This document shows, piece after piece, positions 1 through 64,000 of a DNA stretch of 64,000 nucleotides. The DNA is taken from NCBI RefSeq assembly GCF_021353265.1, contig NZ_JAJTWU010000001.1, positions 62,001-126,000 of the forward strand, written 5' to 3'. The stretch's first letter is position 1. Every line of letters begins with the position of its first letter. This DNA is from Pelomonas cellulosilytica. GTDB taxonomy: Bacteria; Pseudomonadota; Gammaproteobacteria; Burkholderiales; Burkholderiaceae_C. The notes beneath the pieces were generated by a model. It was not told the DNA's origin. It worked only from the letters and a program-made list of their open reading frames with translations, and ran no database searches. The position numbers and the translations under genes were made by a program.

Positions 1-134
1 TCGTAGAACGCGTAGCGACCGAGCCCGGCCTTTTGCGTCAGCACGAGGAAGCGGCCGGGAAAGATGATGTCCGTGTCGATGTCGGCGTCGGGCATCGGCG
101 CCGCGACGGAGCGCAGGGTCGTGAAGGCTTGCAT
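1..134 (-). CDS. leuD: 3-isopropylmalate dehydratase small subunit (LeuD), N-terminal part only
   Basis: Only the first ~44 codons are inside the window; the gene runs off the left edge. The N-terminus reads [20 protein letters not shown] followed by TDIIFPGRFL, which is the characteristic opening of the LeuD/aconitase swivel-domain subunit. The ATG overlaps the leuC stop by one base (TGATG), so the two subunits are translationally coupled, as is usual for the LeuCD heterodimer that isomerises 2- to 3-isopropylmalate. Because the pair sits in a catabolic region beside an IclR regulator, it may be a second copy with another hydratase substrate, such as maleate or an alkylmaleate. That is inference. 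Confidence 0.85.
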   Translation of the reverse strand, partial: MQAFTTLRSVAAPMPDADIDTDIIFPGRFLVLTQKAGLGRYAFY

Positions 135-1552
135 CAGGCGGGAGTTCGTTCGCGCGGGTCGGCCAGGTGGCCAGCAATGGCGCTGGCTGCGGCTGTGGCG
201 GGGCTGACGAGATGGGTGCGGGCGCCCGCACCCTGGCGGCCCTCGAAGTTGCGGTTGCTCGTACTGGCGCAGCGCTCGCCGGGCTGCAGGCGGTCGTCGT
301 TCATTGCGACGCACAGCGAGCAGCCGGGCGCGCGCCATTCGAAGCCGGCGGCAGTGAAGAGCCGGTCGAGGCCCTCGTCAACAGCCTGGCGGGCCACCTG
401 AGCGGAGCCCGGCACGACGATGGCTCTTACGTGAGCGGCCTTGTGGCGGCCCTGCAGCTGCGCGGCGGCAGCGCGCAAGTCCTCGATGCGGCTGTTGGTG
501 CAGGAGCCGATGAAGACATGGTCGAGGCGCACGTCCTGCAGCGCGGTGCCGGGGCGCAGGCCCATGTAGTCGAGTGCGCGGGCGATCTTGCGTGCGGCGG
601 CCTCGTCGGTCGCCTGACTCGGGTCTGGCACGCGGCCGTCGATGGCCAGCGCCTGGTCGGGGCTGGTACCCCAGGTCACGTGCGGTGCCAGCGCGGTAGC
701 GTCGATGTCGAGGCTGCGGTCGAAGGGCGCGCCGGCGTCGCTGTGCAGCGTGCGCCAGTGGTCCAGCGCCTGTTCCCACAGCGCGCCGCGAGGCGCCAGC
801 GGCCGGCCCTCCAGCCAGGCGAAGGTGCGGTCGTCCGGGGCTATGAGGCCACTGCGGGCGCCGGCTTCGATGCTCATGTTGCACACCGTCATGCGCTCGG
901 CCATCGACATGGCCTCGACGGTGTCACCGCAGAACTCGATCGTGTGGCCCACGGCGCCCGATGCACCGAGCCTGCCTATGATGGCCAGCACGACGTCCTT
1001 GGCAGTGACGCCTGCCGGCAGCGCGCCGGTCACGCGCACCCGCAGGTTGCGGGCGCGGCGCTGGCGCAGCGTCTGCGTGGCCAGCACGCATTCCACCTCG
1101 CTCGCGCCAATGCCAAAGGCCAGCGCGCCGAAGGCGCCATGTGTGGAGGTGTGCGAATCGCCGCAGACCAGCGTGATGCCCGGCAGCGTAAAGCCCTGTT
1201 CCGGCCCGATGACGTGGACGATGCCGTGGCGTTGGTCGTTCAGAGGGATGTAGTTAAGGCCGGTGGCGGTGGTATTGCGCTCAAGCAGCGCGACCTGCTC
1301 GCGGGCCAGTGGGTCGGCGATGGGCTGGTCACGGTGTCGTGTGGGCACGGCATGGTCGGCCACGGCCAGCTGCGTCTCGCGGCGGCGCACCGGCAGGCCG
1401 CGCAGCCGCAGGCCCTCGAAGCTCTGCGGGCTGCTGACCTCGTGCAGCATCTGGCGGTCGATGTAGACCAGCGCCGTCGTGTCGCCCCGCTCGTCGCGTT
1501 CTTCGGTGACGACATGTGAGGTCCAGAGCTTGTCGTAGAGGGTCTGCGTCAT
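134..1552 (-). CDS. leuC: 3-isopropylmalate dehydratase large subunit (LeuC) or LeuC-like hydratase
   Basis: 472 aa, the normal LeuC length (~465-475), from the ATG that gives [10 protein letters not shown]. The frame stays open 28 codons further upstream, but those residues do not resemble LeuC. Visible family signatures are [20 protein letters not shown] and the three [4Fe-4S] ligands in GSCTNSR and CSLC near the C-terminus. It binds the iron-sulfur cluster and catalyses reversible dehydration/hydration together with LeuD. The subfamily is close to leucine-pathway LeuC by eye, but leuB and leuA are not visible. The IclR gene upstream and the amidohydrolase beyond it leave open a catabolic role, since maleate hydratases also belong to this family. 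Subfamily assignment needs a phylogeny. Confidence 0.85.
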
Positions 1553-1657
1553 GAACGGAAAGGGCGGCTCATCATGGCGTGCAGTGTGCAAGCCGGGCGC
1601 CTGCCCGCCATGCGGGGCTGCGTGGCTGTTCGCCACGTGGATGCCGCTGGATTGCGC

Positions 1658-2518
1658 TCAGGTCAGGGCAAGGTCGGTCCGCGTGCTGCGGGGCGCCACC
1701 TGACGCGACGCTGGCGACTTGGCCGCGGCGTCTGGTGCTGCCATCTGGTCGCGCGTCAGTTCCTCCGATATGGCGGCTGCGGCGGCCTTAAGGTCCAGCA
1801 CATAGCGCTGCACGGCGTCGGCCATCGGCATGGCCGACGAGAAGAACACCAATGCCATCGCACCCACCACGCGCGGGCCCTCGAAGACGGGCACGGCGAT
1901 GGACGAGGTCTTGCGCGGTACGGCCGAGTGCGGGTTGCGGTCGCAGGTGGCATAGCCGTCAGCGCGGATGCGCTGCACCAGCTTGTCGCCCTTGAACATT
2001 TCCAGCATGTGGCTGCGCCGCTCCAGCGTCTCCAGTCCGGCCAGCATGCTCAGCCGGTCATCGTCCGGCACATGGGCCAGGTAGGCATGGCCGGAGGCGC
2101 ATTCCAGCATCGGCAGCGTGTAACCGGGCTCGTAGTTGCAGAAGCTCAGCGAGGTCTCGCTGTGCGTGGAGTCCCGCACCATCATGCTCTGGCCCACGTG
2201 CGTGACTAGCGACACCGGCCAGGACTGCTTGCGCGTCAGCGCCACCATGTGCGGCCGTGCGCGGATCAGCAGGTTGCCGGTCTCGCGATAGCCTACGGCC
2301 AGCGTCTGCACCAGCTGCGTGGCGCGGTAGTGCTTGCGAGAGGGTTCGCACTCGATGAGGCCCTCGTACAACAGTGTCTGGATGATGCGGAAGGTCGTCG
2401 GGTAGGGCAGCTCAACCCCGCGGGCTATCTCCATCAATGACAGCGAACCATGCCGGTTGATGCACTGGAGCACCGCGATGCTGCGGCTGACAGCGCGGAT
2501 GGGGACGCCTCTTTCCAT
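1658..2518 (-). CDS. IclR family transcriptional regulator
   Basis: 286 aa with the start chosen at MERGVPIRAVSRSIAVLQ because AGAGGA lies just upstream; the longer open frame reads into noncoding sequence. The N-terminal winged helix-turn-helix (residues ~10-65, containing SLMEIARGVELPYPTTFRII) is followed by the IclR effector-binding domain, then a low-complexity basic tail. It is clearly paralogous to the regulator at 21633-22448, sharing the PIR-VSRSIAVLQ and PYPTTFRIIQTL blocks. It lies upstream of leuCD on the same strand and is divergent from the isochorismatase-family gene, so it probably controls one or both; the effector is unknown. Confidence 0.88.
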   Translation of the reverse strand: MERGVPIRAVSRSIAVLQCINRHGSLSLMEIARGVELPYPTTFRIIQTLLYEGLIECEPSRKHYRATQLVQTLAVGYRETGNLLIRARPHMVALTRKQSWPVSLVTHVGQSMMVRDSTHSETSLSFCNYEPGYTLPMLECASGHAYLAHVPDDDRLSMLAGLETLERRSHMLEMFKGDKLVQRIRADGYATCDRNPHSAVPRKTSSIAVPVFEGPRVVGAMALVFFSSAMPMADAVQRYVLDLKAAAAAISEELTRDQMAAPDAAAKSPASRQVAPRSTRTDLALT

Positions 2519-2739
2519 GATGTCCTCTTGTGCCCTTGCGGGAGGGGGGGAATGAAAGTTCGGGATCGCCGGTCGGCGCGCGCCGCGGAAGGCGGACGCT
2601 TGTCGCGAAAACGTAATGTCGATCAGCGCATTTCGTGCCGGAGGTGGGAAATCCCGGGGATGTTGAGTGCTATCCACCTGCTGAACACGCGCGGAGCCCG
2701 CGGTCTTCGCACCGGTGCCCCGCGCCTAAATTGCGCGCC

Positions 2740-3375
2740 ATGACAGCCTCCCTCCAGGACGATTACGAGCGCGCCGGCTTCGGCGGCACGCTGCCTTTCG
2801 GACAACGCCCGGCGCTGCTCGTCATCGACGTCGTGCAGGCCTATGTGCAACCCGACAGCCCACTGTATGCGCAGGGCTTCGTCGATGCGCTGGCGCCCAA
2901 CATCCGTCTCATCGACGCCGCACGCGCCGCTGGCGTGCCTGTCATCTTCACGAACGTCGTCTATGGCGCCGAAGGCCGCGACGGCGGCCTTTTCTATCGC
3001 AAGGTGCCGGCGCTGCGCAGTTTCCTCAAGGGCTCGCCGCTGGGAGCTTTTCCCGCAGGCATCGAGCCGCTTTCGGACGAGGTCGTCGTGAGCAAGCAGT
3101 ACGCCTCGGCGTTCTGTGGCACGTCGCTGGCCGCGACGCTTGTGTCCATGGGCATCGACACGGTATTGGTCACTGGCTATTCGACGTCGGGTTGCGTACG
3201 CGCGACGGCGCTGGACGCGCTGCAGAACGGCTTCGCGCCGTTTGTCGTGCGCGAGGCCTGCGGCGAGCGCGACCCGCGGCCGCAAGAGGCCAACTTGTTC
3301 GACCTGCAGGCCAAGTACGCCGAGGTCGTCAGTGAGGCCGAGGCCAGGGCCCTGATCGCGCGCACGGCGTCCTGA
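2740..3375 (+). CDS. Isochorismatase-family cysteine hydrolase (N-carbamoylsarcosine/maleamate amidase-like)
   Basis: 211 aa. The opening GFGGTLPFGQRPALLVIDVV is typical of the N-carbamoylsarcosine amidohydrolase branch, which also contains maleamate amidohydrolase NicF. The catalytic triad is visible as D30 (LLVIDVV), K119 (VVSKQYASAF) and C152 (YSTSGCVRAT). It is a soluble cytoplasmic amidase; the substrate cannot be read from sequence. It is transcribed divergently from the IclR gene and overlaps the downstream SGNH gene by one base (TGATG). If it is a maleamate amidase, the neighbouring LeuCD-like enzyme could act on maleate; this is a hypothesis. Confidence 0.85.
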   Translation: MTASLQDDYERAGFGGTLPFGQRPALLVIDVVQAYVQPDSPLYAQGFVDALAPNIRLIDAARAAGVPVIFTNVVYGAEGRDGGLFYRKVPALRSFLKGSPLGAFPAGIEPLSDEVVVSKQYASAFCGTSLAATLVSMGIDTVLVTGYSTSGCVRATALDALQNGFAPFVVREACGERDPRPQEANLFDLQAKYAEVVSEAEARALIARTAS

Positions 3376-4238
3376 TGGCCGCCCGCCGGATCGCTGGTGC
3401 GTGGGCGCCCGTGCTGGGTGGCGTACTGGCCTGGGCGCTGCTCGGCGCCACGCCGCTGCCGGTTCAAGCCCAGCTCAAACCCTCCGCCACGTATGTGGCC
3501 ATGGGGAGTTCCTTCGCGGCGGGTCCCGGCCTACTGCCCTACGAGACCGGGTCGCCAATGCGTTGCGCGCGGTCCACGAGGAACTACGCCCATCTGTTGG
3601 CCGCCCGGCGCGAGCTGGTGCTCAAGGATGTGAGTTGTAGTGGTGCGACGACCGCGGCGGTGCTCGCGCCGTGGCGTGACGAGCCCGCGCAGATCGATGC
3701 GGTCGGTTCTGCGACGCGATGGGTCACGGTGACCGTGGGCGGCAACGACGTGGGCTACATCGGCGGGTTGATTGAGGCATCGTGCCAACAGCTGCTGGCG
3801 CAGGGTCGACAACCCGCACCACGCTGCCACTCACTGGGCGGCGCAGGTGACGACGCGGCTTTTGAAGCCCTGGAGCGCTCATTGCGCGACATTGCCGTGG
3901 CAGTGCGCCAGCGCGCGCCGCAGGCGACGCTGGTTTGGGTGGACTATCCCGTTGTTCTGCCGGTCGAAGGCGGCTGCGAGCAGGCCCCGCTGTCACCAGA
4001 CCAGGCAAGGGAAGCCCATCGCCTTGCGGCACGCCTGGAGGCGGTCACCGCACGGGTCGCCCAGGACAGCGGCTCGCTGCTCCTGCGTGCGTCGAGCCTA
4101 TCGCTCGGGCATGACGTCTGCTCCGTGATGCCCTGGATGTGGGGCTATCCGGCGCCCGCTGGCGGTGCGCCCTATCACCCGAACGCGCAAGGCATGGCCG
4201 CCGTAGCCGACGCGCTGGACCGGTTGCTGCGGCGCTGA
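3375..4238 (+). CDS. Secreted SGNH/GDSL-type hydrolase
   Basis: 287 aa with a signal peptide (hydrophobic residues 10-30, cleavage near VQA). Block I is GSSFAAG rather than GDSxxxG, so the nucleophile is the second serine, S46; block III is VTVGGNDVG, and the terminal catalytic H lies in PYHPNAQG. The pattern resembles Streptomyces-type secreted lipases/esterases. The exported location suggests hydrolysis of an ester outside the cytoplasm, possibly releasing the substrate for the catabolic genes. It is translationally coupled to the isochorismatase-family gene and converges on the minus-strand gene train that ends 12 bases away. Confidence 0.8.
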   Translation: MAARRIAGAWAPVLGGVLAWALLGATPLPVQAQLKPSATYVAMGSSFAAGPGLLPYETGSPMRCARSTRNYAHLLAARRELVLKDVSCSGATTAAVLAPWRDEPAQIDAVGSATRWVTVTVGGNDVGYIGGLIEASCQQLLAQGRQPAPRCHSLGGAGDDAAFEALERSLRDIAVAVRQRAPQATLVWVDYPVVLPVEGGCEQAPLSPDQAREAHRLAARLEAVTARVAQDSGSLLLRASSLSLGHDVCSVMPWMWGYPAPAGGAPYHPNAQGMAAVADALDRLLRR

Positions 4239-4250
4239 TGGCGCTGGCGA

Positions 4251-5147
4251 TCAGCGGCTGGCGCCAGGCGAGCAATGCAGCTCGTCCAGCAGTGCGTTGA
4301 AGCCGGCGGCGTCTTCCAGAAACAGCGCATGCCCGGCCTGCGGGAATGTCGCCACGCGGGCCGTCGGCAATGCAGCGCGCAGCTGCCGGGCGACGGGCTC
4401 GGACACGATGGCGTCGCGGCCGCCGAGCGCTAGCGTCACGTGCTGCTGGGCGAGCTGGGGCAGCAGGTCGGCATTCGCCCCGGCGCCTCGCACGGCCACC
4501 GCACTGTCCAGGTACGGGCCCCCACGCAATGAGGCGGCCGTGAGCTGGCTGCGCAGGCCGGCGTCCACGCCGGCGCCGAACACTAATTGGGCCGTGCGCT
4601 CGGCGCCGGAGATGGCCTGTGCGAGGTCCAGCGCTACTGGGCGCGGCGGCTTTGCCGACGACGCATCCGGCGCGGCCAGCAGGCCGGCGGGTGAAGCCAC
4701 CAGCACCAGGCCCGCGATGGGCACCTCCGGGTGCAGGCGCAGGAAGTCCATCGCCACGTTGCCGCCGAACGACCAGGCCACCACCAGCGGTTTCACGAGC
4801 CCGCTGGCCTGGATGACTGCAGCCATGTCGTCGGCCCAAGGGCGGGCGTTGTCGTAGGCCGCAGCCTGCCAGGGCTGGCCAGAATTGCCATGGCCGCGCA
4901 GGTCGTATGCGACCAGGTGGCAGTGCTTCGCCAGATCGGCGCCGAACTGCGCCGACCAGCTCAAGTAGCTCTGCCGGAAGCCGTGCAGGAACAGCACGCC
5001 GGGCTTGCCCGGTTCGCCCTTCTGGACGACGTTGAGCGGCACGCCGCCGTGGCCGGCGACCGTGCCGAAGCGGGCGCCGTCGAACGCCTGGGCCTGGGTG
5101 GCGGCGGTCAGAGTGGTCAAGGCGGCGGTCAGCAGCAGGCGTTTCAT
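4251..5147 (-). CDS. Secreted alpha/beta hydrolase
   Basis: 298 aa with an N-terminal signal sequence (LLLTAALTTLTAATQAQA). The fold is supported by the oxyanion motif LFLHGFRQSY, the nucleophile elbow VAWSFGGN (S126), the acid-containing strand LALGGRDAIV and the catalytic histidine in QAGHALFLED. It is an esterase- or lactonase-type enzyme of unknown substrate, probably periplasmic. It is the last gene of the minus-strand train, 10 bases downstream of the two-domain beta-lactamase-fold protein. Confidence 0.82.
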   Translation of the reverse strand: MKRLLLTAALTTLTAATQAQAFDGARFGTVAGHGGVPLNVVQKGEPGKPGVLFLHGFRQSYLSWSAQFGADLAKHCHLVAYDLRGHGNSGQPWQAAAYDNARPWADDMAAVIQASGLVKPLVVAWSFGGNVAMDFLRLHPEVPIAGLVLVASPAGLLAAPDASSAKPPRPVALDLAQAISGAERTAQLVFGAGVDAGLRSQLTAASLRGGPYLDSAVAVRGAGANADLLPQLAQQHVTLALGGRDAIVSEPVARQLRAALPTARVATFPQAGHALFLEDAAGFNALLDELHCSPGASR

Positions 5148-5157
5148 GGCGTGAGGC

Positions 5158-7491
5158 TCAACGGGCGTCGCGGCACTGGCGCGCCACAGTGGTGACGAGG
5201 TTGGGTACGAGTGAGTCGTCCCAGTCGAAGGTGCCGGCGCCTAGGCGCACGATGACTAGGTTCTCGGCTGGCGAGGCGTACACGCGCTGGGCGCCGGAGC
5301 CGTCGAACAGCACCATGTCGCTGGCCAGGAACGGCGCTTTCGCCGGCACGGTGGCCTTCGTCGCGCTGTTGTAGGCGCGCTGTGGTGCGTGCGGGCTGGC
5401 GATCCAGAGCTGGTAGCCGTAGTTCGGGTTGGCGGGGCTGGGAGTGGCCATGGCTTTCACCCAGCGCGCGTCCACGACCTGGCGGCCGTCCACGCGGCCC
5501 TGTTGCACGAACAGCAGCCCCAGGCGTACCCAGTCCTCCGGTCGCGCGAACAACGCGCTGGACGTTCGGGCCAGGCCACCGGGATGGTCCAGCGTCACGT
5601 AGGCGTCCTGCGCGCCGAGCGGCTGCCACAGGCGTTTGGACAGGTAGTCGGCATAGCGCTTGCCGGTGGCGCGCTCGATGATGAGGCCCAGCAGCTGCGA
5701 GATGCCGCTGGCGTAGTTGAAGCGGCTGCCGGGGGCATCGGCCAGCGTGGCGGCCAGTGGCACGGCGGTGCTGTCGGCGCCGTAGAGCGCCCGGCTGTAG
5801 GCGGAGCCCGGCGTGAGGTCGAAGTGCAGCGGGGCCAGGCCGCTGGCCATCTGCAGCATCTGCTCCACGGTGATCGCACCACGCGGGTCGCCAGCCCATT
5901 CCTTGAGCCAGCGGGACACGGGGGTCTGCAGGCTCGGGATGGCGCCGTCGGCGATGGCCTGGCCCACCAGCAGGCCCAGCACCGACTTGTGCATGGACGC
6001 CGGTTCGGCGCGGGTGTCGGGACCGAAGCCGCTGGCGTAGTACTCGTACTCCACCGCCCCATCGCGCCAGACCAGGAAGCTGTAGCTCTTCACGCGCTGG
6101 ATCTCGGCCAGCGCCGGTGCCAGCGTCGTGTCGTTCAGGCAGGCGCTGACGCGGCGCGGCAGCGGCGTGGCCGCGCCGCCGGCCACGCGCTCGGCGGGCC
6201 ATTGCTGCGGCTGGTCCAGGTCCAGCAGCGAAGGGCTGCGCGGGTCCGGGCGGTTGGCCATGCGCCAGTCGTAGAGCCAACCCCAGTCGGCGTGGCGCTC
6301 GGGGTGGAGTGCCGCGTAGAGCAGGTTGGGCAGAGCCTGGTCACGCCAGGCGGGCGAGGGCTTGCCGACGCGCAGGATCAGCAACTGTTCGCTGGGGATC
6401 AGTGCGAGCTGCAGGCCACCGGCGCCGCTCAGGTAGAACAGGTCCGGCGCCAGTGCCGGCACGAGGCTGGCCTTCTGCGCGGCGCTGGCGCGGTACAGCC
6501 GCGGCTCCAGCCAGGCCGAGCCCAGCGCGAGCTGGAAGCCGAAACTGGCATTGGCCGCCGAGGGCTTCCGCATCTCCTGCACGAAGGCTTCGCTGAGTAT
6601 TCGCTGGCCGCGCCAGGTGCCGCCGTCCAGCAGCATCTGGCCCACGCGCGCCCAGTCGCGCGGTACGCTCCAGGCGCAGCAGTAGGGCATTGCGCGGCCG
6701 CCTTCGCGGTCCATCAGCAACTCGGCGCCACTGGCCCCCAGTGGTTTCCACAGCCGCTGGCCGACGTAGTCGAGGTAGGGCGTGCCGGTGGCGCGCTCGA
6801 TGACGAGGCCCAGTGCCTGCAGGTTCTCGTTGTCGTAGGCGAAGTCGGTCCCCGGCGGATAGGCCAGCGGTGCTGTCCTGACAATCTCCTCGACGTCCGA
6901 GCCGTAATGCAGTTGCATGTATCGGCTGGCGGGGTCGGTGCTCGGCGCGGTGCGAAAGCCGCCGCTCATCGTCAGCAACTGACGCAGCGTGATGGCCTCG
7001 CGCGCGTCGCCCCGCCATTCGGGCAGCCAGCGCGAGGCGGGCAGGTCCACCGAGGCGATCTTGCCGTCGGTCACCGCCGCACCTAGCGACGCGGCGGCCA
7101 GTGTCTTCGCGAAGCTGTGCGAGCTGAACTGCGTGCTCGCATCGGTGCCGCCGAAGTAGCGCTCGGCCTGCACGACGCCTTTGTGGATGACGATCAGCGC
7201 CTGGCCGTTGCTGGCCTGCACGTACTGCGCGGCTTCGTCCAGCGCTTGGGCGGGGACGGTGGTCTTGCCGGGCTGGGCCGCCGGCAGGAAGGGCCCGGGC
7301 TGGCTGGCCAGCGGCGCTAGCGGCTTGTACCAGTCCTTGGGTGGCAGCATGCGGTCCGCCGGCGGCAAGTCGACGCGCTGCCAGAACGATGCGTTGCGCG
7401 CGTCGCGGGGCGGCGCCGTCTGCGCGAGCGCGGCGCCGGCCATCAGCAGGGCCAGGCCGGTGAGCGGAGCCAGGCGATGAACGCGCATCAT
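5158..7491 (-). CDS. Tandem two-domain beta-lactamase-fold serine hydrolase
   Basis: 777 aa, about twice the size of a single class C beta-lactamase/esterase-fold protein, with a signal peptide ending near ALAQ. Domain 1 (~residues 85-400) has the SxxK pair S126/K129 (HSFAKTL) and a YxN at Y219 (AYDNEN). Domain 2 (~455-777) has S499/K502 (ASMHKSV) and a YxS at Y593 (NYASG). The halves align along their length, including LPEWRGD-REAITL versus LKEWAGDPRGAIT. Both nucleophile motifs are kept, so both may be active as esterases or peptidases of the 6-aminohexanoate-dimer hydrolase/EstB type. It overlaps the DUF1838 gene by 4 bases (ATGA). Probably periplasmic; substrate unknown. Confidence 0.82.
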   Translation of the reverse strand: MMRVHRLAPLTGLALLMAGAALAQTAPPRDARNASFWQRVDLPPADRMLPPKDWYKPLAPLASQPGPFLPAAQPGKTTVPAQALDEAAQYVQASNGQALIVIHKGVVQAERYFGGTDASTQFSSHSFAKTLAAASLGAAVTDGKIASVDLPASRWLPEWRGDAREAITLRQLLTMSGGFRTAPSTDPASRYMQLHYGSDVEEIVRTAPLAYPPGTDFAYDNENLQALGLVIERATGTPYLDYVGQRLWKPLGASGAELLMDREGGRAMPYCCAWSVPRDWARVGQMLLDGGTWRGQRILSEAFVQEMRKPSAANASFGFQLALGSAWLEPRLYRASAAQKASLVPALAPDLFYLSGAGGLQLALIPSEQLLILRVGKPSPAWRDQALPNLLYAALHPERHADWGWLYDWRMANRPDPRSPSLLDLDQPQQWPAERVAGGAATPLPRRVSACLNDTTLAPALAEIQRVKSYSFLVWRDGAVEYEYYASGFGPDTRAEPASMHKSVLGLLVGQAIADGAIPSLQTPVSRWLKEWAGDPRGAITVEQMLQMASGLAPLHFDLTPGSAYSRALYGADSTAVPLAATLADAPGSRFNYASGISQLLGLIIERATGKRYADYLSKRLWQPLGAQDAYVTLDHPGGLARTSSALFARPEDWVRLGLLFVQQGRVDGRQVVDARWVKAMATPSPANPNYGYQLWIASPHAPQRAYNSATKATVPAKAPFLASDMVLFDGSGAQRVYASPAENLVIVRLGAGTFDWDDSLVPNLVTTVARQCRDAR

Positions 7492-8450
7492 TTCGGCGCG
7501 CGCGGCGGCGCCGGCTGTTGGTCGTGGGCGTAGCGCTCGAGGCTAGACAGACTGGGCCCTTCGACCTTCTCGGGCGCGACGAGGTACTTGGGATAGCGGC
7601 TCTTCACGCGCTCGATGACGTCCTTGGCGTGGAAGTCCAGCGTCTCGTGCGAGGACATGCGGCCGGTGTAGAGGATGTGGCCGGGGGCCTGGTCCATCAG
7701 CATCCAGGGCAGCCACGGCGTCACGCGGTTCCACACGCCGTGATAGGGGATATGCCCAAGGCTAGAGTCCTCCAGGTCGCTGCGGCGGATGACGTAGCGG
7801 AACATCTCCGACACGCGCGTCATCTTGCCGGGCGACTCGCGTGGCCACTTCTCGGGCTGCATGGCGCTGGGGTAGTAGAGGTGAACGTCGGATTCCAGGC
7901 CTACGGTCTCGGCGTCCAGCAGGCTCCAGTTGCGCAGGAAGGGCCGGCGCGGACGGGTTTCCTTGTTCAGGCCGCCATAGCTGGGTGGCTGCGGGAAGTA
8001 GTCGGAGATCACGTAGTTGTACGGGTCGTTGGCTACGTCCACCACCTTCACTCGCTCGCCGGTGTACGGGTTGTCCCACTCGTCCATCAGCTCGCCGGTC
8101 TCCAGGTTGCGATAGAACACGACCTCGCGGCACAGGCGCTGGTAGCTGTCGTCCGGCTGGCGCACAACGCGGATGGTGCTGAACACCTCGAAGCGCATCA
8201 GCGGGCGCAGCTTCTCGCCGTCACGCACGCCGGCCACGACACCGGAGGCCAGGCCGTAGACGAACTTCTTCGGGTCCGCATGCGCCTCCAGCCGGGCCGA
8301 GACCTCGCGGTTCCAGATCGGGTCGCCGAAGGCCAGCGGGCGACGGTTGGCCGGGGCCGTCTGGGCGGCGGCCACGCCGGTGCCGGCCGCGGCGCCTGCG
8401 AGAGCGGCCAGGCGCAGCGCGCCACGCCTGTTCATGTCGGTGGGGTTCAT
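7488..8450 (-). CDS. DUF1838 family protein, Tat-exported
   Basis: 320 aa. The N-terminus has a twin-arginine signal (NRRGALRLAALAGAAAGTG), so it should be exported folded. The body, with conserved-looking blocks such as RLCREVVFYRNLETGEL, WDNPYTGERV and TGRMSSHETLDF, matches my recollection of the DUF1838 family, which has no established biochemical role. It is embedded in an enzyme-rich catabolic train between an aldehyde dehydrogenase and the tandem hydrolase, which implies a role in processing the same substrate. The family name is recalled rather than computed. Confidence 0.7.
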   Translation of the reverse strand: MNPTDMNRRGALRLAALAGAAAGTGVAAAQTAPANRRPLAFGDPIWNREVSARLEAHADPKKFVYGLASGVVAGVRDGEKLRPLMRFEVFSTIRVVRQPDDSYQRLCREVVFYRNLETGELMDEWDNPYTGERVKVVDVANDPYNYVISDYFPQPPSYGGLNKETRPRRPFLRNWSLLDAETVGLESDVHLYYPSAMQPEKWPRESPGKMTRVSEMFRYVIRRSDLEDSSLGHIPYHGVWNRVTPWLPWMLMDQAPGHILYTGRMSSHETLDFHAKDVIERVKSRYPKYLVAPEKVEGPSLSSLERYAHDQQPAPPRAPK

Positions 8451-8475
8451 GTCGTGGTTCTCCGAAGGGAAGGGG

Positions 8476-9990
8476 TCATATGACCGCGCAGACGGTCTTG
8501 AGTTCGAGGAAGTTGTCGACGGCGGCCTGGCCGCTCTCGCGACCCCAGCCGGATTCCTTGACGCCGCCGATGGGCAGGCTGGCGTCGAACATCAGGTGGC
8601 AGTTGATCCACACGGTGCCGGACTTGATGCGGGCCGCGGCGCGGTGTGCGGTCGACAGGTCGCGCGTCCACACACTGGCTGCCAGGCCGTAGGCGGAGTC
8701 GTTGGCCAGCGCCAGCGCTTCTTCCAGCGAGTCCACCGGCGTGGCGACGACGACCGGCCCGAAGATCTCCTCCCGCACGCACGCCATGTCGGGCCGCACG
8801 TCGACGAGCACTGTCGGCTCGATGAAGGTGCCGTTGGGGCCTAGCTGGCGGCCGCCGGCCAGCAGCCGGGCGCCGTCAGCCACCGCGTCCTGCACGTAGC
8901 GGTGCACGCGGTCGGCCTGCTTGCGGCTGACGACCGGGCCCACTTGCGTGGCGGCGTCCAGGCCGTGGCCCAGCTTCATGCTGCGCGCGATGTCGGCCAC
9001 GCCGTTGACGACGCGGTCGAACACGTCGCGGTGCACGTACAGCCGCGAACCGGCCACGCAGACCTGGCCGGTGTTGAAGTAGATCGCATTGGCCGCGCCG
9101 GGTATGGCGAGGTCCATGTCGGCGTCGGGCATGACGATGACGGGCGACTTGCCGCCCAGCTCCAGCGTCACTCGCTTCAGGTTGCCGCCAGCGGCCTGCA
9201 GCACCGAGCGGCCCACGGTGGTGGAGCCGGTGAAGGAGATCTTGTCGACGCCCGGATGTGCCGCCAGCGCCGCGCCGACCACGTCGCCGCGGCCGGTGAC
9301 GATGTTGACGACGCCCGGTGGCAGGCCAGCCTCCAGCAGCAGCTCGCCCAGGCGCAGCGCCGTCAGCGAGGTGTCTTCCGCGGGCTTGAGCACGACGCAG
9401 CAGCCGGCCGCCAGCGCCGGGGCCAGCTTCATCGCCGTCAGTACCAATGGCGAGTTCCATGGCACGATGGCCGCGACGACGCCCACCGGCTGCTTGACCG
9501 TGTAGGCCATCACCTGCTTGCCTGGTGGCTGGTAGTTGATCGAGGTCGGAATCGTCTGGCCCTCGATGCGCTGCGCCTGGCCCGCGAAGAAGCGGAACTG
9601 CTCGGCCGCGCCGGGGATCTCGGCATACCGGCCCACCCACAGCGGCTTGCCCTGGTCCAGGGTCTCCAGCTCGGCCAATTCGTCGATATGCTGCTCGATC
9701 AGCTCGCCGACGCGCCATAGGATGCGCGCGCGCTGGCTGGGCGTCATCGCCGGCCACGGACCGTTCTCGAACGCCGCGCGAGCTGCCCGCACCGCACGGT
9801 TGGCGTCGCTTGCGTCCCCGTTCGGGAAGCGGCCCAGTACGGCGCCGGTCGCCGGGTCGACGGTCTCCATCCACTGGCCGGACTCTGCGGGCACCCAGTG
9901 CTCGCCCAGCAGCATCGGATGGTCGCTGCGCGCGAGGAAGGCCACTGCGGCGGGTTGCGTGGCTTTCAGGGCTGGAATGTCGAGGCTCAT
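8476..9990 (-). CDS. NAD(P)-dependent aldehyde dehydrogenase
   Basis: 504 aa, full length for the family. The catalytic residues are visible: E277 in VTLELGGKSP, C311 in NTGQVCVAGSR and the oxyanion N179 in VPWNSPL, where the usual F is replaced by S. The PAEDTSLTAL block and NIVTGRGDVV loop resemble phenylacetaldehyde/aromatic-aldehyde dehydrogenases, so an aryl or arylalkyl aldehyde is a reasonable guess. In context it could oxidise the aldehyde produced by the upstream flavin amine oxidase. It is followed 25 bases later by the DUF1838 gene. Confidence 0.88.
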   Translation of the reverse strand: MSLDIPALKATQPAAVAFLARSDHPMLLGEHWVPAESGQWMETVDPATGAVLGRFPNGDASDANRAVRAARAAFENGPWPAMTPSQRARILWRVGELIEQHIDELAELETLDQGKPLWVGRYAEIPGAAEQFRFFAGQAQRIEGQTIPTSINYQPPGKQVMAYTVKQPVGVVAAIVPWNSPLVLTAMKLAPALAAGCCVVLKPAEDTSLTALRLGELLLEAGLPPGVVNIVTGRGDVVGAALAAHPGVDKISFTGSTTVGRSVLQAAGGNLKRVTLELGGKSPVIVMPDADMDLAIPGAANAIYFNTGQVCVAGSRLYVHRDVFDRVVNGVADIARSMKLGHGLDAATQVGPVVSRKQADRVHRYVQDAVADGARLLAGGRQLGPNGTFIEPTVLVDVRPDMACVREEIFGPVVVATPVDSLEEALALANDSAYGLAASVWTRDLSTAHRAAARIKSGTVWINCHLMFDASLPIGGVKESGWGRESGQAAVDNFLELKTVCAVI

Positions 9991-10006
9991 GCGGAGGCGT
10001 CCTGGG

Positions 10007-10918
10007 TCAGGCCTTGGGAGGGATGTGCTCGTGGTGGTGTTCCAGGTACCAGCTGGCCACCTCCTCGCGGGTGGTGAACCACACGCCCGGCAGCGACTTG
10101 GCGTACTGCAGGAACTCCCGCAGCGCGCTGATGCGGTAGGCCCTGCCGCTTACGTGCGGATGCAGGCCGAGGTTCATGATGCGGCCGGTCTTAGCCCCTT
10201 CCTCGTGCAGCACGGTCAGCTCTTCCATCAGCACGTCCAGGTACTCGGCCGTCGTGTGGCCGCGCCGGGTCAGCAGCGTGAAGTCGTTGATCTCGTTGGA
10301 GTAGGGCGTCGAGACGATGGGACCGTGTGGCGTCTGGACCAGGTAGGGCTGGTCGTCATTCATCAAGTCGCAATAGAACTTCAGGCCCTTCTCGGCCAGG
10401 ATGTCGGCCGTGTTCAACGTGCCGCGCAGCGATGACGACAGCCAGCCCTGGGCCTTGCGGCCGCACACCTGTTCGTAGACGGCCAGCGTGCGCTCGATAA
10501 CGCGCCGCTCGGCCTCCACGTCGCCGGCGAAGTTGGTGAGCAGCTCGCCCTGCTCGTAGTTGTGCGCGATAACCTCGCAGCCGCGTTGCAGCGCAGCGGT
10601 CACCATGGCCGTGCGGCGAAGGCCGGTCACGGCGTTCATCGTGACGGCCGGCTTGATGCCCATCTCGTCGAACAGATCGTACAGACGCCAGACGCCGACG
10701 CGCTGGCCGTACTCGCGCCACGCGAAGTTCGGGAAGTCGGGCACGTTGCCTGGCAGCGTGTCGGGCAGGATAGCCGGGCCGCCGGCGTAGTAAGGCTTGT
10801 CGGTGTCCTTGATCAGATCCCAGGTCTCGAGATTGATCGTGAGGAACAGCGCGACGCGCTTGCCACCGGGCCAGCGCAGCGGCAGGCGCTCGGGCAGTGG
10901 GACGTAGTCGTAGTGCAT
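10007..10918 (-). CDS. Polysaccharide deacetylase (NodB/PuuE-like) family hydrolase
   Basis: 303 aa from the ATG preceded by AGGAGACCTCC; this excludes an apparent 51-codon upstream extension. The sequence MHYDYVPLPERLPLRWPGGK and the blocks TINLETWDLI, HNYEQGEL and LHPHVSGRAYR are typical of the allantoinase-PuuE/chitooligosaccharide-deacetylase-like group found in catabolic loci rather than of cell-wall deacetylases. There is no signal peptide, so it should act in the cytoplasm on an amide, imide or ring C-N bond. Its place between two oxidative or hydrolytic genes supports a pathway role; the substrate is unknown. Confidence 0.82.
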   Translation of the reverse strand: MHYDYVPLPERLPLRWPGGKRVALFLTINLETWDLIKDTDKPYYAGGPAILPDTLPGNVPDFPNFAWREYGQRVGVWRLYDLFDEMGIKPAVTMNAVTGLRRTAMVTAALQRGCEVIAHNYEQGELLTNFAGDVEAERRVIERTLAVYEQVCGRKAQGWLSSSLRGTLNTADILAEKGLKFYCDLMNDDQPYLVQTPHGPIVSTPYSNEINDFTLLTRRGHTTAEYLDVLMEELTVLHEEGAKTGRIMNLGLHPHVSGRAYRISALREFLQYAKSLPGVWFTTREEVASWYLEHHHEHIPPKA

Positions 10919-10935
10919 GGAGGTCTCCTGGGCGG

Positions 10936-11961
10936 TCAGCGCCCGCGGCGGCAGTCGCCGGCTGCAGGCAGCTTGTCGAGAAATGCCATCGCGTCGGAGG
11001 CGCTCTGCGCGGCCTTGTCGACGATGAGCAGGTGGCCGGCGTCGGGGTAGACGATGCGTTGCGTCGTGCACGCATTCTTCAGCGCGTCGATGAAGGCGTC
11101 GGCGGTCTTTGTGTTGAGCGCCTTATTGGCGCCGCCCCACAGCACGAGCGCGGGTGCGCGCACATGGGCCAGCACTCGCAGCGGGTCTCCGCGCTCGTAC
11201 AGTCGGCGCCCGGCCAGCGACTCCTCGAGCCGGCCCTGGATGTTTGCGAACGCCAGCTTGCGCTCGATGCGTTGCTGTGTCGCCAGCGAGGGGTTGGCGA
11301 GCATGTGGCGCAGGTTCAGCTCGATGTCGCCGTAGGTGATGACGGCGTCGTAGAACAGGTTGGCCCGGCTCTCGGCGCCACTGGCCGCCGGTGCCGGGGC
11401 GGATGCGCCAGGCAGGCCGGCCGCCGCCACTTGGGGAGGCGCCTTGCCATACTCGATACCTGCCGAGTTGGCGAGGATCAGCGCCGTGACGCGGTCAGTG
11501 CGCGTCGCGGCGTAGCGGAAGGCCACGAGGCCGCCGTACGAGATGCCGGCGATCGCGAAGCGCTCGACGCCCATGCGGTCCATGAAGGCGTCGATCAGCG
11601 ACCCCATTCGGTCGGCCGAGTAGTTGCCGCTGGCCAGCGGGCCGCTCAGGCCGAAGGCCGGCATGTCGAAGCGCAGCACGCGGTAGCGCCGCGACAGCAT
11701 CTCGGCCCACCCGTCCCAGTCGCCTAGGTCGCCCAACGTGCCCTGCATCAGCAGCAGGGCCGGGCCGCTGCCCTGGTCCTTGTAGTGCAGGTTGACGCCG
11801 TCGATGTCGACGAATTTGGACTCGGCGTCGGCGAAGCGGGCGATAACGGACTCGCGCGTCAGCACGCGGGTCGTCGTCACCGGCGCGGCGGACTGGGCGC
11901 CAGCGCAGGCGGCACCTGCGAGCAGCGCCACGGCGGCGGTGAAGCGGCGGATGTCAAGCAT
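10936..11961 (-). CDS. Secreted alpha/beta hydrolase
   Basis: 341 aa with a signal peptide (LLAGAACAGAQS). The nucleophile elbow is IAGISYGGLV and the catalytic histidine is in YPDAGHLLIVD. The usual HG oxyanion turn is MQGTLGDL. It is not the orthologue of the hydrolase at 4251, and is probably periplasmic. It sits between the monooxygenase and the deacetylase-type gene with 17-base and 9-base gaps, so it belongs to the same transcript. Ester, lactone or C-C bond hydrolysis cannot be told apart from sequence. Confidence 0.8.
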   Translation of the reverse strand: MLDIRRFTAAVALLAGAACAGAQSAAPVTTTRVLTRESVIARFADAESKFVDIDGVNLHYKDQGSGPALLLMQGTLGDLGDWDGWAEMLSRRYRVLRFDMPAFGLSGPLASGNYSADRMGSLIDAFMDRMGVERFAIAGISYGGLVAFRYAATRTDRVTALILANSAGIEYGKAPPQVAAAGLPGASAPAPAASGAESRANLFYDAVITYGDIELNLRHMLANPSLATQQRIERKLAFANIQGRLEESLAGRRLYERGDPLRVLAHVRAPALVLWGGANKALNTKTADAFIDALKNACTTQRIVYPDAGHLLIVDKAAQSASDAMAFLDKLPAAGDCRRGR

Positions 11962-11970
11962 GGCGGGCCC

Positions 11971-13152
11971 CTAGGCGTCCAGCGGCGTCGTGGCCGCGTC
12001 GAAGTCGAACTCGGCGAAGTCGTCGCGCGGCACCGGGTCGGTGGCGGATGCGGTCACCAGATGCTGGTGGATTCGCAGGCCGTGCGCATCGGCACGCTTG
12101 ACGGTGAGCGTCGCCCGCGGGTGGCGGATGCGCTCGTAGCAGGCTAGTGCCGATTCGACGTCGGGGCCGCGCGCCAACGCGCGGGCCACCAGCACAGCGT
12201 CCTCGATGGCCATCGCGGCGCCCTGGCCCAGGAAGGGCAGCATCGGGTGGGCGGCATCGCCGATGAGGCTGACGCGCCCCTGCTGCCAGCGCGGCAATTC
12301 GGCGCGGCCGAACAGGCCCCACTTGAACGCGCCGCTGAGGCACAGGCCCTCGATCATGTCGTCGGCCTCCTCGTGCCAGCCGGCGAAGGCGGCGCGCAGC
12401 TCGTCCAGGTCGGCCGGTAGCGACCAGCCTTCCTCGGCCCAGCCCTCGACGCGGGCGAAGGCCACAACGTTGACGGCCCGGTGCCCGCGCACGCGGTAGC
12501 GCAACAGCGTGCGCTGCGGGCCCAGGAACACGGCGGTGTCGGGCTTGAAGTCGGGATTGCGCAGGTTCTCGACCGGCACGACGCCACGCCAGGCGACGTA
12601 GCCGGTGAAGTCGGGCGCGCCGTCGCCGTAGAGCGCGGCGCGCACGGCCGAGCGCACACCATCGGCACCGATTAGGCAGCCGCCGCGGAACGTGCCGGCG
12701 GCCGTCTGCACCTCGACGCCTTCACCATGCTGCTGGATGCCTTGCACGCGCGCGCCCAGGTGCAGCGCGGTCGGGTCCAGTGCATGCAGGGCATCGACTA
12801 GCACCGTATGCAGGTCGGCGCGCAGCAGCTGCAGGTAGGGCGCACCCCAGCGCTGCTCCATCGACGACCCCATCGGGTAGGCCACCATCTCGGCGCCGCT
12901 CTGGTAGTGCTTCATTGCGGCGCGCTGCGGCCAGTTGGAGGCGTCGCGCAGCGCCTGGCCTATCCCCAGACTGTCCAGCGCGCGCGTGGCGTTGGGAGCA
13001 AGTGAGACGGCCGCACCGACCTCGCGCAGCTCCGCGGCCTGCTCCAACACACGTACCGGCACGCCGGCACGCACGAGGCCGAGCGCGGCGCACAGGCCGG
13101 CGATGCCGCCGCCGGCGATCAACACCGGCTGCTTGTGGTGCATCGCGTTCAT
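11971..13152 (-). CDS. FAD-dependent aromatic-ring monooxygenase
   Basis: 393 aa from MNAMHHKQPV; the open frame extends 26 codons upstream, but the ATGA overlap with the upstream gene marks the likely start. Class A flavoprotein hydroxylase signatures are the Rossmann GxGxxG (IAGGGIAGLCAALG), the DG motif (LIGADGVRSAVR) and the GD motif (LIGDAAHPMLPFLGQGAAMA). This is the pattern of salicylate- and 3-hydroxybenzoate-6-hydroxylases. It uses NAD(P)H and O2 to hydroxylate an aromatic or heteroaromatic acid. Its presence is the main hint that the pathway substrate contains or produces an aromatic ring. Confidence 0.88.
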   Translation of the reverse strand: MNAMHHKQPVLIAGGGIAGLCAALGLVRAGVPVRVLEQAAELREVGAAVSLAPNATRALDSLGIGQALRDASNWPQRAAMKHYQSGAEMVAYPMGSSMEQRWGAPYLQLLRADLHTVLVDALHALDPTALHLGARVQGIQQHGEGVEVQTAAGTFRGGCLIGADGVRSAVRAALYGDGAPDFTGYVAWRGVVPVENLRNPDFKPDTAVFLGPQRTLLRYRVRGHRAVNVVAFARVEGWAEEGWSLPADLDELRAAFAGWHEEADDMIEGLCLSGAFKWGLFGRAELPRWQQGRVSLIGDAAHPMLPFLGQGAAMAIEDAVLVARALARGPDVESALACYERIRHPRATLTVKRADAHGLRIHQHLVTASATDPVPRDDFAEFDFDAATTPLDA

Positions 13153-13499
13153 GCTTGCGCCGTCTCGGTGATGACCTGGTCGTAGCCCTGCTTGCTTTCG
13201 TCCTGCTGCAGCTCGTGCGCCTGCTTGCACACGAGGTAGTACAGCCGCTCAAACAACTGCTGGCGGCGCAGCTCGCGGGCGTCCAGCGCTTCCTGGTCCA
13301 GCACCAGCGCCTCGATCTCCTTCGCCAGGTCCAGGCCGTGGGCGGCCGAGACGCGCTCGATCGCGTCCACGCGGTCGCGCAGCACGCTGAGCTCCTGCGC
13401 CAGCACGATGATCATCGACATCACCTCGTCCATGCCGGACGTCGTGAAGAACTGTGGTCGCTTGCCGCGCGAGTGACGCTGGGGACGGGGCGCGCTCAT
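13149..13499 (-). CDS. Small uncharacterised helical protein
   Basis: 116 aa. It overlaps both neighbours by 4 bases (ATGA at each end), which makes it very likely to be translated. A basic N-terminus (RPQRHSRGKRPQF) is followed by a helical, coiled-coil-prone region (residues ~23-100; MSMIIVLAQELSVLRDRVDA and ELRRQQLFERLYYLVCKQAH) and no signal or membrane segment. I do not recognise the family. The tight coupling between the methyltransferase and the monooxygenase suggests an accessory subunit or scaffold for one of them. Confidence 0.72.
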   Translation of the reverse strand: MSAPRPQRHSRGKRPQFFTTSGMDEVMSMIIVLAQELSVLRDRVDAIERVSAAHGLDLAKEIEALVLDQEALDARELRRQQLFERLYYLVCKQAHELQQDESKQGYDQVITETAQA

Positions 13500-14716
13500 G
13501 CCTGCACCCCCTTGCGCGCGATCAGCACTTCCCAGCCGCCACCGGGGGCGAACTCCCCGGCCGTGAACTCGCGCTCCGCCACAGCGCTCGTCGAATCGTT
13601 GGTGTAGCCTGCCGCGCCTTCGGCTGCCGACTCCAGGATGGCCATCGGTGCGGTGGCGAACTTGACGCTGTCGGCCGGGAAGCCGGCGTCGACTGCGAGC
13701 TTGATCTGGTCGATTTCGCGCATCGCGCCCCAGAAGGGCTCGTTGTTGTACCAGGTCTCGTTGTCGAGGATGAATTGCGTGAAGGGGCTCATCAGGTCGA
13801 ATGGCGGCAGGTCGGCATGGATCACGTAGCCGCCCGGCGACAGCAGGCGGTGGCATTCGCGCACGATGCGCGGCATGGCCTTGCCGCTGGTCTCGTGCAG
13901 CAGGATGTGGCTGACGATGAGGTCGAAGTAGCCGTCCTCGAAGTCAGTGGCCTCTGCGTTCATCTGCGCGAAGTTGACCTCCACGCCCAGCGCGGCTGCG
14001 CGGGCGTGCGCATAGCGCACCACTGGGCCGCCCACGTCGATGCCCCAGACCTCGGCGTCAGGGAACAGCGTCTTGTACGGCAGCGTGGAGTGGCCCACCG
14101 TGCAGCCCATGTCGAGGATGCGGCGCGGCTTGAAGTCCGGTAGGTTGCGCTTGACGTAGTTGCAGACCGAGCGCCCCATGTCGTCGTTCAGCGGACCCGC
14201 GAAGCCCATGCCGTACAGGTAGGCGCCACGGTCGTAAAGTGCTGCGACGCTCACGTCCTCGGCCGTCACCTCGCTTGCGTAGCCGCCAGGCATGCAGTGG
14301 ATGTCGAGCGCCGTCACGTAGCGCGGCGGCACGAAGCCGGCGTCGATGCGCAGCTTTGCTTCCGTCGACGCGGAGAACTTGCGGGCGTTGTCGATGAGCT
14401 CGGGCAGCTGGCGCTCGACCGAGTCGATGACCGAGTTCCACATCGCCTCCTGCGAGATGCGGTTTAGCGCGGCGTAGTGCTGGAAGTAGGGGTCCGGCTC
14501 CATCGCGCGGCGGATGTCGCGGCGGTTCTTCGGCGCATGGCCGTGGGTCTTCTCGAAGTCCTTGGCCACGCGGTGCTCGAACACTGGCTGAAGACCCGGC
14601 AGCAGCGCTTGCTGTACGAACTGCTTCAGGCTCTTGGAGAACTCCTGGCGTGCGGCCTCGTCGTGCGTGGCCCGGGGCAGCATCGGGTGATGTGCCTGCT
14701 GGAAGGTGTTGAGCAT
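13496..14716 (-). CDS. Class I SAM-dependent methyltransferase
   Basis: 406 aa. The Rossmann methyltransferase core occupies residues ~195-330, with motif I ILDMGCTVGHST, the acidic end of beta-2 in VWGIDVGG, and IVSHILLHET as motif IV. An unusually long (~190 aa) N-terminal domain precedes the core and may bind the substrate. It is an O-, N- or C-methyltransferase of unknown specificity. It lies downstream of the amine oxidase (96-base gap) and overlaps the 116-aa gene by 4 bases. Confidence 0.83.
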   Translation of the reverse strand: MLNTFQQAHHPMLPRATHDEAARQEFSKSLKQFVQQALLPGLQPVFEHRVAKDFEKTHGHAPKNRRDIRRAMEPDPYFQHYAALNRISQEAMWNSVIDSVERQLPELIDNARKFSASTEAKLRIDAGFVPPRYVTALDIHCMPGGYASEVTAEDVSVAALYDRGAYLYGMGFAGPLNDDMGRSVCNYVKRNLPDFKPRRILDMGCTVGHSTLPYKTLFPDAEVWGIDVGGPVVRYAHARAAALGVEVNFAQMNAEATDFEDGYFDLIVSHILLHETSGKAMPRIVRECHRLLSPGGYVIHADLPPFDLMSPFTQFILDNETWYNNEPFWGAMREIDQIKLAVDAGFPADSVKFATAPMAILESAAEGAAGYTNDSTSAVAEREFTAGEFAPGGGWEVLIARKGVQA

Positions 14717-14812
14717 CGGTACTCCTTGGTCTCGATTGAATGTTGGACTGGCCGCTGGCGGCGTGCGCGCCGGGCCCGTCGGCTAGCCGCCAGACGGATA
14801 CGCGCCGACGGC

Positions 14813-16273
14813 TCAGGCCTTGTCGATGTCGTCCAGCAGCCGCATGACGGCGGCTTCGGCCGCCTCGCAGGCCGACTCCAGACCCACATGCACCTTGCCG
14901 CAATGTTCGCCAGCGAAGTACAGCGAGCCCACCGGCCGGTCCAGCAGTGCGGCGTACCGGCCGACGCCGCCCACCGGGTAGCCCGCCACGTGGCCGCGGT
15001 TGAACGGCAGCGTCGTCCAGTTGTGCACATGGGTCACGCGCATCGCGCCGGCCGTGGACGGGCGCAGCCGGGCCAGCTCGCTGACGACGCGCTCGCTCAC
15101 CTGCGCCGTTGGCAGCCGGTCCAGCGCGTCGGTGGCCTCGCCGTTGATGAAGGCGACGAAATGGTTGGTTGAGCCGTCCTGCGCTGGCAGTCGCAGCACG
15201 CGCTCGATGGGGCCATCGGACCACAGCTCGGGTGACATGCCGTCCTTTTCCCAGAAGGGCTTGTCCGCTTCCATGAAAACCTGCAGCAGCTGGCCGTAGC
15301 GGATCTCGTGCCAGGCCTCGCGCTGTTGGCCCGGGATGGTCGCGCCGCGCACGCCGTCGACGCGGATGTCCTTCATGACAGACAGTGGGATAGTCGTGAT
15401 GCAAGCCCGGGCGCGATGCACGCTGCCGTCTCGGCAGTGCACGACCGTGCCCGTTGGCCCGGCCTCGATCCGGTGCACCACGCGTTGCAGCTGCACCGGC
15501 TGCGCGAGCGACTGTGCCATCGCGTCGGTCAGCGCGCTCGTGCCGTCGCGCACCTTGCTCTGGCGGCCGGCCTTGGCTTCCCACATATAGCCATGGAGCT
15601 TGCGCAGCACGTCCAGCGCGTTGGCCTCGTCGAGATTGCGCGATGTAACGTTGACGTTGAGAAGGCGCAGTGCTTCGTCCGACGCGCCCTGCGCGCGGAA
15701 GTAGTCGCGCAGCGACATGCGGTCCAGCGTGGCGAATTCGGGCTTGAGCCAGTCCGACAGTTCCACCAGCGGCTGCTTGTTGGCGCGCAGGTAGTGGGCG
15801 TAGAGCTGAAGCGGCAGCATCGCGCGCTCGCCGGCAGCCAGGCGGTTTAGCGGCGAGTCGGCCCAGGGGCGATTGACCGCGGGCTGGCCGAAGAGACTCA
15901 TCGCGACGGTACTGCCGCCCAGCACTGACGGGCCCCCGGGTTTCTGGTCCACCAGCGCGACGCCCAGCTCCGTCGCATTGCCGCGCACGCGCCCGTAGCC
16001 GAAGCCGATCTCGGCCGCACCCATCTCGGGACGGCCTGGCACTCCACGCTCGGTCCAGCAGCGCCCGCCGACGCGGTTGCTGGCCTCCAGTACCGTGATC
16101 TTCAGCCCTGCGCCCTGCAGCATGCGGGCGGCGTGCAGGCCGGAGATGCCGGCGCCGAGGATGAGTACGTCGGCCTGCGGTGAGGCGGCGCGGGCCAGGC
16201 CCGTGGGGGCCGCCAGCGTCGCCGCTCCCGCGGCCAGGACGGAGCGACGATTCAACAACGTGGGGTCAGCCAT
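14813..16273 (-). CDS. Flavin-containing amine oxidase
   Basis: 486 aa from the ATG giving MADPTLLNRRSVLAAGAATL, a twin-arginine signal that implies export of the folded flavoprotein. The FAD-binding motif ILGAGISGLHAARMLQGAGL and the amine oxidase block EASNRVGGRCWTE are clear. The C-terminal FAD region reads SLYFAGEHCGKVHVGLESAC. It deaminates an amine to an aldehyde with O2 or another acceptor. It is the first gene of the minus-strand train and is divergent from the FAD-linked oxidase. The downstream aldehyde dehydrogenase could take its product. Confidence 0.85.
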   Translation of the reverse strand: MADPTLLNRRSVLAAGAATLAAPTGLARAASPQADVLILGAGISGLHAARMLQGAGLKITVLEASNRVGGRCWTERGVPGRPEMGAAEIGFGYGRVRGNATELGVALVDQKPGGPSVLGGSTVAMSLFGQPAVNRPWADSPLNRLAAGERAMLPLQLYAHYLRANKQPLVELSDWLKPEFATLDRMSLRDYFRAQGASDEALRLLNVNVTSRNLDEANALDVLRKLHGYMWEAKAGRQSKVRDGTSALTDAMAQSLAQPVQLQRVVHRIEAGPTGTVVHCRDGSVHRARACITTIPLSVMKDIRVDGVRGATIPGQQREAWHEIRYGQLLQVFMEADKPFWEKDGMSPELWSDGPIERVLRLPAQDGSTNHFVAFINGEATDALDRLPTAQVSERVVSELARLRPSTAGAMRVTHVHNWTTLPFNRGHVAGYPVGGVGRYAALLDRPVGSLYFAGEHCGKVHVGLESACEAAEAAVMRLLDDIDKA

Positions 16274-16488
16274 CAGCAGGTCTCCAGGCCGGGGCGGCGC
16301 ATGCATCGATCAATGCAGTACAGCATGGCCGTCGCGGCCTGGCGAGTCCGTGGCGCGGAGTGTTCAAGAGGTGATTTTTCCAGGCGGTGCGCGTGTCCTC
16401 GCTGCGTGAACAGCCTGCCCGCGGCAGTGGCCGGCGGCGGGCCTCCCGGCTAGCGTCGCCGCTTCTCACCGCTCCGTGCCTGCACCCG
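16274..16488. promoter_or_regulatory. Divergent promoter region between the two catabolic transcripts
   Basis: These 215 bases separate the start of the amine oxidase gene (minus) from the FAD-linked oxidase gene (plus). They must hold the promoters of both transcripts, because neither has another nearby upstream gap. I could not pick out a convincing -35/-10 pair or a perfect operator palindrome by eye. One of the three IclR regulators encoded nearby is the likely controller. Confidence 0.4.
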
Positions 16489-18048
16489 ATGAACGCCACT
16501 GCCGCCCAAGAGGCTCTTGTCCATGAACTGCGCGCCGTGCTGGGTGCCGAGGGGGTCGGTACCGCGGCGTCGCAGCTCGACGTGCTGTCCCGCGATGTCT
16601 ATGCCCAGGGCGGCCGGCCGCTGGCGGTCGTGCGGCCGCGCACCGTCGAGGCGTTGCAGTCCGCCGTTCGGCTGTGCGCGGCAGCCGGCGTGGCCATGGT
16701 GCCGCGCGGCGGTGGTGCGTCCTATACCGACGGCTATCTGCTGCCGGCCGGCGGCCATGTGCTGTTCGACACCGGCGCACTGGACGGCATCGAGGTGGAC
16801 GTGCCCAACGCAGTCGTGACTGTGGGTGCCGGCGTCACCTGGGCGGCGCTGCGCGAACGCCTGGCGCCGCTGGGTCTGCGCACGCCGTTCTGGGGGCCGT
16901 TCTCCGGCCTGGTCGCAACCATCGGCGGTGGTGTCAGCCAGAACACGCTAAGCCATGGAAGCGCGCGTCACGGCATCTCGGCGCAGTCGGTGCTGTCGCT
17001 GGACGTGGTGCTGGCATCCGGCGAATTGCTGCGCACGGGCATCAGTACCGCCACACGCCATTTCGGGCCGGACCTGACGGGCCTGTTTACCGGCGACTGC
17101 GGCGCGCTGGGTATCAAGGCGGCGATCCGGTTGCCGATGATCGCGGCGCATGCGGACTTCGAGGCGCTATCTTTCGCGTTCGACGATTTCGCAAGCTTCC
17201 ACGAGATGCTGCGGCTGGCGGCGTTGGAGGGGCTGGAGGACGAGCACTTCGGCCTGGACCGCTCGCTGTCCCAGGGGCAGATCGGCCGGCAGGGCGGGCT
17301 GGCCTCGCGGCTGCGCATTGCAGCGGAGGTGTTCCGCTCGGCGCCTGGCGTGCTGGCTGGCGTGAAGCAGCTTCTGCGCATGGCGGCGGCCGGCGATCGC
17401 GTGCTGACGAGCGGTGCTTATATGGCGCACTTCATCGTCGAGGGTGTCAGCGAGGCCGACGTGAAGGCCAAGGCCCAGCGGCTGCGCTTGCTTGCGCTGA
17501 CGCGCGGGCAGGAGATCGCCAACAGCGTGCCTGGCTTCGTGCGCGCGCTGCCGTTTGCGCCGCTGACCAACATCCTCGGCCCTGGCGGCGAGCGCTGGGT
17601 GCCTCTGCACGGCATCCTGCCGCATGCGGCGGTGACTGCGTTCCATGCGGCGCTGCAAGGGCTGAAGGCGCGCCGCCAGGTAGAGATGGAGCGGCTGGGC
17701 GTCTGGATGGGCACAATGTTCGCCACCGTCTCGTCGACGGGGCTGCTGTACGAGATCGCGCTGTACTGGCCCGATGAGACGACGCCGTATCACCATGCGA
17801 TGCTGGGCGACGAGCATCTGCGCGGCGTACCGGCCCACGGCCGCAACGAAGCGGCCACCGCGCTGGCGGCGGACGTCAAGCGCGAGCTCGCCGAGCTGTT
17901 CGCCGCGCACGGCGCGGCGCATTTCCAGATCGGCCGGGCCTACCGCTACGCTGACCGGCTGGATCCGGTGGCGCTAGCGCTGCTGAATTCGCTGAAGGCC
18001 ACGCTGGACCCGAAGGGCCTCATGAACCCGGGCGCGCTCGGGCTGTAG
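16489..18048 (+). CDS. FAD-linked oxidase (PCMH/vanillyl-alcohol-oxidase type)
   Basis: 519 aa from MNATAAQEAL; the open frame extends 34 codons upstream, but this ATG gives the family's normal start. The FAD-binding PCMH domain (residues ~40-215) carries VAMVPRGGGASYTDGY, VTVGAGVTWAALRERLAPLG and GLVATIGGGVSQNTLSHG. The C-terminal cap domain ends in the typical LKATLDPKGLMNPGALGL. Members oxidise hydroxy acids, phenolic alcohols or amines. It is the first gene of a plus-strand group with the MFS transporter and IclR regulator. Confidence 0.85.
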   Translation: MNATAAQEALVHELRAVLGAEGVGTAASQLDVLSRDVYAQGGRPLAVVRPRTVEALQSAVRLCAAAGVAMVPRGGGASYTDGYLLPAGGHVLFDTGALDGIEVDVPNAVVTVGAGVTWAALRERLAPLGLRTPFWGPFSGLVATIGGGVSQNTLSHGSARHGISAQSVLSLDVVLASGELLRTGISTATRHFGPDLTGLFTGDCGALGIKAAIRLPMIAAHADFEALSFAFDDFASFHEMLRLAALEGLEDEHFGLDRSLSQGQIGRQGGLASRLRIAAEVFRSAPGVLAGVKQLLRMAAAGDRVLTSGAYMAHFIVEGVSEADVKAKAQRLRLLALTRGQEIANSVPGFVRALPFAPLTNILGPGGERWVPLHGILPHAAVTAFHAALQGLKARRQVEMERLGVWMGTMFATVSSTGLLYEIALYWPDETTPYHHAMLGDEHLRGVPAHGRNEAATALAADVKRELAELFAAHGAAHFQIGRAYRYADRLDPVALALLNSLKATLDPKGLMNPGALGL

Positions 18049-18151
18049 GCTGCCACGCCTTGTTCGCGAGGTGAATCGGAGCGCGACCGTGCGTTGACCG
18101 TCGGGTTCGCCTCACCTAGCCTCGCGCCCTCCGACAGCCCAACTGGTCATC

Positions 18152-19408
18152 ATGAGCAGCATCCCTTCCGCGCCGTCCACCGTGCCGAGCTCCGCCGTGT
18201 CGGCGGAGGTCAGCGAGTTCCGCCGCGACAAGGCCTGGCAGGTGGTGCTGGCGGCCTGGGTGGGCGTCGCGATGGGGCTGACGGCGCTGCCGTTCTACAC
18301 GCTGGGTATCTTCGCCAAGCCCCTGGCCCAGACCTTCGGCTGGTCGCGCTCGGTGATCCAGAGCGGCTTCACGTTCTCGATGCTGGGCGTCATCTGCAGC
18401 GCCTGGCTGGCCGGCTGGGCGATCGACCGTTTCGGCGTGCGGCGCGTCGCGCTGTTCAGCCAGGCGGGCCTGGCGCTGGGCTTTTTGGGCCTGGCCTGCC
18501 AGACCGGCTCCACGGTCCTGTGGCAGGCCAACTGGTTCCTGTTCGCCGTGCTGGGCATCGGCACGACGCCGCTGACCTGGTCCCGCGGCATCGGTGCCTG
18601 GTTCGACAAGCGTCGCGGCATGGCGCTGGGCATAGCACTCAGCGGCACGGGTGTGACGGCGTTGGTGGCGCCGCCGCTGATGAACCAGATCGTTACCTCC
18701 CATGGCTGGCGCGCCGGCTACGTGGTCGTGGCGCTGGCCATCGTGCTGTTCGCGATGCCGGTGGTGTGGTGGCTGTTCCGCGAGAAGCCGCGTGCCGAGC
18801 CGGGCGTCGCTGCGGGGGAAGGCGAGGGCCTGAGCGTGGGTCAGGCGCTGCGCACGCGGCAGTTCTGGCTGCTGATCGTTGCCTTCTGGATCATCTGCGC
18901 CGTCGTGGCCGGCCTCATCCCCAACCTCGTGCCGATGCTGACCGACGCGGGCTTGAGCATGACCGAGGCGGCCGGCTATGCCAGTCTGCTGGGCATCAAC
19001 GTGATGTTCGGCCGCCTGCTGGCGGGCTGGCTGCTGGACCGTTTCTGGGGTCCGGCCGTCGCGCTGCTGCTGCTAATGCCGCCCACTCTGGCCTGCCTGC
19101 TGCTGGCCCAGCAGCAGTGGCCGGGGCCGGCCGTCGTCATGATCGGCCTGGCGGCCGGTGCGGAGTTCGACCTGATCGCCTACCTGTGCCTGCGCTACTT
19201 CGGCACGCGCAACTTCGGCCAGATCTATGCGTGGCAATGGGCCAACTTCTCGGTGGCTGCCGGCGCCGGCCCCGTGGGCTTTGCGATGATCTTCGACCGC
19301 AACGGCAGCTATCACGACGCATTGCTGATCGCCGCGGTGCTGCTGGTGCTCGGCCCGCTGCTGTTGCTGGGACTGGGGCGCTATCCGAAGGCCTGGCCGG
19401 CGCGCTGA
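18152..19408 (+). CDS. MFS transporter
   Basis: 418 aa with twelve predicted membrane segments, starting with VVLAAWVGVAMGLTALPFYT. The loop 2-3 motif AGWAIDRFGVRRVALF and the central loop between segments 6 and 7 (FREKPRAEPGVAAGEGEG) fit the major facilitator family. It resembles the oxalate/formate-antiporter and monocarboxylate-type carriers. It is the only transporter in the catabolic region and is the obvious candidate for uptake of the pathway substrate, probably an organic anion. Confidence 0.87.
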   Translation: MSSIPSAPSTVPSSAVSAEVSEFRRDKAWQVVLAAWVGVAMGLTALPFYTLGIFAKPLAQTFGWSRSVIQSGFTFSMLGVICSAWLAGWAIDRFGVRRVALFSQAGLALGFLGLACQTGSTVLWQANWFLFAVLGIGTTPLTWSRGIGAWFDKRRGMALGIALSGTGVTALVAPPLMNQIVTSHGWRAGYVVVALAIVLFAMPVVWWLFREKPRAEPGVAAGEGEGLSVGQALRTRQFWLLIVAFWIICAVVAGLIPNLVPMLTDAGLSMTEAAGYASLLGINVMFGRLLAGWLLDRFWGPAVALLLLMPPTLACLLLAQQQWPGPAVVMIGLAAGAEFDLIAYLCLRYFGTRNFGQIYAWQWANFSVAAGAGPVGFAMIFDRNGSYHDALLIAAVLLVLGPLLLLGLGRYPKAWPAR

Positions 19409-19483
19409 CGGGGCGGTTGCGGCCCACCCCTAAACTGCCGCTTTGGCTGGGAGCGGCGAGGGTGGGTGTGAGAGGCGCGGGTC

Positions 19484-20281
19484 ATGGCGGAGCGTGACGA
19501 GATCAAGTCGTTGAAGAAGGCCTTGCGCGCCATCACGTTCATGAACCAGCATGGCGACGTGACCGCTACCCAGGTGGCCCAGGGCATCGGCGTGCCGCGA
19601 GCGACCTCCTACCGGCTGCTGCAGACACTGGCCTCTGCCGGCTATGTGGACAAGCTGCCCAACAGCGACATCTACCGGCTGACCAGCCTCGTGCGTCATC
19701 TCGCGGCGGGGTTCCGGGACGAGGAGCTGCTCATCGAGATCGCCCGCCCGTTGCTGGCCGAGGCGCAGCGCGAGCTGGGCTGGGCGATCGCGTTGAGCAC
19801 GCCGCGCGACACCGAGATGGTCGTGCGGCTGAACACCGACCACGACTCGCCGCTGGCGCTGATCCGCTACGGCGTAGGCGCGTCGCTGCCCATCCTGCTG
19901 TCCACCTGCGGCTACTGCTATCTGGCGCATTGCCAGCCTGCCGAGCGCGAGTCCATCGTCAACACGACGCTGGAACGCGACGAGCTGCGGCGCGCGGTGC
20001 ATTTCGACCGGCCGCAGATCCAGCAGCTCATCGACGACGCCCGCTTGAACGGCTACTGCCACCTCGAGTTCGACCACTACCGCGAGGGCAACCTCGGCGT
20101 GCCGCTGCTGCTGGCCGGGCGGCCGGTGGGTGGCATCGTCATGCGCTACATCAAGTCCACGCTGCGCAACAAGGACAAACTCCGCGAGGTCTACGCGCCG
20201 CGGCTGCAGAAGCTGGCCCGCGATATCGCCGAGCGGCATCCAGCCCAGGCGGCCGCCGCGCCCGGGCAATTCGGGGTGTGA
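19484..20281 (+). CDS. IclR family transcriptional regulator
   Basis: 265 aa. The winged HTH is at residues ~8-65 (MNQHGDVTATQVAQGIGVPR, SYRLLQTLASAGYVDK), and the effector domain contains LPILLSTCGYCYLAH and HLEFDHYREGNLGVPLLLAG. It is not closely related to the two mutually similar IclR proteins at 1658-2518 and 21633-22448. It lies 75 bases downstream of the MFS gene and probably regulates the FAD-oxidase/MFS group or the divergent gene train. The effector is unknown. Confidence 0.87.
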   Translation: MAERDEIKSLKKALRAITFMNQHGDVTATQVAQGIGVPRATSYRLLQTLASAGYVDKLPNSDIYRLTSLVRHLAAGFRDEELLIEIARPLLAEAQRELGWAIALSTPRDTEMVVRLNTDHDSPLALIRYGVGASLPILLSTCGYCYLAHCQPAERESIVNTTLERDELRRAVHFDRPQIQQLIDDARLNGYCHLEFDHYREGNLGVPLLLAGRPVGGIVMRYIKSTLRNKDKLREVYAPRLQKLARDIAERHPAQAAAAPGQFGV

Positions 20282-20366
20282 ACAGCGGCGCGGGCCGCTC
20301 TTCCTGATCGGCGTTTCGCGGTCTAGGCTGCGCGCAGCAGAACGCCAATCGCAGGGAGCGAAACCG

Positions 20367-20435
20367 ATGTCCTCATCCAGGAGCGCGCGCGCCGGCGCGG
20401 CCCGGCCCGGTCCAACGCGGGCCGCACCGCCGTGA
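20367..20435 (+). CDS. Possible 22-residue leader peptide upstream of the MmgE/PrpD gene
   Basis: An ATG at 20367 behind a GGGAG-like site opens a 22-codon frame rich in Arg, Ala and Pro (MSSSRSARAGAARPGPTRAA plus two residues). Its stop (TGA 20433-20435) overlaps the GTG start of the MmgE/PrpD gene as GTGA. The overlap would allow coupled translation. The composition may simply reflect high GC, so this is a tentative call with no homology support. Confidence 0.22.
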   Translation: MSSSRSARAGAARPGPTRAAPP

Positions 20436-21610
20436 CGACGTATCCCACCTTCGTCGCCGAACGGCTGACTGACTTCGTCTGTGCCTGGCAGCAGGCGCAG
20501 CCGCACGAGATGGTGCTGCACCAGGCCAAGCGCCTGCTGCTGAACCAGCTGAAAGCCTCGGCCGAGGCTAGCCGCCAGCCGGCGGGCCTGCAGCTGCTGG
20601 CGCAAGCCGCGCTGGCCGCGGGCGTCGCCGGGCCGGGCACCGGCGTGGCCCTGTGGTGGTCGGGTCTTCGCGTCCCGCGTGCGCGCGCGGCGCTGCTACA
20701 CGGCCAGCTGCTCGAACAGCTCGACTATGGCGACACCCATCTGCCGAGCCAGACCAGCATCACGGCGGCGTTGCTGCCGGACCTGCTGGCGCTGGGCGAG
20801 ATCGGCCGGCATGGCGGGGCGCGCGTGTTGACGGCCTTGCTCGTGGGCGTCGAGGTCGCGCTCGCCGCGCGAGACCTGACGCCAGCGCCCCACGTCGCGT
20901 CAGTGGCGCGCGATCTTGGTGCCGCAGCCTCGCGATGCACGCTGCTGGGGCTGACTCGCGCGGCGACATCCGCGGCGCTGGCGCCGATGTGCGCGGCCTG
21001 GCCGCAGGCGGCGGGTGATGCGCCGCAGGCGGGGGCGGCGCTTGCGGACCTGGATGACTTCCGGCGAGTGCACGAGATCGCGCTGCATTGCCGGCCGCTG
21101 CCGGTGGCGGCGCTCGCGCCGGTGGAGGCCGCACTGGCGTTGCGGGCGCAGGCCGGCGGGCGCTCGCTGCAGCGCCTGCGGCTGGCCGTCTGGCCCGGCA
21201 GCTCGAAAGCGCCGCAGCGCGATGAGTTGTTGCTTGACAGCGTTGCCACCGCCTGGCTGATGGGCCAATTCACGGCCGACGAACGACTGGCGGCTTGCCG
21301 CGAACATCCGACGACCCGGCGCCTGCGCGACACCATCCATCTGTGGCGTGACGACCGGCTGCCCGGTGTTCACGCCTCCCGGCTCGAAGCATGGTTCGAC
21401 GACGGTGGGCAGGAGGCGGTGGAGATCGACTTCTTCCTCGGGTCACCGGCCCATCCGTTGTGTGATTCGCAGCTCTGCGAGCTGTTTCGCAGTGCTGCGG
21501 ACGACGTTGTGTTGCCGCGTCGCTCGGGCGAGATCCTGCAGGCCTTGTGGGGGCTGGACCGGTCGGCCGACGTGGGCGGCTTGCTGGCCCTGTTGCGCCG
21601 GCCCGCCTGA
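20432..21610 (+). CDS. MmgE/PrpD family protein (divergent)
   Basis: 392 aa from a GTG start; the family is usually ~440-460 aa, so this is a short or divergent member. The best family match is HGQLLEQLDYGDTHLPSQTS with the following AALLPDLLALGE helix, equivalent to the EFDDTH...HPG region of 2-methylcitrate and cis-aconitate dehydratases/decarboxylases. Members dehydrate or decarboxylate tricarboxylic and related acids. It follows the IclR gene by 150 bases and converges with the next IclR gene. With several family residues changed, activity is uncertain. Confidence 0.62.
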   Translation: MTTYPTFVAERLTDFVCAWQQAQPHEMVLHQAKRLLLNQLKASAEASRQPAGLQLLAQAALAAGVAGPGTGVALWWSGLRVPRARAALLHGQLLEQLDYGDTHLPSQTSITAALLPDLLALGEIGRHGGARVLTALLVGVEVALAARDLTPAPHVASVARDLGAAASRCTLLGLTRAATSAALAPMCAAWPQAAGDAPQAGAALADLDDFRRVHEIALHCRPLPVAALAPVEAALALRAQAGGRSLQRLRLAVWPGSSKAPQRDELLLDSVATAWLMGQFTADERLAACREHPTTRRLRDTIHLWRDDRLPGVHASRLEAWFDDGGQEAVEIDFFLGSPAHPLCDSQLCELFRSAADDVVLPRRSGEILQALWGLDRSADVGGLLALLRRPA

Positions 21611-21632
21611 AGGCTCGGCCGGCGCGTCGGGC

Positions 21633-22448
21633 TCAGCAGGTGGCCAGCGCCTCGACGTGGGCCGGATGGTCGCCGGTGCGTTGGGCCAGCTTGGCCGAGA
21701 TGTCGCGCGCTGCGGCCTTCAGGTCGTCGGCGTAGCGGCGCACGGCCTCGGCCATCGGCAGCGCCGACGCGAAGAACACGAGCGTCAGCGTCGCCACCAC
21801 CTCGCCGTTGTCCATCACCGGCACGGCGATCGACGAGGTCTTGCCGGGGAACTGCGTGTGCGGATTGCGCTCCCAGGTCGCATAGCCGTTGTCGCGGATC
21901 ATCTGCACTAGCCGCTCTGACTTGAACATGTCCAGCAGCGGCGTGCGCCGCTCATAGGCCTCCAGGCCGGCCAGCAGACCCAGCCGCTCCTCGTTGCCGA
22001 TGTGGGCCAGGAAGGCATGGCCCGACGCGCATTCCAGCAACGGCAGGCTGTAGCCCGGCGCGTAGTTGCAGAAGGTCAGCGAGCTGATCGTGTGCGTGGA
22101 GTCGCGCACGATCATGCTGCGGCCTACGTGGGTCGTCAGCGAGACCGGCCAGGCGTGCTGCTGCGTCAGGGCCACCAGGTGCGGCCGGGCGGCTTCGATG
22201 AGGCTGCCGCCATCGGCATAGCCCAGCGCCAGCGACTGCACAAGCGCAGTCACGCGGTAGCGCTTGCAGCTGGCCTCGCAGGTGACGAGGCCTTCATGCA
22301 TCAGCGTCTGGATGATGCGGAACGTGGTCGGGTAGGGCAGGCCTACCGCCTTGGAGATCTCCATGACCGTGAGCCATTCCCCGCGGTTGATGGCCTGCAG
22401 GACGGCGATGCTGCGACTGACGGAACGGATCGGAACGCTTCTTTCCAT
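21633..22448 (-). CDS. IclR family transcriptional regulator
   Basis: 271 aa from MERSVPIRSVSRSIAVLQAI. It is a close paralogue of the IclR protein at 1658-2518: the HTH recognition region (GLPYPTTFRIIQTLMHEGLV) and the effector domain (VSLTTHVGRSMIVRDSTHTI) are nearly the same. It is divergent from the iron alcohol dehydrogenase, with 278 bases between them that hold a perfect inverted repeat (22579-22597). It probably controls the alcohol dehydrogenase/aldehyde dehydrogenase/CoA-transferase group. Confidence 0.88.
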   Translation of the reverse strand: MERSVPIRSVSRSIAVLQAINRGEWLTVMEISKAVGLPYPTTFRIIQTLMHEGLVTCEASCKRYRVTALVQSLALGYADGGSLIEAARPHLVALTQQHAWPVSLTTHVGRSMIVRDSTHTISSLTFCNYAPGYSLPLLECASGHAFLAHIGNEERLGLLAGLEAYERRTPLLDMFKSERLVQMIRDNGYATWERNPHTQFPGKTSSIAVPVMDNGEVVATLTLVFFASALPMAEAVRRYADDLKAAARDISAKLAQRTGDHPAHVEALATC

Positions 22449-22578
22449 GGGACACCTGTAATGCTGGTTTGGTGCGACTGACGCGAGACGGACACCGCCC
22501 CGGCGCAGGCCCGGGACGCCCCCAATGTGTCGCAAGCGGCATGCCGTTGACTACGCTGAAACCCCCGGTTCGAAACGA

Positions 22579-22597
22579 CTGCCCGCATTGCGGGCAG
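22579..22597. promoter_or_regulatory. Perfect inverted repeat, candidate IclR operator
   Basis: CTGCCCGC-ATT-GCGGGCAG is a perfect 8-base inverted repeat with a 3-base spacer. It lies in the divergent gap between the IclR gene (start 22448) and the alcohol dehydrogenase gene. The position and symmetry suit a dimeric repressor. No poly-T tract follows on either strand, so a terminator is unlikely. Assignment to the adjacent IclR protein is inference. Confidence 0.45.
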
Positions 22598-22726
22598 CGC
22601 CGCAGATGCGCTTGAAATCTTTCGCCGCCGACGGTTCCGCTGTGCGGAGAGTGCGGTGACTGCATTGGCGGCGCACAGGTGCGCGCGGCAGACTGGTACG
22701 CCCTTCATTGCCGAGCCCTGCCCGCC

Positions 22727-23881
22727 GTGACCGCCTATTCCTTTCAGACCGTGCCGCACCTGGTGATCGAGTGCGGCGTCAGCGCGCGGCTTGGCGAAGT
22801 CCTCGCCGAGCGCTGGTCGCCGCGCCGCCTGTGTGTCGTGACCGACGCCTTCCTGCACCGCAGCGGCCTGCTCGGGCCAGCGCTGCAAAGTCTGGTCGCC
22901 GCCGGGTTCGAGCTTTTGGTCATCGATGACGTGCAGCCGGACCCGCCTGACCATGTCGTCCAGGCCGCGAGCGAGCGCGCCCGCGCATTCGGCGCGCAAC
23001 TGGTGCTGGGCCTGGGCGGCGGCTCGTCGATGGACGTGGCCAAGCTTGTTGCCGTGCTCGTGGCGAGCGAGCAGCCGCTGGCGCAGATGTATGGCATCGG
23101 CCAGGTGCAGGGCGAGCGGCTGCCACTGGTGCAGGTGCCCACGACGGCCGGCACCGGCTCTGAGGTCACGCCGATCGCCATCGTGACGACCGGTGCGACG
23201 ACAAAGAGTGGCATCGTCTCGCGCCAGCTCTACGCTGACATGGCGGTGCTGGACGCGGCGCTGACGACCGGCCTGCCGCCGGCCATCACCGCGGCCACCG
23301 GCGTTGATGCGATGGTGCATGCCATTGAGGCGTTCACGAGCCGGCGGCTGAAGAACCCGCTGTCCGACCAGCTCGCGCTGCAGGCGTTGCGGCTGCTCAG
23401 CAGCCACCTGCTGCGCGCCTGCGAGCACGGCCAGGACCTGGCCGCGCGTGAGGCTTTGCTGCTTGGCGCGTTGCTGGCAGGCCAGGCCTTCGCGAACGCG
23501 CCCGTGGCCGCAGTCCATGCGCTGGCCTACCCGCTGGGCGGTCGCTTCCACCTGCCGCACGGCCTCAGCAACGCGCTGGTGCTGGCGCCGGTGCTGCGCT
23601 TCAACGCCGAGACCTCGCCCGAGGCTTATGTGGGCCTGGCCGAGGCGCTGCTGCCGGCGGTGACCGGTGATGCCGCCACAAAGGTGCAGGCATTCATCCG
23701 GCATCTGGAGGCGCTGGTGGCGGCCACGGGCTTGCCGCTGCGCTTGCGCGATCACGGCATCCCGGCCGATGCGCTGCCGCAGCTCGCCGCCGACGCCATG
23801 CTGCAGACGCGGCTGCTCGTCAACAACCCGCGCGAGGTCGGCGAGGCCGATGCGCTGGCCATCTACCGGAGTGCTTATTGA
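22727..23881 (+). CDS. Iron-containing alcohol dehydrogenase (4-hydroxybutyrate dehydrogenase-like)
   Basis: 384 aa from a GTG giving (V)TAYSFQTVPHLVIECG, the usual family opening; another GTG at 22679 would add 16 residues. Family motifs are LGLGGGSSMDVAKLVAVL (cofactor), PTTAGTGSEVTPIAI and GVDAMVHAIEAF, which holds the metal ligands D194 and H198. HALAYPLGGRFHLPHGLSNA holds the remaining His ligands. Group III alcohol dehydrogenases include 4-hydroxybutyrate dehydrogenase and maleylacetate reductase. Since the next two genes are an SSADH and a 4-hydroxybutyrate-type CoA-transferase, 4-hydroxybutyrate is the favoured substrate. The stop overlaps the next ATG (TGATG). Confidence 0.85.
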   Translation: MTAYSFQTVPHLVIECGVSARLGEVLAERWSPRRLCVVTDAFLHRSGLLGPALQSLVAAGFELLVIDDVQPDPPDHVVQAASERARAFGAQLVLGLGGGSSMDVAKLVAVLVASEQPLAQMYGIGQVQGERLPLVQVPTTAGTGSEVTPIAIVTTGATTKSGIVSRQLYADMAVLDAALTTGLPPAITAATGVDAMVHAIEAFTSRRLKNPLSDQLALQALRLLSSHLLRACEHGQDLAAREALLLGALLAGQAFANAPVAAVHALAYPLGGRFHLPHGLSNALVLAPVLRFNAETSPEAYVGLAEALLPAVTGDAATKVQAFIRHLEALVAATGLPLRLRDHGIPADALPQLAADAMLQTRLLVNNPREVGEADALAIYRSAY

Positions 23882-25356
23882 TGGACATGCCTACGTCTCC
23901 CCTGGCCTTGCTGGTCGATGCCGGCCTGCTGAAGACCCAATCCCTCATCGACGGTCACTGGGTGGACGCGCCGGGGCGCTTTGCAGTGCGCGACCCCGCC
24001 ACGGGCCGTGAGCTGGCGCAGGTGGCCAATCTCGGCGCGGCCGGTGCCGAGGCGGCCGTGCAGGCGGCGCACCGCGCGGGGCCGGCCTGGCGCGACACGA
24101 CGGCCAAGCAGCGCCACGCCATCCTGCTGCGCTGGTACCAGCTGCTGACCGAGCACCGTGAGGATCTGGCGCGGCTCATCACCGCCGAGCAGGGCAAGCC
24201 CCTCGCCGAGGCGCGGGGCGAGGTGACCTACGGCGCCAGCTTCGTCGAGTGGTTTGCCGAGCAGGCCAAGCGCGTCAATGGCGAGGTGCTGCCATCCTTC
24301 GACAACGCGCGTCGGCTGATGGTGCTGCGCCAGCCGATCGGCGTCTGCGCGGCCATCACGCCGTGGAACTTCCCGCTGGCCATGATTACCCGCAAGGTTG
24401 CGCCGGCGCTGGCGGCCGGGTGCACGGTGGTGCTCAAGCCCGCGGAACAGACGCCGCTGACGGCGCTGGCGGTGGCCGAGCTGGCGCGGCGCGCCGGCGT
24501 GCCCGACGGCGTGCTGAACCTCGTGACGGCGGACGGCGCCGGCAGCATCGACGTCGGCAAGCACTTCTGCGCCAGCGAGCTGGTGCGTCACATCAGCTTC
24601 ACCGGTAGCACCGAGGTGGGTCGCCTGCTGATGGCGCAGAGCGCGCCGACGATCAAGAAGCTTGCGTTGGAGCTGGGCGGCAATGCGCCCTTCATCGTCT
24701 TCGACGATGCCGACCTGGATGCCGCCGTCGAAGGCGCCATCGCCAGCAAGTTCCGAAACGCCGGCCAGACCTGTGTCTGCGCCAACCGCCTCTACGTGCA
24801 GGACGGGGTCTACGACCGCTTCCTGGAGAAGTTCGCGGCGCGCGTGGCGGCGTTGAAGGTCGGCAACGGCTTCGAGCCTGACAGCGTGCAAGGCCCGCTG
24901 ATCGACCCGGCCGCGCTGGACAAGGTCGAGAAGCATGTGGACGACGCGCTGGCGCTGGGGGCGCGACTGCTGACCGGCGGCAGGCGGCTGCACGGGCAGT
25001 TTTATGCGCCGACCGTGCTGGCCGACGCGACCGCGCATATGCTGTGTGCGCGTGAGGAGACCTTTGGCCCGCTGGCGCCCGTGTTCCGCTTCCATACCGA
25101 GCAGGAGGCCATCGACCTGGCCAACGGCACCGAGTTCGGCCTCGCGGCTTACTTCTACAGCACGGGGCTGGGTCGCTGCTTCCGCGTCGCCGAGGCCCTG
25201 CAGTGCGGCATGGTGGGCGTCAACGCCGGCATCATCGCGACGGAGCATGTGCCCTTCGGTGGCGTCAAGCAGTCGGGCCTCGGCCGCGAGGGATCGGCGC
25301 TGGGCATTGAGGAGTACGTGGAGGTCAAGTACGTCTGCATGAGCGGCATCCGCTAG
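23881..25356 (+). CDS. gabD: NAD(P)-dependent succinate-semialdehyde dehydrogenase
   Basis: 491 aa. The catalytic E264 (LALELGGNAP) and C298 (NAGQTCVCANR), TPWNFPLAMI, and the second cysteine two residues after the nucleophile are all typical of GabD-type succinate-semialdehyde dehydrogenases. C-terminal EHVPFGGVKQSGLGREGS completes the family pattern. It oxidises succinate semialdehyde to succinate for entry into the TCA cycle. It is translationally coupled to the iron alcohol dehydrogenase, which would supply the semialdehyde from 4-hydroxybutyrate. The gene symbol is given by family; the exact substrate range is inferred. Confidence 0.83.
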   Translation: MDMPTSPLALLVDAGLLKTQSLIDGHWVDAPGRFAVRDPATGRELAQVANLGAAGAEAAVQAAHRAGPAWRDTTAKQRHAILLRWYQLLTEHREDLARLITAEQGKPLAEARGEVTYGASFVEWFAEQAKRVNGEVLPSFDNARRLMVLRQPIGVCAAITPWNFPLAMITRKVAPALAAGCTVVLKPAEQTPLTALAVAELARRAGVPDGVLNLVTADGAGSIDVGKHFCASELVRHISFTGSTEVGRLLMAQSAPTIKKLALELGGNAPFIVFDDADLDAAVEGAIASKFRNAGQTCVCANRLYVQDGVYDRFLEKFAARVAALKVGNGFEPDSVQGPLIDPAALDKVEKHVDDALALGARLLTGGRRLHGQFYAPTVLADATAHMLCAREETFGPLAPVFRFHTEQEAIDLANGTEFGLAAYFYSTGLGRCFRVAEALQCGMVGVNAGIIATEHVPFGGVKQSGLGREGSALGIEEYVEVKYVCMSGIR

Positions 25357-25414
25357 CCCGCAGCACCGGCCGGTCGCAGCGCACGACCCCACCCCAGGAG
25401 ACAAGGACACCACG

Positions 25415-26710
25415 ATGTCGTTTCAACAGCAATACCGCCAGAAGCGCCGCAGCGCCGCCGATGCCGCAGCCGAGGTGCGCGATGGCGACACCGTCATCGT
25501 GCCGACCGGCGCTGGCGAGCCGCCGGGCTTGCTGACCGCGCTGTCTGAGCGCCGCCGCGAACTGCGCGGCGTGCGCGTAGGGCAGATCCTGCCGCTGGAC
25601 GCCTTCGACTACTTCGACCCGGCGACCGCCGAGCACATCCGGCCCGTCGGCTACTTTCTCGGCCCGGCGTCGCGCCCCGGGGCGCAGCAGGGCTGGGTCG
25701 ACACGTTGGCCTGCCATTTCTCCGAGCTGCCGCAGATGATCCGGCGCGGCCTCACGCCCGCGGACGTCGTCTTCAGTGTGGCCTCGCCAATGGACGAGCA
25801 CGGCTTCTTCTCGCTGTCGCTGGGCGCCGACTACACGATGGCCGCCGTCGAACGTGCCCGCGCCGTCGTGCTGGAGGTCAATGCGAACGCGCCGTTCGCC
25901 AACGGCAACTGCCATGTGCACATCTCACAGCTCACAGCCCTCGTCGAGACGGAGGTGCCGATACGCGAGGTTGGAGCGCCGAGCATCGGCCCCATCCCGG
26001 AGGCCATCGGCTCCCACGTCGCCGAGATGATCGAGGACGGCTCGACGCTGCAGATCGGCTACGGCAGCATCCCCGACGCAGTCGTGATGCAGCTGCGCCA
26101 CAAGCGCGACCTGGGCATCCATTCCGAGATGATGGGCGACGGGCTGCTGTCGCTCATCGAATGCGGGGCAGTCACCCACCGTCGCCGCAACTACCTTCCG
26201 GGCAAGGCGGTCGCCACCTTCGTGCTGGGCTCGGCGAGGCTCTACCGCTACGTGCACCGCAACCCGGCCTTCGAGGTGCACCCAGCCGACTTCACGAACG
26301 ACCCCTATCTTGCGGGCCAGAACGACAGGCTGGTGTCGATCAATGCGACGCTGCAGGTCGACCTGTTTGGCCAATGCGGCTCGGAGTCGCTGGGGCTGAC
26401 GCCTTACTCAGGCACGGGTGGGCAGTCGGATTTCGTGCGCGCGGCCAACCGGTCGCGCGGCGGCCAGTCCTTCATCGTGCTGCCGTCCACGGCCAAGGAC
26501 GGCCGCGTGTCGCGCATCGTGCCGACGCTGGATCCTGGCACGCTGGTGTCGACGAGCAAGAACGACGTGAACTACGTTGTGACCGAGTTCGGCGTCGCGC
26601 AGCTGCGCGGCAAGTCCATGCGCGAACGGGCCCGCGCGCTGATTGGCATCGCCCACCCGGACTTCCGCGCGCAATTGCAGGAGCAGGCTCAGCGACTGAA
26701 GTTGCTGTAG
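25415..26710 (+). CDS. Acetyl-CoA hydrolase/transferase family (4-hydroxybutyrate CoA-transferase-like)
   Basis: 431 aa preceded by AGGAGACAAGG. The two CoA-transferase domains are present, and the catalytic glutamate is E324 in LFGQCGSESLG. GYGSIPDAVVMQL and HSEMMGDGLLSLIECG in domain 2 and the final TEFGVAQLRGKSMRERARAL are standard for the AbfT/Cat1 family. It moves CoA from acetyl-CoA or another donor to a short-chain acid. Together with the upstream dehydrogenases it forms a C4 hydroxy-acid module. An acyl-CoA thioesterase and an acyl-CoA-type regulator follow. Confidence 0.85.
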   Translation: MSFQQQYRQKRRSAADAAAEVRDGDTVIVPTGAGEPPGLLTALSERRRELRGVRVGQILPLDAFDYFDPATAEHIRPVGYFLGPASRPGAQQGWVDTLACHFSELPQMIRRGLTPADVVFSVASPMDEHGFFSLSLGADYTMAAVERARAVVLEVNANAPFANGNCHVHISQLTALVETEVPIREVGAPSIGPIPEAIGSHVAEMIEDGSTLQIGYGSIPDAVVMQLRHKRDLGIHSEMMGDGLLSLIECGAVTHRRRNYLPGKAVATFVLGSARLYRYVHRNPAFEVHPADFTNDPYLAGQNDRLVSINATLQVDLFGQCGSESLGLTPYSGTGGQSDFVRAANRSRGGQSFIVLPSTAKDGRVSRIVPTLDPGTLVSTSKNDVNYVVTEFGVAQLRGKSMRERARALIGIAHPDFRAQLQEQAQRLKLL

Positions 26711-26721
26711 CGGCCGGGCGT

Positions 26722-27165
26722 TCAGCAGACGGGCGCCGTGAGGTTTGCTTCAGCGCGGATCGCCACGGGGCGGCCTGCCGCATCCACCGCCACCATCTCG
26801 AAGCTGCCGCGCAGCGCGTCGGGCCGCCCGGTGCCGGGCGCGGCGTCCAGCGCAGCGTGCACCTCGATCGTCATTGAACTGCGTCCCACCCGGACGACGC
26901 GCGCATGCACATGAAGCAGCGCACCGACGACCACGGGTTTCAGGAACTTGATCTCCTGTGCCGCCGCCATGACGACAGCCTGGCCGCTGAACTGCCGCGC
27001 GGCGAGGTAGGCCGTGCGGCCCAGCAGCGCCAGCGCCTCGGGCGCGAACAGCGTGCCGTAGGGGTTGGCCTGCTGCGGCAGGATCAGCTCGGTGCGATAC
27101 AGCGTGTCGAGCGGAGGAGCGGTCAACTGCTGGATCCAGTCCATCGAGGCGGGAGGTGTTTTCAT
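26722..27165 (-). CDS. Acyl-CoA thioesterase, hotdog fold
   Basis: 147 aa, the size of a single-hotdog thioesterase. The block NPYGTLFAPEALALLGRTAY matches the catalytic helix of the ACOT/YciA group, in which N and the helix acid act in catalysis, and KFLKPVVVGALLHVHARVVR is the central strand pair. It hydrolyses acyl-CoA to acid and CoA. A GTG directly before the chosen ATG is an alternative start. It converges with the CoA-transferase gene and is divergent from the ScfR-type regulator. Confidence 0.82.
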   Translation of the reverse strand: MKTPPASMDWIQQLTAPPLDTLYRTELILPQQANPYGTLFAPEALALLGRTAYLAARQFSGQAVVMAAAQEIKFLKPVVVGALLHVHARVVRVGRSSMTIEVHAALDAAPGTGRPDALRGSFEMVAVDAAGRPVAIRAEANLTAPVC

Positions 27166-27221
27166 CACCGGCCATCGTTGCAGGTTGTGACCACCGACTC
27201 AACGGCTGAAGTGGCGTGCAC

Positions 27222-27259
27222 TTGCGAATGAAGAAGCCCCGATCCGCAATGTTTGCGAA
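27222..27259 (+). promoter_or_regulatory. Paired TTGCGAA sites, candidate ScfR-type operator
   Basis: TTGCGAA occurs at 27222-27228 and again, as TTTGCGAA, at 27252-27259, immediately before the regulator ATG at 27271. The centres are 31 bases apart, about three helical turns, and a related CGCAA lies between them. RamB/PccR-type regulators are known to bind TTTGCAAA-like repeats, so these are good candidates for autoregulation and for control of the divergent thioesterase. The match to the known motif is partial. Confidence 0.4.
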
Positions 27260-27270
27260 GCCTGGACCCA

Positions 27271-28641
27271 ATGCGTAAGACGTTCTTCGGCGTGAAGCTC
27301 AGGGTGCTGCGTGAGCAGAACGGCATGACACAGGCGGGGCTGGCCCGAGTGCTGCAGTTGTCGCCCAGCTATGTCAACCAACTGGAGAACAACGAGCGAC
27401 CGCTGAGCGTGCAGGTGCTGCTGCGGCTGCAGTCGGCGCTCGGCGTGGACCTGCAATTCTTCTCCGAGGACGTCGAAGCGCTCCAGCTCGCCCAGCTGCG
27501 CGAGGTGGCCGCCGAGTCCACGCAGCTGGGCGGCGTCCCGCAGGCGGAACTTCTGGCGCTCGCGCAGCAGATGCCCGCGGCGTCGCAGTTGCTGCTCGGG
27601 CTGCATCGGCGCGCGGTCTATGCCGAGCAGCGCCTGGCTCACCTGGGCGTCGCCGGGCCCGAGCCGCAGGACGAGGTGCGCGACTTCTTTCAAGCCCGCC
27701 AAAACCACATCGACGAGCTGGACCGGGCCGCCGAGCGGCTGTCGGCGCGGCTGGGCAGCACCGACAGCGCAGCGCTGCTGGCGCCTCAGCTCGAAGCCCA
27801 TCTGCTCGGGGTGCACCAGGTGCAGGTGCGCACGCTGCCGGGCGAGGCGGCGCGCCGCTTCGAGCCGGAGCAGCGGCTGCTGTTCCTGCCGGATGCGCTG
27901 GGGCCGGGCCAGCACGCCTTCCAGCTGGCGACGCAGCTGGCTGCTCTGGAAGCTGGCGGCATGATCGACCGCCTTGTAGCGTCCGGTGGCTTCAGCGCGG
28001 AGGCAGCACGCCTGGCCGGTACCGGCTTGGCGAGCTATTTCGCCGGCGCGCTGTTGCTGCCCTATGGCCGCTTTCTCGCGGCGGCGCAGCAACTCCGCCA
28101 CGATGTCGTGCTTCTGGCGCGCCGCTTCGGCGTCAGTGTCGAGACGGTGTGCCACAGGCTGTCGACGCTGCAGCGCCGAGAGGCGCGCGGCGTGCCATTC
28201 GTCTTCGTCCGCGTGGACCGGGCTGGCCACATCTCCAAGCGCCAGTCGGCGACGAGCTTCACCTTCCCGCGCTGCGGCGGCAGCTGCCCGCTGTGGAACG
28301 TCTACGACGCCTTTGCCCAGCCGGGGCGCGTCGTCACGCAGATTGCGCAGATGCCCGACGGCCGCCGCTACCTGTGGTTCGCCCATTGCGAGCCGCGCAC
28401 GACCGGCGGCCATGGCTCACCGATGCGTCAGTTTTCGATCGGACTGGGCTGCGAGCTGCGGCATGCGACGCAGCTCGTTTACTCGCAAGGCTTGGACCTC
28501 GGCGATGCCGCACCGGCGACCCCCATTGGCCCCGGCTGCCGGTCGTGCGCGCGCGAGGGATGTCCCCAGCGCGCGTTCCCGGTGCCGGGCCGGCGCGTCG
28601 ACGTGCATGAACACGTGGCCCCGCACCGAGCGCTTGGGTGA
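27271..28641 (+). CDS. Short-chain acyl-CoA-type XRE regulator (ScfR/RamB/PccR family)
   Basis: 456 aa, normal for this family. An XRE-type HTH at residues ~7-60 (LREQNGMTQAGLARVLQLSP, NQLENNERPLS) is followed by an ImmA/IrrE-like central region, in which QHAFQLATQL occupies the place of the HExxH zinc motif, so no peptidase activity is expected. The C-terminal cysteine-rich DUF2083-type region ends in GCRSCAREGCPQRAFPVPG. Members sense short-chain acyl-CoAs and control propionyl-CoA or acetate assimilation genes. Its position beside the CoA-transferase and thioesterase supports control of that module. It converges with ccmI. Confidence 0.85.
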   Translation: MRKTFFGVKLRVLREQNGMTQAGLARVLQLSPSYVNQLENNERPLSVQVLLRLQSALGVDLQFFSEDVEALQLAQLREVAAESTQLGGVPQAELLALAQQMPAASQLLLGLHRRAVYAEQRLAHLGVAGPEPQDEVRDFFQARQNHIDELDRAAERLSARLGSTDSAALLAPQLEAHLLGVHQVQVRTLPGEAARRFEPEQRLLFLPDALGPGQHAFQLATQLAALEAGGMIDRLVASGGFSAEAARLAGTGLASYFAGALLLPYGRFLAAAQQLRHDVVLLARRFGVSVETVCHRLSTLQRREARGVPFVFVRVDRAGHISKRQSATSFTFPRCGGSCPLWNVYDAFAQPGRVVTQIAQMPDGRRYLWFAHCEPRTTGGHGSPMRQFSIGLGCELRHATQLVYSQGLDLGDAAPATPIGPGCRSCAREGCPQRAFPVPGRRVDVHEHVAPHRALG

Positions 28642-28655
28642 GGCAGGCGTGCGGC

Positions 28656-29885
28656 TCAGGGCTGCACCCGGTCGATGAATAGCACCAAGCCGCGTGCGCC
28701 TGTGGCCACCACCTGGCCTTCGGCGACGAGGTCGCCGGGCGCCGGCATGGCGTTGCCGCTGCGCGAGATGCGGGCGTCCACCCGCACCCGTGCGGCGTCC
28801 GAGAGCCGGGCGGTGGGGCTCATGGCCAGGCTGTCGTCGAGCGTGAAGGCCAGCGGCAGCATACCGGCTCGTGTGCGCAGCACGGCCAGCGGCAGGCGGC
28901 CGTCGACGGGGCGGGCATAGACGAACAACGTGTCTTCCGGGCGGACCTGCGCGGCCAGCGCAGTGTCCACGCGGATCTGGCCGGTGATGGCCGTGGGCGC
29001 GAGCGGAGCGGCCGCCGTCGTCGACGCTGCGGTGGCGCTGGCGTTGGTGCGAGCGTCGGCCAGCACCTGGGCCAGCCACTTCGCGTCCTCGGAGCCCGCG
29101 GGCGCCAGCGCCAGCGCTCGCTCCCAGGTGCTGATGGCTAGCTCGCGGTCGCCGCGGCTCAGCGCGGCTGTGGCGAACAACGACAGTGCCGGCACGTGAT
29201 TGGAGTCGATGGCCAGCGCCTGGTTCACCAGCCGCAGCGGCCGGCCCTCCAGGTTGCCGTTGGCCAGTGCACCCAGCACGTCTGCGTACTCCACGAGCAG
29301 CGCGGGGGAGGCGTCTAGCTCGGCCGGCACCACCCGGCCGAACGCGCGGGCCGAGTCAGGAAGCCGGCCCAGCAGGCGGAAGGACCGCGCGAGCACGATC
29401 CAGTTGCGGCTGTTGCCCGGGTCCTTCTCGGCACGGGCGGCCAGCTCGGCGAGCATCCGGTCCACCTGAGCGGGGCTTGCAGCGGCGCCAGCGGACGTGG
29501 CCTTTGTGTTGGGTGCCGCTGGAGGTGACAGGGCCGCGGGCGTACCCAGCCCCGCGTACAGCGAGGCGGCGAGCAGCGGCAGCGCAGCTGCCAGCACCCA
29601 GGGCGTGCGCCCCGCCGGGCGGGCGTCTGCCGGAGTGGCCAGGCCATCGGCGTCTTCTAGCAGGCGGCGCTGCAGCTCGGCGCTGGCGGTGGCGTGGTCC
29701 TCGTCGCGCAGCGTGCCGGCGGCCAGGTCGCTGTCGAGCTCGGCGAGCTGGTCACGATAGAGACGGACGGTGAGGTCGCGCGCATCGACGCCGACGCGGG
29801 CAGCGGCGGCTCGCTTCCAGGGGCGGAGCAGCATCAGAAGGGTCAGCGCGACCAGCAGTCCCGCCTCGAGCAGGAACGTCAGCAT
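28656..29885 (-). CDS. ccmI: Cytochrome c maturation protein CcmI
   Basis: 409 aa. Two membrane segments (residues 1-20, LTFLLEAGLLVALTLLMLLR, and ~98-115) flank a short cytoplasmic segment with the coiled-coil LYRDQLAELDSDLAAGTL. A TPR-containing periplasmic region (~140-280) is followed by a CycH-type C-terminal beta domain. CcmI is the apocytochrome chaperone that binds the C-terminus of apocytochrome c for the CcmF/H ligase. The start overlaps the end of ccmH by 7 bases (ATGCTGA). It is the last gene of the ccm operon. Confidence 0.9.
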   Translation of the reverse strand: MLTFLLEAGLLVALTLLMLLRPWKRAAAARVGVDARDLTVRLYRDQLAELDSDLAAGTLRDEDHATASAELQRRLLEDADGLATPADARPAGRTPWVLAAALPLLAASLYAGLGTPAALSPPAAPNTKATSAGAAASPAQVDRMLAELAARAEKDPGNSRNWIVLARSFRLLGRLPDSARAFGRVVPAELDASPALLVEYADVLGALANGNLEGRPLRLVNQALAIDSNHVPALSLFATAALSRGDRELAISTWERALALAPAGSEDAKWLAQVLADARTNASATAASTTAAAPLAPTAITGQIRVDTALAAQVRPEDTLFVYARPVDGRLPLAVLRTRAGMLPLAFTLDDSLAMSPTARLSDAARVRVDARISRSGNAMPAPGDLVAEGQVVATGARGLVLFIDRVQP

Positions 29886-30340
29886 CGGTCGCCTCCGTTC
29901 AGCAGCGCTGCGGCGCGGCGTCGTTCCTCGTCCGTCAGTGCTGCGGGGGGCACGACATGACGCCTGTGCAACATCACCAGCAGCGCGCACACGCCGGCCA
30001 ACATCGCGACGAAGGGTCCCAGCCACAGCAGCAGCGTCGTCGTGTTGAACGGCGGGCGGTAGCGCACGAAGTTGCCGTAGCGGCTGACGAGGAATTCCAT
30101 TATCTGCGCGTCTGTCTTGCCCTGGCGGATCTGCGCGCGGATCTCGCGGCGCAGGTCGTTCGCGAGGTCGGCCTGCGACGCCGCCAGCGATTCGTTCTGG
30201 CACACCAGGCAGCGCACCTCCTGGGCGATCTGCAGCAGCCGCGCTTCGACGACCGGGTCCTCGGCCAACGGCCTCGCGACATCGGCGTGCACGGTAGCGG
30301 TCAGGGCCAGGCACAGTAGCGCGGCGAGCAGCCTGCTCAT
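29879..30340 (-). CDS. ccmH: Cytochrome c maturation thiol-reductase subunit CcmH
   Basis: 153 aa with a signal peptide (LLAALLCLALTATVHA). The defining motif RCLVCQNESLAAS places the redox cysteines at C44 and C47, and a C-terminal membrane anchor (TTTLLLWLGPFVAMLAGVCA) is followed by a short basic tail. CcmH keeps the apocytochrome CXXCH cysteines reduced for haem ligation. The start overlaps the ccmG stop (ATGA). Confidence 0.93.
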   Translation of the reverse strand: MSRLLAALLCLALTATVHADVARPLAEDPVVEARLLQIAQEVRCLVCQNESLAASQADLANDLRREIRAQIRQGKTDAQIMEFLVSRYGNFVRYRPPFNTTTLLLWLGPFVAMLAGVCALLVMLHRRHVVPPAALTDEERRRAAALLNGGDRC

Positions 30341-30876
30341 CGTTGCAGCTCCTGGATCAGTGGCAGCAGCTTGGTGTTGAGCACCTCGGGCGTCAAGGCG
30401 CCGATGTGCTTGAAGCGGATGACGCCGGCCTTGTCGATGACATAGGTTTCGGGCACGCCGTAGACGCCGTAGTCGATGCCCACTCGGCCGTCGGCGTCCA
30501 GCGCCAACAGCGTGTAGGGGTTGCCGAAGCGGGTGAGCCGACCGTGGGCTTCGTTCGGTTGGTCCTTGTAGTCCAGACCAACTAGCGGCACGATGCCGCG
30601 CTGGGCCAGTTCGAGCAGTACCGGGTGTTCCTCGCGGCAAGTGGCGCACCAGGAGGCCCACACGTTCAGAACCCAGACGCGGCCGCGCAGTTCATGCGGG
30701 CCGAAGGCCGGGCCGTCGCCCTTGCCCGGTGCGCCCAGCGTGGGCAGCGAGAACGCCGGGGCCGGCTTGCCGATCAGCGGCGATGGCAGCTCGTGCGGGT
30801 CGCGCAGCAGGCCCAGGCCCAGAAACCCGGCCAGCACCAGGAACACGCCCAGCGGGACAAGGAAGAAGCGGTTCAT
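30337..30876 (-). CDS. ccmG: Periplasmic thiol:disulfide oxidoreductase CcmG/DsbE
   Basis: 179 aa, anchored by an N-terminal membrane helix (residues 4-24). The thioredoxin active site is WASWCATCREEHP (C77, C80), and the cis-proline loop is YGVYGVPETYVID. The GVPET signature and the short acidic insert are typical of CcmG. It reduces CcmH or apocytochrome thiols with electrons from DsbD/CcdA. It overlaps ccmF and ccmH by 4 bases each. Confidence 0.92.
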   Translation of the reverse strand: MNRFFLVPLGVFLVLAGFLGLGLLRDPHELPSPLIGKPAPAFSLPTLGAPGKGDGPAFGPHELRGRVWVLNVWASWCATCREEHPVLLELAQRGIVPLVGLDYKDQPNEAHGRLTRFGNPYTLLALDADGRVGIDYGVYGVPETYVIDKAGVIRFKHIGALTPEVLNTKLLPLIQELQR

Positions 30877-32828
30877 GCCGGGGCTCCGGTCGCCGCTGCG
30901 GGTGCGGTGCGGCGGGCCTTCAGGCGGAAGCGCCGGTCGGCGGCGGCGATAGCGCCGCCCAGCGCCATCAGCAGGCAGCCGAACCAGATCCACGTCACGA
31001 AGGGCTTGTAGTAGACGCGCACGCTCCAGTCGGCCGTGAGCCCCTGCGAGGCCAGCGGCTCGCCCAGCGACAGGTAGAGGTCGTGCGTGAAGCCGCTGTC
31101 GATGGCGGTCTCGGTCATCACGGCCTGCGACGCGTGGTAGCGGCGCTTCTCGGGCCGCAGCTCGCGCGGCCGGTGGCCGTCCCGGGAGATCGAGAACACT
31201 CCCTGCCGGGCCGTGTAGTTGGGGCCGGGCAGCTCGCGCATGCCCTGGAACTCGACCTGGTAGCCGCCGATGGCCACCGTGTCGCCGACGGCCATGCGCA
31301 CGTCCTTCTCCTGCTCGTAGCCCTTGACCAGACCGACGCCGGCGACGAACACCGCCACGCCCATGTGGGCCAGCTGCATGCCCCAGAAGCTGCGCGGCGG
31401 CCAGCCGGAGGCCAGCCGCTCGCGCACCTGGCACAGGCTGCTGGCGGCCACCCATACGGCCAGCAGCAACGCCATCGCTACACCCGGCGTCCAGCGGCCG
31501 GCCAACAACGGCACGGCAGCAGCGGCGCCGACGGCCAGCACGGCGGCGACGCGCAGGCGCCGCGCCAGTTCCCGGGCGTCGGCCTGCTTCCAGCGGGCCA
31601 GCGGGCCGATGCCCAGCAGCACCAGCAGCGGCACCATGACCGGCACGAAGACTGCGTTGAAGTAGGGCGGCCCCACAGAGAGCTTGCCCAGATTCAGCGC
31701 GTCGATGATGAGCGGGTAAAGCGTGCCCAGCAGCACGGTGCCGCAGGCCACGACAAGCAGCACGTTGTTGACGAGTAGCAGCGTCTCGCGAGACAGCAGC
31801 TCGAAGCCTCCGCCCATGCCCACCCGCGGGGCACGCCATGCGAACAGCGTCAGCGAGCTGCCCACCACGACGGTCAGGAAGGCCAGGATGAAGAGGCCGC
31901 GTCGCGGGTCGCTGGCGAACGCATGCACCGAGGTGAGCACCCCCGAGCGGACCAGGAAGGTGCCCATCAGCGACAGCGAGAACGCGGCGATGGCCAGCAG
32001 CACCGTCCAGTTCCTGAAGCTGCCGCGCTTCTCCGTGACGGCCAGCGAGTGGATCAGCGCCGTGCCGGCCAGCCAGGGCATGAAGGAGGCGTTCTCGACC
32101 GGGTCCCAGAACCACCAGCCGCCCCAGCCCAGCTCGTAGTAGGCCCAGTAGGAGCCCAGCGCGATGCCCAGTGTCAGGAATACCCAGGCCGCGTTGGTCC
32201 ATGGGCGTGACCAGCGCGCCCAGGCGGCGTCGAGCCGGCCGGCCAGCAGCGCGGCGATCGCGAATGCGAACGCCACCGAGAAGCCCACGTAGCCCATGTA
32301 GAGCATCGGCGGGTGGATAACGAGGCCGGGGTCCTGCAGCAGCGGGTTCAGGTCCTGCCCCTGCGGCGCGGCTGGCAGCAAGCGCTCGAAGGGGTTGGAC
32401 GTGAGCAGCAGGAAGGCCAGCAGCCCCACCGCCACCAGGCCAAGCACGCCGATGACGCGGGCCACCATGGCCTCAGGCAACTGGCGCGACAGCAGGCTGA
32501 CGGCGCAGGTCCACCCGCTCAGCATCAGCTGCCACAGCAGCAGCGAGCCCTCGTGCCCGCCCCACACGGCCGCGGCGCGGTAGGCGGTGGGCAGCTGCGC
32601 GTTGGAGTGCTCGGCGACATAGAGCACCGAGAAGTCGTTGGCCACGAACGCCTGCATCAGGCAGGCGAAGGCGAACAGCACCAGCGCGAACTGGGTTTGC
32701 GCCGCGGGGCGGGCCAGCGCGATCCAGCCGGCCTGCCCGCGGTGCGCACCGACCAGCGGCAGGGTACCCTGAACGGCGGCCACGAGGGTAGCCAGGATAA
32801 GCGCCAGATGGCCGAGCTCAGGTGTCAT
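30873..32828 (-). CDS. ccmF: Cytochrome c haem lyase subunit CcmF
   Basis: 651 aa, full length, with about 15 membrane helices. The haem-handling WWD domain reads [20 protein letters not shown], and flanking histidines ([13 protein letters not shown]) are present. CcmF forms the holocytochrome c synthetase with CcmH and transfers haem from CcmE to the apocytochrome. Start and stop overlap the neighbouring ccm genes by 4 bases. Confidence 0.95.
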
Positions 32829-33259
32829 GGTCGCGGTCGCGTCTTCTCGGCCTGCTCGACCGCGTGCTTGGCCTCAGGCGGCATGTAGTTCTCGTCGTGC
32901 TTGGCCAGCACGCTGGTAGCGATGAAGCGGCCCTGGTCATCAAGGCGGCCTTGGGCCACGGCGCCTTTGCCCTCCTGGAACAGGTCCGGCAGGATGCCGG
33001 TGTAGGCCACCGGCACCTCGCGCACGGTGTCGGTGATGACGAAGGTCGCCGTCAACTGGTCGCGCCGCAGCGAGCCGGGGCGTACCAGCCCGCCGACGCG
33101 GAAAGCGCGGTCCTGCGGCGCCTCGCCGCCCCCCACCTGCGTGGGCGTGTAGAAGAACGCGGCGTTGCTGTTCAGCGCGTTCAGCACCAGCGCCGTCGCG
33201 ACACCCAGCGCCGCCAGGCCGGCCGCGATCAGAGCCAGTCGCTTCTGGTAGGCCTTCAT
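32825..33259 (-). CDS. ccmE: Haem chaperone CcmE
   Basis: 144 aa. An N-terminal membrane anchor ([20 protein letters not shown]) precedes the OB-fold. The covalent haem attachment site is H121 in [13 protein letters not shown], followed by Y125, a known axial ligand position. The visible [11 protein letters not shown] and [15 protein letters not shown] blocks are diagnostic. It carries haem from CcmCD to CcmF in the periplasm. Confidence 0.95.
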
Positions 33260-33441
33260 AGCCGGGCCTCCCCGTCCCGGGCGTCGAACTGGTCGCGCAG
33301 CGACTGCTGCAGCGCCCGGTGCTGCCGGCGGACCAGCCAGAGCTCCACCAGCATGGCCACGGCGCAGGCGCCGACACTGCCCCACACGTAGAAGGCGTAG
33401 CCGCCCATCAGGCAGAACTCACGAACGCTGTGCCACTGCAT
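33256..33441 (-). CDS. ccmD: Haem exporter membrane protein CcmD
   Basis: 61 aa from the ATG giving [20 protein letters not shown], which matches the usual CcmD opening; an internal ATG at 33408 would give 50 aa. One membrane helix ([20 protein letters not shown]) is followed by a charged tail. CcmD helps release holo-CcmE from CcmC. The chosen start lies inside the end of ccmC, giving a 23-base overlap. Confidence 0.87.
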
Positions 33442-34171
33442 CACGCACCCACTCCGTATGCCGCTCTCGTTCGAGGATCAGGTGGCGAACCCGCGCCAGC
33501 GCCACCGCGATGGCGTAGGCCCAGAAGGCCAGCGCCATCAACAGCATGCCGCCCAGCATCGTGTGCGCCATCGACGGCGCGCGGGTCATCGACACCGACG
33601 CGCCCTGGTGCAAGGTGTTCCACCAGGTCACCGAGAAATAGATGATGGGGATGTTCACGACGCCCACCAGTGCCAGCACCGCGCCGGCCCTGTCGGCGCG
33701 CCGCGGGTCGTCGATGGCGGCCTGCAGCGCGATGAAGCCCAGGTAGAGGAACAGCAGCAGCAGCTCGGACGTGAGCCGTGCATCCCACACCCACCAAGTG
33801 CCCCACATCGGCTTGCCCCACAGCGAGCCGGTCAGCAGCGACAGCCCCGTGAACATCGCGCCGGTGGGCGCCAGCGCGGTGGCCATCAGGGCCGACAGCC
33901 GCGTGTTGAACACCAGGCCCACGCCGGCCCAGAAGGCCATCGCGACATAAATCACCATGGACATCCAGCTCGCCGGCACGTGGACGAAGATGATGCGGTA
34001 GCCCTCGCCCTGCTGCGCATCGGTCGGTGCAACGAAGAAGCCGATCCACAGGCCGGCGATCGCCAGCAGCGTGGCGGCGGTGGCAAAGGTGCGCTGCAGC
34101 TGCCCGGCCAGCGGGTAGAAGGCCGCGGGTGACGCGTAGCGCATCCAGGGGGCAGGGCGTTTCAGGTCCAT
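33419..34171 (-). CDS. ccmC: Haem-handling membrane protein CcmC
   Basis: 250 aa with six membrane segments. The tryptophan-rich motif WGKPMWGTWWVWDARLTSEL and conserved histidines before and after it (FVHVPASWMS and TLHQGASVS) define CcmC, which attaches haem to CcmE. It lies 10 bases downstream of ccmB. Confidence 0.95.
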   Translation of the reverse strand: MDLKRPAPWMRYASPAAFYPLAGQLQRTFATAATLLAIAGLWIGFFVAPTDAQQGEGYRIIFVHVPASWMSMVIYVAMAFWAGVGLVFNTRLSALMATALAPTGAMFTGLSLLTGSLWGKPMWGTWWVWDARLTSELLLLFLYLGFIALQAAIDDPRRADRAGAVLALVGVVNIPIIYFSVTWWNTLHQGASVSMTRAPSMAHTMLGGMLLMALAFWAYAIAVALARVRHLILERERHTEWVRDAVAQRS

Positions 34172-34181
34172 AGAGGCCCTT

Positions 34182-34847
34182 TCATTCCAGCGCGATGCGC
34201 AGCGCGGCGGTCGTCGCCCAGGGCATCAATGCGAGCGTGGCGATCAGCAGCGCGCCCAGCAGCGACAGCTGCGGCGAGGCATCCATCCCGGCGGCCCAGG
34301 ACTCCACGGCGCCGCTGCCGAACACCAGCGTCGGCACGTACAGCGGGAGCACCAGCAGCGCCAGCAGCGCGCCGCCGCCGCGCACACCCAGCGTCAGCGC
34401 GGCCCCGACGGCGCCGATGAGGCTCAGCACTGGCGTGCCCAGCAGCAGCGACAGCACCAGCACCTGCAGCGCGCCACCGTTCAGGCTGAACTGCAGGCCC
34501 AGTAGCGGCGCCAGTAGCACCAGCGGCAGGCCGCACAGCATCCAGTGCGCGAGCACCTTGCCGGCCACCAGCAGCACCAGCGGCTGCGGCGACAGTGCCA
34601 TCTGTTCCAGCGCGCCGTCGGCATGGTCGGCGGCGAACAGCCGCGGCAGCCCCAGCAGCGTGGCCAGCAGCGCGGCCACCCAGATCACGCCGGGGCCAAT
34701 GCGCTGCAGCAGCTGCGGTTCGGGCCCGATGCCCAGCGGGAACAGGCTGGCCACGACGATGAAGAACACCAGCGACGTCACGACCTCGCTGCTGCGGCGC
34801 CCGGCCAGCCGCAGGTCGCGCCGCATTGAAATGACCAGCGTGTTCAC
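34182..34847 (-). CDS. ccmB: Haem ABC exporter permease CcmB
   Basis: 221 aa from a GTG start ((V)NTLVISMRRDLRLAGRR) that overlaps the ccmA stop (GTGA). Six membrane helices are visible, with the typical EVVTSLVFFIVVASLFPLGI and FAADHADGALEQMALSP blocks. It is the membrane partner of CcmA in the ATP-dependent step that releases holo-CcmE. Confidence 0.93.
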   Translation of the reverse strand: MNTLVISMRRDLRLAGRRSSEVVTSLVFFIVVASLFPLGIGPEPQLLQRIGPGVIWVAALLATLLGLPRLFAADHADGALEQMALSPQPLVLLVAGKVLAHWMLCGLPLVLLAPLLGLQFSLNGGALQVLVLSLLLGTPVLSLIGAVGAALTLGVRGGGALLALLVLPLYVPTLVFGSGAVESWAAGMDASPQLSLLGALLIATLALMPWATTAALRIALE

Positions 34848-35449
34848 AGCGCCACCACGCTGCCCGGCGGCAGCGGCACCGGCTGGTGGCTGCTCAGCAG
34901 CGCCATGCCGCCGCCGGCGAGATGACGCGCCAGCAGCTGGCCCAGCAGGTCGGCGCCAGTGGTGTCGAGCGCGGCGAACGGCTCGTCGAGTACCCACAGC
35001 GCGGCGGGCCGCAGCAGCAGGCGCGACAGCAGCACTCGGCGCTTCTGACCGGCCGACAGGAAACGCGTCGGTAGCCGGCCGCAGCCGGCCAGGCCCAACG
35101 TTTCCAGCGCGTCGCGCGCCTGCGCCTCGTTCACCGCCTGGCCGTCCAGCGCGGCGGCAGTCTGCAGGTTCTCAATGGGCGTCAGCTCGTCCTTCACCGC
35201 GGCGTGATGGCCGAGATAGCAGCTGGCGCGGCGGAACTCACGCAGCTGCGCGGCGAGTGGCCGGCCCTGCCACATCACGCGTCCCTGCTCGGGTGTCGAC
35301 AGCCCCACGAGCGTACGCAGAAGCGTCGTCTTGCCCGCGCCGTTGTTGCCCATCACCTGCATCCACTGGCCCGGTGCGAGGCTGAAGTTCAGAGGCCGGA
35401 ACAGCGGGCGTCCACCGCGCGAGCAGGCAAGGTCGGTGACGCTGAGCAT
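34844..35449 (-). CDS. ccmA: Haem ABC exporter ATP-binding protein CcmA
   Basis: 201 aa. The Walker A is MGNNGAGKTTLLRTLVGL, the signature loop is FLSAGQKRRVLLSRLLL, and the Walker B with its catalytic Glu is ALWVLDEPFAALD. The short length and the LSAGQ signature fit CcmA. It is the first gene of the ccmABCDEFGHI operon, transcribed from the divergent gap shared with apbE. Confidence 0.94.
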   Translation of the reverse strand: MLSVTDLACSRGGRPLFRPLNFSLAPGQWMQVMGNNGAGKTTLLRTLVGLSTPEQGRVMWQGRPLAAQLREFRRASCYLGHHAAVKDELTPIENLQTAAALDGQAVNEAQARDALETLGLAGCGRLPTRFLSAGQKRRVLLSRLLLRPAALWVLDEPFAALDTTGADLLGQLLARHLAGGGMALLSSHQPVPLPPGSVVAL

Positions 35450-35762
35450 GGAGAGGCCGATGTGAGAAGGGATTGATCAAGCAGGCCAAATGTGGTGGCC
35501 GGCCGCACGCAAAGCGGCGCAGTATGGGCGCGGCCCCCGCTCCAACGCCACTGCCGTAGCAACTGCTGTCACGTGGCAATCCCTCGTTACGAACAGGCTG
35601 CGACCGGATGTAAGGAGTTCGCGGTTTGCTAACCAATTGCGGATTCCGCATGTTTTCCGCCGCCATCATCCGCGCCTCGTTGCGGGGGCATGGCGTGAAG
35701 ACGCCGCTCAAGCGCTTGGCGCGCCCCCTCCTTTTCATTCCAGCGTGGGTCATTTCAGAAAC
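35450..35762. promoter_or_regulatory. Divergent intergenic region between ccmA and apbE
   Basis: These 313 bases hold the promoters for the ccm operon (leftward) and for the apbE-led envelope operon (rightward). Sequence in the middle is less GC-rich than the genes (around 35600-35670). A short palindrome TTGATCAA lies at 35473-35480 and a GCGGATTCCGC element near 35640. Neither fits a well-known regulator closely. No open frame with family resemblance was seen. The shared gap would allow coordinated expression of cytochrome maturation and the haem-motif lipoproteins. Confidence 0.4.
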
Positions 35763-36767
35763 ATGAGCGTCGCTCAGAAGACCATCAGTCGCCGGTCGAG
35801 CTTCAGTGCCCGGCCGCGTGAGCGTGTGCGTGCATCGCGCGGATGGTTCCAGCGCAGTGAAGCCATCATGGGTACGGCCATTCACGTCGAGCTGTGGAGC
35901 GAGGACCGCGCCCAGGCTGAGGCGGCGATGGCCGCGGTGATCGACGAGATGCACCGGATCGACCGCACGATGAGCCCGCACAAGCCGGGCTCCGAGCTGT
36001 CTCGCATCAACCGCGAGGCCGCTGCGCGGCCAGTGCCGGTCAGCGACGAGATGTATGGTCTGCTGTCACGTGCACGGCAGTTCTCCGAGCTGTCCGATGG
36101 CGTGTTCGACATCACCTTCGCCAGTGCCGGGCGCCTGTATGACTACCGGGCCGGCATCCATCCCGATGACGCGACGCTGGCGTCGGCCCGCGCGCTGATC
36201 GGCTGGGGCGGGCTGCAACTGGACCCGGCGGCGCGCACCGTGCGGTTCGCCCGCGAGGGCATGCGCATCGACCTCGGCGGCTTCGCCAAGGGCCATGCGG
36301 CCGACAACGGCGTGGCCATCCTGCGCCGCCACGGCATCGCGCACGGCATCGTCAGTGCGGGCGGCGACAGCCATGTGCTCGGCGACCGCCGCGGAAGGCC
36401 GTGGAGCATCGGCGTGCGCGACCCGCGGCGCGATGGCGAGGTCGTGGCGGTGCTGCCGCTTCAGGATACGGCCATCTCGACATCGGGCGACTACGAGCGC
36501 TTCTTCGAGCGCGACGGCGTGCGCCACCATCACCTGATCGACCCGGCCACGGGGCGCTCGCCCTGCGGCGTGCGCAGCGTAACGATCCTCGCCGACGACG
36601 GGCTGACCAGCGAAGCCTTGTCCAAGTGCGTGTTCGTCATGGGCTGGGAACGCGGGCTGCGCTTCATCGAGTCCCAGCCTGGCGTCGATGCGGTCGTCGT
36701 CGATGCCGAGGGTGTCCTGCACTACTCGTCCGGACTGCTCCACCACACCCACGGGGGTGTGCAGTGA
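35763..36767 (+). CDS. apbE: FAD:protein FMN transferase ApbE
   Basis: 334 aa from MSVAQKTISRRSSF; an open frame extends upstream without family resemblance. ApbE signatures are IMGTAIHVELW, the DGVFDITF block, LGGFAKGHAAD, VSAGGDSHVLGD, ISTSGDYERFF and HHLIDPATGRSP. ApbE transfers FMN from FAD to a Thr/Ser of extracytoplasmic proteins. No clear lipobox or signal peptide is seen, although a basic N-terminus (RRSSFSARPRERVRASR) could be a poor Tat-like signal. It is the first gene of the plus-strand train and lies 40 bases upstream of the HzsA-related gene. Its substrate is not obvious in the window. Confidence 0.9.
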   Translation: MSVAQKTISRRSSFSARPRERVRASRGWFQRSEAIMGTAIHVELWSEDRAQAEAAMAAVIDEMHRIDRTMSPHKPGSELSRINREAAARPVPVSDEMYGLLSRARQFSELSDGVFDITFASAGRLYDYRAGIHPDDATLASARALIGWGGLQLDPAARTVRFAREGMRIDLGGFAKGHAADNGVAILRRHGIAHGIVSAGGDSHVLGDRRGRPWSIGVRDPRRDGEVVAVLPLQDTAISTSGDYERFFERDGVRHHHLIDPATGRSPCGVRSVTILADDGLTSEALSKCVFVMGWERGLRFIESQPGVDAVVVDAEGVLHYSSGLLHHTHGGVQ

Positions 36768-36807
36768 TCCGCAGGGTTGACCTATTCATTGGTTTGAAGG
36801 AGGGCGC

Positions 36808-39800
36808 ATGAGGCACCCCACAGCAATGCGTGTGATGGGCGGTGCAACCGCCTTCCTGAGCCTGGTGCTCGCCGGCTGCGGCAGTGGCGACAGCACCAGC
36901 CCCGGCCCCACCGCCGATCCGGATACGCTGACCGTACTGGGCGACGTGCCCATCGCGTATGCCAAGCGCGCGGTGGCCATCAACCTCAACCCCACGACCG
37001 GCGTCAGCTTCCAGCCGGGCGGTGACCTGATCATCCGCACGAAGTCGTCTGCCAGCGCGTCCGAGATCAACGTGACGCAGGCCTACACGCAGGGCAAGGG
37101 CGATGTGTCCGACCCCGAGGCCTCGTACGACGGCAAGAAGATCGTCTTCTCGATGAACTGCCCGGTGGCCAGCAACCCGCTGTGCACAGGGCACTGGAAC
37201 ATCTGGGAATACGACATGACCACCGGCGGGCTCGCCGGCGGCACGCTGCGCCGACTGACCCAATCGACGTCCGGCGACGACGACGTCGACCCCGCCTACC
37301 TGCCGGCGGGCGCGGGCTTCGTCTTCGCCTCCAACCGCCAGCGCACGACGGTGGACCTGCCCAGTGGCACCGACACCTATCCGGCGCTGGACGAGTACGA
37401 GCGCGAGCGAGTGCTCAACCTCTACACGATGGATGCCCAAGGTGGTGCGATCACGCAGATCTCGTTCAACCAGAGCCACGACCGCAACCCGGTGGTGCAG
37501 ATGGACGGGGACATCATGTTCTCGCGTTGGGACCATGTCGGTGGCCGCAACCACTTCAAGATCTTCACGGTCCGCCCCGACGGCACGAACATGTTCGTCC
37601 GCTACGGCGCCCACAGCGACGGCAACAGCTTCCTGCATCCGCGTGAGATGGATCCGGCCGGTTCGTACAAGGGCGTTCTGGCATCGGACCTGATGCCGCT
37701 GTCGCGCACGCACGAGGGCGGCGCGCTGGTGTTCGTCGACGCGGCCAATTTCTCCGAGCAGTACATGCCAGCCAACGCGTCGGTGAAGGCCAAGTCGGGC
37801 CAGACCTACCCGACCGAGCAGGTGTTGAACTTCGACCGCGGCGTGTCCCGCTACGGTCGCATCACGACGCCCTACCCGCTGTGGGACGGCAGCAACCGCG
37901 TGCTGCTGTCGTACGCGCCGTGCCAGGTCAACAAGCGCACGTCGGCCGGGGCGCCGTTCGTCGTGACGCCCTGCGCGAACCTGACCGATGCCGAGCTGGC
38001 GTCCATCAGCGACGACATGGACCAGACCGCCGAGGCCGCCGCCACGGCCAACCTGCGCGACAACGTGCCCCCGGTTTACGCGGTCTACATGTTCGATCCG
38101 CTGAAGAAGACGATGCTCATCGTCGCTGCGCCGCCGGAGGGCTTCATCTACACCGACCCGATCGCGCTGCAGCCCCGCAAGGAGCCCAACCCGGCAAGCA
38201 CGACGGCGGCCGCCTCTATGCGTCAGGCGCTGGCCGTCTCATCGTCGGGCATCCCCGCTGGCATGGGTCTGCTGTCGGTGCGCAGCGTCTATGACACCGA
38301 CGGTCTGGGCCGCATGGGCGCGCCGGTGCTGGCCGAGGCCGACAAGGCCGATGGCTGCACGACGCCCATCCCTACCATCGCGCCCACCGATCCCGACGAC
38401 ACGCGCGCCCAGGTGGCGGACCTGCTGTCGCTGAAGGACCCGGCCAAGCCGGCCTACTACTGCAGCCCGGCCCGCTTCGTGCGCGTCGTGCGCGCGGTGG
38501 CGCCCAAGCAGGGCATGGGCACGCGTCAGGCGATCGGAGAGACCGACTTCGAGCCGCAGCAGATCCTCGGCTATGCGCCCATCGAGCCGGACGGTTCGTT
38601 CCAGATCTACGTGCCGGCCGACACGCCGCTGGCCGTCGCCGTTATCGACGCGTCGGGCCGTGCGTTCCAGACGCACACGAACTGGATCCAGGTGCGCCCG
38701 GGCGAGACCCGCACCTGCGACGGCTGCCACAGCCCGCGCCGCGGCGCCGCGCTGAACTCGTCGATCATCAAGGACAGCGTGCCCGCCGCGTTGAAGGCGG
38801 CCTATGCCCGCAATGCCGGCGAGACGATGGCGCAGACGCGCACCAACAACGTCGCGTCACTGCTGATCCCGGCGCTGGACATGGTCTACACCGACGTGTG
38901 GGCCGACACGACGAAGACCGCGGGCCGCAAGCGCCCCGACATCTCGCTGAAGTACACCGGCAACACGCTGCCTGACGGCACGCCCGACCCGGCCAACGAT
39001 CTGGCGACGCGCGTGCCCACCAAGGGCATCATCAACTACCCGGACCACATCCAACCGCTGTGGTCGCGCGACCGCGGCGCCAACACCTGCACCAACTGTC
39101 ACAAGGCGTCCGCCAAGCTGGACCTGAGCGGCACGCTGGCCGGCACCGGGCGCGTCGTGTCGTACGAGAAGCTGATGCTCGGCGAGCCCAAGATTGACGC
39201 GAAGACCGGCCTGCCGGTGACGCACATCGAGGACGGTGAGCCGGTCATCGAACGCCTGCCCGCGCTGGTGGACAGCATGGCCAGCGAGGGCGACGCGCTG
39301 GGTATGGCGCGCAAGAGCCGGCTGATGGAGATCCTGTCCGGCCACACGCTGCTGGTCAGCGGCGAGGCCCGCCAGGTGCACCCGACACCGGCGACGCTGG
39401 ACCACAGCAAGCTGCTGAATAAGGCGGAGCTGCGCCTGCTGGCCGAGTTCATGGATCTGGGCGGCAAGTACTACAACGACCTGAACGCCGGTGGCGTAAA
39501 GGCGGTGGGCAAGCTGACACAGGCGTCGTTCGAGAAGACGGTCTATCCCATCCTGCAGTCCACGTGCGGCGCGAGCTGCCACCAGGCCATCGGCAGCAAG
39601 AACGTCGCGGCCGGTACGAACTTCCGCCAGAACCGCTTCGTGCTGACCGGCTCCGCCGAGGGGGACTTCAACGTCGCGTTGACGATGATCTCCAACGTCT
39701 GCGCACCGGACACGAACTACCTGCTGAGCCGCCCATCCACGGTGCCGCACCCGGCTGCGGCGTCTGCCTCCGCGCCGGCCGTGCTGCCGGTGGGCAGCGC

Positions 39801-39843
39801 GAACTACAACACCATCGCCACGTGGATCGCCGGAGGCTGCTGA
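36808..39843 (+). CDS. HzsA-related cytochrome c-like lipoprotein with PD40-type propeller
   Basis: 1011 aa. A strong AAGGAGGG site (36797-36804) precedes the ATG. A lipoprotein signal ends at the lipobox LAGC (C24). The N-terminal half has beta-propeller repeats of PD40 type (SYDGKKIVFS, YLPAGAGFVFASNRQ, MDGDIMFSRWDH). The C-terminal half carries haem-type motifs: CDGCH at 637-641, CTNCH at 761-765 and CGASCH (CX3CH) at 920-925. This arrangement matches proteins annotated as related to the hydrazine synthase alpha subunit; hydrazine synthesis itself is not expected here. It is probably an outer-membrane or periplasmic redox lipoprotein matured by the adjacent ccm system. Function unknown. 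Confidence 0.8.
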   Translation: MRHPTAMRVMGGATAFLSLVLAGCGSGDSTSPGPTADPDTLTVLGDVPIAYAKRAVAINLNPTTGVSFQPGGDLIIRTKSSASASEINVTQAYTQGKGDVSDPEASYDGKKIVFSMNCPVASNPLCTGHWNIWEYDMTTGGLAGGTLRRLTQSTSGDDDVDPAYLPAGAGFVFASNRQRTTVDLPSGTDTYPALDEYERERVLNLYTMDAQGGAITQISFNQSHDRNPVVQMDGDIMFSRWDHVGGRNHFKIFTVRPDGTNMFVRYGAHSDGNSFLHPREMDPAGSYKGVLASDLMPLSRTHEGGALVFVDAANFSEQYMPANASVKAKSGQTYPTEQVLNFDRGVSRYGRITTPYPLWDGSNRVLLSYAPCQVNKRTSAGAPFVVTPCANLTDAELASISDDMDQTAEAAATANLRDNVPPVYAVYMFDPLKKTMLIVAAPPEGFIYTDPIALQPRKEPNPASTTAAASMRQALAVSSSGIPAGMGLLSVRSVYDTDGLGRMGAPVLAEADKADGCTTPIPTIAPTDPDDTRAQVADLLSLKDPAKPAYYCSPARFVRVVRAVAPKQGMGTRQAIGETDFEPQQILGYAPIEPDGSFQIYVPADTPLAVAVIDASGRAFQTHTNWIQVRPGETRTCDGCHSPRRGAALNSSIIKDSVPAALKAAYARNAGETMAQTRTNNVASLLIPALDMVYTDVWADTTKTAGRKRPDISLKYTGNTLPDGTPDPANDLATRVPTKGIINYPDHIQPLWSRDRGANTCTNCHKASAKLDLSGTLAGTGRVVSYEKLMLGEPKIDAKTGLPVTHIEDGEPVIERLPALVDSMASEGDALGMARKSRLMEILSGHTLLVSGEARQVHPTPATLDHSKLLNKAELRLLAEFMDLGGKYYNDLNAGGVKAVGKLTQASFEKTVYPILQSTCGASCHQAIGSKNVAAGTNFRQNRFVLTGSAEGDFNVALTMISNVCAPDTNYLLSRPSTVPHPAAASASAPAVLPVGSANYNTIATWIAGGC

Positions 39844-39848
39844 ACGCC

Positions 39849-40436
39849 ATGTCGACCGCCTCCCGATTCGATGCCGGCCGCTGGGCCGCGCTGCTGGGCC
39901 TGGCCATGCCGCTCCTGCTTGCCGGCTGCGGCGGTGGCGGCTCCAGCCCGCTGGACAACCCGGCGCAGATCGCCAACCCGGGCGCTGACGCGGGCCAGAA
40001 GCTGTCGTTCGCCTACTACCAGAAGTGCATCAACCCGATCTTCCTGCTGCAGTTGCCGATCCAGGGCACGTCGGTGACCAACACCTGCGCGGCCGGTGGC
40101 TGCCATGACGTGAGTACCGGCAGCGGCGGGTCATTTCGCATCAACCAGGGAGCGACGACGGTGGCCCTCGGCGGCACGCCGGACGCCGCCGCGCTGCGCC
40201 AGACCGACATGTACAAGAACTTCAAGTCGGCGCAAGGGCAGGTGGTGTTCGCCGACCCGACCGCCAGCCGGCTGCTTAACAAGCCGCTGGTGCGCGGCGT
40301 GCTGCATGGCGGCGGGCGCATCTTCCTGGACGAGAGCGATCCGAACGTCCGCCTGCTGCTGTACTGGATGTCGCACCCGGCGCCGCAGGGGCAGGACGAG
40401 TTCACCGCACCGGAGCCCGCGTCATGCGCCGCCTGA
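39849..40436 (+). CDS. Lipoprotein with CX4CH motif, paired with the HzsA-related protein
   Basis: 195 aa. The lipobox is LLAGC, followed by a glycine/serine linker. A single atypical haem-like motif, CAAGGCHDV (CX4CH), lies near residue 83, and a leading cysteine occurs in YQKCINPIFL. The sequence resembles the C-terminal haem segment of the larger preceding lipoprotein (short YPILQ/NPIF element, CH motif, loss of a normal CXXCH), so it may be a duplicated or split c-type domain. It starts 5 bases after the preceding stop and overlaps the next gene by 13 bases. I do not recognise a named family. Confidence 0.7.
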   Translation: MSTASRFDAGRWAALLGLAMPLLLAGCGGGGSSPLDNPAQIANPGADAGQKLSFAYYQKCINPIFLLQLPIQGTSVTNTCAAGGCHDVSTGSGGSFRINQGATTVALGGTPDAAALRQTDMYKNFKSAQGQVVFADPTASRLLNKPLVRGVLHGGGRIFLDESDPNVRLLLYWMSHPAPQGQDEFTAPEPASCAA

Positions 40437-41191
40437 CCTCTTCGGTGCTGATCGGCCTGCGCGCTACGCTGGCCGCCGCGACCGTGCTGGCAGCGGTGCC
40501 GGCGTGCGCGGCCGACGACCCGACCGAGCAGGTGCAGGTCGCCGACCCTTACCTCGAACTGCACACCGCCCCCGGACGCGGCTACCCGGTGTTCCATGTG
40601 GCCGGCCGTGGCGAGTCCGTGGAGATCCTGTCCCGCCACACCGACTGGTTCAAGGTCCGCCTGGCCAACGGCAAGGAGGGCTGGGTCGAGCGCGCGCAGC
40701 TGGAGACGACGCTGACGCAGTACGGCGCCCGCAAGACCTTCCGTGACGTGCTGCTTGACGACTACCTGCGCCGCCGCGTCGAGATGGGCATGGCGTGGGG
40801 CCGCTTCAAGAACGAGCCCGTGCTGAAGCTCTGGGCCGGTTACCGGCTCAGCGACACGCTGTCGGCCGAGGCCACCGTGGGCCAGGTGCAGGGCGTGTTC
40901 GCCGGCACAGACTTCTGGCATGTGGGCCTCAACGCCGAGCCCTGGTCCGACAAGCGGTTGTCGCCCTTCGTCGGCATCGGCCTGGGCAAGTTCAAGAACA
41001 TCCCGAACACCAGCCTGGTCAGCGCCATCACGACCAACGCCAACCTGGCGCACGCGACGGCCGGCGTGCGCTGGCACATGAGCGACCGCTTCGTGCTGCG
41101 TGCCGACTACAGCATCTACACCGCCTACGTGGCCGACACGCGCTCCAGCGAATACCGCGCGCTGACGGCGGGCATCTCCTTCTTCTTCTGA
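40424..41191 (+). CDS. SH3-domain/outer-membrane beta-barrel fusion protein
   Basis: 255 aa with a signal peptide (to about ACA-ADD, residues 1-29). A bacterial SH3 domain (~36-90; YLELHTAPGRGYPVFHVAGR, WFKVRLANGKEGWVERAQLE) precedes a C-terminal beta-barrel (~115-255). The barrel has alternating strands and ends in GISFFF, a terminal Phe typical of Bam-inserted outer-membrane proteins. An SH3 module ahead of a barrel could bind peptidoglycan or a periplasmic partner. It is followed 13 bases later by a second barrel protein with the same ending, so the two may form a pair. Confidence 0.75.
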   Translation: MRRLTSSVLIGLRATLAAATVLAAVPACAADDPTEQVQVADPYLELHTAPGRGYPVFHVAGRGESVEILSRHTDWFKVRLANGKEGWVERAQLETTLTQYGARKTFRDVLLDDYLRRRVEMGMAWGRFKNEPVLKLWAGYRLSDTLSAEATVGQVQGVFAGTDFWHVGLNAEPWSDKRLSPFVGIGLGKFKNIPNTSLVSAITTNANLAHATAGVRWHMSDRFVLRADYSIYTAYVADTRSSEYRALTAGISFFF

Positions 41192-41204
41192 GGCACTCGG
41201 CACC

Positions 41205-41873
41205 ATGCAGACCCGTCCCTTCCTTCAAGCCCTGCTGGTGACCACGCTGGCCGGCGCGTCCCTGCTGGCCCACGCTGCCGATGGCGGCCCCGGCGCCAAG
41301 GCCGACCCGCAGAAGCCCAACGAACAAGTCGTCGTGCCGGAGGTCGACCGCCGCGACGTAAAACTGCCGCGCATCCCGTCCAACGACTTCTCCGTCGGCC
41401 TGTTCGCCGGGGCCTATGCCACGCAGAACTTCGGCTCCAGCATGGTGAGCGGCATCCGGCTCGGCTATCACATCACCGAAGACTTCTTTGTCGAGGGCAA
41501 CTACGCGCAGACCAGGGTCAGCGACGAGACCTTCCGTCAGATCCTGCCGGGCGGCATCTTCGTCAGCGAGAAGCAGAAGCTGAACTACTACGACGTGCTG
41601 GGTGGCTGGAACGTGCTGCCGGGCGAGGTGTTCGTCGGCCGCAACGTGGCCCGCGCGTCGGCGCTGTACCTGGTGGCCGGCGTCGGCAGCACCAAGTTCG
41701 TCGACCAGCGGCACCAAACCATCACCTTCGGCCTGGGCACGCGCATCTTCCTGACCGACTGGGCTTCGGTGCAGATCGACATGCGCGACCACCGCTACTC
41801 GCTGGACCTGCTGGGCAAGCGCCAGAGCACCAACAACCTCGAGTTCACGCTCGGCGGCACGTTCTTCTTCTGA
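41205..41873 (+). CDS. Outer-membrane beta-barrel domain protein
   Basis: 222 aa with a signal peptide ending near AHAAD. After a short linker, residues ~60-222 alternate as barrel strands (FSVGLFAGAYATQNFGSSMV, VQIDMRDHRYSLDLLG) and end in TLGGTFFF with a C-terminal Phe. It is similar in style to the barrel half of the preceding gene but has no SH3 domain. It belongs to the outer-membrane beta-barrel (OmpA/OmpW-like) group of small proteins. It is in the same operon as TlpA. Confidence 0.76.
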   Translation: MQTRPFLQALLVTTLAGASLLAHAADGGPGAKADPQKPNEQVVVPEVDRRDVKLPRIPSNDFSVGLFAGAYATQNFGSSMVSGIRLGYHITEDFFVEGNYAQTRVSDETFRQILPGGIFVSEKQKLNYYDVLGGWNVLPGEVFVGRNVARASALYLVAGVGSTKFVDQRHQTITFGLGTRIFLTDWASVQIDMRDHRYSLDLLGKRQSTNNLEFTLGGTFFF

Positions 41874-41906
41874 GCGTCGCCGCGGCCTGTCCGTCTCCCG
41901 TCTTCC

Positions 41907-42425
41907 ATGATGTCGATATCCACCCCCTTCGCCGCCGCGCCGCTGCGGCGCCTGCTGGCCGGCGCGCTGCTCGGCGCGCTGGCCGGGCTTTGCGCCGCAG
42001 CCCCCGATGCCGCCGCGCCCGATTTCACGCTGCGCGCAGCCGATGGCAGGAACGTGCGGCTGCACGAGCTGCGTGGCCGCGTGGTGCTCGTGAACTTCTG
42101 GGCCACCTGGTGCGGCCCGTGCCGCCAAGAGATGCCGCTGCTGAACCAGCTCTATCAGAAGTACCAGGGCTCGGGCTTCACGCTGCTGGGCATCAACGTC
42201 GACGAGGACAGCCGCAATGCAATCAACCTGGCCGGCAAGCTGGGCGTGAACTTTCCGGTGCTGCTGGACGGTGACAAGAGCGTTAGCAAGCGCTACGACC
42301 TGAGCAGCATGCCATCCACGCTGCTCATCGACCGCGACGGAAAGGTGCGCTACGTGTACCGCGGCTACCAGGCCGGCTACGAGGCACTGTACGAAAAGCA
42401 GATCCGCGAACTGCTGAAGGAATGA
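41907..42425 (+). CDS. TlpA-type periplasmic thioredoxin
   Basis: 172 aa with an N-terminal signal (LLAGALLGALAGLCAAAPDA). The thioredoxin active site is NFWATWCGPCRQEMP (C69, C72), and the cis-proline loop is LSSMPSTLLIDRDG. TlpA/ResA proteins reduce thiols of extracytoplasmic proteins, including cytochrome CXXCH and metal-site cysteines. It precedes the cysteine-tailed DUF4266 lipoprotein with a 4-base overlap, which suggests it keeps those or the haem-motif cysteines reduced. Confidence 0.87.
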   Translation: MMSISTPFAAAPLRRLLAGALLGALAGLCAAAPDAAAPDFTLRAADGRNVRLHELRGRVVLVNFWATWCGPCRQEMPLLNQLYQKYQGSGFTLLGINVDEDSRNAINLAGKLGVNFPVLLDGDKSVSKRYDLSSMPSTLLIDRDGKVRYVYRGYQAGYEALYEKQIRELLKE

Positions 42426-42676
42426 TGACCATGCCCACCCGCCTTCCCTTGCGTGCCGGCGTGCTGCTGGGCAGCGCGCTGCTGCTAACGGGGTGCTCGT
42501 CGATGCGTCCGATCGAGCCCTGGGTCAAGCCTTACGAGCGCGAGCGCCTGGCCGATCCCATCATGCAGCCGTCGCGCAACGCGCTGTCGGCCAAGCACTT
42601 CGCGCACGTGTACGAGGTGCGCGAAGGCGCCCGCGGCGCCAACGGCGTGCAGGGAGGTGGCTGTGGCTGCAACTGA
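42422..42676 (+). CDS. DUF4266 family lipoprotein with Cys-rich C-terminus
   Basis: 84 aa from the first of three in-frame ATGs (42422, 42425, 42431; the AAGGA at 42417 is best spaced for 42431). The lipobox is LLLTGCSSM. The family block PWVKPYERERLADPIM is followed by a short helix and the invariant-looking tail NGVQGGGCGCN at the extreme C-terminus. DUF4266 proteins are small lipoproteins of unknown function that I recall co-occurring with ApbE, TlpA and DUF3570 genes, as here. The end of the gene overlaps the DUF3570 gene by 14 bases. Confidence 0.8.
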   Translation: MMTMPTRLPLRAGVLLGSALLLTGCSSMRPIEPWVKPYERERLADPIMQPSRNALSAKHFAHVYEVREGARGANGVQGGGCGCN

Positions 42677-43817
42677 GCTGTGGCGCTCGGCGTCGACGCG
42701 GCTGCGTCGCTTGCTGGCCTTGCTGCGCCGCCGCGGCGTGCCGCGGCCTGCCCATGTGGTGGCGCTGCTCGGCACGGCGCTGTCGGCGACCGGCGGCCAT
42801 GCGGCCACGCTGCCCGAGGATCAGGCCGAGGCCATGGTCCACGTCTACGACGCCGACGGCCTGCGCGCCAGCGGCCCGGCGGTGCTGGTGCGCAAGAAGC
42901 TCGGCGCGTCGGTGTCGCTGCACGGCAGCTACTACATCGACCAGGTCAGCAGCGCGTCCATCGACGTCGTCACGACGGCCAGCCCGTTCAAGGAGACGCG
43001 CAAGGAATACACCGTCGGTGGTGACTACCTCGTGCGGGACAGCATCCTGTCAGTATCGGCGACGCGCAGCACCGAGCCCGACTACGCAGCCACCACGCTC
43101 AACGTCGACGTGTCGCAGGACATGTTCGGTGGCATGACCACTGTCGCGCTCGGCTACTCGCGCGGCACCGACGACGTGGGCCGCAAGGACGTGGGCTTCT
43201 TCGACCACGCGCGCCACTGGCGCTACCGGCTGGGCGTCACGCAGATTCTGTCGCCGACGTGGCTGATGAGCGTGAACGCGGAGGTCGTGTCGGACGACGG
43301 CTACCTTGGCAACCCCTACCGCTCGGCCCGCATCGGCGGTGCCTTCGTGCCCGAGAACGATCCGCGCACGCGCTCCAGCCGCGCGGTGAAGTTCGGCGCC
43401 ACGGGCGCGCTGGCCCCGGGCAGCGCCGTGCATGGCGAGTACCGCTACTTCTGGGACAACTGGGCGATCCGAGCGCACACGCTGGAAGGCGGCTACAGCC
43501 GCTATTTCGGTGACCGCTACCTGGCCGAGGGGACGGTGCGACTGCATTCGCAGAGCAAGGCGCTGTTCTACAGCGACAACGCGGTCGCCGACACGGTCTA
43601 CCTGTCGCGCAACCGGCAGCTCAGCACCTTCAAGAGCCTGGGCCTGGGCGGCAAGTTGACCTACAGCGCCGGCAAGGTCGGCGACTACGAAGTGAAGCTC
43701 AGCGCCGCCTACGAATTGCTGCACTTCAAGTACAGCGACTTTACCGACCTCCGCTCGGGCAAGGCGTACGCACTGAACGCCCACATCCTGCAGCTGTTCG
43801 CGTCGGCCACATTCTGA
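42663..43817 (+). CDS. DUF3570 outer-membrane barrel protein
   Basis: 384 aa from the GTG at 42663, preceded by AGGGAGG with good spacing; a GTG at 42657 is the alternative. A hydrophobic segment near residues 28-45 acts as the signal. The remainder is strand-rich with family blocks such as VSLHGSYYIDQVSSASIDVV, KETRKEYTVGGDYLVRDS and QLFASATF with a C-terminal Phe, typical of DUF3570. It is probably an outer-membrane barrel of about 14-16 strands. The family is repeatedly linked to DUF4266; no activity is known. Confidence 0.8.
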   Translation: MAATELWRSASTRLRRLLALLRRRGVPRPAHVVALLGTALSATGGHAATLPEDQAEAMVHVYDADGLRASGPAVLVRKKLGASVSLHGSYYIDQVSSASIDVVTTASPFKETRKEYTVGGDYLVRDSILSVSATRSTEPDYAATTLNVDVSQDMFGGMTTVALGYSRGTDDVGRKDVGFFDHARHWRYRLGVTQILSPTWLMSVNAEVVSDDGYLGNPYRSARIGGAFVPENDPRTRSSRAVKFGATGALAPGSAVHGEYRYFWDNWAIRAHTLEGGYSRYFGDRYLAEGTVRLHSQSKALFYSDNAVADTVYLSRNRQLSTFKSLGLGGKLTYSAGKVGDYEVKLSAAYELLHFKYSDFTDLRSGKAYALNAHILQLFASATF

Positions 43818-43828
43818 GGAGAAGGCGA

Positions 43829-44461
43829 TTGAACGCCCACACCCTGTTCACCCCCTGCATGCGGTTTCTGGCTTGTTGCCTGGCTGCACTGTCGATCTCC
43901 GCCCCGGTCTGGGCGGCCGAGCCAGCCGGGTCCGAGGCACCGGCCTCCGGCCCGGCGCTTGCTCCCGCGGTGGCGGCCTCGGCGCCGTCGGACGCCGCCA
44001 GCGCGCCGGCAGCACCCCAGCGGCTCGACGATCGCATCCAGGACGTCAAGGGCGACGTCATCCGCCTGAACCGTGACCTGCTCGTGCTGGAGGAGGAACT
44101 GCTGTTCCCCGCCAACACGCAGGTTGCCGTGTTCGTGTCGATGGATGTTGGCAAGATGTTCGAGCTCGATTCGCTGCAGGTGAAGCTGGACGACAAGCTG
44201 GTCGCCAGCTACCTGTACTCGCCGCTGGAGGTGCAGGCGCTGCACCGCGGTGGCATGCAGCGTGTCTACCTTGGCAACCTGAAGTCGGGCGAGCACGAGA
44301 TCGTGGCCTTTTTCACCGGCAAGGGCCCGCACTTCCGCGACTACAAGCGCGGCGCGACGGTGAAGTTCGACAAGGGCACCGACCCGAAGTACATCGAGCT
44401 GCGCATCCAGGACTCCACCGGCAAGCTGCAGCCGGAGTTCGACGTCAAGGTCTGGCAATAG
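43829..44461 (+). CDS. Exported protein of unknown family with beta-sandwich C-terminus
   Basis: 210 aa from a TTG start with AGGAG 7 bases upstream; the first ATG (43859) would remove 10 residues. A signal peptide (LACCLAALSISAPVWA) is followed by an Ala/Pro/Ser linker and a short coiled-coil (DDRIQDVKGDVIRLNRDLLV). A beta-rich domain (~95-210) includes LDDKLVASYLYSPLEVQALH and ELRIQDSTGKLQPEF. I do not recognise the family. Its place at the head of the TPR/ExbBD part of the train suggests a periplasmic partner of the energised complex. Confidence 0.65.
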   Translation: MNAHTLFTPCMRFLACCLAALSISAPVWAAEPAGSEAPASGPALAPAVAASAPSDAASAPAAPQRLDDRIQDVKGDVIRLNRDLLVLEEELLFPANTQVAVFVSMDVGKMFELDSLQVKLDDKLVASYLYSPLEVQALHRGGMQRVYLGNLKSGEHEIVAFFTGKGPHFRDYKRGATVKFDKGTDPKYIELRIQDSTGKLQPEFDVKVWQ

Positions 44462-44475
44462 GCGTCGACGTGCAG

Positions 44476-46389
44476 ATGGCTTCGAGCAGCTCTTCCCCGC
44501 GCATGGCGCGCGCCTGGTGCCGCCTGGGCGCGGTAGCGGCGCTGGCCGGCGCGCTGGGCGCCGCGCACGCGGCCGACGCGCCTGCGCCCAGGTTGGTGAA
44601 AGACCCGCACTACGGCGACACGCTCTTCCACCTCTACCAGGACCAGTACTTCACAGCGATCACGGGCTTGATGGCGTCGCAGCATTTCGAGCGGGTCAGC
44701 CGGCATGCCGACGAAGCCGAGCTGCTGCGCGGCGGCCTGCTGCTGTCCTACGGGCTGCACCGCGAGGCCGGCGAGGTGTTCACGCGGCTGCTGGCGCAGA
44801 CCGCCGCGCCGCCGGTGCGCGACCGTGCGTGGTTCTACCTGGCCAAGATCCGCTACCAGCGTGGCCTGCTCGCCGAGGCGCTGGACGCGCTGGGCCGCAT
44901 CGGAACCCGACTGCCGCCGGACCTTGATGAAGAGCGCGTGCTGCTGTACGCCAATGCGCTGCTGGCCAACCAGGACGCCGCGGGCGCCGCCCGGCTGCTG
45001 AACGGCGCGACGCAGCGGCCCGGCGCTGGTCTGTATGCGCGCTATAACCTGGGCGTGGCGCTGGTGCGCGGCGGTGACGTCGCCTCCGGCCGCAGGTGGC
45101 TCGACGAGCTGGGCCGCGCGCAGTCGCCACCCATGCCTGCGACCGAGGAATACCGCAGCCTGCGCGACCAGGCCAACCTGGCGCTGGGCTTCGCACTTCT
45201 GCGCGACGACAAGCCCGCGGACGCCGCCGCGATGCTGCAGCGCGTGCGGTTGGATGGTCTGCAGTCGGACAAGGCGCTGCTGGGCTACGGCTGGGCACTG
45301 GCTGCCGCGAATAGGCACGACGAGGCGCTGGTGCCGTGGAACGAGCTGCTGCGCCGTGGCACGCGCGATGCCGCCGCGCTGGAGGCGCACATGGCCGTGC
45401 CGTATTCGTATGCGCAGCTCGGCGCGTTCGGTCAGGCGCTGGCGCGCTACAACGACGCCATCGCCTTCTACGGCCAGGAAGACGCGGCACTGAACGAGTC
45501 CATCTCGGCCATCCGTGCGGGCAAGCTGCTCGACGGGCTGCTGGCGGCCAACCCGGGCGTCGAGATGGGCTGGTTTGCCGGCATTCGCCAGCTGCCCGAC
45601 ATGCCGCATGCCGGCCACCTGACCGATGTGCTGGCCCAGCACGAGTTCCAGGAGGCCTTCAAGAACCTGCGCGACCTGCAGTTCCTGGCCGGCAACCTGC
45701 AGGACTGGCAGGACAAGTTGGCGGTCTTCGACGACATGCTGGCCAACCGCCGGCAGGCCTATGCCGAACGGCTGCCGGCAGCGCGCGCGCAGGCGGGCGC
45801 CGCGGGGCTGGACGCGCTGCAGAAACGGCGCGACGACATCGCGGCCGAGTTGCAGCGTGTCGACCAGCAACTCGACACGCAGGCGCTGGCCACGGCCCGG
45901 CAATACGCGCTGATCGAACGCGTGAAGCGGGTCAACGAGAGCCTGGCCGCTATGACACCGGACGCGTCGCTCGACGTCGCCCGCGAACGCGCCCGGCTGG
46001 CCGCCGGACTGCTGACGTGGGACCTGGCGCAGGACCATGTGGCGCGGCTGTGGACCGCGCAGAAGGACTTGCGCACGATCGACCGCGAGCTCGCCGGCGC
46101 GCGCGCGCACGACGCCGCGCTGGCCCGCGCGCAGACCGAGGAGCCAGCGCGGTTCGAGGCTTTCGCGCGCCGCGTCGCCGATGTGAGGGGCCGCATCGCG
46201 GCGCTGATCCCCCGCGTGGCGGACCTGTCGCGACAGCAGCAGCAGGCCGCGCAGGAGATCGCCGTGGCTGAACTGGCCAGGCAGAAGGAGCGCCTGGCGC
46301 TCTACAACACCCAGGCGCGCTTTGCCGTGGCGCAACTTCACGACCGGGCCAGCGTGTCCAAGGAAGGCGACCGTGCGCCCAAGCCATAG
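44476..46389 (+). CDS. Large periplasmic TPR protein
   Basis: 637 aa from ATG 44476; a GTG six bases upstream (44470) is an alternative. A signal peptide (VAALAGALGAAHA-ADA) is followed by repeated helical pairs of tetratricopeptide type (residues ~70-370; LLSYGLHREAGEVFTRLLAQ and FALLRDDKPADAAAMLQRVR). A long coiled-coil C-terminal region (~420-630) is rich in Arg, Glu and Gln. It probably forms a periplasmic scaffold. The end overlaps the next TPR lipoprotein gene by 17 bases. No enzymatic motif is seen. Confidence 0.75.
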   Translation: MASSSSSPRMARAWCRLGAVAALAGALGAAHAADAPAPRLVKDPHYGDTLFHLYQDQYFTAITGLMASQHFERVSRHADEAELLRGGLLLSYGLHREAGEVFTRLLAQTAAPPVRDRAWFYLAKIRYQRGLLAEALDALGRIGTRLPPDLDEERVLLYANALLANQDAAGAARLLNGATQRPGAGLYARYNLGVALVRGGDVASGRRWLDELGRAQSPPMPATEEYRSLRDQANLALGFALLRDDKPADAAAMLQRVRLDGLQSDKALLGYGWALAAANRHDEALVPWNELLRRGTRDAAALEAHMAVPYSYAQLGAFGQALARYNDAIAFYGQEDAALNESISAIRAGKLLDGLLAANPGVEMGWFAGIRQLPDMPHAGHLTDVLAQHEFQEAFKNLRDLQFLAGNLQDWQDKLAVFDDMLANRRQAYAERLPAARAQAGAAGLDALQKRRDDIAAELQRVDQQLDTQALATARQYALIERVKRVNESLAAMTPDASLDVARERARLAAGLLTWDLAQDHVARLWTAQKDLRTIDRELAGARAHDAALARAQTEEPARFEAFARRVADVRGRIAALIPRVADLSRQQQQAAQEIAVAELARQKERLALYNTQARFAVAQLHDRASVSKEGDRAPKP

Positions 46390-49204
46390 CCTCACGCTGC
46401 TCGTCGTCTGCGGCCTTGCGGCCTGCGCCAGCAAGCGCGCCGACGTGCCCGAGACGCCCACGCTGAAGACGCTCGCGGGACGCACCGTCAAGGTCGAGCC
46501 CGACCGCGGCGTCATGGCCACCGAGGAGCAGACCATTGCCGCCTACCAGAAGTTCCTGGAGGTGGCACCGCGCGCGCCGCAGCGCGCCGAAGCGCTGCGG
46601 CGCTTGGGCGACCTGGAGATGGACAGCGCCGACAACCGCGCTGCCACCAGCACCGCAGGCACTGCCAACGCCGGCCCCGACTACGCGACTGCGCTGGTCC
46701 GCTACCGCAACTACCTGAAGGCCTACCCCAGGGACCCGGGCAACGACCGCGTGCTCTACCAGATGGCTCGTGCGCACGAGCAGGCCGGCGAGCTGGAGAC
46801 GGCCATGGCCACGTTGGACCGGCTTGTGGCCGAGTACCCGAAAACGAGCTACCGCGACGAGGCGCAGTTCCGCCGCGGCGAAATGCTTTTCGCGATGCGC
46901 GACTACGCCCGCGCCGAGCAGGCCTATGGCACGCTGCTGGGCGGCAGCAGCCCCTTCCAGGAGCGGGCCACCTACATGCAGGGCTGGTCGCGCTTCAAGC
47001 AGGCCAAGCTGGAGGAGGCGCTGCAGTCTTTCTTCGGTGTGCTGGACCTGAAGGCGGCGACGCTCGGCCGGCAGGGCGAGCTGCAGAGCCTGCCTGGCTT
47101 GACTCGCGCGGACCGCGAGCTGCTGGAGGACACCTTCCGCGTGACCAGCCTCAGCCTGGCCAACCTGCAGGGCGCGGAGGCCATTCCGGCCTACATCAAC
47201 TCTCCACAGCGCCGCGCCTACGAGTTCCGTGTCTACGAGCAGCTCGGCGAGCTCTACCTGAAGCAGGAGCGGCTGAAGGACGCCGCCGACACTTTCGGTG
47301 CCTTCGCACGGCGCGAGCCGCTGAATGCGCAGGCGCCGTTGCTGCAGGCCCGCGTCATCGATATTTACCAGGGCAACGGCTTCGCCAACCAGGCGCTGGA
47401 GGCGAAGAAGGACTATGTCTCGCGCTATGGCGCGGGCAGCGAGTTCCGCCAGGCCAACCCGGAGGGCTGGGAGCAAGCCCAGCCGCTCGTGAAGACGCAC
47501 CTGGCCGAGCTAGCGCGCCACCACCATGCGATGGCGCAGAAGAACAAGGCCTCGGCCGACTACCAGGAGGCCGTGCGCTGGTACCGCCTCTACCTGACGT
47601 CCTTCCCCGACACGCCGGAGGCCGCGCAGCACAACTTCCTTCTGGCGGAGCTGCTGTACGAGGACAAGCGCTTCGTGGAGGCCATCCCCGAGTACGAGAA
47701 GACGGCCTACGGCTACCCGGCCCATGCCCGCAGTGCAGACGCCGGCTACACCGCGCTGCTGAGCTACGCGGCGCTGGAGAAGGCCGCGGCGCCCGGCGAG
47801 CTGCCGGCCTTGCAGAAGGCCTCCACCAGCAGCGCACAGCGCTTCGCCGATGCCTTCCCGGCTGATGCGCGCAGCAGCGCCGTGCTGACCCGCGCCGCCG
47901 AGCAGCTCTACGCGCTGGGCGACGGCGAGCAGGCAGCGACCGTCGCCCGCCGCGTGCTCGCGATGCAGCTACCGGTGGCCGCGGCCCAGCGCCGCGTGGC
48001 CTGGACCGTCGTGGCCCACACGGCCTTCGAGCGCGGCGACTTTGGCGCCGCCGAGAAGGCCTATGGCGAGGTTTTGGCGCTGACGCCGGCCGCCGAGCCC
48101 GGCCGGCGCGAGCTGGCCGAGCGGCTGGCTGCGTCGGTCTACAAGCAGGGCGAGCAGGCCCGCAGCGGTGGCCAGGCGCGCGAGGCCGTGGGCCACTTCA
48201 TGCGCATCGCCAGCGTGGCGCCGGATGCGGCGGTGCGCGCGACGGCGCAGTACGACGCGGCCGCCGCGCTGATCGGCCTGAAGGACTGGGATGCCGCCGC
48301 GAGCACGCTGGAGGACTTCCGCAGCCGCTACCCCAAGCATGCGCTTCAGGGCGAGGTGACGACCAAGCTGGCCTTCGTCTACACGGAGAAGGGCAGTTGG
48401 ACGCAGGCCGCCGGCGAGTACGAGCGCCTGGCTGCTGCCAACCCCGACGCCACGCTGGCCCGCGCGGCGCTGTGGCAGTCGCTGCAGCTGCGCGAGAAGG
48501 CGGCCGGCAAGACGCCAGAAGCCATGACGCCCGCCGCCCGCGCCACGCTGGCACAGGCCTACGAGCGCTACGTGAGGCAGTACCCTCAGCCACTGGAGAC
48601 CGCACTCGAAGCGCGCTACCGCCAGGCCCTGCTGGTGCGCGTGGACGGCAACGCCGCGCGCGAGCAGGCGTTGATGCGCGACGTCTACCAGGCCGATCAG
48701 GCGGGCGGTGCCGCGCGCACGCCGCGTACGCAGTTCTTAGGCGCGATGGCCGCGCTGACGCTGGCGCAGCCGGCCGTCGAGGCCTACAGCAAGGTGCAGC
48801 TGGTGGAGCCGTTGGCCAAGCAGCTGAAGGCCAAGAAGGCACGGCTGGAGGAGGCGCTGAAGGCCTATGCCGTGGCGGCCGACTACGGCGTGGCCGATGT
48901 CGTCACCGCGGCTTCGTACTACACGGCGGCGCTCTACCAGGACTTCGGCAAGGCGCTGCTGGAGTCGCAGCGCCCGAAGAAGCTCTCCAAGCTGGAGCTG
49001 GAACAGTACAACGTGATGCTGGAAGAGCAGGCCTATCCCTTCGAGGAGAAAGCCATCGAGCTGCACGAGGCCAATGCGCGCCGTACGACGCAGGGCCTCT
49101 ACGACGAGTGGGTCCGCAAGAGCTTTGCCGCGCTGCGCGAGCTGCGGCCGGCGCGCTACGGCAAGGCTGAACGCAGTGAAGGAGGGGTCGATGCGATCCG
49201 CTGA
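46373..49204 (+). CDS. Very large TPR lipoprotein
   Basis: 943 aa from a GTG with AAGGAAGG upstream. The lipobox is VCGLAAC. Almost the whole mature chain is built from tetratricopeptide/Sel1-like helical pairs, starting with TIAAYQKFLEVAPRAPQRAE and YRNYLKAYPRDPGNDRVLYQ. This style resembles TPR proteins described beside AgmX/PglI and TolQR genes in deltaproteobacteria. It is likely an outer-membrane-anchored periplasmic scaffold linking the inner-membrane motor to the barrels. The end overlaps the next lipoprotein gene by 14 bases. Confidence 0.77.
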   Translation: MRPSHSLTLLVVCGLAACASKRADVPETPTLKTLAGRTVKVEPDRGVMATEEQTIAAYQKFLEVAPRAPQRAEALRRLGDLEMDSADNRAATSTAGTANAGPDYATALVRYRNYLKAYPRDPGNDRVLYQMARAHEQAGELETAMATLDRLVAEYPKTSYRDEAQFRRGEMLFAMRDYARAEQAYGTLLGGSSPFQERATYMQGWSRFKQAKLEEALQSFFGVLDLKAATLGRQGELQSLPGLTRADRELLEDTFRVTSLSLANLQGAEAIPAYINSPQRRAYEFRVYEQLGELYLKQERLKDAADTFGAFARREPLNAQAPLLQARVIDIYQGNGFANQALEAKKDYVSRYGAGSEFRQANPEGWEQAQPLVKTHLAELARHHHAMAQKNKASADYQEAVRWYRLYLTSFPDTPEAAQHNFLLAELLYEDKRFVEAIPEYEKTAYGYPAHARSADAGYTALLSYAALEKAAAPGELPALQKASTSSAQRFADAFPADARSSAVLTRAAEQLYALGDGEQAATVARRVLAMQLPVAAAQRRVAWTVVAHTAFERGDFGAAEKAYGEVLALTPAAEPGRRELAERLAASVYKQGEQARSGGQAREAVGHFMRIASVAPDAAVRATAQYDAAAALIGLKDWDAAASTLEDFRSRYPKHALQGEVTTKLAFVYTEKGSWTQAAGEYERLAAANPDATLARAALWQSLQLREKAAGKTPEAMTPAARATLAQAYERYVRQYPQPLETALEARYRQALLVRVDGNAAREQALMRDVYQADQAGGAARTPRTQFLGAMAALTLAQPAVEAYSKVQLVEPLAKQLKAKKARLEEALKAYAVAADYGVADVVTAASYYTAALYQDFGKALLESQRPKKLSKLELEQYNVMLEEQAYPFEEKAIELHEANARRTTQGLYDEWVRKSFAALRELRPARYGKAERSEGGVDAIR

Positions 49205-49895
49205 GCCTGGAGCTATGGGCCGTCCTGTCTGCCGCCCGCTGCTGGCGCTGGTCGCCGCACTCGTGCTGGGCGGCTGTGCGTCCAAGCCCGTCTCCAAGGG
49301 CGCCGCGCCCGCCGCCGCCGTGATGGCCGCCGCACCGGCTTCGGCCACCGAGACCGCGCGCGTGCCGGCGGCAGAGCCCGAGGTCGTCGTCACGCCCGTC
49401 GCGCAGCGCTCCTTCGACGATGCCCGCGGGCTCATGCGCGCCGGGCGCACGGCTGAGGCCGAACGCGCCTTGCTGGCGTTGACGAAGTCCGACCCGGGCT
49501 TGGCCGGCCCGCATGCCAACCTGGGCATCCTCTACCGCGACAGTGGCGGCCGGCTGGAGCCGGCCATCACCGAGCTGGAGCTGGCCGTCAAGCTGAGCCC
49601 GCGCCAGCCGGCCTTACACAACGAGTTGGGCCTCGCCTACCGCCAGGCTGGCCGCTTCGGCCATGCGCGCCAGGCCTACGAACAGGCGCTGGCGCTGGAC
49701 CCGAATCACGCCGCTGCTGTGCTGAACCTCGGCATCCTGTTAGACCTCTACCTCGGCGACGGCCCGCGCGCGCTGGCGCAGTACGAGCGCTATCTGGCGC
49801 TGACGCCCCAGGGCGACGCGGCGGTGACCAAGTGGATCGCCGAACTGAAGAACCGCAAGTCGGTTGCCACAGTGGCCAGCAAGGAGAAACCATGA
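49191..49895 (+). CDS. TPR lipoprotein
   Basis: 234 aa with a GGAGGGG site just before the ATG. The lipobox is LVLGGCASK, followed by an Ala/Pro-rich linker. At least three tetratricopeptide repeats occupy residues ~80-215 (GLMRAGRTAEAERALLALTK, AGPHANLGILYRDS, HNELGLAYRQAGRFGHARQA). It resembles PilF/NlpI-like small TPR lipoproteins that assist assembly of envelope complexes. It overlaps the next gene by 4 bases. Confidence 0.78.
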   Translation: MRSAEPGAMGRPVCRPLLALVAALVLGGCASKPVSKGAAPAAAVMAAAPASATETARVPAAEPEVVVTPVAQRSFDDARGLMRAGRTAEAERALLALTKSDPGLAGPHANLGILYRDSGGRLEPAITELELAVKLSPRQPALHNELGLAYRQAGRFGHARQAYEQALALDPNHAAAVLNLGILLDLYLGDGPRALAQYERYLALTPQGDAAVTKWIAELKNRKSVATVASKEKP

Positions 49896-50227
49896 AGCGT
49901 TCACCGCTGCTGATCACTGCAGCCCTGGCCGTCGCCGCCGCGGCGGCGCACGCGCAGGACCGCGCCGAAATCGACCAGACCAAGATTATCGGCAACCGCG
50001 AGCTGCCCAAGGTGCTCTACATCGTGCCGTGGAAGAAGCCGTTGCCCGCCCAGCTGTCCGGCAAGCCTACCGCCAGCGTTCTGGACGAAGCGCTGGCCCC
50101 GGTGGACCGCGAAGTGTTCCGCCGCCAGGTGCAGTACCACGCGCAGGTGGAGGCCGCGAAGGCCCCGCCCGCGACTCCGGCGCCCGACCCCGCGCCGGCG
50201 CCCGCCCAACCCCCCGTCCGCCCCTAA
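49892..50227 (+). CDS. Small exported Pro/Ala-tailed protein
   Basis: 111 aa with a signal peptide (LLITAALAVAAAAAHA-QDR). The mature part holds a short conserved-looking stretch (EIDQTKIIGNRELPKVLYIV and PWKKPLP) and ends in a Pro/Ala tail (PAPDPAPAPAQPPVRP). I do not recognise the family. Its overlap with the TPR lipoprotein gene and position directly before the TolQ/ExbB gene indicate a part of the same complex. Proline tails of this kind can span the periplasm. Confidence 0.68.
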   Translation: MKRSPLLITAALAVAAAAAHAQDRAEIDQTKIIGNRELPKVLYIVPWKKPLPAQLSGKPTASVLDEALAPVDREVFRRQVQYHAQVEAAKAPPATPAPDPAPAPAQPPVRP

Positions 50228-50261
50228 TCGTTTTCGGATCCGTCTTTTTCAGGAGAAGCCC

Positions 50262-50921
50262 ATGAGCGTCGTCGATTTCGCCGTCAAATTCTTTCAGGAC
50301 AGCGGCGTCGCTATCTACTTCAGTATCGCCATCATGTCGGTCGGCCTGGCCATCGCCATCGAGCGATTCGTCTTCCTGCGCAAGGCGCGCAGCGACAACC
50401 GCCAGCTGTGGGCGGAGATGCTGCCGGTGCTGCAGAACGGTCGGTTCAAGGAAGTGCATGGCATCGCCTCGAAGTCCGATGCCGCCATCGGCAAGATCGT
50501 CGTCAACGGATTGGAGCGCATGCAGAGCCCCGGCCGCCGCGAGGACTTCGATGCGGCGATGGAGGAGGGCATGATGGAAATCGTGCCGCGCCTCGAGAAG
50601 CGCACGCACTACATCGCCACGCTGGCCAACGTCATCACGCTGGTGGGGCTGCTCGGCACCATCATCGGCCTCATCAAGGGCTTCACTGCGGTGGCCGCGG
50701 TCAACCCGGCGGAGAAGGCCGAGCTGCTGTCGGCGTCCATCTCCATCGCGATGAACAACACGGCGTTCGCGCTGTCGGTGGCCATCCCCTTCCTGCTCAT
50801 CCACGCCTTTCTGCAGGCGCGCACGACGGAGATCGTCGACGGACTGGAGGCCGCCAAGATCAGCTTCCTGAACGTGACGGGCCGCATCAAGGCCGAGCAG
50901 CAAGCCGCGTTGGGCCGCTGA
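50262..50921 (+). CDS. MotA/TolQ/ExbB proton-channel protein
   Basis: 219 aa with three membrane segments: residues ~15-35 (VAIYFSIAIMSVGLAIAIER), ~125-150 (TLANVITLVGLLGTIIGLIK) and ~160-190 (SISIAMNNTAFALSVAIPFL). The signature VGLLGTIIGLIKGF and the TAFALSVAIP helix define the family. With ExbD/TolR partners it forms a proton-driven motor in the inner membrane. Two different ExbD-type genes follow, then a TonB-like gene. Confidence 0.9.
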   Translation: MSVVDFAVKFFQDSGVAIYFSIAIMSVGLAIAIERFVFLRKARSDNRQLWAEMLPVLQNGRFKEVHGIASKSDAAIGKIVVNGLERMQSPGRREDFDAAMEEGMMEIVPRLEKRTHYIATLANVITLVGLLGTIIGLIKGFTAVAAVNPAEKAELLSASISIAMNNTAFALSVAIPFLLIHAFLQARTTEIVDGLEAAKISFLNVTGRIKAEQQAALGR

Positions 50922-50960
50922 CATGGCACGGCTGACTTTCGCTGACCAGGAGGCTTGACC

Positions 50961-51464
50961 ATGCCGGTTCGCCGCCCGCGCAAGCACGCGGTCCACCTGG
51001 AGGTGACCGCGTTCATCAACGTCATCGTCGTGCTGGTGCCCTTCCTGCTGTCTACGGCCGTGTTTTCACACCTGGCCGTGGTGGACATGGCGTTGCCGAC
51101 ACAGAGTTCGGGCCCGGAACGCATCGACACCGACAACCTGCTGAAGCTGGAGGTCGTACTGCGTTCCGACGCGCTGGAGGTGGGCGACCGTATCGGCGGG
51201 CTCATCCAGCGCATTCCGTCCACGCCACAGGGCTATGACCTGGCGACGCTGTCCACGCTGCTGCAGGACATCAAGGCCAAGTACCCCGCCACGCGCTCGG
51301 CCAGCGTGCTGGCCCAGCCCGACACGTCATACGACAGCCTCGTGCAGGTCATGGACACCGTGCGCCAGGCCAGGCCGCCCGGCGCCACGGGCAAGGTGCC
51401 GGACATCGAGCTGTTCCCGGACGTCTCGATCGGCGATGCGCCCACCAGCGCGAGCAAGAAGTAG
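50961..51464 (+). CDS. ExbD/TolR family protein with Asn replacing the membrane Asp
   Basis: 167 aa from ATG 50961 with AGGAGG eight bases upstream (a TTG at 50955 is too close to it). One membrane segment (~16-38; FINVIVVLVPFLLSTAVF) and a periplasmic domain are present. In ExbD/TolR the segment carries an Asp needed for proton passage, in the pattern FxDxxxVLL; here the codon AAC (51018-51020) gives N20. The paralogue encoded just downstream keeps the Asp. This chain is therefore likely a non-conducting member of a mixed stator. Confidence 0.82.
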   Translation: MPVRRPRKHAVHLEVTAFINVIVVLVPFLLSTAVFSHLAVVDMALPTQSSGPERIDTDNLLKLEVVLRSDALEVGDRIGGLIQRIPSTPQGYDLATLSTLLQDIKAKYPATRSASVLAQPDTSYDSLVQVMDTVRQARPPGATGKVPDIELFPDVSIGDAPTSASKK

Positions 51465-51476
51465 CCGAGGCCCCGC

Positions 51477-51962
51477 ATGAAACTGACGCCTGTGCAGAAG
51501 CGCGCCGCCCGCATGGCGCGCAACAACTCGGGGCTGGACATGAATCTGGTCGCCCTGATCGACATCTTCACCATCCTGATCTTTTTCCTGATGTCCAGCA
51601 CTGGTATCGAGGTGCTGACCAATTCGCGCGCGGTGAAGTTGCCGAACTCGGTCGCCGAGAAGACGCCGCGCCAGACCATCGTCGTGTCGGTCAGCGAGAC
51701 CGACATCGTGGTCGATGGCCGCAAGGTGGCCGACGTGGCCGACGCGATGCAGCTGAAGGACGACCTGATCCCCGGGCTCAAGGCCGAGCTGGACCTGCTC
51801 GCCAGCCGCCCGGTGCTCGGCGCCGACAAGGACGGCACTAGCAAGGCGGTGACCATCATGGGCGACAAGCGCATCCCGTACAGCCTGCTGCGCAAGGTAA
51901 TGGCCACCGGCGCGCGGGCGGGCTTCGTCGAGATCGCCTTCGCCGTGCAGAGGAAGACCTGA
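51477..51962 (+). CDS. ExbD/TolR family protein
   Basis: 161 aa. The single membrane segment NLVALIDIFTILIFFLMSS keeps the proton-conducting Asp at D29. The periplasmic domain has the usual swapped-strand start (VKLPNSVAEKTPRQTIVVSV). A basic cytoplasmic N-terminus precedes the helix. It pairs with the TolQ/ExbB-like protein and, probably, the Asn-carrying paralogue. It ends 1 base before the TonB-like gene. Confidence 0.88.
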   Translation: MKLTPVQKRAARMARNNSGLDMNLVALIDIFTILIFFLMSSTGIEVLTNSRAVKLPNSVAEKTPRQTIVVSVSETDIVVDGRKVADVADAMQLKDDLIPGLKAELDLLASRPVLGADKDGTSKAVTIMGDKRIPYSLLRKVMATGARAGFVEIAFAVQRKT

Positions 51963-51963
51963 G

Positions 51964-53052
51964 ATGGCAGCGCTCGCGATGACGTTCCGACCGGACGTGC
52001 TGGCCTGGGCCAACGTGCCCGAGGACGACGCACGGTTCCGCCACATCCTGAACGCCGTGCTGGCCGCTGTGGCTGCCGTGTGCCTGGTGCTGTTGCTGGC
52101 GCCCAAGCCGGTGGCGGACCGGGCCAAGCCCCCCGAGCTGCCGGCCCGCCTGGCCAAGCTGCTGGTCGACAAGGACCTGCCGCCGCCCAAGCCCAAGGTC
52201 GAGGCGCCCGTCCGCAAGGAGACCGAGAAGGCCGCCGCGGAAGAGCCCGCGCGGGCCCTGCCGAAGGCGCAGCCGCTGAAGGGCGCACCGGTGCCTGAGG
52301 CCCGCAATCCGCAGCCCGATCGCCCGCCCGGCGAGGTGGCCGCGGCGCGCCGTAAGGCCGCCGGTGTGGGCCTGCTGGCGATGAAGGACGAGATCGGTCA
52401 ACTGCATGGCGCACCCGCTGCCGTGCAGTTGAAGCAGGACATCAGGCAGGGGCCCGGCGTGGGCACCGGCTCCGGGCCGGGCGTGGGCGCCGGCACGGAC
52501 GCCGGCCTACCGGACCGCAACATGATCACCTCCAACGCGGCCGGCGGCAGCGGTGGTATCAACACGGCGGCCTACAGCCGCAACACTGGCGGCGGTGGCT
52601 TGGCCGGGCGCTCGACGACCCTGGTCGAAGGTGTCATCGGCGGAGGCGGTGGTGGTGGTGCCGGCGGTGGAGGTCAGGGTGGCAAGGGCAACACGCTGGG
52701 TGGCGGCAATGGCGGCTCGGGCGGTGCTGGTGGCACGCTTCAGCGCGGTGGCAGCGGCAAGGCTTCGCGCTCGCTGGAGGATGTGCGTCTCGTGTTCGAG
52801 CGCAACAAGGGCTCGATCTACGCCATCTACAACCGCGCGCTGCGCGAAGACCCGGCGCTGCAGGGCAAGGTCGTCGTTGAGCTGAAGATTGCGCCGTCGG
52901 GCGAGGTGGTCGGCTGCCGCATCGTCTCCAGCGAGCTGAAGACGCCTGACCTGGAGCGCAAGCTGCTGGCGCGAATCCAGCAGTTCGACTTCGGCGCCAA
53001 GCAGGTGGACCTCATGGTCGTGACTTATCCGCTGGACTTCCTGCCGTCCTGA
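51964..53052 (+). CDS. AgmX/PglI-type TonB-like protein
   Basis: 362 aa. An N-terminal membrane anchor (~30-47; ILNAVLAAVAAVCLVLLLAP) is followed by a Lys/Pro/Glu-rich periplasm-spanning stretch (LPPPKPKVEAPVRKETEKAA). A long Gly-rich segment (~165-265) precedes the C-terminal AgmX/PglI domain (~270-362), which resembles the TonB C-terminal fold (ASRSLEDVRLVFERNKGSIY, VVELKIAPSGEVVGCRIVSS). TonB transmits motor force to outer-membrane proteins; this one probably does so for the barrels or TPR lipoproteins of the same operon. It is the last gene before the island. Confidence 0.82.
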   Translation: MAALAMTFRPDVLAWANVPEDDARFRHILNAVLAAVAAVCLVLLLAPKPVADRAKPPELPARLAKLLVDKDLPPPKPKVEAPVRKETEKAAAEEPARALPKAQPLKGAPVPEARNPQPDRPPGEVAAARRKAAGVGLLAMKDEIGQLHGAPAAVQLKQDIRQGPGVGTGSGPGVGAGTDAGLPDRNMITSNAAGGSGGINTAAYSRNTGGGGLAGRSTTLVEGVIGGGGGGGAGGGGQGGKGNTLGGGNGGSGGAGGTLQRGGSGKASRSLEDVRLVFERNKGSIYAIYNRALREDPALQGKVVVELKIAPSGEVVGCRIVSSELKTPDLERKLLARIQQFDFGAKQVDLMVVTYPLDFLPS

Positions 53053-53064
53053 AGCCGTTGTCGT

Positions 53065-53093
53065 GGAAGGGGGCCCTCGGCAGTCGCCCTTCC
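53065..53093 (+). terminator. Possible terminator of the envelope operon
   Basis: An inverted repeat GGAAGGG (53065-53071) and CCCTTCC (53087-53093) lies 13 bases after the last stop codon. No T tract follows, so it is at best a weak or factor-assisted terminator. Confidence 0.35.
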
Positions 53094-53210
53094 GCCCTTG
53101 CGTCTCGTCCGGCGGTGTCAAGATGCGATGGGCTTAGGACGAGCCCAGTGTCGTAAACGCAACCATGTGGCGTCGGCATCTGCGGCGCGCGGTGGCCGGG
53201 CCTGGAATGC

Positions 53211-53237
53211 AAAAAGCCCTCGACTGAGGGCTTTGTG
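53211..53237 (-). terminator. Rho-independent terminator
   Basis: A perfect 9-base stem, AAAGCCCTC/GAGGGCTTT (53213-53221 and 53226-53234), closes a 4-base loop. On the minus strand it is followed by TTTTT. It would terminate leftward transcripts, as expected for the tRNA-Pro gene whose 3' end lies 66 bases to the right. Its survival shows that the chromosomal side of the junction is intact. Confidence 0.75.
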
Positions 53238-53302
53238 TTCCCCGGGCGTTACCCGGCGCTTGCATTGAGTAGAACCGACAGGCGCTAACTCATTAATTTT
53301 CC

Positions 53303-53347
53303 TGGTCGGGGTGAGAGGATTCGAACCTCCGGCCTCTACGTCCCGAA
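53303..53347 (-). pseudogene. 3' fragment of a tRNA-Pro(CGG) gene: island attachment site
   Basis: On the minus strand the 45 bases read TTCGGGACGTAGAGG, then the T-arm GGAGGTTCGAATCCTCT, the acceptor strand CACCCCG, discriminator A and CCA. This is the 3' half of a tRNA-Pro(CGG) from the anticodon loop (T-T-CGG-G-A) onward. The 5' half (acceptor, D-arm, first anticodon strand) is missing: the sequence upstream does not pair with it. Breakpoints in the anticodon loop are the hallmark of tyrosine-recombinase integration into tRNA genes. The fragment therefore marks the left end of an element; an intact copy should lie at the right end. Confidence 0.8.
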
Positions 53348-53420
53348 AAACAAGCTGCTGCTCCAGGAGCCCCGAGCCCAAGGGGTCGGTCCTAGGAAAG
53401 TCAATAGCTTAGCACATCGC

Positions 53421-53485
53421 TTCCTTCGCCTTCCACCCGTTTCCACCCCCTTCCATCCGCTGGATTTGGCACAGATTTGGCACAG
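53421..53485. repeat. Phased 10-bp and 11-bp direct repeats next to the attachment site
   Basis: Four successive 10-base units read TTCCTTCGCC, TTCCACCCGT, TTCCACCCCC and TTCCATCCGC (53421-53460). They are followed by a perfect tandem pair of ATTTGGCACAG (53464-53474 and 53475-53485). Ten-base phasing puts the units on one face of the helix. They sit 74-138 bases inside the island from the tRNA fragment, where integrase arm-type or excisionase sites usually occur. Function is inferred from position. Confidence 0.6.
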
Positions 53486-53541
53486 AAAATTTAGCCTCGC
53501 CCCGCCTGTTCTGAGCCTTTGCTCTTCGTCGAATCAAGGAC

Positions 53542-55023
53542 TTATGCGCGCCGAGGTCTCGGGCCAACCTTGTCGATGCTCAGCGCAAGCAACTGTGCCC
53601 ACCCCTCTGCGGAGCCCTTGCGCTCTGCGCCCGGGGTTCGCCGGACCTCCCAGTAGCCCGTCCAGTACGCCGCCAACTCGCGCTCGGCGGCCCGGACTTC
53701 GGGCTCGGCAAGGAAGGCCTGGCAAGCCTTGCGCAGGCCGGGCAGGATGCAGTAGCTCGGCCACGCCAGCTCGGCGAAGGTTTCCATGTCCGGCTGCATG
53801 TGCCGGTAGCCGGACTCGCCTTCCGGCAAGGCCTTGTTGTCGTTGAGCAGGAAGGCGCGCAGCACCGGCAGCGTGAACAGTGCCGTGGCCAACTCGCGCC
53901 GGAACTCGGCCGGCTTGTCCTGGGCAAAGGCGACGAAGGCCCGCGTCGCAGCGGCGGTCAAGCCAGCCTCGTCCGAGATGGCCTTGAGCGAGCGCCTGGC
54001 GGCGGCCACCTCGCCTTGCTCCAGCAACAGGAAGGGCAAGGCGTAGCGCACGCCCAGGTTGTCGTTGGGGTTCAGCCGCAGCATCTTGCGCGCCACCCGT
54101 GCGGCAGCGTCGCTAGCACCTCGCTCGTGGTGCAGCCGGAGCTGGAGCCAAAGCAGCCGGTGATAGAAGCGGTTGCCCAGGTGGCCCCAGAGGATGCGTC
54201 CTTTGAAGCCCTTAGGTATCAGTGCCTCGGCTTGGCGAACCGCTGCGTTGGCGGTGGTCAACGCCTGCGGCTCGCCAGCGTTCTTCTGCATCCAGGCTAG
54301 GGCCAGGCTGGCTTCCAGGAAGCCGGGCTGCATGGCCAGGATGGCCTCTACCCAGCCGCGGGCGCGCCTCTTCTGTTCCTTGGGAAACCCGTCGTAGCCT
54401 TGCCAGTTGTCGTCGAGCTGTTCGACCAACTGCCGGCAGGCTGGGCTTTCCTCGAAGCAGCCGCCCAGACCGCCCTCGGCATCCTGTTCGTGGACGGCGA
54501 ATCGGTACAACGGTGCATTGGCGTCCAGAGGGCTACGCTGCCGAACCTCGCGCCAGCTTCGACCTGCGCACAACCCGGCGGACACTTCGTCCAGCACCTT
54601 CTGCTTGGGCGCATCGGTCAGCATGGCCAGCGTCTCGCCCAATGCCTCGAACGCATCCAGCTTTGCGGAAGGCATCGTGACCTCCGCTTCTGCCCTGGCC
54701 GCGAGCACGACGGCTGTACTCAGCGCATCCAGCCAGCCCACAGGCAGTGGCCCGGCGGCGAAATCTGCAGCGCGCCCCAAGTGGGCGCTCAGGTGGTGCC
54801 AGGACGGAAACCGCAGCGCCTGCGCCATCGCGTCCAAGGCGCGGCTGTGGGGAATGTCGGCCGCCTTGGCCAGCAGCTTGGCGGCGAACTTAATGCGCGA
54901 CTCCAGCCGCTCGACTTGCTCGGCCGGCTCCCGGTTGAACCAGAAAGACTCAGCGGCGAGGTCGAGGGCATGGGCCGCCCGGTCGAACGCCGGGCTCGGG
55001 GTGTACTTGGGTGCTTCAGACAC
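53542..55023 (-). CDS. Uncharacterised TPR-like island protein
   Basis: 493 aa from a GTG with GGAGAG upstream. An N-terminal helical segment, AADIPHSRALDAMAQALRFP followed by SWHHLSAHL, resembles a short module seen at the start of several uncharacterised bacterial proteins. The rest has helical pairs of degenerate TPR type (residues ~250-420; EASLALAWMQKNAGEPQALT, RVARKMLRLNPNDNLGVRYA). No signal peptide or catalytic motif is seen. It is the first gene inside the left boundary of the island and could belong to its mobility or defence cargo. Function unknown. Confidence 0.7.
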   Translation of the reverse strand: MSEAPKYTPSPAFDRAAHALDLAAESFWFNREPAEQVERLESRIKFAAKLLAKAADIPHSRALDAMAQALRFPSWHHLSAHLGRAADFAAGPLPVGWLDALSTAVVLAARAEAEVTMPSAKLDAFEALGETLAMLTDAPKQKVLDEVSAGLCAGRSWREVRQRSPLDANAPLYRFAVHEQDAEGGLGGCFEESPACRQLVEQLDDNWQGYDGFPKEQKRRARGWVEAILAMQPGFLEASLALAWMQKNAGEPQALTTANAAVRQAEALIPKGFKGRILWGHLGNRFYHRLLWLQLRLHHERGASDAAARVARKMLRLNPNDNLGVRYALPFLLLEQGEVAAARRSLKAISDEAGLTAAATRAFVAFAQDKPAEFRRELATALFTLPVLRAFLLNDNKALPEGESGYRHMQPDMETFAELAWPSYCILPGLRKACQAFLAEPEVRAAERELAAYWTGYWEVRRTPGAERKGSAEGWAQLLALSIDKVGPRPRRA

Positions 55024-55340
55024 GGGCTCTCCAGGCAGGCTCAAGGCAGACGGTCCGCTCGCCCAGCGCCTGCAAAGAGGTGCCTGGTCGGTCAATTCAC
55101 TCGGGGACGTCGCTGGGGCTGCTTTTCCGATGCGGACGGATGGCGCGCGACGGGCACCGGCTGCAAGGGTACACGAGCTTCCAGCCGGCGGGCCCACTCA
55201 AGAAGTCAATCAGAGTGCCGATATCGAGGACGAGGCGAGGTAGCTGCGCCTGGCCTGAGGTGTTTCGACGCGAAATCTCGACGATTCGCCGCGGCCAGAC
55301 CTGCTCATCGCAAGGTACACGACGGAGCAGACATTGAATT
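55024..55340. other. 317-base gap after the truncated DUF262 gene
   Basis: The gap separates the truncated DUF262 gene from the TPR-like gene. Reading the minus strand in the three frames gives no HHxFP-type HNH motif, so the missing DUF262 C-terminus is not simply frameshifted into this gap. It must contain the promoter of the TPR-like gene. A short open stretch (LDIGTLIDFLSGPAGWKLVY) may be a relic of another gene, but I cannot assign it. Confidence 0.35.
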
Positions 55341-56792
55341 TCACCTACCGCGCCACGCTCGTCGACCGCCAGACCGGTCCAGTAGGTCCACCACAGGGCT
55401 CTGTGAGAACAGGGCCTGGGCACCCAGCAGCGTCTGCGCCGCGTAGAAGCCGAACAGCGCCGGGCTGCGGCCCGCCGATGTCGCCAGGTCCATCGGCAGC
55501 GTCTTGGTCCAGTAGTCGTCCGTCAACGTCCCGGACTCCACGGTCGCCAGCCTCGCGAGGAACTGGTCGGCAGTCTTCAACTCGCGCAGCTCGGCCAGGT
55601 CCTGCTCCATGCGCGATTCCGGTGACGAGGTGAACCGACCGGTGAGCAGCGACATGAAGAGCCAGCGCGCAATGGCATTGCGCAGCTTGAACCCTTCGAC
55701 GGCGTACTCGGTGCGGCCGAGCAGGTACAGCTGGTAGGCGAACACCAGGGCGTTCACCGAGCTGATGGTCTTGGCGCTGCGATAGCCGGCGGCGCGGACC
55801 ACGTTCAGGAAGTCCGCCCAGTAAGTCAGGTTCAGCACGCGCCCCTGGGCATCGCGCAGCTTGTCGAACTGGCTGTTGCGCTGCGCAAGGCTGACCTCGC
55901 CACTGGCCAGGTCTTTCCCGCGCAGCAGCGAGTAGACGTGCTCCAGCCTGGCCCGCCGGAAGGCCACGCCGACGTCGACGCGCAGCAGATGGTCGGGGTC
56001 GGGCTGGAAAATCTGGTTGAACGGGCTGGGCTGACCGGCAGGCGCCGGCTGGCGCGCCGCGCGGCAGAACTTCTCCAACTCGGTGCGGCCGTCGTCCCAG
56101 AACACCGACATCAGCGTCAGGATGAAATCCGACTGGTTGAGCTTCTTGCCCTCGCTGTTGATGCGCACGAAGACATCGGCCACTTGCTCTTCATCACATT
56201 GCTGCGAAAGCTCGAGCGCGATGAACGGATAGTTCGTCAGCCCGGCCAGCCGGCCGATGGCGTCGGCCACCGTTTCTTCCTCGGCGTCGGAGACTGCGCG
56301 CGAAGCCGTCAGGCGCTTGAGGTATTCGCCAATGGTCTTGTGGGTCGGTCGGTTGAACACCTCGGAGATGTCGAGGATGTACTCGGGGTCACGCTCGGTC
56401 GTCGCGTCCGGCACGGCGAAGGTGCCGGTCTGCGGCCGGAAGGCAATGCGGATGTGCTCGCGCTCGAAGTTCTCGCGCAGCACGGCCTCGCGCCGAATGA
56501 CGGCATACAGCGAGGTCAGACGCTGTTGCCCGTCAACGATGAGCAGCGACGGCGCCTTCTGCTTGTTCGCATCGCCGATGACCTTGGTCTCCACGCCCTC
56601 GGCGCCGGTCTGCCAAAACAGGAAGTAGCCGACCGGGTAGCCGCGGTACATCGAGTCGAACAGGTCACGGACCTTGGCGTTGGCCCAGACGAAGGGGCGC
56701 TGGATATCGGGCAGGCCAATGCGGCCGAGGCCGATGTCGTTGATGAGGGCGCCCAGCGGGTAGTGGACTTCCTTGAAGAGGGTTTCGCTCAT
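55341..56792 (-). CDS. DUF262 (GmrSD/ParB-like) protein, C-terminally truncated
   Basis: 483 aa; relatives with a C-terminal HNH domain (DUF1524) are usually ~550-650 aa. The N-terminal DUF262 motifs are clear: PDIQRPFVWANAKVRDLFDS, SLLIVDGQQRLTSLYAVIRR (the ParB-like nucleotide site) and VFVRINSEGKKLNQSDFILT. The protein stops after LLGAQALFSQSPVVDLLDRS and an unrelated-looking tail, just where relatives continue into the HHxFP nuclease motif. The start overlaps the PLD gene by 4 bases. DUF262 proteins of the GmrSD and BrxU type restrict modified phage DNA; this one may be inactive as a nuclease or depend on the PLD partner. Confidence 0.85.
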   Translation of the reverse strand: MSETLFKEVHYPLGALINDIGLGRIGLPDIQRPFVWANAKVRDLFDSMYRGYPVGYFLFWQTGAEGVETKVIGDANKQKAPSLLIVDGQQRLTSLYAVIRREAVLRENFEREHIRIAFRPQTGTFAVPDATTERDPEYILDISEVFNRPTHKTIGEYLKRLTASRAVSDAEEETVADAIGRLAGLTNYPFIALELSQQCDEEQVADVFVRINSEGKKLNQSDFILTLMSVFWDDGRTELEKFCRAARQPAPAGQPSPFNQIFQPDPDHLLRVDVGVAFRRARLEHVYSLLRGKDLASGEVSLAQRNSQFDKLRDAQGRVLNLTYWADFLNVVRAAGYRSAKTISSVNALVFAYQLYLLGRTEYAVEGFKLRNAIARWLFMSLLTGRFTSSPESRMEQDLAELRELKTADQFLARLATVESGTLTDDYWTKTLPMDLATSAGRSPALFGFYAAQTLLGAQALFSQSPVVDLLDRSGGRRAWRGR

Positions 56793-58246
56793 CCAGCCTT
56801 CCTCCCTGCGTTGGCCGGTCGCGCGGCCACTGCGCCACCTGCGCCCCGGTACCCCTCTTGCAGGAGTGCGAGGCCACCCTGGTACCGCTTTTCGACCTGC
56901 GAGGCCTTGCGGAACACCTCGCCATACTCGTCGCGAGGCTTGTCCTTCGGGTCACCGCGGAACGACAACCAGTTGAAGCTCGTGGTGACCGCGAACTCGT
57001 CGTCAGAGACCAACAACTTGCGGTGGGTGTTGCCAACGTAGACGAGGTGGAAGTTCTTGTACTTCCCCTCCAGGCTGCGCAGGTCCTTCTCGGCCCGTTC
57101 GGTGATAGCAATCTTCGATTGCCCGGGTGCTCCCTTCCCTGCGCCTTCGCCTTCATCAAGGCCGTAGCCGATGTGGACGGTGACGTTCGCACGCAGCAGT
57201 GCCTCAAGGGAGGCCATGAACTCCCAGTTCACCACCTGGTGCCGAATCCAAGGGGAAATTATGAGCAGCCTCTTGCGGGACTTCAACAGCGCACGACGCA
57301 GCAGGGCCGGATGCTCATGGCACAGCACGGACTGAACGGTTTGAGGGTCGTCGGCCTCAGCTGCCGGAGCACGTTGTGCCTCTAGCGTAATGACGGTTGT
57401 CGCGGGCGCCGGAGTGCCCTGTCCCCGGCCCTCGATGGGCTCTGGCTGAGGGGACGCAGCCGCCGGGGTGCCTTCCGTGGTCAGCAACCTGGCGCCGACA
57501 AGCTCAGGTCCACCCAGGGCGCGGAATCGGTTCTCGTGTTCAAGCGCCGGCCCATCCTCGCGCCAGAAGGCCACGTCGACTTCGTTCCGGTTCGCCTGAC
57601 TGCGATAGAAGGCCATCACGCACCCAAGGAAGTGGAGCTCGCGCCGCTCCACCCGGCGAATGGCCAGAAGCTCTCGCTTCTCCTCGAGGCCGGCCCGCTG
57701 AAGTTGCAGAAACCGGTCGAACTCCTGCAGGGAGATGTCCTCGACCTCCGGCCGCTTTGCTTGCCCGACGGGTACTTCAACGAAGCCCATCTCCTTCAAT
57801 TCGCGCGGCTTGAAGAGCTGCTCCGGTGAAATGAACAGGAGCTGCTTCGTCAAGGCATCGAAGCAGACACGGACCGTGCGCTCCTGGGGGCGGGTCGTGG
57901 ATAGCTCGACGAGCGTTGTTCTCCCCTTGGCCGTGAGGGTCACCTTCGCCGCCGCCTCACCGACGGCGCGTGAGTAGTTCACCTGCTCTGTCGTCGTGAG
58001 TCCGGCGAGCACCGGGTTCAGCACGTTCGCGGACAAGCCCAAGAAGCTCACCAGTTGCTCGGGTTCCGACAGGCCGGCCTGAACGGCGCGAAGCACGCCT
58101 TCATCGATGGGGCCCAGAGGCTTCTGCTCAAGGGTAAGGACACGCAGCGTCAGCACATACACCGGCAAGCCAGCCTCGCGGAACGCGGCCAGCTCGTACC
58201 CAGGGCGTGCCGTTGAAGCCTGCTCAAGAATTTGTTCGAGACTCAT
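56789..58246 (-). CDS. Phospholipase D-like (PLD) domain protein
   Basis: 485 aa. A C-terminal PLDc_2-type domain (~residues 315-450) has one HKD-like motif, NTHRKLLVSDDEFAVTTSFN, preceded by the strand RKRLLIISPWIRHQVVNWEF. The N-terminal ~300 residues contain a winged-helix-like region and a proline-rich linker and are not recognised. One HKD motif per chain implies a dimeric active site, as in BfiI/Nuc nucleases. Its ATG overlaps the helicase stop and its stop overlaps the DUF262 start (4 bases each), so the three proteins are made together. The likely role is a nuclease in a defence system. Confidence 0.83.
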   Translation of the reverse strand: MSLEQILEQASTARPGYELAAFREAGLPVYVLTLRVLTLEQKPLGPIDEGVLRAVQAGLSEPEQLVSFLGLSANVLNPVLAGLTTTEQVNYSRAVGEAAAKVTLTAKGRTTLVELSTTRPQERTVRVCFDALTKQLLFISPEQLFKPRELKEMGFVEVPVGQAKRPEVEDISLQEFDRFLQLQRAGLEEKRELLAIRRVERRELHFLGCVMAFYRSQANRNEVDVAFWREDGPALEHENRFRALGGPELVGARLLTTEGTPAAASPQPEPIEGRGQGTPAPATTVITLEAQRAPAAEADDPQTVQSVLCHEHPALLRRALLKSRKRLLIISPWIRHQVVNWEFMASLEALLRANVTVHIGYGLDEGEGAGKGAPGQSKIAITERAEKDLRSLEGKYKNFHLVYVGNTHRKLLVSDDEFAVTTSFNWLSFRGDPKDKPRDEYGEVFRKASQVEKRYQGGLALLQEGYRGAGGAVAARPANAGRKAG

Positions 58247-60798
58247 TGCGCCAGCTCCTCAAGGGCACAGGCATCGGGATGCCGTCTGATGTAGTCGATG
58301 ACCTCCTTCAACGGGTTGACCGCCCCTGCGACGGTTTGGCAGTAGTAGTGGTCACCCACAATGGCCAGTAGTTCCTTGCCGCGCGAAAGGGCCACGTTGA
58401 TGCGCTCCAACTCGCGCAGGAAGCCCAGCCCCTGGACCTCGGACCGAGTGACGGAGAACAGCACCATGTCGGCCTCCCTGCCTTGGAAGGCATCGACGAC
58501 GTTGACGTAGATGTCCGAGTAGCTGGTCCAGGCGTGCCGCTTGGTCTGGATGGCCATCTGCAGCTTTGCCCGTTGCTCGCCGTAGCCCGTCAGCACCGCA
58601 ACGCTGATTTGCCGCCCTTTGGCCTTGCCCTTCTGCAGGGTGAAGTCAACCCGGCCGAGCAGCGTCACGATGAACTCGACTTCGAGGTCGTTCACGTAAG
58701 ACGTGCCAATCTTGCGGGACGCCTTGTTGGCCCGCTTGCTTGTCGAATACCAGGTCACTGGCTTTGGGAGCGCCCCGACGAGCTGCGCGTCCGCCTTCCT
58801 CTCGACGCTCTTCAGGGCAGCGTCATAGAAGCACTCCGAGACGAGGTCGCCGATGGCCGGCAGCATGCGGTGCTGCGTTGTCAACGTCTTGTGAAGGTCT
58901 GAAGGCAACGTCTCCCTCAGGTGGTTGAACAAGGTGGCCTTCTGGTCTTCAGGGCGAAGACCGAAGCGCTCGAGGAGCCCCTTGTCTCTGAGTTCGGGGT
59001 CCTGGAATGGCGACAGCTGGCGGCTGTCTCCGACCAGCACCGTTCTCCTGGAGCGGGACATCGGCACCAAGGCCTCGGTTGGTGTCGCAATAGAGGCCTC
59101 GTCCACGATGCACAGGTCGTAGACGATTTCGTTCCTGCCTGGGACGCTCATCACGCCCAGGCACTTCCCTGCCACCACCTGAGACGACGCAATGACAGCG
59201 GCCTGGAACTCGCGGCTGCGCCCGAAGCGTGCCTCCCAGTCGGCGTGGGCCACCATCAAGGCCTTGAGCTGGGCGCCTGAACTGGTGCTGTCGGAGTAGG
59301 CCTCTGCCCATCCTCGCAGGTCAGCGGCCGAGCACTCGGCGAACTCCTTGAGCTCCTCCTTGCTCTCCACATGGTTGGAAAGCTCCTTGAAGGATTCGCG
59401 CAGGGCCTTCTCCAGGTCATCGCGCTCGCGCACCAGGCCCTGGAACTTGTCGTCCAGCTCCGAGCGTGCTTCGGCGTCGAGCTTCTTGCGATGCTCGTCG
59501 TCCATCTGCGGCTCAAGTAAGCGTAGCTCGGTGTCGACGGCTTCGAGGCGAGTCTTCAACGTGGCATGCCCCTCGAGAGCCATGGCCCGCCGAATGTCCT
59601 TGGGGTTCAGCCCTCGCTCCACCGCCCACTGCTCGATGAATGCGCGCCCGGAGGCCAACGCCTTCTTGCGTAGCTCGGGCAGCTTCGCGTCCAGCAACAG
59701 CTTTCGGGTGCTTTCGGCAATACGGTCATCACCCTCTTGGCCGATTCGCACCGCGCTCACCGCGCCGCCTGACTGTTTGACGATGCGCTCAAGGGAGTTG
59801 TCCAAGGCCACATGGGTCTGCGATGTCAGCAGCACCCGCGCGTTCGGCTGAGCCCGGAGGGTTTGAAGGACGAGCTCGGTGATGAAAGTCGTTTTGCCCG
59901 TACCAGGTGGCCCCTCAACCAGCATCAGCGGGGGCCCAGCCAGTGCGGCCAGAACTGCCTCCTTCTTGTCCTCGTCAATGTTCTGCTGGATGAACTCCAC
60001 CTCCACCGAAGGCGGTACCTCGACTTGCTCGGGGTTGACGATGAAGCGCCCCAGGTCGGGGTTGACCGAGCGACCGAATCGCACGGCCTCTACCGCCGTC
60101 TTCTGCTTGTCGAGTGCGACGTCGCTCTTGGTCGTGTCGGTCTCCACCCATCCCTGGGTCGGAATCAGCTCGGGGCGGGTCCGATTGCGCTCGCTCGGGC
60201 GTACCAGCAAGACGTTACTGTCCACCGACACAACGGTGCCCTTGAACTCCCCGGCAACACCCGTGTCGATTGAGATGTCCTGCTCCGCGAGGGCTGGCCC
60301 ACCCGCGGTGCCCTGACGCAGCTTCAACCGAAGGAACTCGCCCTTGGCGTCCAGCCCTTCGTACTCGAGCCGGACCTTGCGCATCTTCTCCAGTTCAGTC
60401 TTCGCACTGAGCAGGTCCAGCCAGGTCTTGTAGAGCGCCTGCTCGCGCTGCTCCAGCTTTCTGAGCTTCTGGTCGCCCGCAAAGACAGCGAGGTGTTCAA
60501 GGAACGCATCGATGTTGGGGGCAGACTGGCTGCCCATCGCACCCGAAAGACCGAATCGGACCAGTGGGTCACAGCAAAAGAGCCGCTGCTTCTCAATCTC
60601 GGACGGTGGAAGCTCCACGGCGTCGACGATGGACAGCCGTTGCCCGCTCTGGTCGCGGACTGCGGTGTACCTGTACTTGTTGCCAATCAGGCGAACGCTT
60701 CGGCCCTCTTTGTTCGGCTGCGGTGGCAGTTCCTCGCACCGAGCCTCCTCAAGGTCGCGCTCGACGAACTTCTCGGCCTGGGGGCCTCGCAGAGCCAT
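58243..60798 (-). CDS. UPF1-like SF1 helicase (AAA_11/AAA_12, COG1112 type)
   Basis: 851 aa from ATG 60798; the frame stays open to 61179, but upstream residues lie in another frame from recognisable sequence (see the pseudogene entry). Helicase motifs in order are Walker A VEGPPGTGKTTFITEL, SQTHVALDN (motif Ia), Walker B CIVDEASIATP, GDSRQLSPF (III), TTQHRMLPAIG (IV), VNVVDAFQGREADMV (V) and INVALSRGKELL (VI). A ~260-residue stretch between Walker A and B contains a long coiled coil (KKLDAEARSELDDKFQGLVR), typical of the UPF1-like group. It is coupled to the PLD gene by a 4-base overlap. Helicase plus PLD nuclease is the composition seen in Mokosh-type defence systems; this is suggestive only. 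Confidence 0.86.
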   Translation of the reverse strand: MALRGPQAEKFVERDLEEARCEELPPQPNKEGRSVRLIGNKYRYTAVRDQSGQRLSIVDAVELPPSEIEKQRLFCCDPLVRFGLSGAMGSQSAPNIDAFLEHLAVFAGDQKLRKLEQREQALYKTWLDLLSAKTELEKMRKVRLEYEGLDAKGEFLRLKLRQGTAGGPALAEQDISIDTGVAGEFKGTVVSVDSNVLLVRPSERNRTRPELIPTQGWVETDTTKSDVALDKQKTAVEAVRFGRSVNPDLGRFIVNPEQVEVPPSVEVEFIQQNIDEDKKEAVLAALAGPPLMLVEGPPGTGKTTFITELVLQTLRAQPNARVLLTSQTHVALDNSLERIVKQSGGAVSAVRIGQEGDDRIAESTRKLLLDAKLPELRKKALASGRAFIEQWAVERGLNPKDIRRAMALEGHATLKTRLEAVDTELRLLEPQMDDEHRKKLDAEARSELDDKFQGLVRERDDLEKALRESFKELSNHVESKEELKEFAECSAADLRGWAEAYSDSTSSGAQLKALMVAHADWEARFGRSREFQAAVIASSQVVAGKCLGVMSVPGRNEIVYDLCIVDEASIATPTEALVPMSRSRRTVLVGDSRQLSPFQDPELRDKGLLERFGLRPEDQKATLFNHLRETLPSDLHKTLTTQHRMLPAIGDLVSECFYDAALKSVERKADAQLVGALPKPVTWYSTSKRANKASRKIGTSYVNDLEVEFIVTLLGRVDFTLQKGKAKGRQISVAVLTGYGEQRAKLQMAIQTKRHAWTSYSDIYVNVVDAFQGREADMVLFSVTRSEVQGLGFLRELERINVALSRGKELLAIVGDHYYCQTVAGAVNPLKEVIDYIRRHPDACALEELAQ

Positions 60799-60898
60799 GT
60801 CGTGTTCGACGATGCCCTTGACCCGCTGAGTGACCGTCAACAGGACGACCGGCTTCGCCTCGGCAGCGGCGGCAGGAGCGGCGCGCTCCAACTCTGCC

Positions 60899-61150
60899 AA
60901 CAGCACGATGGCGTTCGTCGGCCGGGCCGCGGGAACTGCAGCGTGGTCTGCATCTCGTAGCCCTGGCGCACCCGCTCTTCCTCGTTGGCGGTGATGCGCT
61001 CGGCGCGCTTGGTCGAGACGTTTTCGATGCGGTACAGGTTCTTGATTTCCTGGGCACCGGACAGTGACGCTCCGCATGAGACACAGCGGTCCACTGAACA
61101 GTGTTCGCGCGGGTTCGAGGGTCAGAGCGCAGTCGCTACACGTCTTGACG
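60899..61150 (-). pseudogene. Zinc-finger/DUF1998-like fragment interrupted by frameshifts
   Basis: In a different minus-strand frame from the helicase, this stretch encodes EHCSVDRCVSCGASL, then EIKNLYRIENVSTKRAERIT and NEEERVRQGYEMQTTLQF. Together these closely resemble the C-terminal region of DUF1998-containing helicase-associated proteins. A separate CSDC cysteine pair just upstream reads in the helicase frame. Passing from one to the other needs a frame change near 61110 and a second near 60920. Either the helicase N-terminus has suffered two indels (real or sequencing), or a neighbouring defence helicase gene was deleted and left this stub. Confidence 0.5.
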
Positions 61151-61181
61151 GAACCGTTCCGTCGGACACGAGGACACATGC

Positions 61182-61496
61182 ATGCAAGTTTTTGGAAACG
61201 TCGCCACCCAGCCCGAGCGCAAGCGCAGCAAGACCACTCAGCGGGACTACTTCGAGTTCCGGCTCGCAGAGAGCCAGCGGGGCGTGGACACTGAGCCGAC
61301 CTGGTACACGGTGCGGGTGATGAAGGAGGACAAGCCGACGCTCGACAAAGGCGACTTCGTCAAGGTCACTGGCAAGCTCAAGACGGACTACTACCTCTCT
61401 CGCGAAGGCAAGCCGACCGGGACCCTGCTCATCATCGCGTTCGAGGCGGCCAAGATTGCCAAGCCTGCTTCTGTCGCAGCGGAGGTAACGAGGTAA
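61182..61496 (+). CDS. SSB-like OB-fold protein
   Basis: 104 aa, about half the size of chromosomal SSB and without its acidic C-terminal tail. MQVFGNVATQPERKRSKTTQ, YFEFRLAESQRG and DFVKVTGKLKTDYYLSREGK match the SSB/PriB OB-fold core. Single-stranded DNA binding for plasmid or integrative-element replication is the likely role. It is the only plus-strand gene in the island's right part, is divergent from the helicase gene and is followed by a terminator shared with hipA. Confidence 0.75.
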   Translation: MQVFGNVATQPERKRSKTTQRDYFEFRLAESQRGVDTEPTWYTVRVMKEDKPTLDKGDFVKVTGKLKTDYYLSREGKPTGTLLIIAFEAAKIAKPASVAAEVTR

Positions 61497-61559
61497 CAAG
61501 CCCGGGTTAGCTCCGGCCCGCTTCAGTGACGTAGAGGTCCAAAGGGACCCGTGATTTCA

Positions 61560-61594
61560 GCCCCCGCCAGCGCACGCTGCGGGGGCCTTCTCTT
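61560..61594. terminator. Terminator between convergent ssb-like and hipA genes
   Basis: A perfect 8-base stem GCCCCCGC/GCGGGGGC (61560-61567 and 61579-61586) with an 11-base loop is followed by CTTCTCTTC on the plus strand. It lies between the convergent ends at 61496 and 61600, so it can stop transcription from both sides, best for the plus strand. Confidence 0.65.
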
Positions 61595-61599
61595 CGCTC

Positions 61600-62958
61600 T
61601 CAAAGGTACTCGTCCTTCAAGCGCGCGGCGTCCGCCACCAGCTGCGTGAGTCGCTGAGCCTGTTCCGCCACAAACCCGGCGATGCCCTGTACGAAGGCGC
61701 GCTCGGCCTGGCCTTCGTAGTCGGCGTCGTCAGCCTGAGCCACCGCCGCTGCTTCGGCCAGCTTCGCCAGTCGTTTGCCTTCGCGGCGCATGAGCTTGCG
61801 GTCGATGCCGCAGCGTGCGGCGAAGTCCGCCAACGCGAAGGGTGACACCTCAGCGTGGTTGAACACGTCACCGTAGGCCATGGCCAGCTCGGTGTCGAAG
61901 CTGTCGTACTGCAGAACGCTCACCAAGTCGTACCAGGGTGTCGGTTCAAGCAGACCGCCGGGGCGAACAAAAAACGAGAAGTTCTTGCCGTGCGCATCGC
62001 TGTTGCCAATCAGGAACTGGAACAGCGCCCAGCGCAGCATGGCGAGCCTGGCGGCGGCTTTGTTGGCCGTGATGTCGGCGCAGCCGAACAGGCGTTCGAA
62101 GCTCACGCCATCCCGGATGTGGCGCACCGCTTCTGCACTGCCCAGGTTGCGTTCGTACTTGTAGGCGACGGGGAGGTCGCAGGCTTGGCAGGCGTCGATG
62201 ATGTGCCGGCGATGGACCCGTGGCTGGCCGCCGGCGTTCTCGACCTCGCGGTCGAAGCGCCGCACCACCAGCACCGGCCGGGGCGTGCGCAGCAGACCCA
62301 CCTCGGCAGCCGGCAGCCCCATGCGGCGGGCCAGCGACATGCAGAAGTGTTCATTGACCGCCAGGTGCGGCGTCTTCGGGTTGTCAGTGTCGGGCTTGAG
62401 GATGTGCGTCGATGCCAGGCGCTGACCATCCACCAGGAAGAGCCGCCCACCGTCGTTCAGCGGTCGGTCGAGGTAGACCAGCAGTTTGTCCTGCAAGCCG
62501 GCCACCGACATGCGTACCTTGCCGTCCCACACCGTCAGCGGCACATGCTCGCGCTCGGCGATGCGTTGGTCGAGTTCCTGCCGGGAGACTTCTCGCAGGA
62601 CGGGTTCGCCCGCCGGCTGTGTCGCGGCAGCATCGCCGGTGAAGCGCAGCGCGCCCGCGGTCTCAGCGCCCAGTGCCCAGATGAGACCGAAGATGTTGGT
62701 CTTGGCCAGGCCGTTGTAGGCGACCGCCACATCCAGGGCCCGGCCTTCGGGCAGCAGATGCTCGATGAAGCGCTTGATGGACGCAGACGGGTAGTCCGCT
62801 TGTGGGCGCGTCAAGGGCAGGGCCGGTGACAGGGGGTAGGACTGGGCGTCGACGGTCCAGGGCTCTGCATAGCTCAGGCTCCAGCGGTCGTCGCGCCCCT
62901 CGTGTTCGATGGTGGCAATTCGGGTCTCGTCGGCCCAGACGTGCAGTGCGTGGGTCAT
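61600..62958 (-). CDS. hipA: HipA-family serine/threonine kinase toxin
   Basis: 452 aa, full length. The HipA N1 region (residues ~20-100) includes LPEGRALDVAVAYNGLAKTN. Kinase motifs are the glycine/ATP loop MSVAGLQDKLLVYL, STHILKP with the ATP-binding Lys, AVNEHFCMSLARRMGLP, VVRRFDR, the catalytic GNSDAHGKNFSF (His-Gly-Lys-Asn) and WYDLVSV with the metal-binding Asp. HipA phosphorylates a translation factor such as glutamyl-tRNA synthetase to cause growth arrest. It lies 10 bases downstream of the HipB-type antitoxin gene. Confidence 0.9.
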   Translation of the reverse strand: MTHALHVWADETRIATIEHEGRDDRWSLSYAEPWTVDAQSYPLSPALPLTRPQADYPSASIKRFIEHLLPEGRALDVAVAYNGLAKTNIFGLIWALGAETAGALRFTGDAAATQPAGEPVLREVSRQELDQRIAEREHVPLTVWDGKVRMSVAGLQDKLLVYLDRPLNDGGRLFLVDGQRLASTHILKPDTDNPKTPHLAVNEHFCMSLARRMGLPAAEVGLLRTPRPVLVVRRFDREVENAGGQPRVHRRHIIDACQACDLPVAYKYERNLGSAEAVRHIRDGVSFERLFGCADITANKAAARLAMLRWALFQFLIGNSDAHGKNFSFFVRPGGLLEPTPWYDLVSVLQYDSFDTELAMAYGDVFNHAEVSPFALADFAARCGIDRKLMRREGKRLAKLAEAAAVAQADDADYEGQAERAFVQGIAGFVAEQAQRLTQLVADAARLKDEYL

Positions 62959-62968
62959 GCCTGCCTAC

Positions 62969-63271
62969 TCACGCCTTGTCGTCGGTGGCGGACGCCGACA
63001 GTTTGTTGCTGCCAGCCTCGCGGGCCCAGGGATGTTCTTTGGGCAGTACCATCAGCGCCAGGCCCAGACCGTCGAGCACGGCCAGCGCCTTGTCCAAGCG
63101 CACCGACCCTTGGCCGTTCTCGAGCCGGGACATGAGGTCCACCGATACGCCCAGCAGACCGGCGGCATCATCGATGCGCAAGGACTGCGACTTGCGGCGC
63201 TCGCGCACTACCGGGCCCAGCTCGGGGGCTGACTTCAAGAGGGTCGGGTGTCGGCGTTGCAGGTCAGTCAT
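62969..63271 (-). CDS. hipB: HipB-type HTH antitoxin
   Basis: 100 aa. A Xre-type HTH (~residues 20-75: PVVRERRKSQSLRIDDAAGL, VSVDLMSRLENGQGSVRLDK) is followed by a short C-terminal tail. Gene order hipB-hipA with 10 bases between them is standard. HipB neutralises HipA and represses its own promoter; AT-rich repeated sites directly upstream (63272-63436) are likely operators. Confidence 0.88.
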   Translation of the reverse strand: MTDLQRRHPTLLKSAPELGPVVRERRKSQSLRIDDAAGLLGVSVDLMSRLENGQGSVRLDKALAVLDGLGLALMVLPKEHPWAREAGSNKLSASATDDKA

Positions 63272-63436
63272 TTCGGAGTTTCAGTTTCTGTCACCCAGAT
63301 TGGACGCTCTCAGAAAGAATTTCTGTTTTTCCGAAATTTTACCGGATTGCCGGTGAGCATCAAGCGGAATTTCGGCAAACCAGAAATTGATTGTCAGCGG
63401 CTCTTTGCCAACGACTTGTTTCCGATTTTCCGAAAC
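63272..63436 (-). promoter_or_regulatory. hipBA promoter with repeated TTTC-GAAA operator-like elements
   Basis: Upstream of hipB lies an unusually AT-rich stretch with several related palindromic elements: AGAAAGAATTTCT (63312-63324), TTTCCGAAATTT (63328-63339), CGGAATTTCGGC (63365-63376), CCAGAAATTG (63380-63389) and TTTTCCGAAAC (63426-63436). The first base of a further TTTCGGAGTTTC overlaps the start codon at 63271. Multiple half-sites suit cooperative HipB binding and autoregulation. Confidence 0.5.
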
Positions 63437-63529
63437 GTCCGTGCCTGGGCAAGCTACCCGCGCGAGGACGGACTTCCGCCCGGGATACCCGGCGCGATGA
63501 CCGAGCCATAGACCTCGGACCAGCGACAT

Positions 63530-63578
63530 CCGCCCGAGTCAGGCTTCAAAGCCTGTTCGACGTTGTAGGCTCGGGCGG
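63530..63578. repeat. Nested inverted repeat (cruciform-like)
   Basis: CCGCCCGAG (63530-63538) pairs perfectly with CTCGGGCGG (63570-63578). Between them lies a second hairpin AGGCTT-CA-AAGCCT (63541-63554). The nested structure is in a gene-free region between hipB and the broken gene at the right edge. It may be a recombination or transfer site, or part of a small RNA; no T tract is present for a terminator. Confidence 0.45.
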
Positions 63579-63666
63579 TGCATGCTAGGCCTGCATCGGC
63601 ACGGACGCCCGATGAGGACCCATGGGGCAGTGGAATGCGCGACCCGTCACGAGGGTCGGGCCATGC

Positions 63667-64000
63667 TCAGGCGTTGGCATTGAGCCGCTGCAGGGCTGAG
63701 TGTTGACGCGCCTTGGCCCGGACCGTCGGATGGATGTCGCGCGAGCTGCTGGTCGCCGGCTTGGGCGGAGTAACGGTTGGCGCCCGCGATGCGCCGGCTG
63801 CGGCCGCTGTCTGGTCAGGGGCTTGTGCCTGCAAGCTCAGGGGCTGCGATGACGTTCGCTTGAAGGTAGCGTCCATGAACGAGCGGATGTCGTCCGGGTG
63901 TCGGCGAACGAGACCTTCAGTGCGGCTGTGTAGTCGCGGAACAAGCCCCGCCTTCGCTCTTCGGTCACCTTGTCGACGAACTGGGTGGCAGCAGCCTCCG
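63667..64000 (-). pseudogene. Broken unrecognised gene, runs off the right edge
   Basis: From the right edge the minus strand reads EAAATQFVDKVTEERRRGLF then RDYTAALKVSF, and continues in the +1 frame as RHPDDIRSFMDATFKRTSSQ, ending in a Pro/Ala/Ser/Gln-rich tail (to 63667). The two parts join smoothly if one base is restored near 63915, so a single-base deletion or sequencing error is likely. I do not recognise the protein. Confidence 0.5.

Follow-up and report, generated by a model that had tools for sequence, protein, structure and literature searches.

The core complex of the Agl-Glt and Nfs machines is the closest described system for one half of the locus reported here. Papers of 2011 and 2013 describe this core in Gammaproteobacteria as a complex that stands alone and has no known function (PMC3169522, PMC3858216), and outside Myxococcales and Bdellovibrionales it has an extra gene (PMC3169522). 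The Agl-Nfs machine moves the spore-coat polymer along the cell surface, and the D28N mutant of AglQ loses proton conductance and function (PMC3858216). For the other half, ApbE, a thioredoxin, DUF4266 and DUF3570 form a published flavinylation cluster (PMC8238504), and the alpha subunit of hydrazine synthase has Tyr591 as a haem ligand (PMC12607021, PMC12758564).

The window, a stretch of 64,000 nucleotides, contains an operon of 17 genes on the plus strand (35,763-53,052) with intergenic gaps of -20 to +40 nt (Table 1). The earlier note on this DNA had described 18 plus-strand genes with overlaps or short gaps; the strand, coordinates, order, families and spacing are confirmed, but 17 genes were counted and no 18th was found. 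The 5' half is the redox part of the operon and encodes ApbE, an HzsA-like haem lipoprotein, two barrels, TlpA, DUF4266 and DUF3570, and the 3' half encodes three TPR proteins, TolQ, two ExbD and an AgmX-type protein; the assignments made earlier for the barrels, TlpA, DUF4266, DUF3570, TPR, TolQ/ExbB, the two ExbD and AgmX/PglI agree with the family searches. Genomes of many other families have loci with identical gene order, so the arrangement is not due to chance. Carriers of the locus include the isolates Rhizobacter sp. Root1238, Albitalea terrae S-16 and Ideonella oryzae NS12-5. A scan of 35,000-54,500 found no sigma-70-type promoter and six terminator-like matches, under the shuffle mean of 8.8. 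No RNA element was found in the window at gathering score. A horizontal island at a tRNA was ruled out, as the window is without any tRNA.

Table 1. Features of the operon, with the evidence for each assignment
Feature	Position	Strand	Evidence
ApbE (FAD:protein FMN transferase)	35763..36767	+	PF02424 E=1.8e-80; longer ORF starts 35,490
HzsA-like haem lipoprotein, 1011 aa	36808..39843	+	PF18582 (HZS_alpha) 9.1e-19; lipobox LAGC; two CxxCH, one CxxxCH
Small lipoprotein, C-x4-CH	39849..40436	+	lipobox and motif read in sequence
SH3-domain small outer-membrane barrel	40424..41191	+	PF08239 1.9e-10; OMP_b-brl 3.4e-5, below cut-off
Small outer-membrane barrel, OMP_myx_plus	41205..41873	+	TIGR04565 145.6 bits, cut-off 60
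TlpA/ResA-type thioredoxin, CGPC	41907..42425	+	Redoxin 1.8e-32
DUF4266 lipoprotein, type-1 subfamily	42422..42676	+	PF14086 5e-22; C-terminal GGGCGCN; signature PWVKPYER
DUF3570, predicted 16-strand outer-membrane barrel	42657..43817	+	PF12094 3.5e-35
Conserved exported protein 'u', helix plus beta sandwich	43829..44461	+	model pLDDT 83.8; present in 72/80 GltD-anchored loci
GltC-like TPR/coiled-coil exported protein	44470..46389	+	weak TPR; in 77/80 GltD-anchored loci; named by position
GltD-like TPR lipoprotein, start inferred	46373..49204	+	TPR_6 7e-16; alignment; named by position
GltE-like TPR lipoprotein	49191..49895	+	NF033758 GltE 3.3e-13, TPR part only, below cut-off
Small exported protein, GltF position	49892..50227	+	relatives in 73/80 GltD-anchored loci
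TolQ/ExbB/AglR-like motor subunit	50262..50921	+	PF01618 (MotA_ExbB) 3.7e-24
ExbD/TolR-like subunit 1	50961..51464	+	PF02472 1.5e-12; transmembrane Asp replaced by Asn (Asn22 from 50,955 start)
ExbD/TolR-like subunit 2, Asp29	51477..51962	+	PF02472 1.9e-14
AgmX/PglI (GltG/GltJ)-type TonB-like protein	51964..53052	+	NF033768 C-terminal domain 5.6e-18, 64.9 bits, cut-off 40
Palindrome 3' of last gene, possible terminator	53213..53234	.	AAAGCCCTCGACTGAGGGCTTT; not among terminator-scan matches

The 3' half resembles the Agl-Glt/Nfs core in its one TolQ-like and two TolR-like proteins, the TPR proteins in the places of GltC, GltD and GltE, the exported protein in the GltF place (without NCBIfam match) and the TonB-like protein of AgmX/PglI type, with motor and GltC/D/E/G-type genes clustered in one region. 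This likeness to the Glt/Agl proteins of M. xanthus was drawn from the literature and from matches to family models, several of them below cut-off: the NCBIfam GltE, GltG and GltJ models fall below it, the AgmX/PglI C-terminal model lies above it, and GltC, GltD and GltE are named by position. No FHA domain was matched in 51,964-53,052, unlike the cytoplasmic FHA of M. xanthus GltG, and the AgmX-type protein is therefore not filed as GltG itself. Behind two small barrels the genes run C-D-E-f-[motor]-G, which would parallel nfsA-G if the nfs order follows the letters. GltB is a barrel. GltA is OmpA-like (PMC3169522, Table 1), and protein 'u' may be the extra gene of cores outside Myxococcales and Bdellovibrionales. 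As the fold of 'u' had no PDB match at E<=0.001, no function is drawn for it.

Two differences from the Agl-Glt/Nfs machines stand out, namely the flavin/haem/thiol module placed between the barrels and GltC, and the Asn that replaces Asp in one ExbD. The proton-carrying Asp corresponding to AglQ D28 is kept in ExbD2, where all 106 distinct rows have Asp and never Asn, whereas ExbD1 has Asn in 95 of 106. The Asn is also found in 16 of 17 counted standalone cores without nearby DUF4266, so its presence does not hinge on the redox module. The motor family and the TonB-like C-terminus are common to ExbB-ExbD-TonB and Tol-Pal; the operon differs from both in its two different ExbD subunits and large TPR proteins. 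Pal gave no match in the operon and TolB only a weak one, from the propeller of the HzsA-like protein (29 bits against a cut-off of 343).

The profile of the HzsA-like protein matches hydrazine synthase alpha (5c2v) at E=1.3e-20 with colinear segments, covering the propeller, the middle domain with haem c and the C-terminus, and the second CxxCH is shared as well. Both CxxCH motifs are invariant in 26 aligned rows. In contrast to the hydrazine synthase subunit, HzsA-like proteins have a lipobox (62/71) and sometimes a third haem motif, and none of the 71 counted has Tyr at His+4 of the first haem. The missing Tyr ligand rules out a hydrazine synthase as the product of the operon. The small lipoprotein matched no family, either in Pfam, searched with a longer ORF, or in NCBIfam, and occurs mainly alongside the three-motif HzsA subtype. 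Of the two haem-motif lipoproteins proposed before, the large one stands, with two canonical CxxCH plus CxxxCH, but the small one has C-x4-CH only.

The window has ApbE, DUF3570, DUF4266 with its CxC tail and a thioredoxin side by side, as in the flavinylation clusters of PMC8238504; no DsbD was matched among the 16 operon proteins scanned with Pfam. Differences from those clusters lie in the separate subfamily, in the motor core that accompanies it and in the flavinylation motif. AlphaFold2 models DUF3570 as a confident barrel (pLDDT 87.6, pTM 0.82), and its Foldseek matches are to channels of the outer membrane, FadL and PelB among them (best E 3.1e-8; TM-scores of about 0.3-0.5). The canonical [S/T]GA[S/T] acceptor motif is absent from the DUF3570 of the window, which carries tandem D-x-x-[ST]-x-A-S sites, SSAS and TTAS; across 32 rows neither the two candidate acceptor Ser nor the two Asp vary. 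At the Gly place, 78 distinct type-1 DUF3570 have Ser (36), Asn (27), Gly (10), Ala (2), Cys (1) or no match (2), that is Ser or Asn in 63/78. Moreover, the ApbE of the window is without an obvious signal peptide by eye, although many relatives have one. For these two reasons it is unsure whether DUF3570 would be flavinylated in this operon. The set resembles a flavinylation cluster, and flavinylation itself is not claimed since the motif is missing, though Asp and acceptor Ser are kept.

Type-1 DUF4266 was defined as a locus with HzsA or both barrels. The core is present in 42 of 42 typed type-1 genomes, a count that leaves out the three lowest rows of the underlying whole-genome search, against a base rate of 88/369 class genomes. 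It lies on the same contig as type-1 DUF4266 in 33 of them, always within 27 kb, and on other contigs in nine. The 33 pairs comprise 22 on the same strand within 8 kb, two on the same strand at 20-27 kb and nine on opposite strands at 13-18 kb, so that redox module and core are linked in two architectures, same-strand and divergent. The core is also present in 52/57 HZS_alpha genomes (odds ratio 80, p=1.6e-33, uncorrected for relatedness), and HZS_alpha genomes come from 36 families, in 32 of which a core genome is found too. The GltD-HZS_alpha distance count covered 40 places of GltD and the best 51 of HZS, and came to at least 37. These whole-genome counts indicate that the two halves belong together.

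Type-2 DUF4266 loci gave a GltD match in 1/37 (L067, opposite strand). The 123 DUF4266 places consist of the window and 73 typed from fetched loci, five fetched later as near a core and 44 not fetched. Among GltD-anchored named loci with enough flank, 42/43 have the full motor set (TolQ, both ExbD, AgmX) and 39/43 have HzsA, DUF3570, DUF4266 or ApbE. The 80 named GltD loci are the best matches to a profile of 22 rows, 21 of them redox-linked, so redox linkage is biased upward there and the whole-genome counts are less biased. Six GltD pairs are identical between named and unnamed loci, so distinct counts were used where at hand. Pairwise divergences correlate across the halves (DUF3570-TolQ r=0.93, HzsA-GltD r=0.82; 41 loci, no species-tree control), which is only consistent with co-inheritance; the GltD tree was made with FastTree only, with long branches flagged.

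The core also exists without the redox module. For 18 of 20 core copies chosen for having no nearby DUF4266, the 16-20 kb fetched contained neither HzsA nor DUF3570 nor a small barrel, and HZS_alpha is absent from 36 of the 88 genomes with a core. The dependence is therefore one-way, from redox module to core, and the core can work with something else. The earlier note had taken the operon as one set, which would fall apart into two if the halves never co-occurred elsewhere; across genomes they do co-occur, and the set behaves as one evolutionary unit. It was also aware of no described system of this full composition. Each half is in fact near a described one; what was not found described in the literature searched is the combination of an Agl-Glt/Nfs-like core, a flavinylation cluster and HzsA-like lipoproteins.

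We propose with moderate confidence that the 17 genes together specify a single trans-envelope machine of the Agl-Glt/Nfs class that carries a redox module at the surface, and we infer that it is proton-driven and acts upon a flavin/haem assembly there. The motor would be made of TolQ and the two ExbD, which would pair as a heterodimeric axle; only ExbD2 would have the canonical proton-carrying Asp. From the motor, the AgmX/TonB-like protein would hand force via the GltC/D/E-like TPR proteins, 'u' and the GltF-position protein to the two small outer-membrane barrels. At the outer membrane the machine would act on a redox assembly of DUF3570, DUF4266, TlpA and the HzsA-like lipoproteins. DUF3570 would perhaps bear FMN, attached by ApbE at one or two tandem Ser sites, DUF4266 and TlpA could be a thiol relay, and the HzsA-like lipoproteins would be two- or three-haem redox parts. 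By analogy with Agl-Nfs, the most likely task would be moving or cycling this assembly, letting it act on a bulky substrate at the surface or outside the cell, such as a polymer or an insoluble electron acceptor. It is a doubtful but more specific idea that the asymmetric-axle proton motor mechanically cycles a flavinylated barrel and multihaem lipoproteins, passing electrons to or from bulky extracellular substrates; such a role could be ancestral to the Myxococcus gliding and spore-coat machines.

Energised uptake, in which a dedicated Ton-like energiser serves import through DUF3570 or the small barrels after flavin and haem have reduced a metal or cofactor at the surface, is unlikely although it has some points in its favour. 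The DUF3570 model is similar to channels for small molecules, for example FadL, CymA and OccD. The VIT1 ferrous iron transporter is also present in 25 DUF3570 clusters (PMC8238504). However, no TonB-dependent receptor or plug was found among the 16 Pfam-scanned proteins (the protein at 49,892 was searched with NCBIfam only), and the large TPR and AgmX-type proteins are closer to Agl-Glt/Nfs than to ExbB-ExbD-TonB.

Export or loading, the reading put forward in the earlier note, with motor and TPR scaffold pushing haem lipoproteins through the barrels to the surface, seems quite unlikely. Lipoproteins and barrels do lie within one operon, and the GltD-like protein has a weak match to the Slam N-terminal TPR (PF24575, 25.9 bits, cut-off 35.2), but this is a generic TPR signal. 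Moreover, 18 of the 20 chosen standalone cores show neither an HzsA-like lipoprotein nor a small barrel in the stretch fetched, and Nfs/Glt, as the nearest precedent, points rather to a machine that moves or works on an assembly at the surface.

It is very unlikely that the operon encodes a gliding or surface-adhesion machine whose redox proteins are the adhesin or its maturation system. Motor and core are of the Agl-Glt kind (PMC3169522) and LamG lectin-like haem lipoproteins adjoin HzsA in many relatives, but general family scans, not directed by name, returned no gltH, gltI or gltK match for the operon. Two unrelated neighbouring operons are highly improbable and largely refuted, as the core and plain DUF4266/DUF3570/ApbE clusters are each also found alone but the type-1 redox module accompanies the core in every typed genome in both architectures, and chance neighbours are ruled out by the whole-genome co-occurrence (42/42 type-1; 52/57 HZS_alpha).

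The preferred reading, a machine with a surface redox module, has several consequences. The tie to one flavin/haem/thiol envelope subfamily suggests a testable job for a motor core that had no known role beyond Myxococcus and its relatives. The redox-linked core offers an outgroup for the origin of gliding machines, and DUF3570 and HzsA-like proteins are extended to a motor-linked outer-membrane setting. In addition, the Asn/Asp split of the ExbD pair is a testable statement on motors working with one proton site.

Two side observations concern other proteins. The LamG/haem protein of locus L134 had no match in the window genome in a search without positive control, an empty result that by itself shows nothing. 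For a protein with a Tat signal (by eye), two members were scanned with Pfam and gave no match; it looked DUF1501-like by eye, which no tool supported. All 7,999 scored candidates match this protein at E<=1e-10, and in some sources it bears the name GspF.

The operon in the window comprises a redox module followed by a core resembling that of the Myxococcus Agl-Glt and Nfs machines. From its 5' end it encodes ApbE, an HzsA-like haem lipoprotein, a small lipoprotein, an SH3 barrel, an OMP_myx_plus barrel, TlpA, DUF4266 and DUF3570, and towards its 3' end a conserved exported protein ('u'), GltC-, GltD- and GltE-like proteins (named from gene position and TPR content), a small exported protein, TolQ, two ExbD proteins and an AgmX-type protein. 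Strong family matches were obtained for ApbE, HZS_alpha, TlpA, DUF4266, DUF3570, MotA_ExbB, ExbD and the AgmX/PglI C-terminal domain. The families and their order on the plus strand (35,763-53,052) are largely as described in the earlier note, although 17 genes were counted and not 18; they overlap by at most 20 nt or are separated by gaps of at most 40 nt. The operon represents a variant of the Agl-Glt/Nfs class fitted with redox proteins; it forms one evolutionary unit and probably also a functional one.

DUF4266 (PF14086) was present in 7 of 60 relatives and in 90 of 369 genomes of the class, from which 80 loci were fetched (7 and 73, respectively). These loci fall into two groups by gene company, and sequence signatures follow the same division, while the CxC tail of DUF4266 is kept in both. 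Type 1 (43 loci) is accompanied by HzsA or by both barrels, and type 2 (37 loci) has ApbE in 32. Within fetched stretches of up to 19.9 kb, a GltD match was found in 23/43 type-1 loci and in 1/37 type-2 loci.

The core, detected by GltD profile search, was found in 88 of the 369 class genomes and in 10 of 299 genomes of a phylum sample whose class make-up is not given, all ten belonging to the class of the window. Its carriers include records of Rhizobacter, Piscinibacter, Ideonella, Albitalea, Rubrivivax, Woeseiaceae, Steroidobacter and Thiodiazotropha. The redox half and the TPR-motor half do occur together elsewhere: all 42 typed type-1 genomes possess the core, which in 33 of them lies on the same contig no more than 27 kb away. 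Of five additional DUF4266 places close to a core, four follow the type-1 rule and the fifth (L200) is truncated by a contig end. Moreover, 52 of the 57 genomes with HZS_alpha have the core (the others being G050, G125, G361, G410 and G425). When named genomes were scanned for GltD, 80 loci were recovered, and 43 of them were well flanked (over 9 kb on the upstream side and over 5 kb on the downstream side). The motor set was complete in 42 of these 43 and all nine core genes were present in 31; HzsA, DUF3570, DUF4266 or ApbE was seen in 39 and all six redox genes in 24, with no redox gene seen in L133 and L163. In the GltD tree (137 rows, FastTree only, long branches flagged) the redox-linked copies clustered, with 23 changes where shuffles averaged 36.8 and none of 500 was as low, and several losses or gains of the linkage were apparent. 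Some core copies without DUF4266 nearby (L167-L186) share a genome with a linked copy (e.g. G140, G256, G360), and certain GltD open frames among them extend to about 1,500 codons.

Two gene architectures were recognized. The redox module and the core either form one operon, as in the window, or the redox module, with HzsA first, diverges from a second operon ending in 'u', the GltC/D/E-like proteins, a GltF-position protein, TolQ, ExbD1, ExbD2 and the AgmX-type protein, 'u' often being preceded by ApbE and/or TlpA. As both architectures link module and core, the association survives rearrangement. The small barrels were found in only two (L171, L179) of 20 core copies chosen for having no DUF4266 nearby, and therefore travel with the redox module. 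Outside the group of HzsA-like proteins with three haem motifs, both architectures have, divergent from HzsA, a one-haem protein (CxxCH in 50/51) and a two-haem lipoprotein (two motifs in 45/47; LamG domain in 2/2 scanned members). A Tat-signal protein (signal judged by eye) occurs in 23 loci, following these two in most of them; the two members scanned had no Pfam match, and relatives of the protein number at least 7,999. All three stand beside HzsA in, for example, L125:1065-6474 and L134:910-6310.

In the motor, the transmembrane Asp of ExbD2 is present in 106/106 distinct rows, whereas ExbD1 has Asn at this site in 95/106 and Asp in 11/106 (L125, L128, L136, L143, L145, L156, L159, L160, L162, L165 and L171). 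The Asn is also found in 16 of 17 counted core copies without DUF4266 nearby. In M. xanthus, the substitution D28N in AglQ abolished proton conductance and function, according to passages of PMC3858216. Several columns of the glycine-rich motif of TolQ are invariant in 114/114 rows; the window genome has eight MotA/ExbB family members above the cut-off, TolQ of the operon included.

The HzsA-like proteins have two or three haem motifs in 70/71 cases and a lipobox-like motif in 62/71, and CxGCH and CxxCH are invariant in 26 aligned rows. Their profile matches hydrazine synthase (5c2v) over the propeller, the middle domain and the C-terminus. Nevertheless, the Tyr that ligates the active-site haem of that enzyme (passages of PMC12607021 and PMC12758564) is absent in 71/71. 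DUF3570 was modelled as a 16-strand barrel (pLDDT 87.6, pTM 0.82) with structural resemblance to outer-membrane channels. Its tandem sites lie in loop 74-84, which joins strands 3 and 4 on the long-loop side, and would be extracellular judging by strand parity in this one model, where residues 79-83 are of low confidence. Type-2 DUF3570 carries the published motif [ST]GA[ST] in 33/37 loci and [ST]GS[ST] in 4/37 (identical sequences L010 and L011 both counted). In type 1 the motif Gly is mostly replaced by Ser or Asn, with the Asp and the acceptor Ser kept.

In a search without preprints and most subscription journals, PMC8238504 was the sole paper found for the names DUF3570 and DUF4266, and its main text contains none of ExbD, ExbB, TolQ, TPR, gliding or motor. 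The same search found no paper joining HzsA-like proteins with AgmX, and among the matches listed there was none linking AglRQS to redox or cytochromes, or Agl-Glt/GltD to flavin or TonB. Because of this coverage, a motor-redox link may already have been published elsewhere. In Gammaproteobacteria the core is described as clustered or standalone and of unknown function in PMC3169522 and PMC3858216.

Genes flanking the operon in the window
Feature	Position	Strand	Basis or remark
CcmC	within 30,873-35,449	minus	TIGR01191
CcmF	within 30,873-35,449	minus	CcmF_C match
ABC ATPase, CcmA place	within 30,873-35,449	minus	by position
TPR protein, GmrSD-like (PF03235), PLD-like, AAA_11/AAA_12 helicase, HipA-like kinase	53,542-62,958	minus	downstream of operon

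The cytochrome c maturation genes lie directly upstream of the operon and diverge from it, which fits the c-type haem motifs it encodes. Among the other loci searched, most of which end not far past the operon, relatives of all three were found only in L089, downstream of the operon; L022 and L104 gave a CcmA-type match alone, with no CcmC or CcmF match. After the operon, a short stretch within 53,306-53,400 (GATTCGAACCTCC) is like the 3' end of a tRNA gene, while ARAGORN gave no tRNA genes in the window. The minus-strand genes that follow, with their GmrSD-like, PLD-like, helicase and HipA-like members, are possibly a defence-type block.
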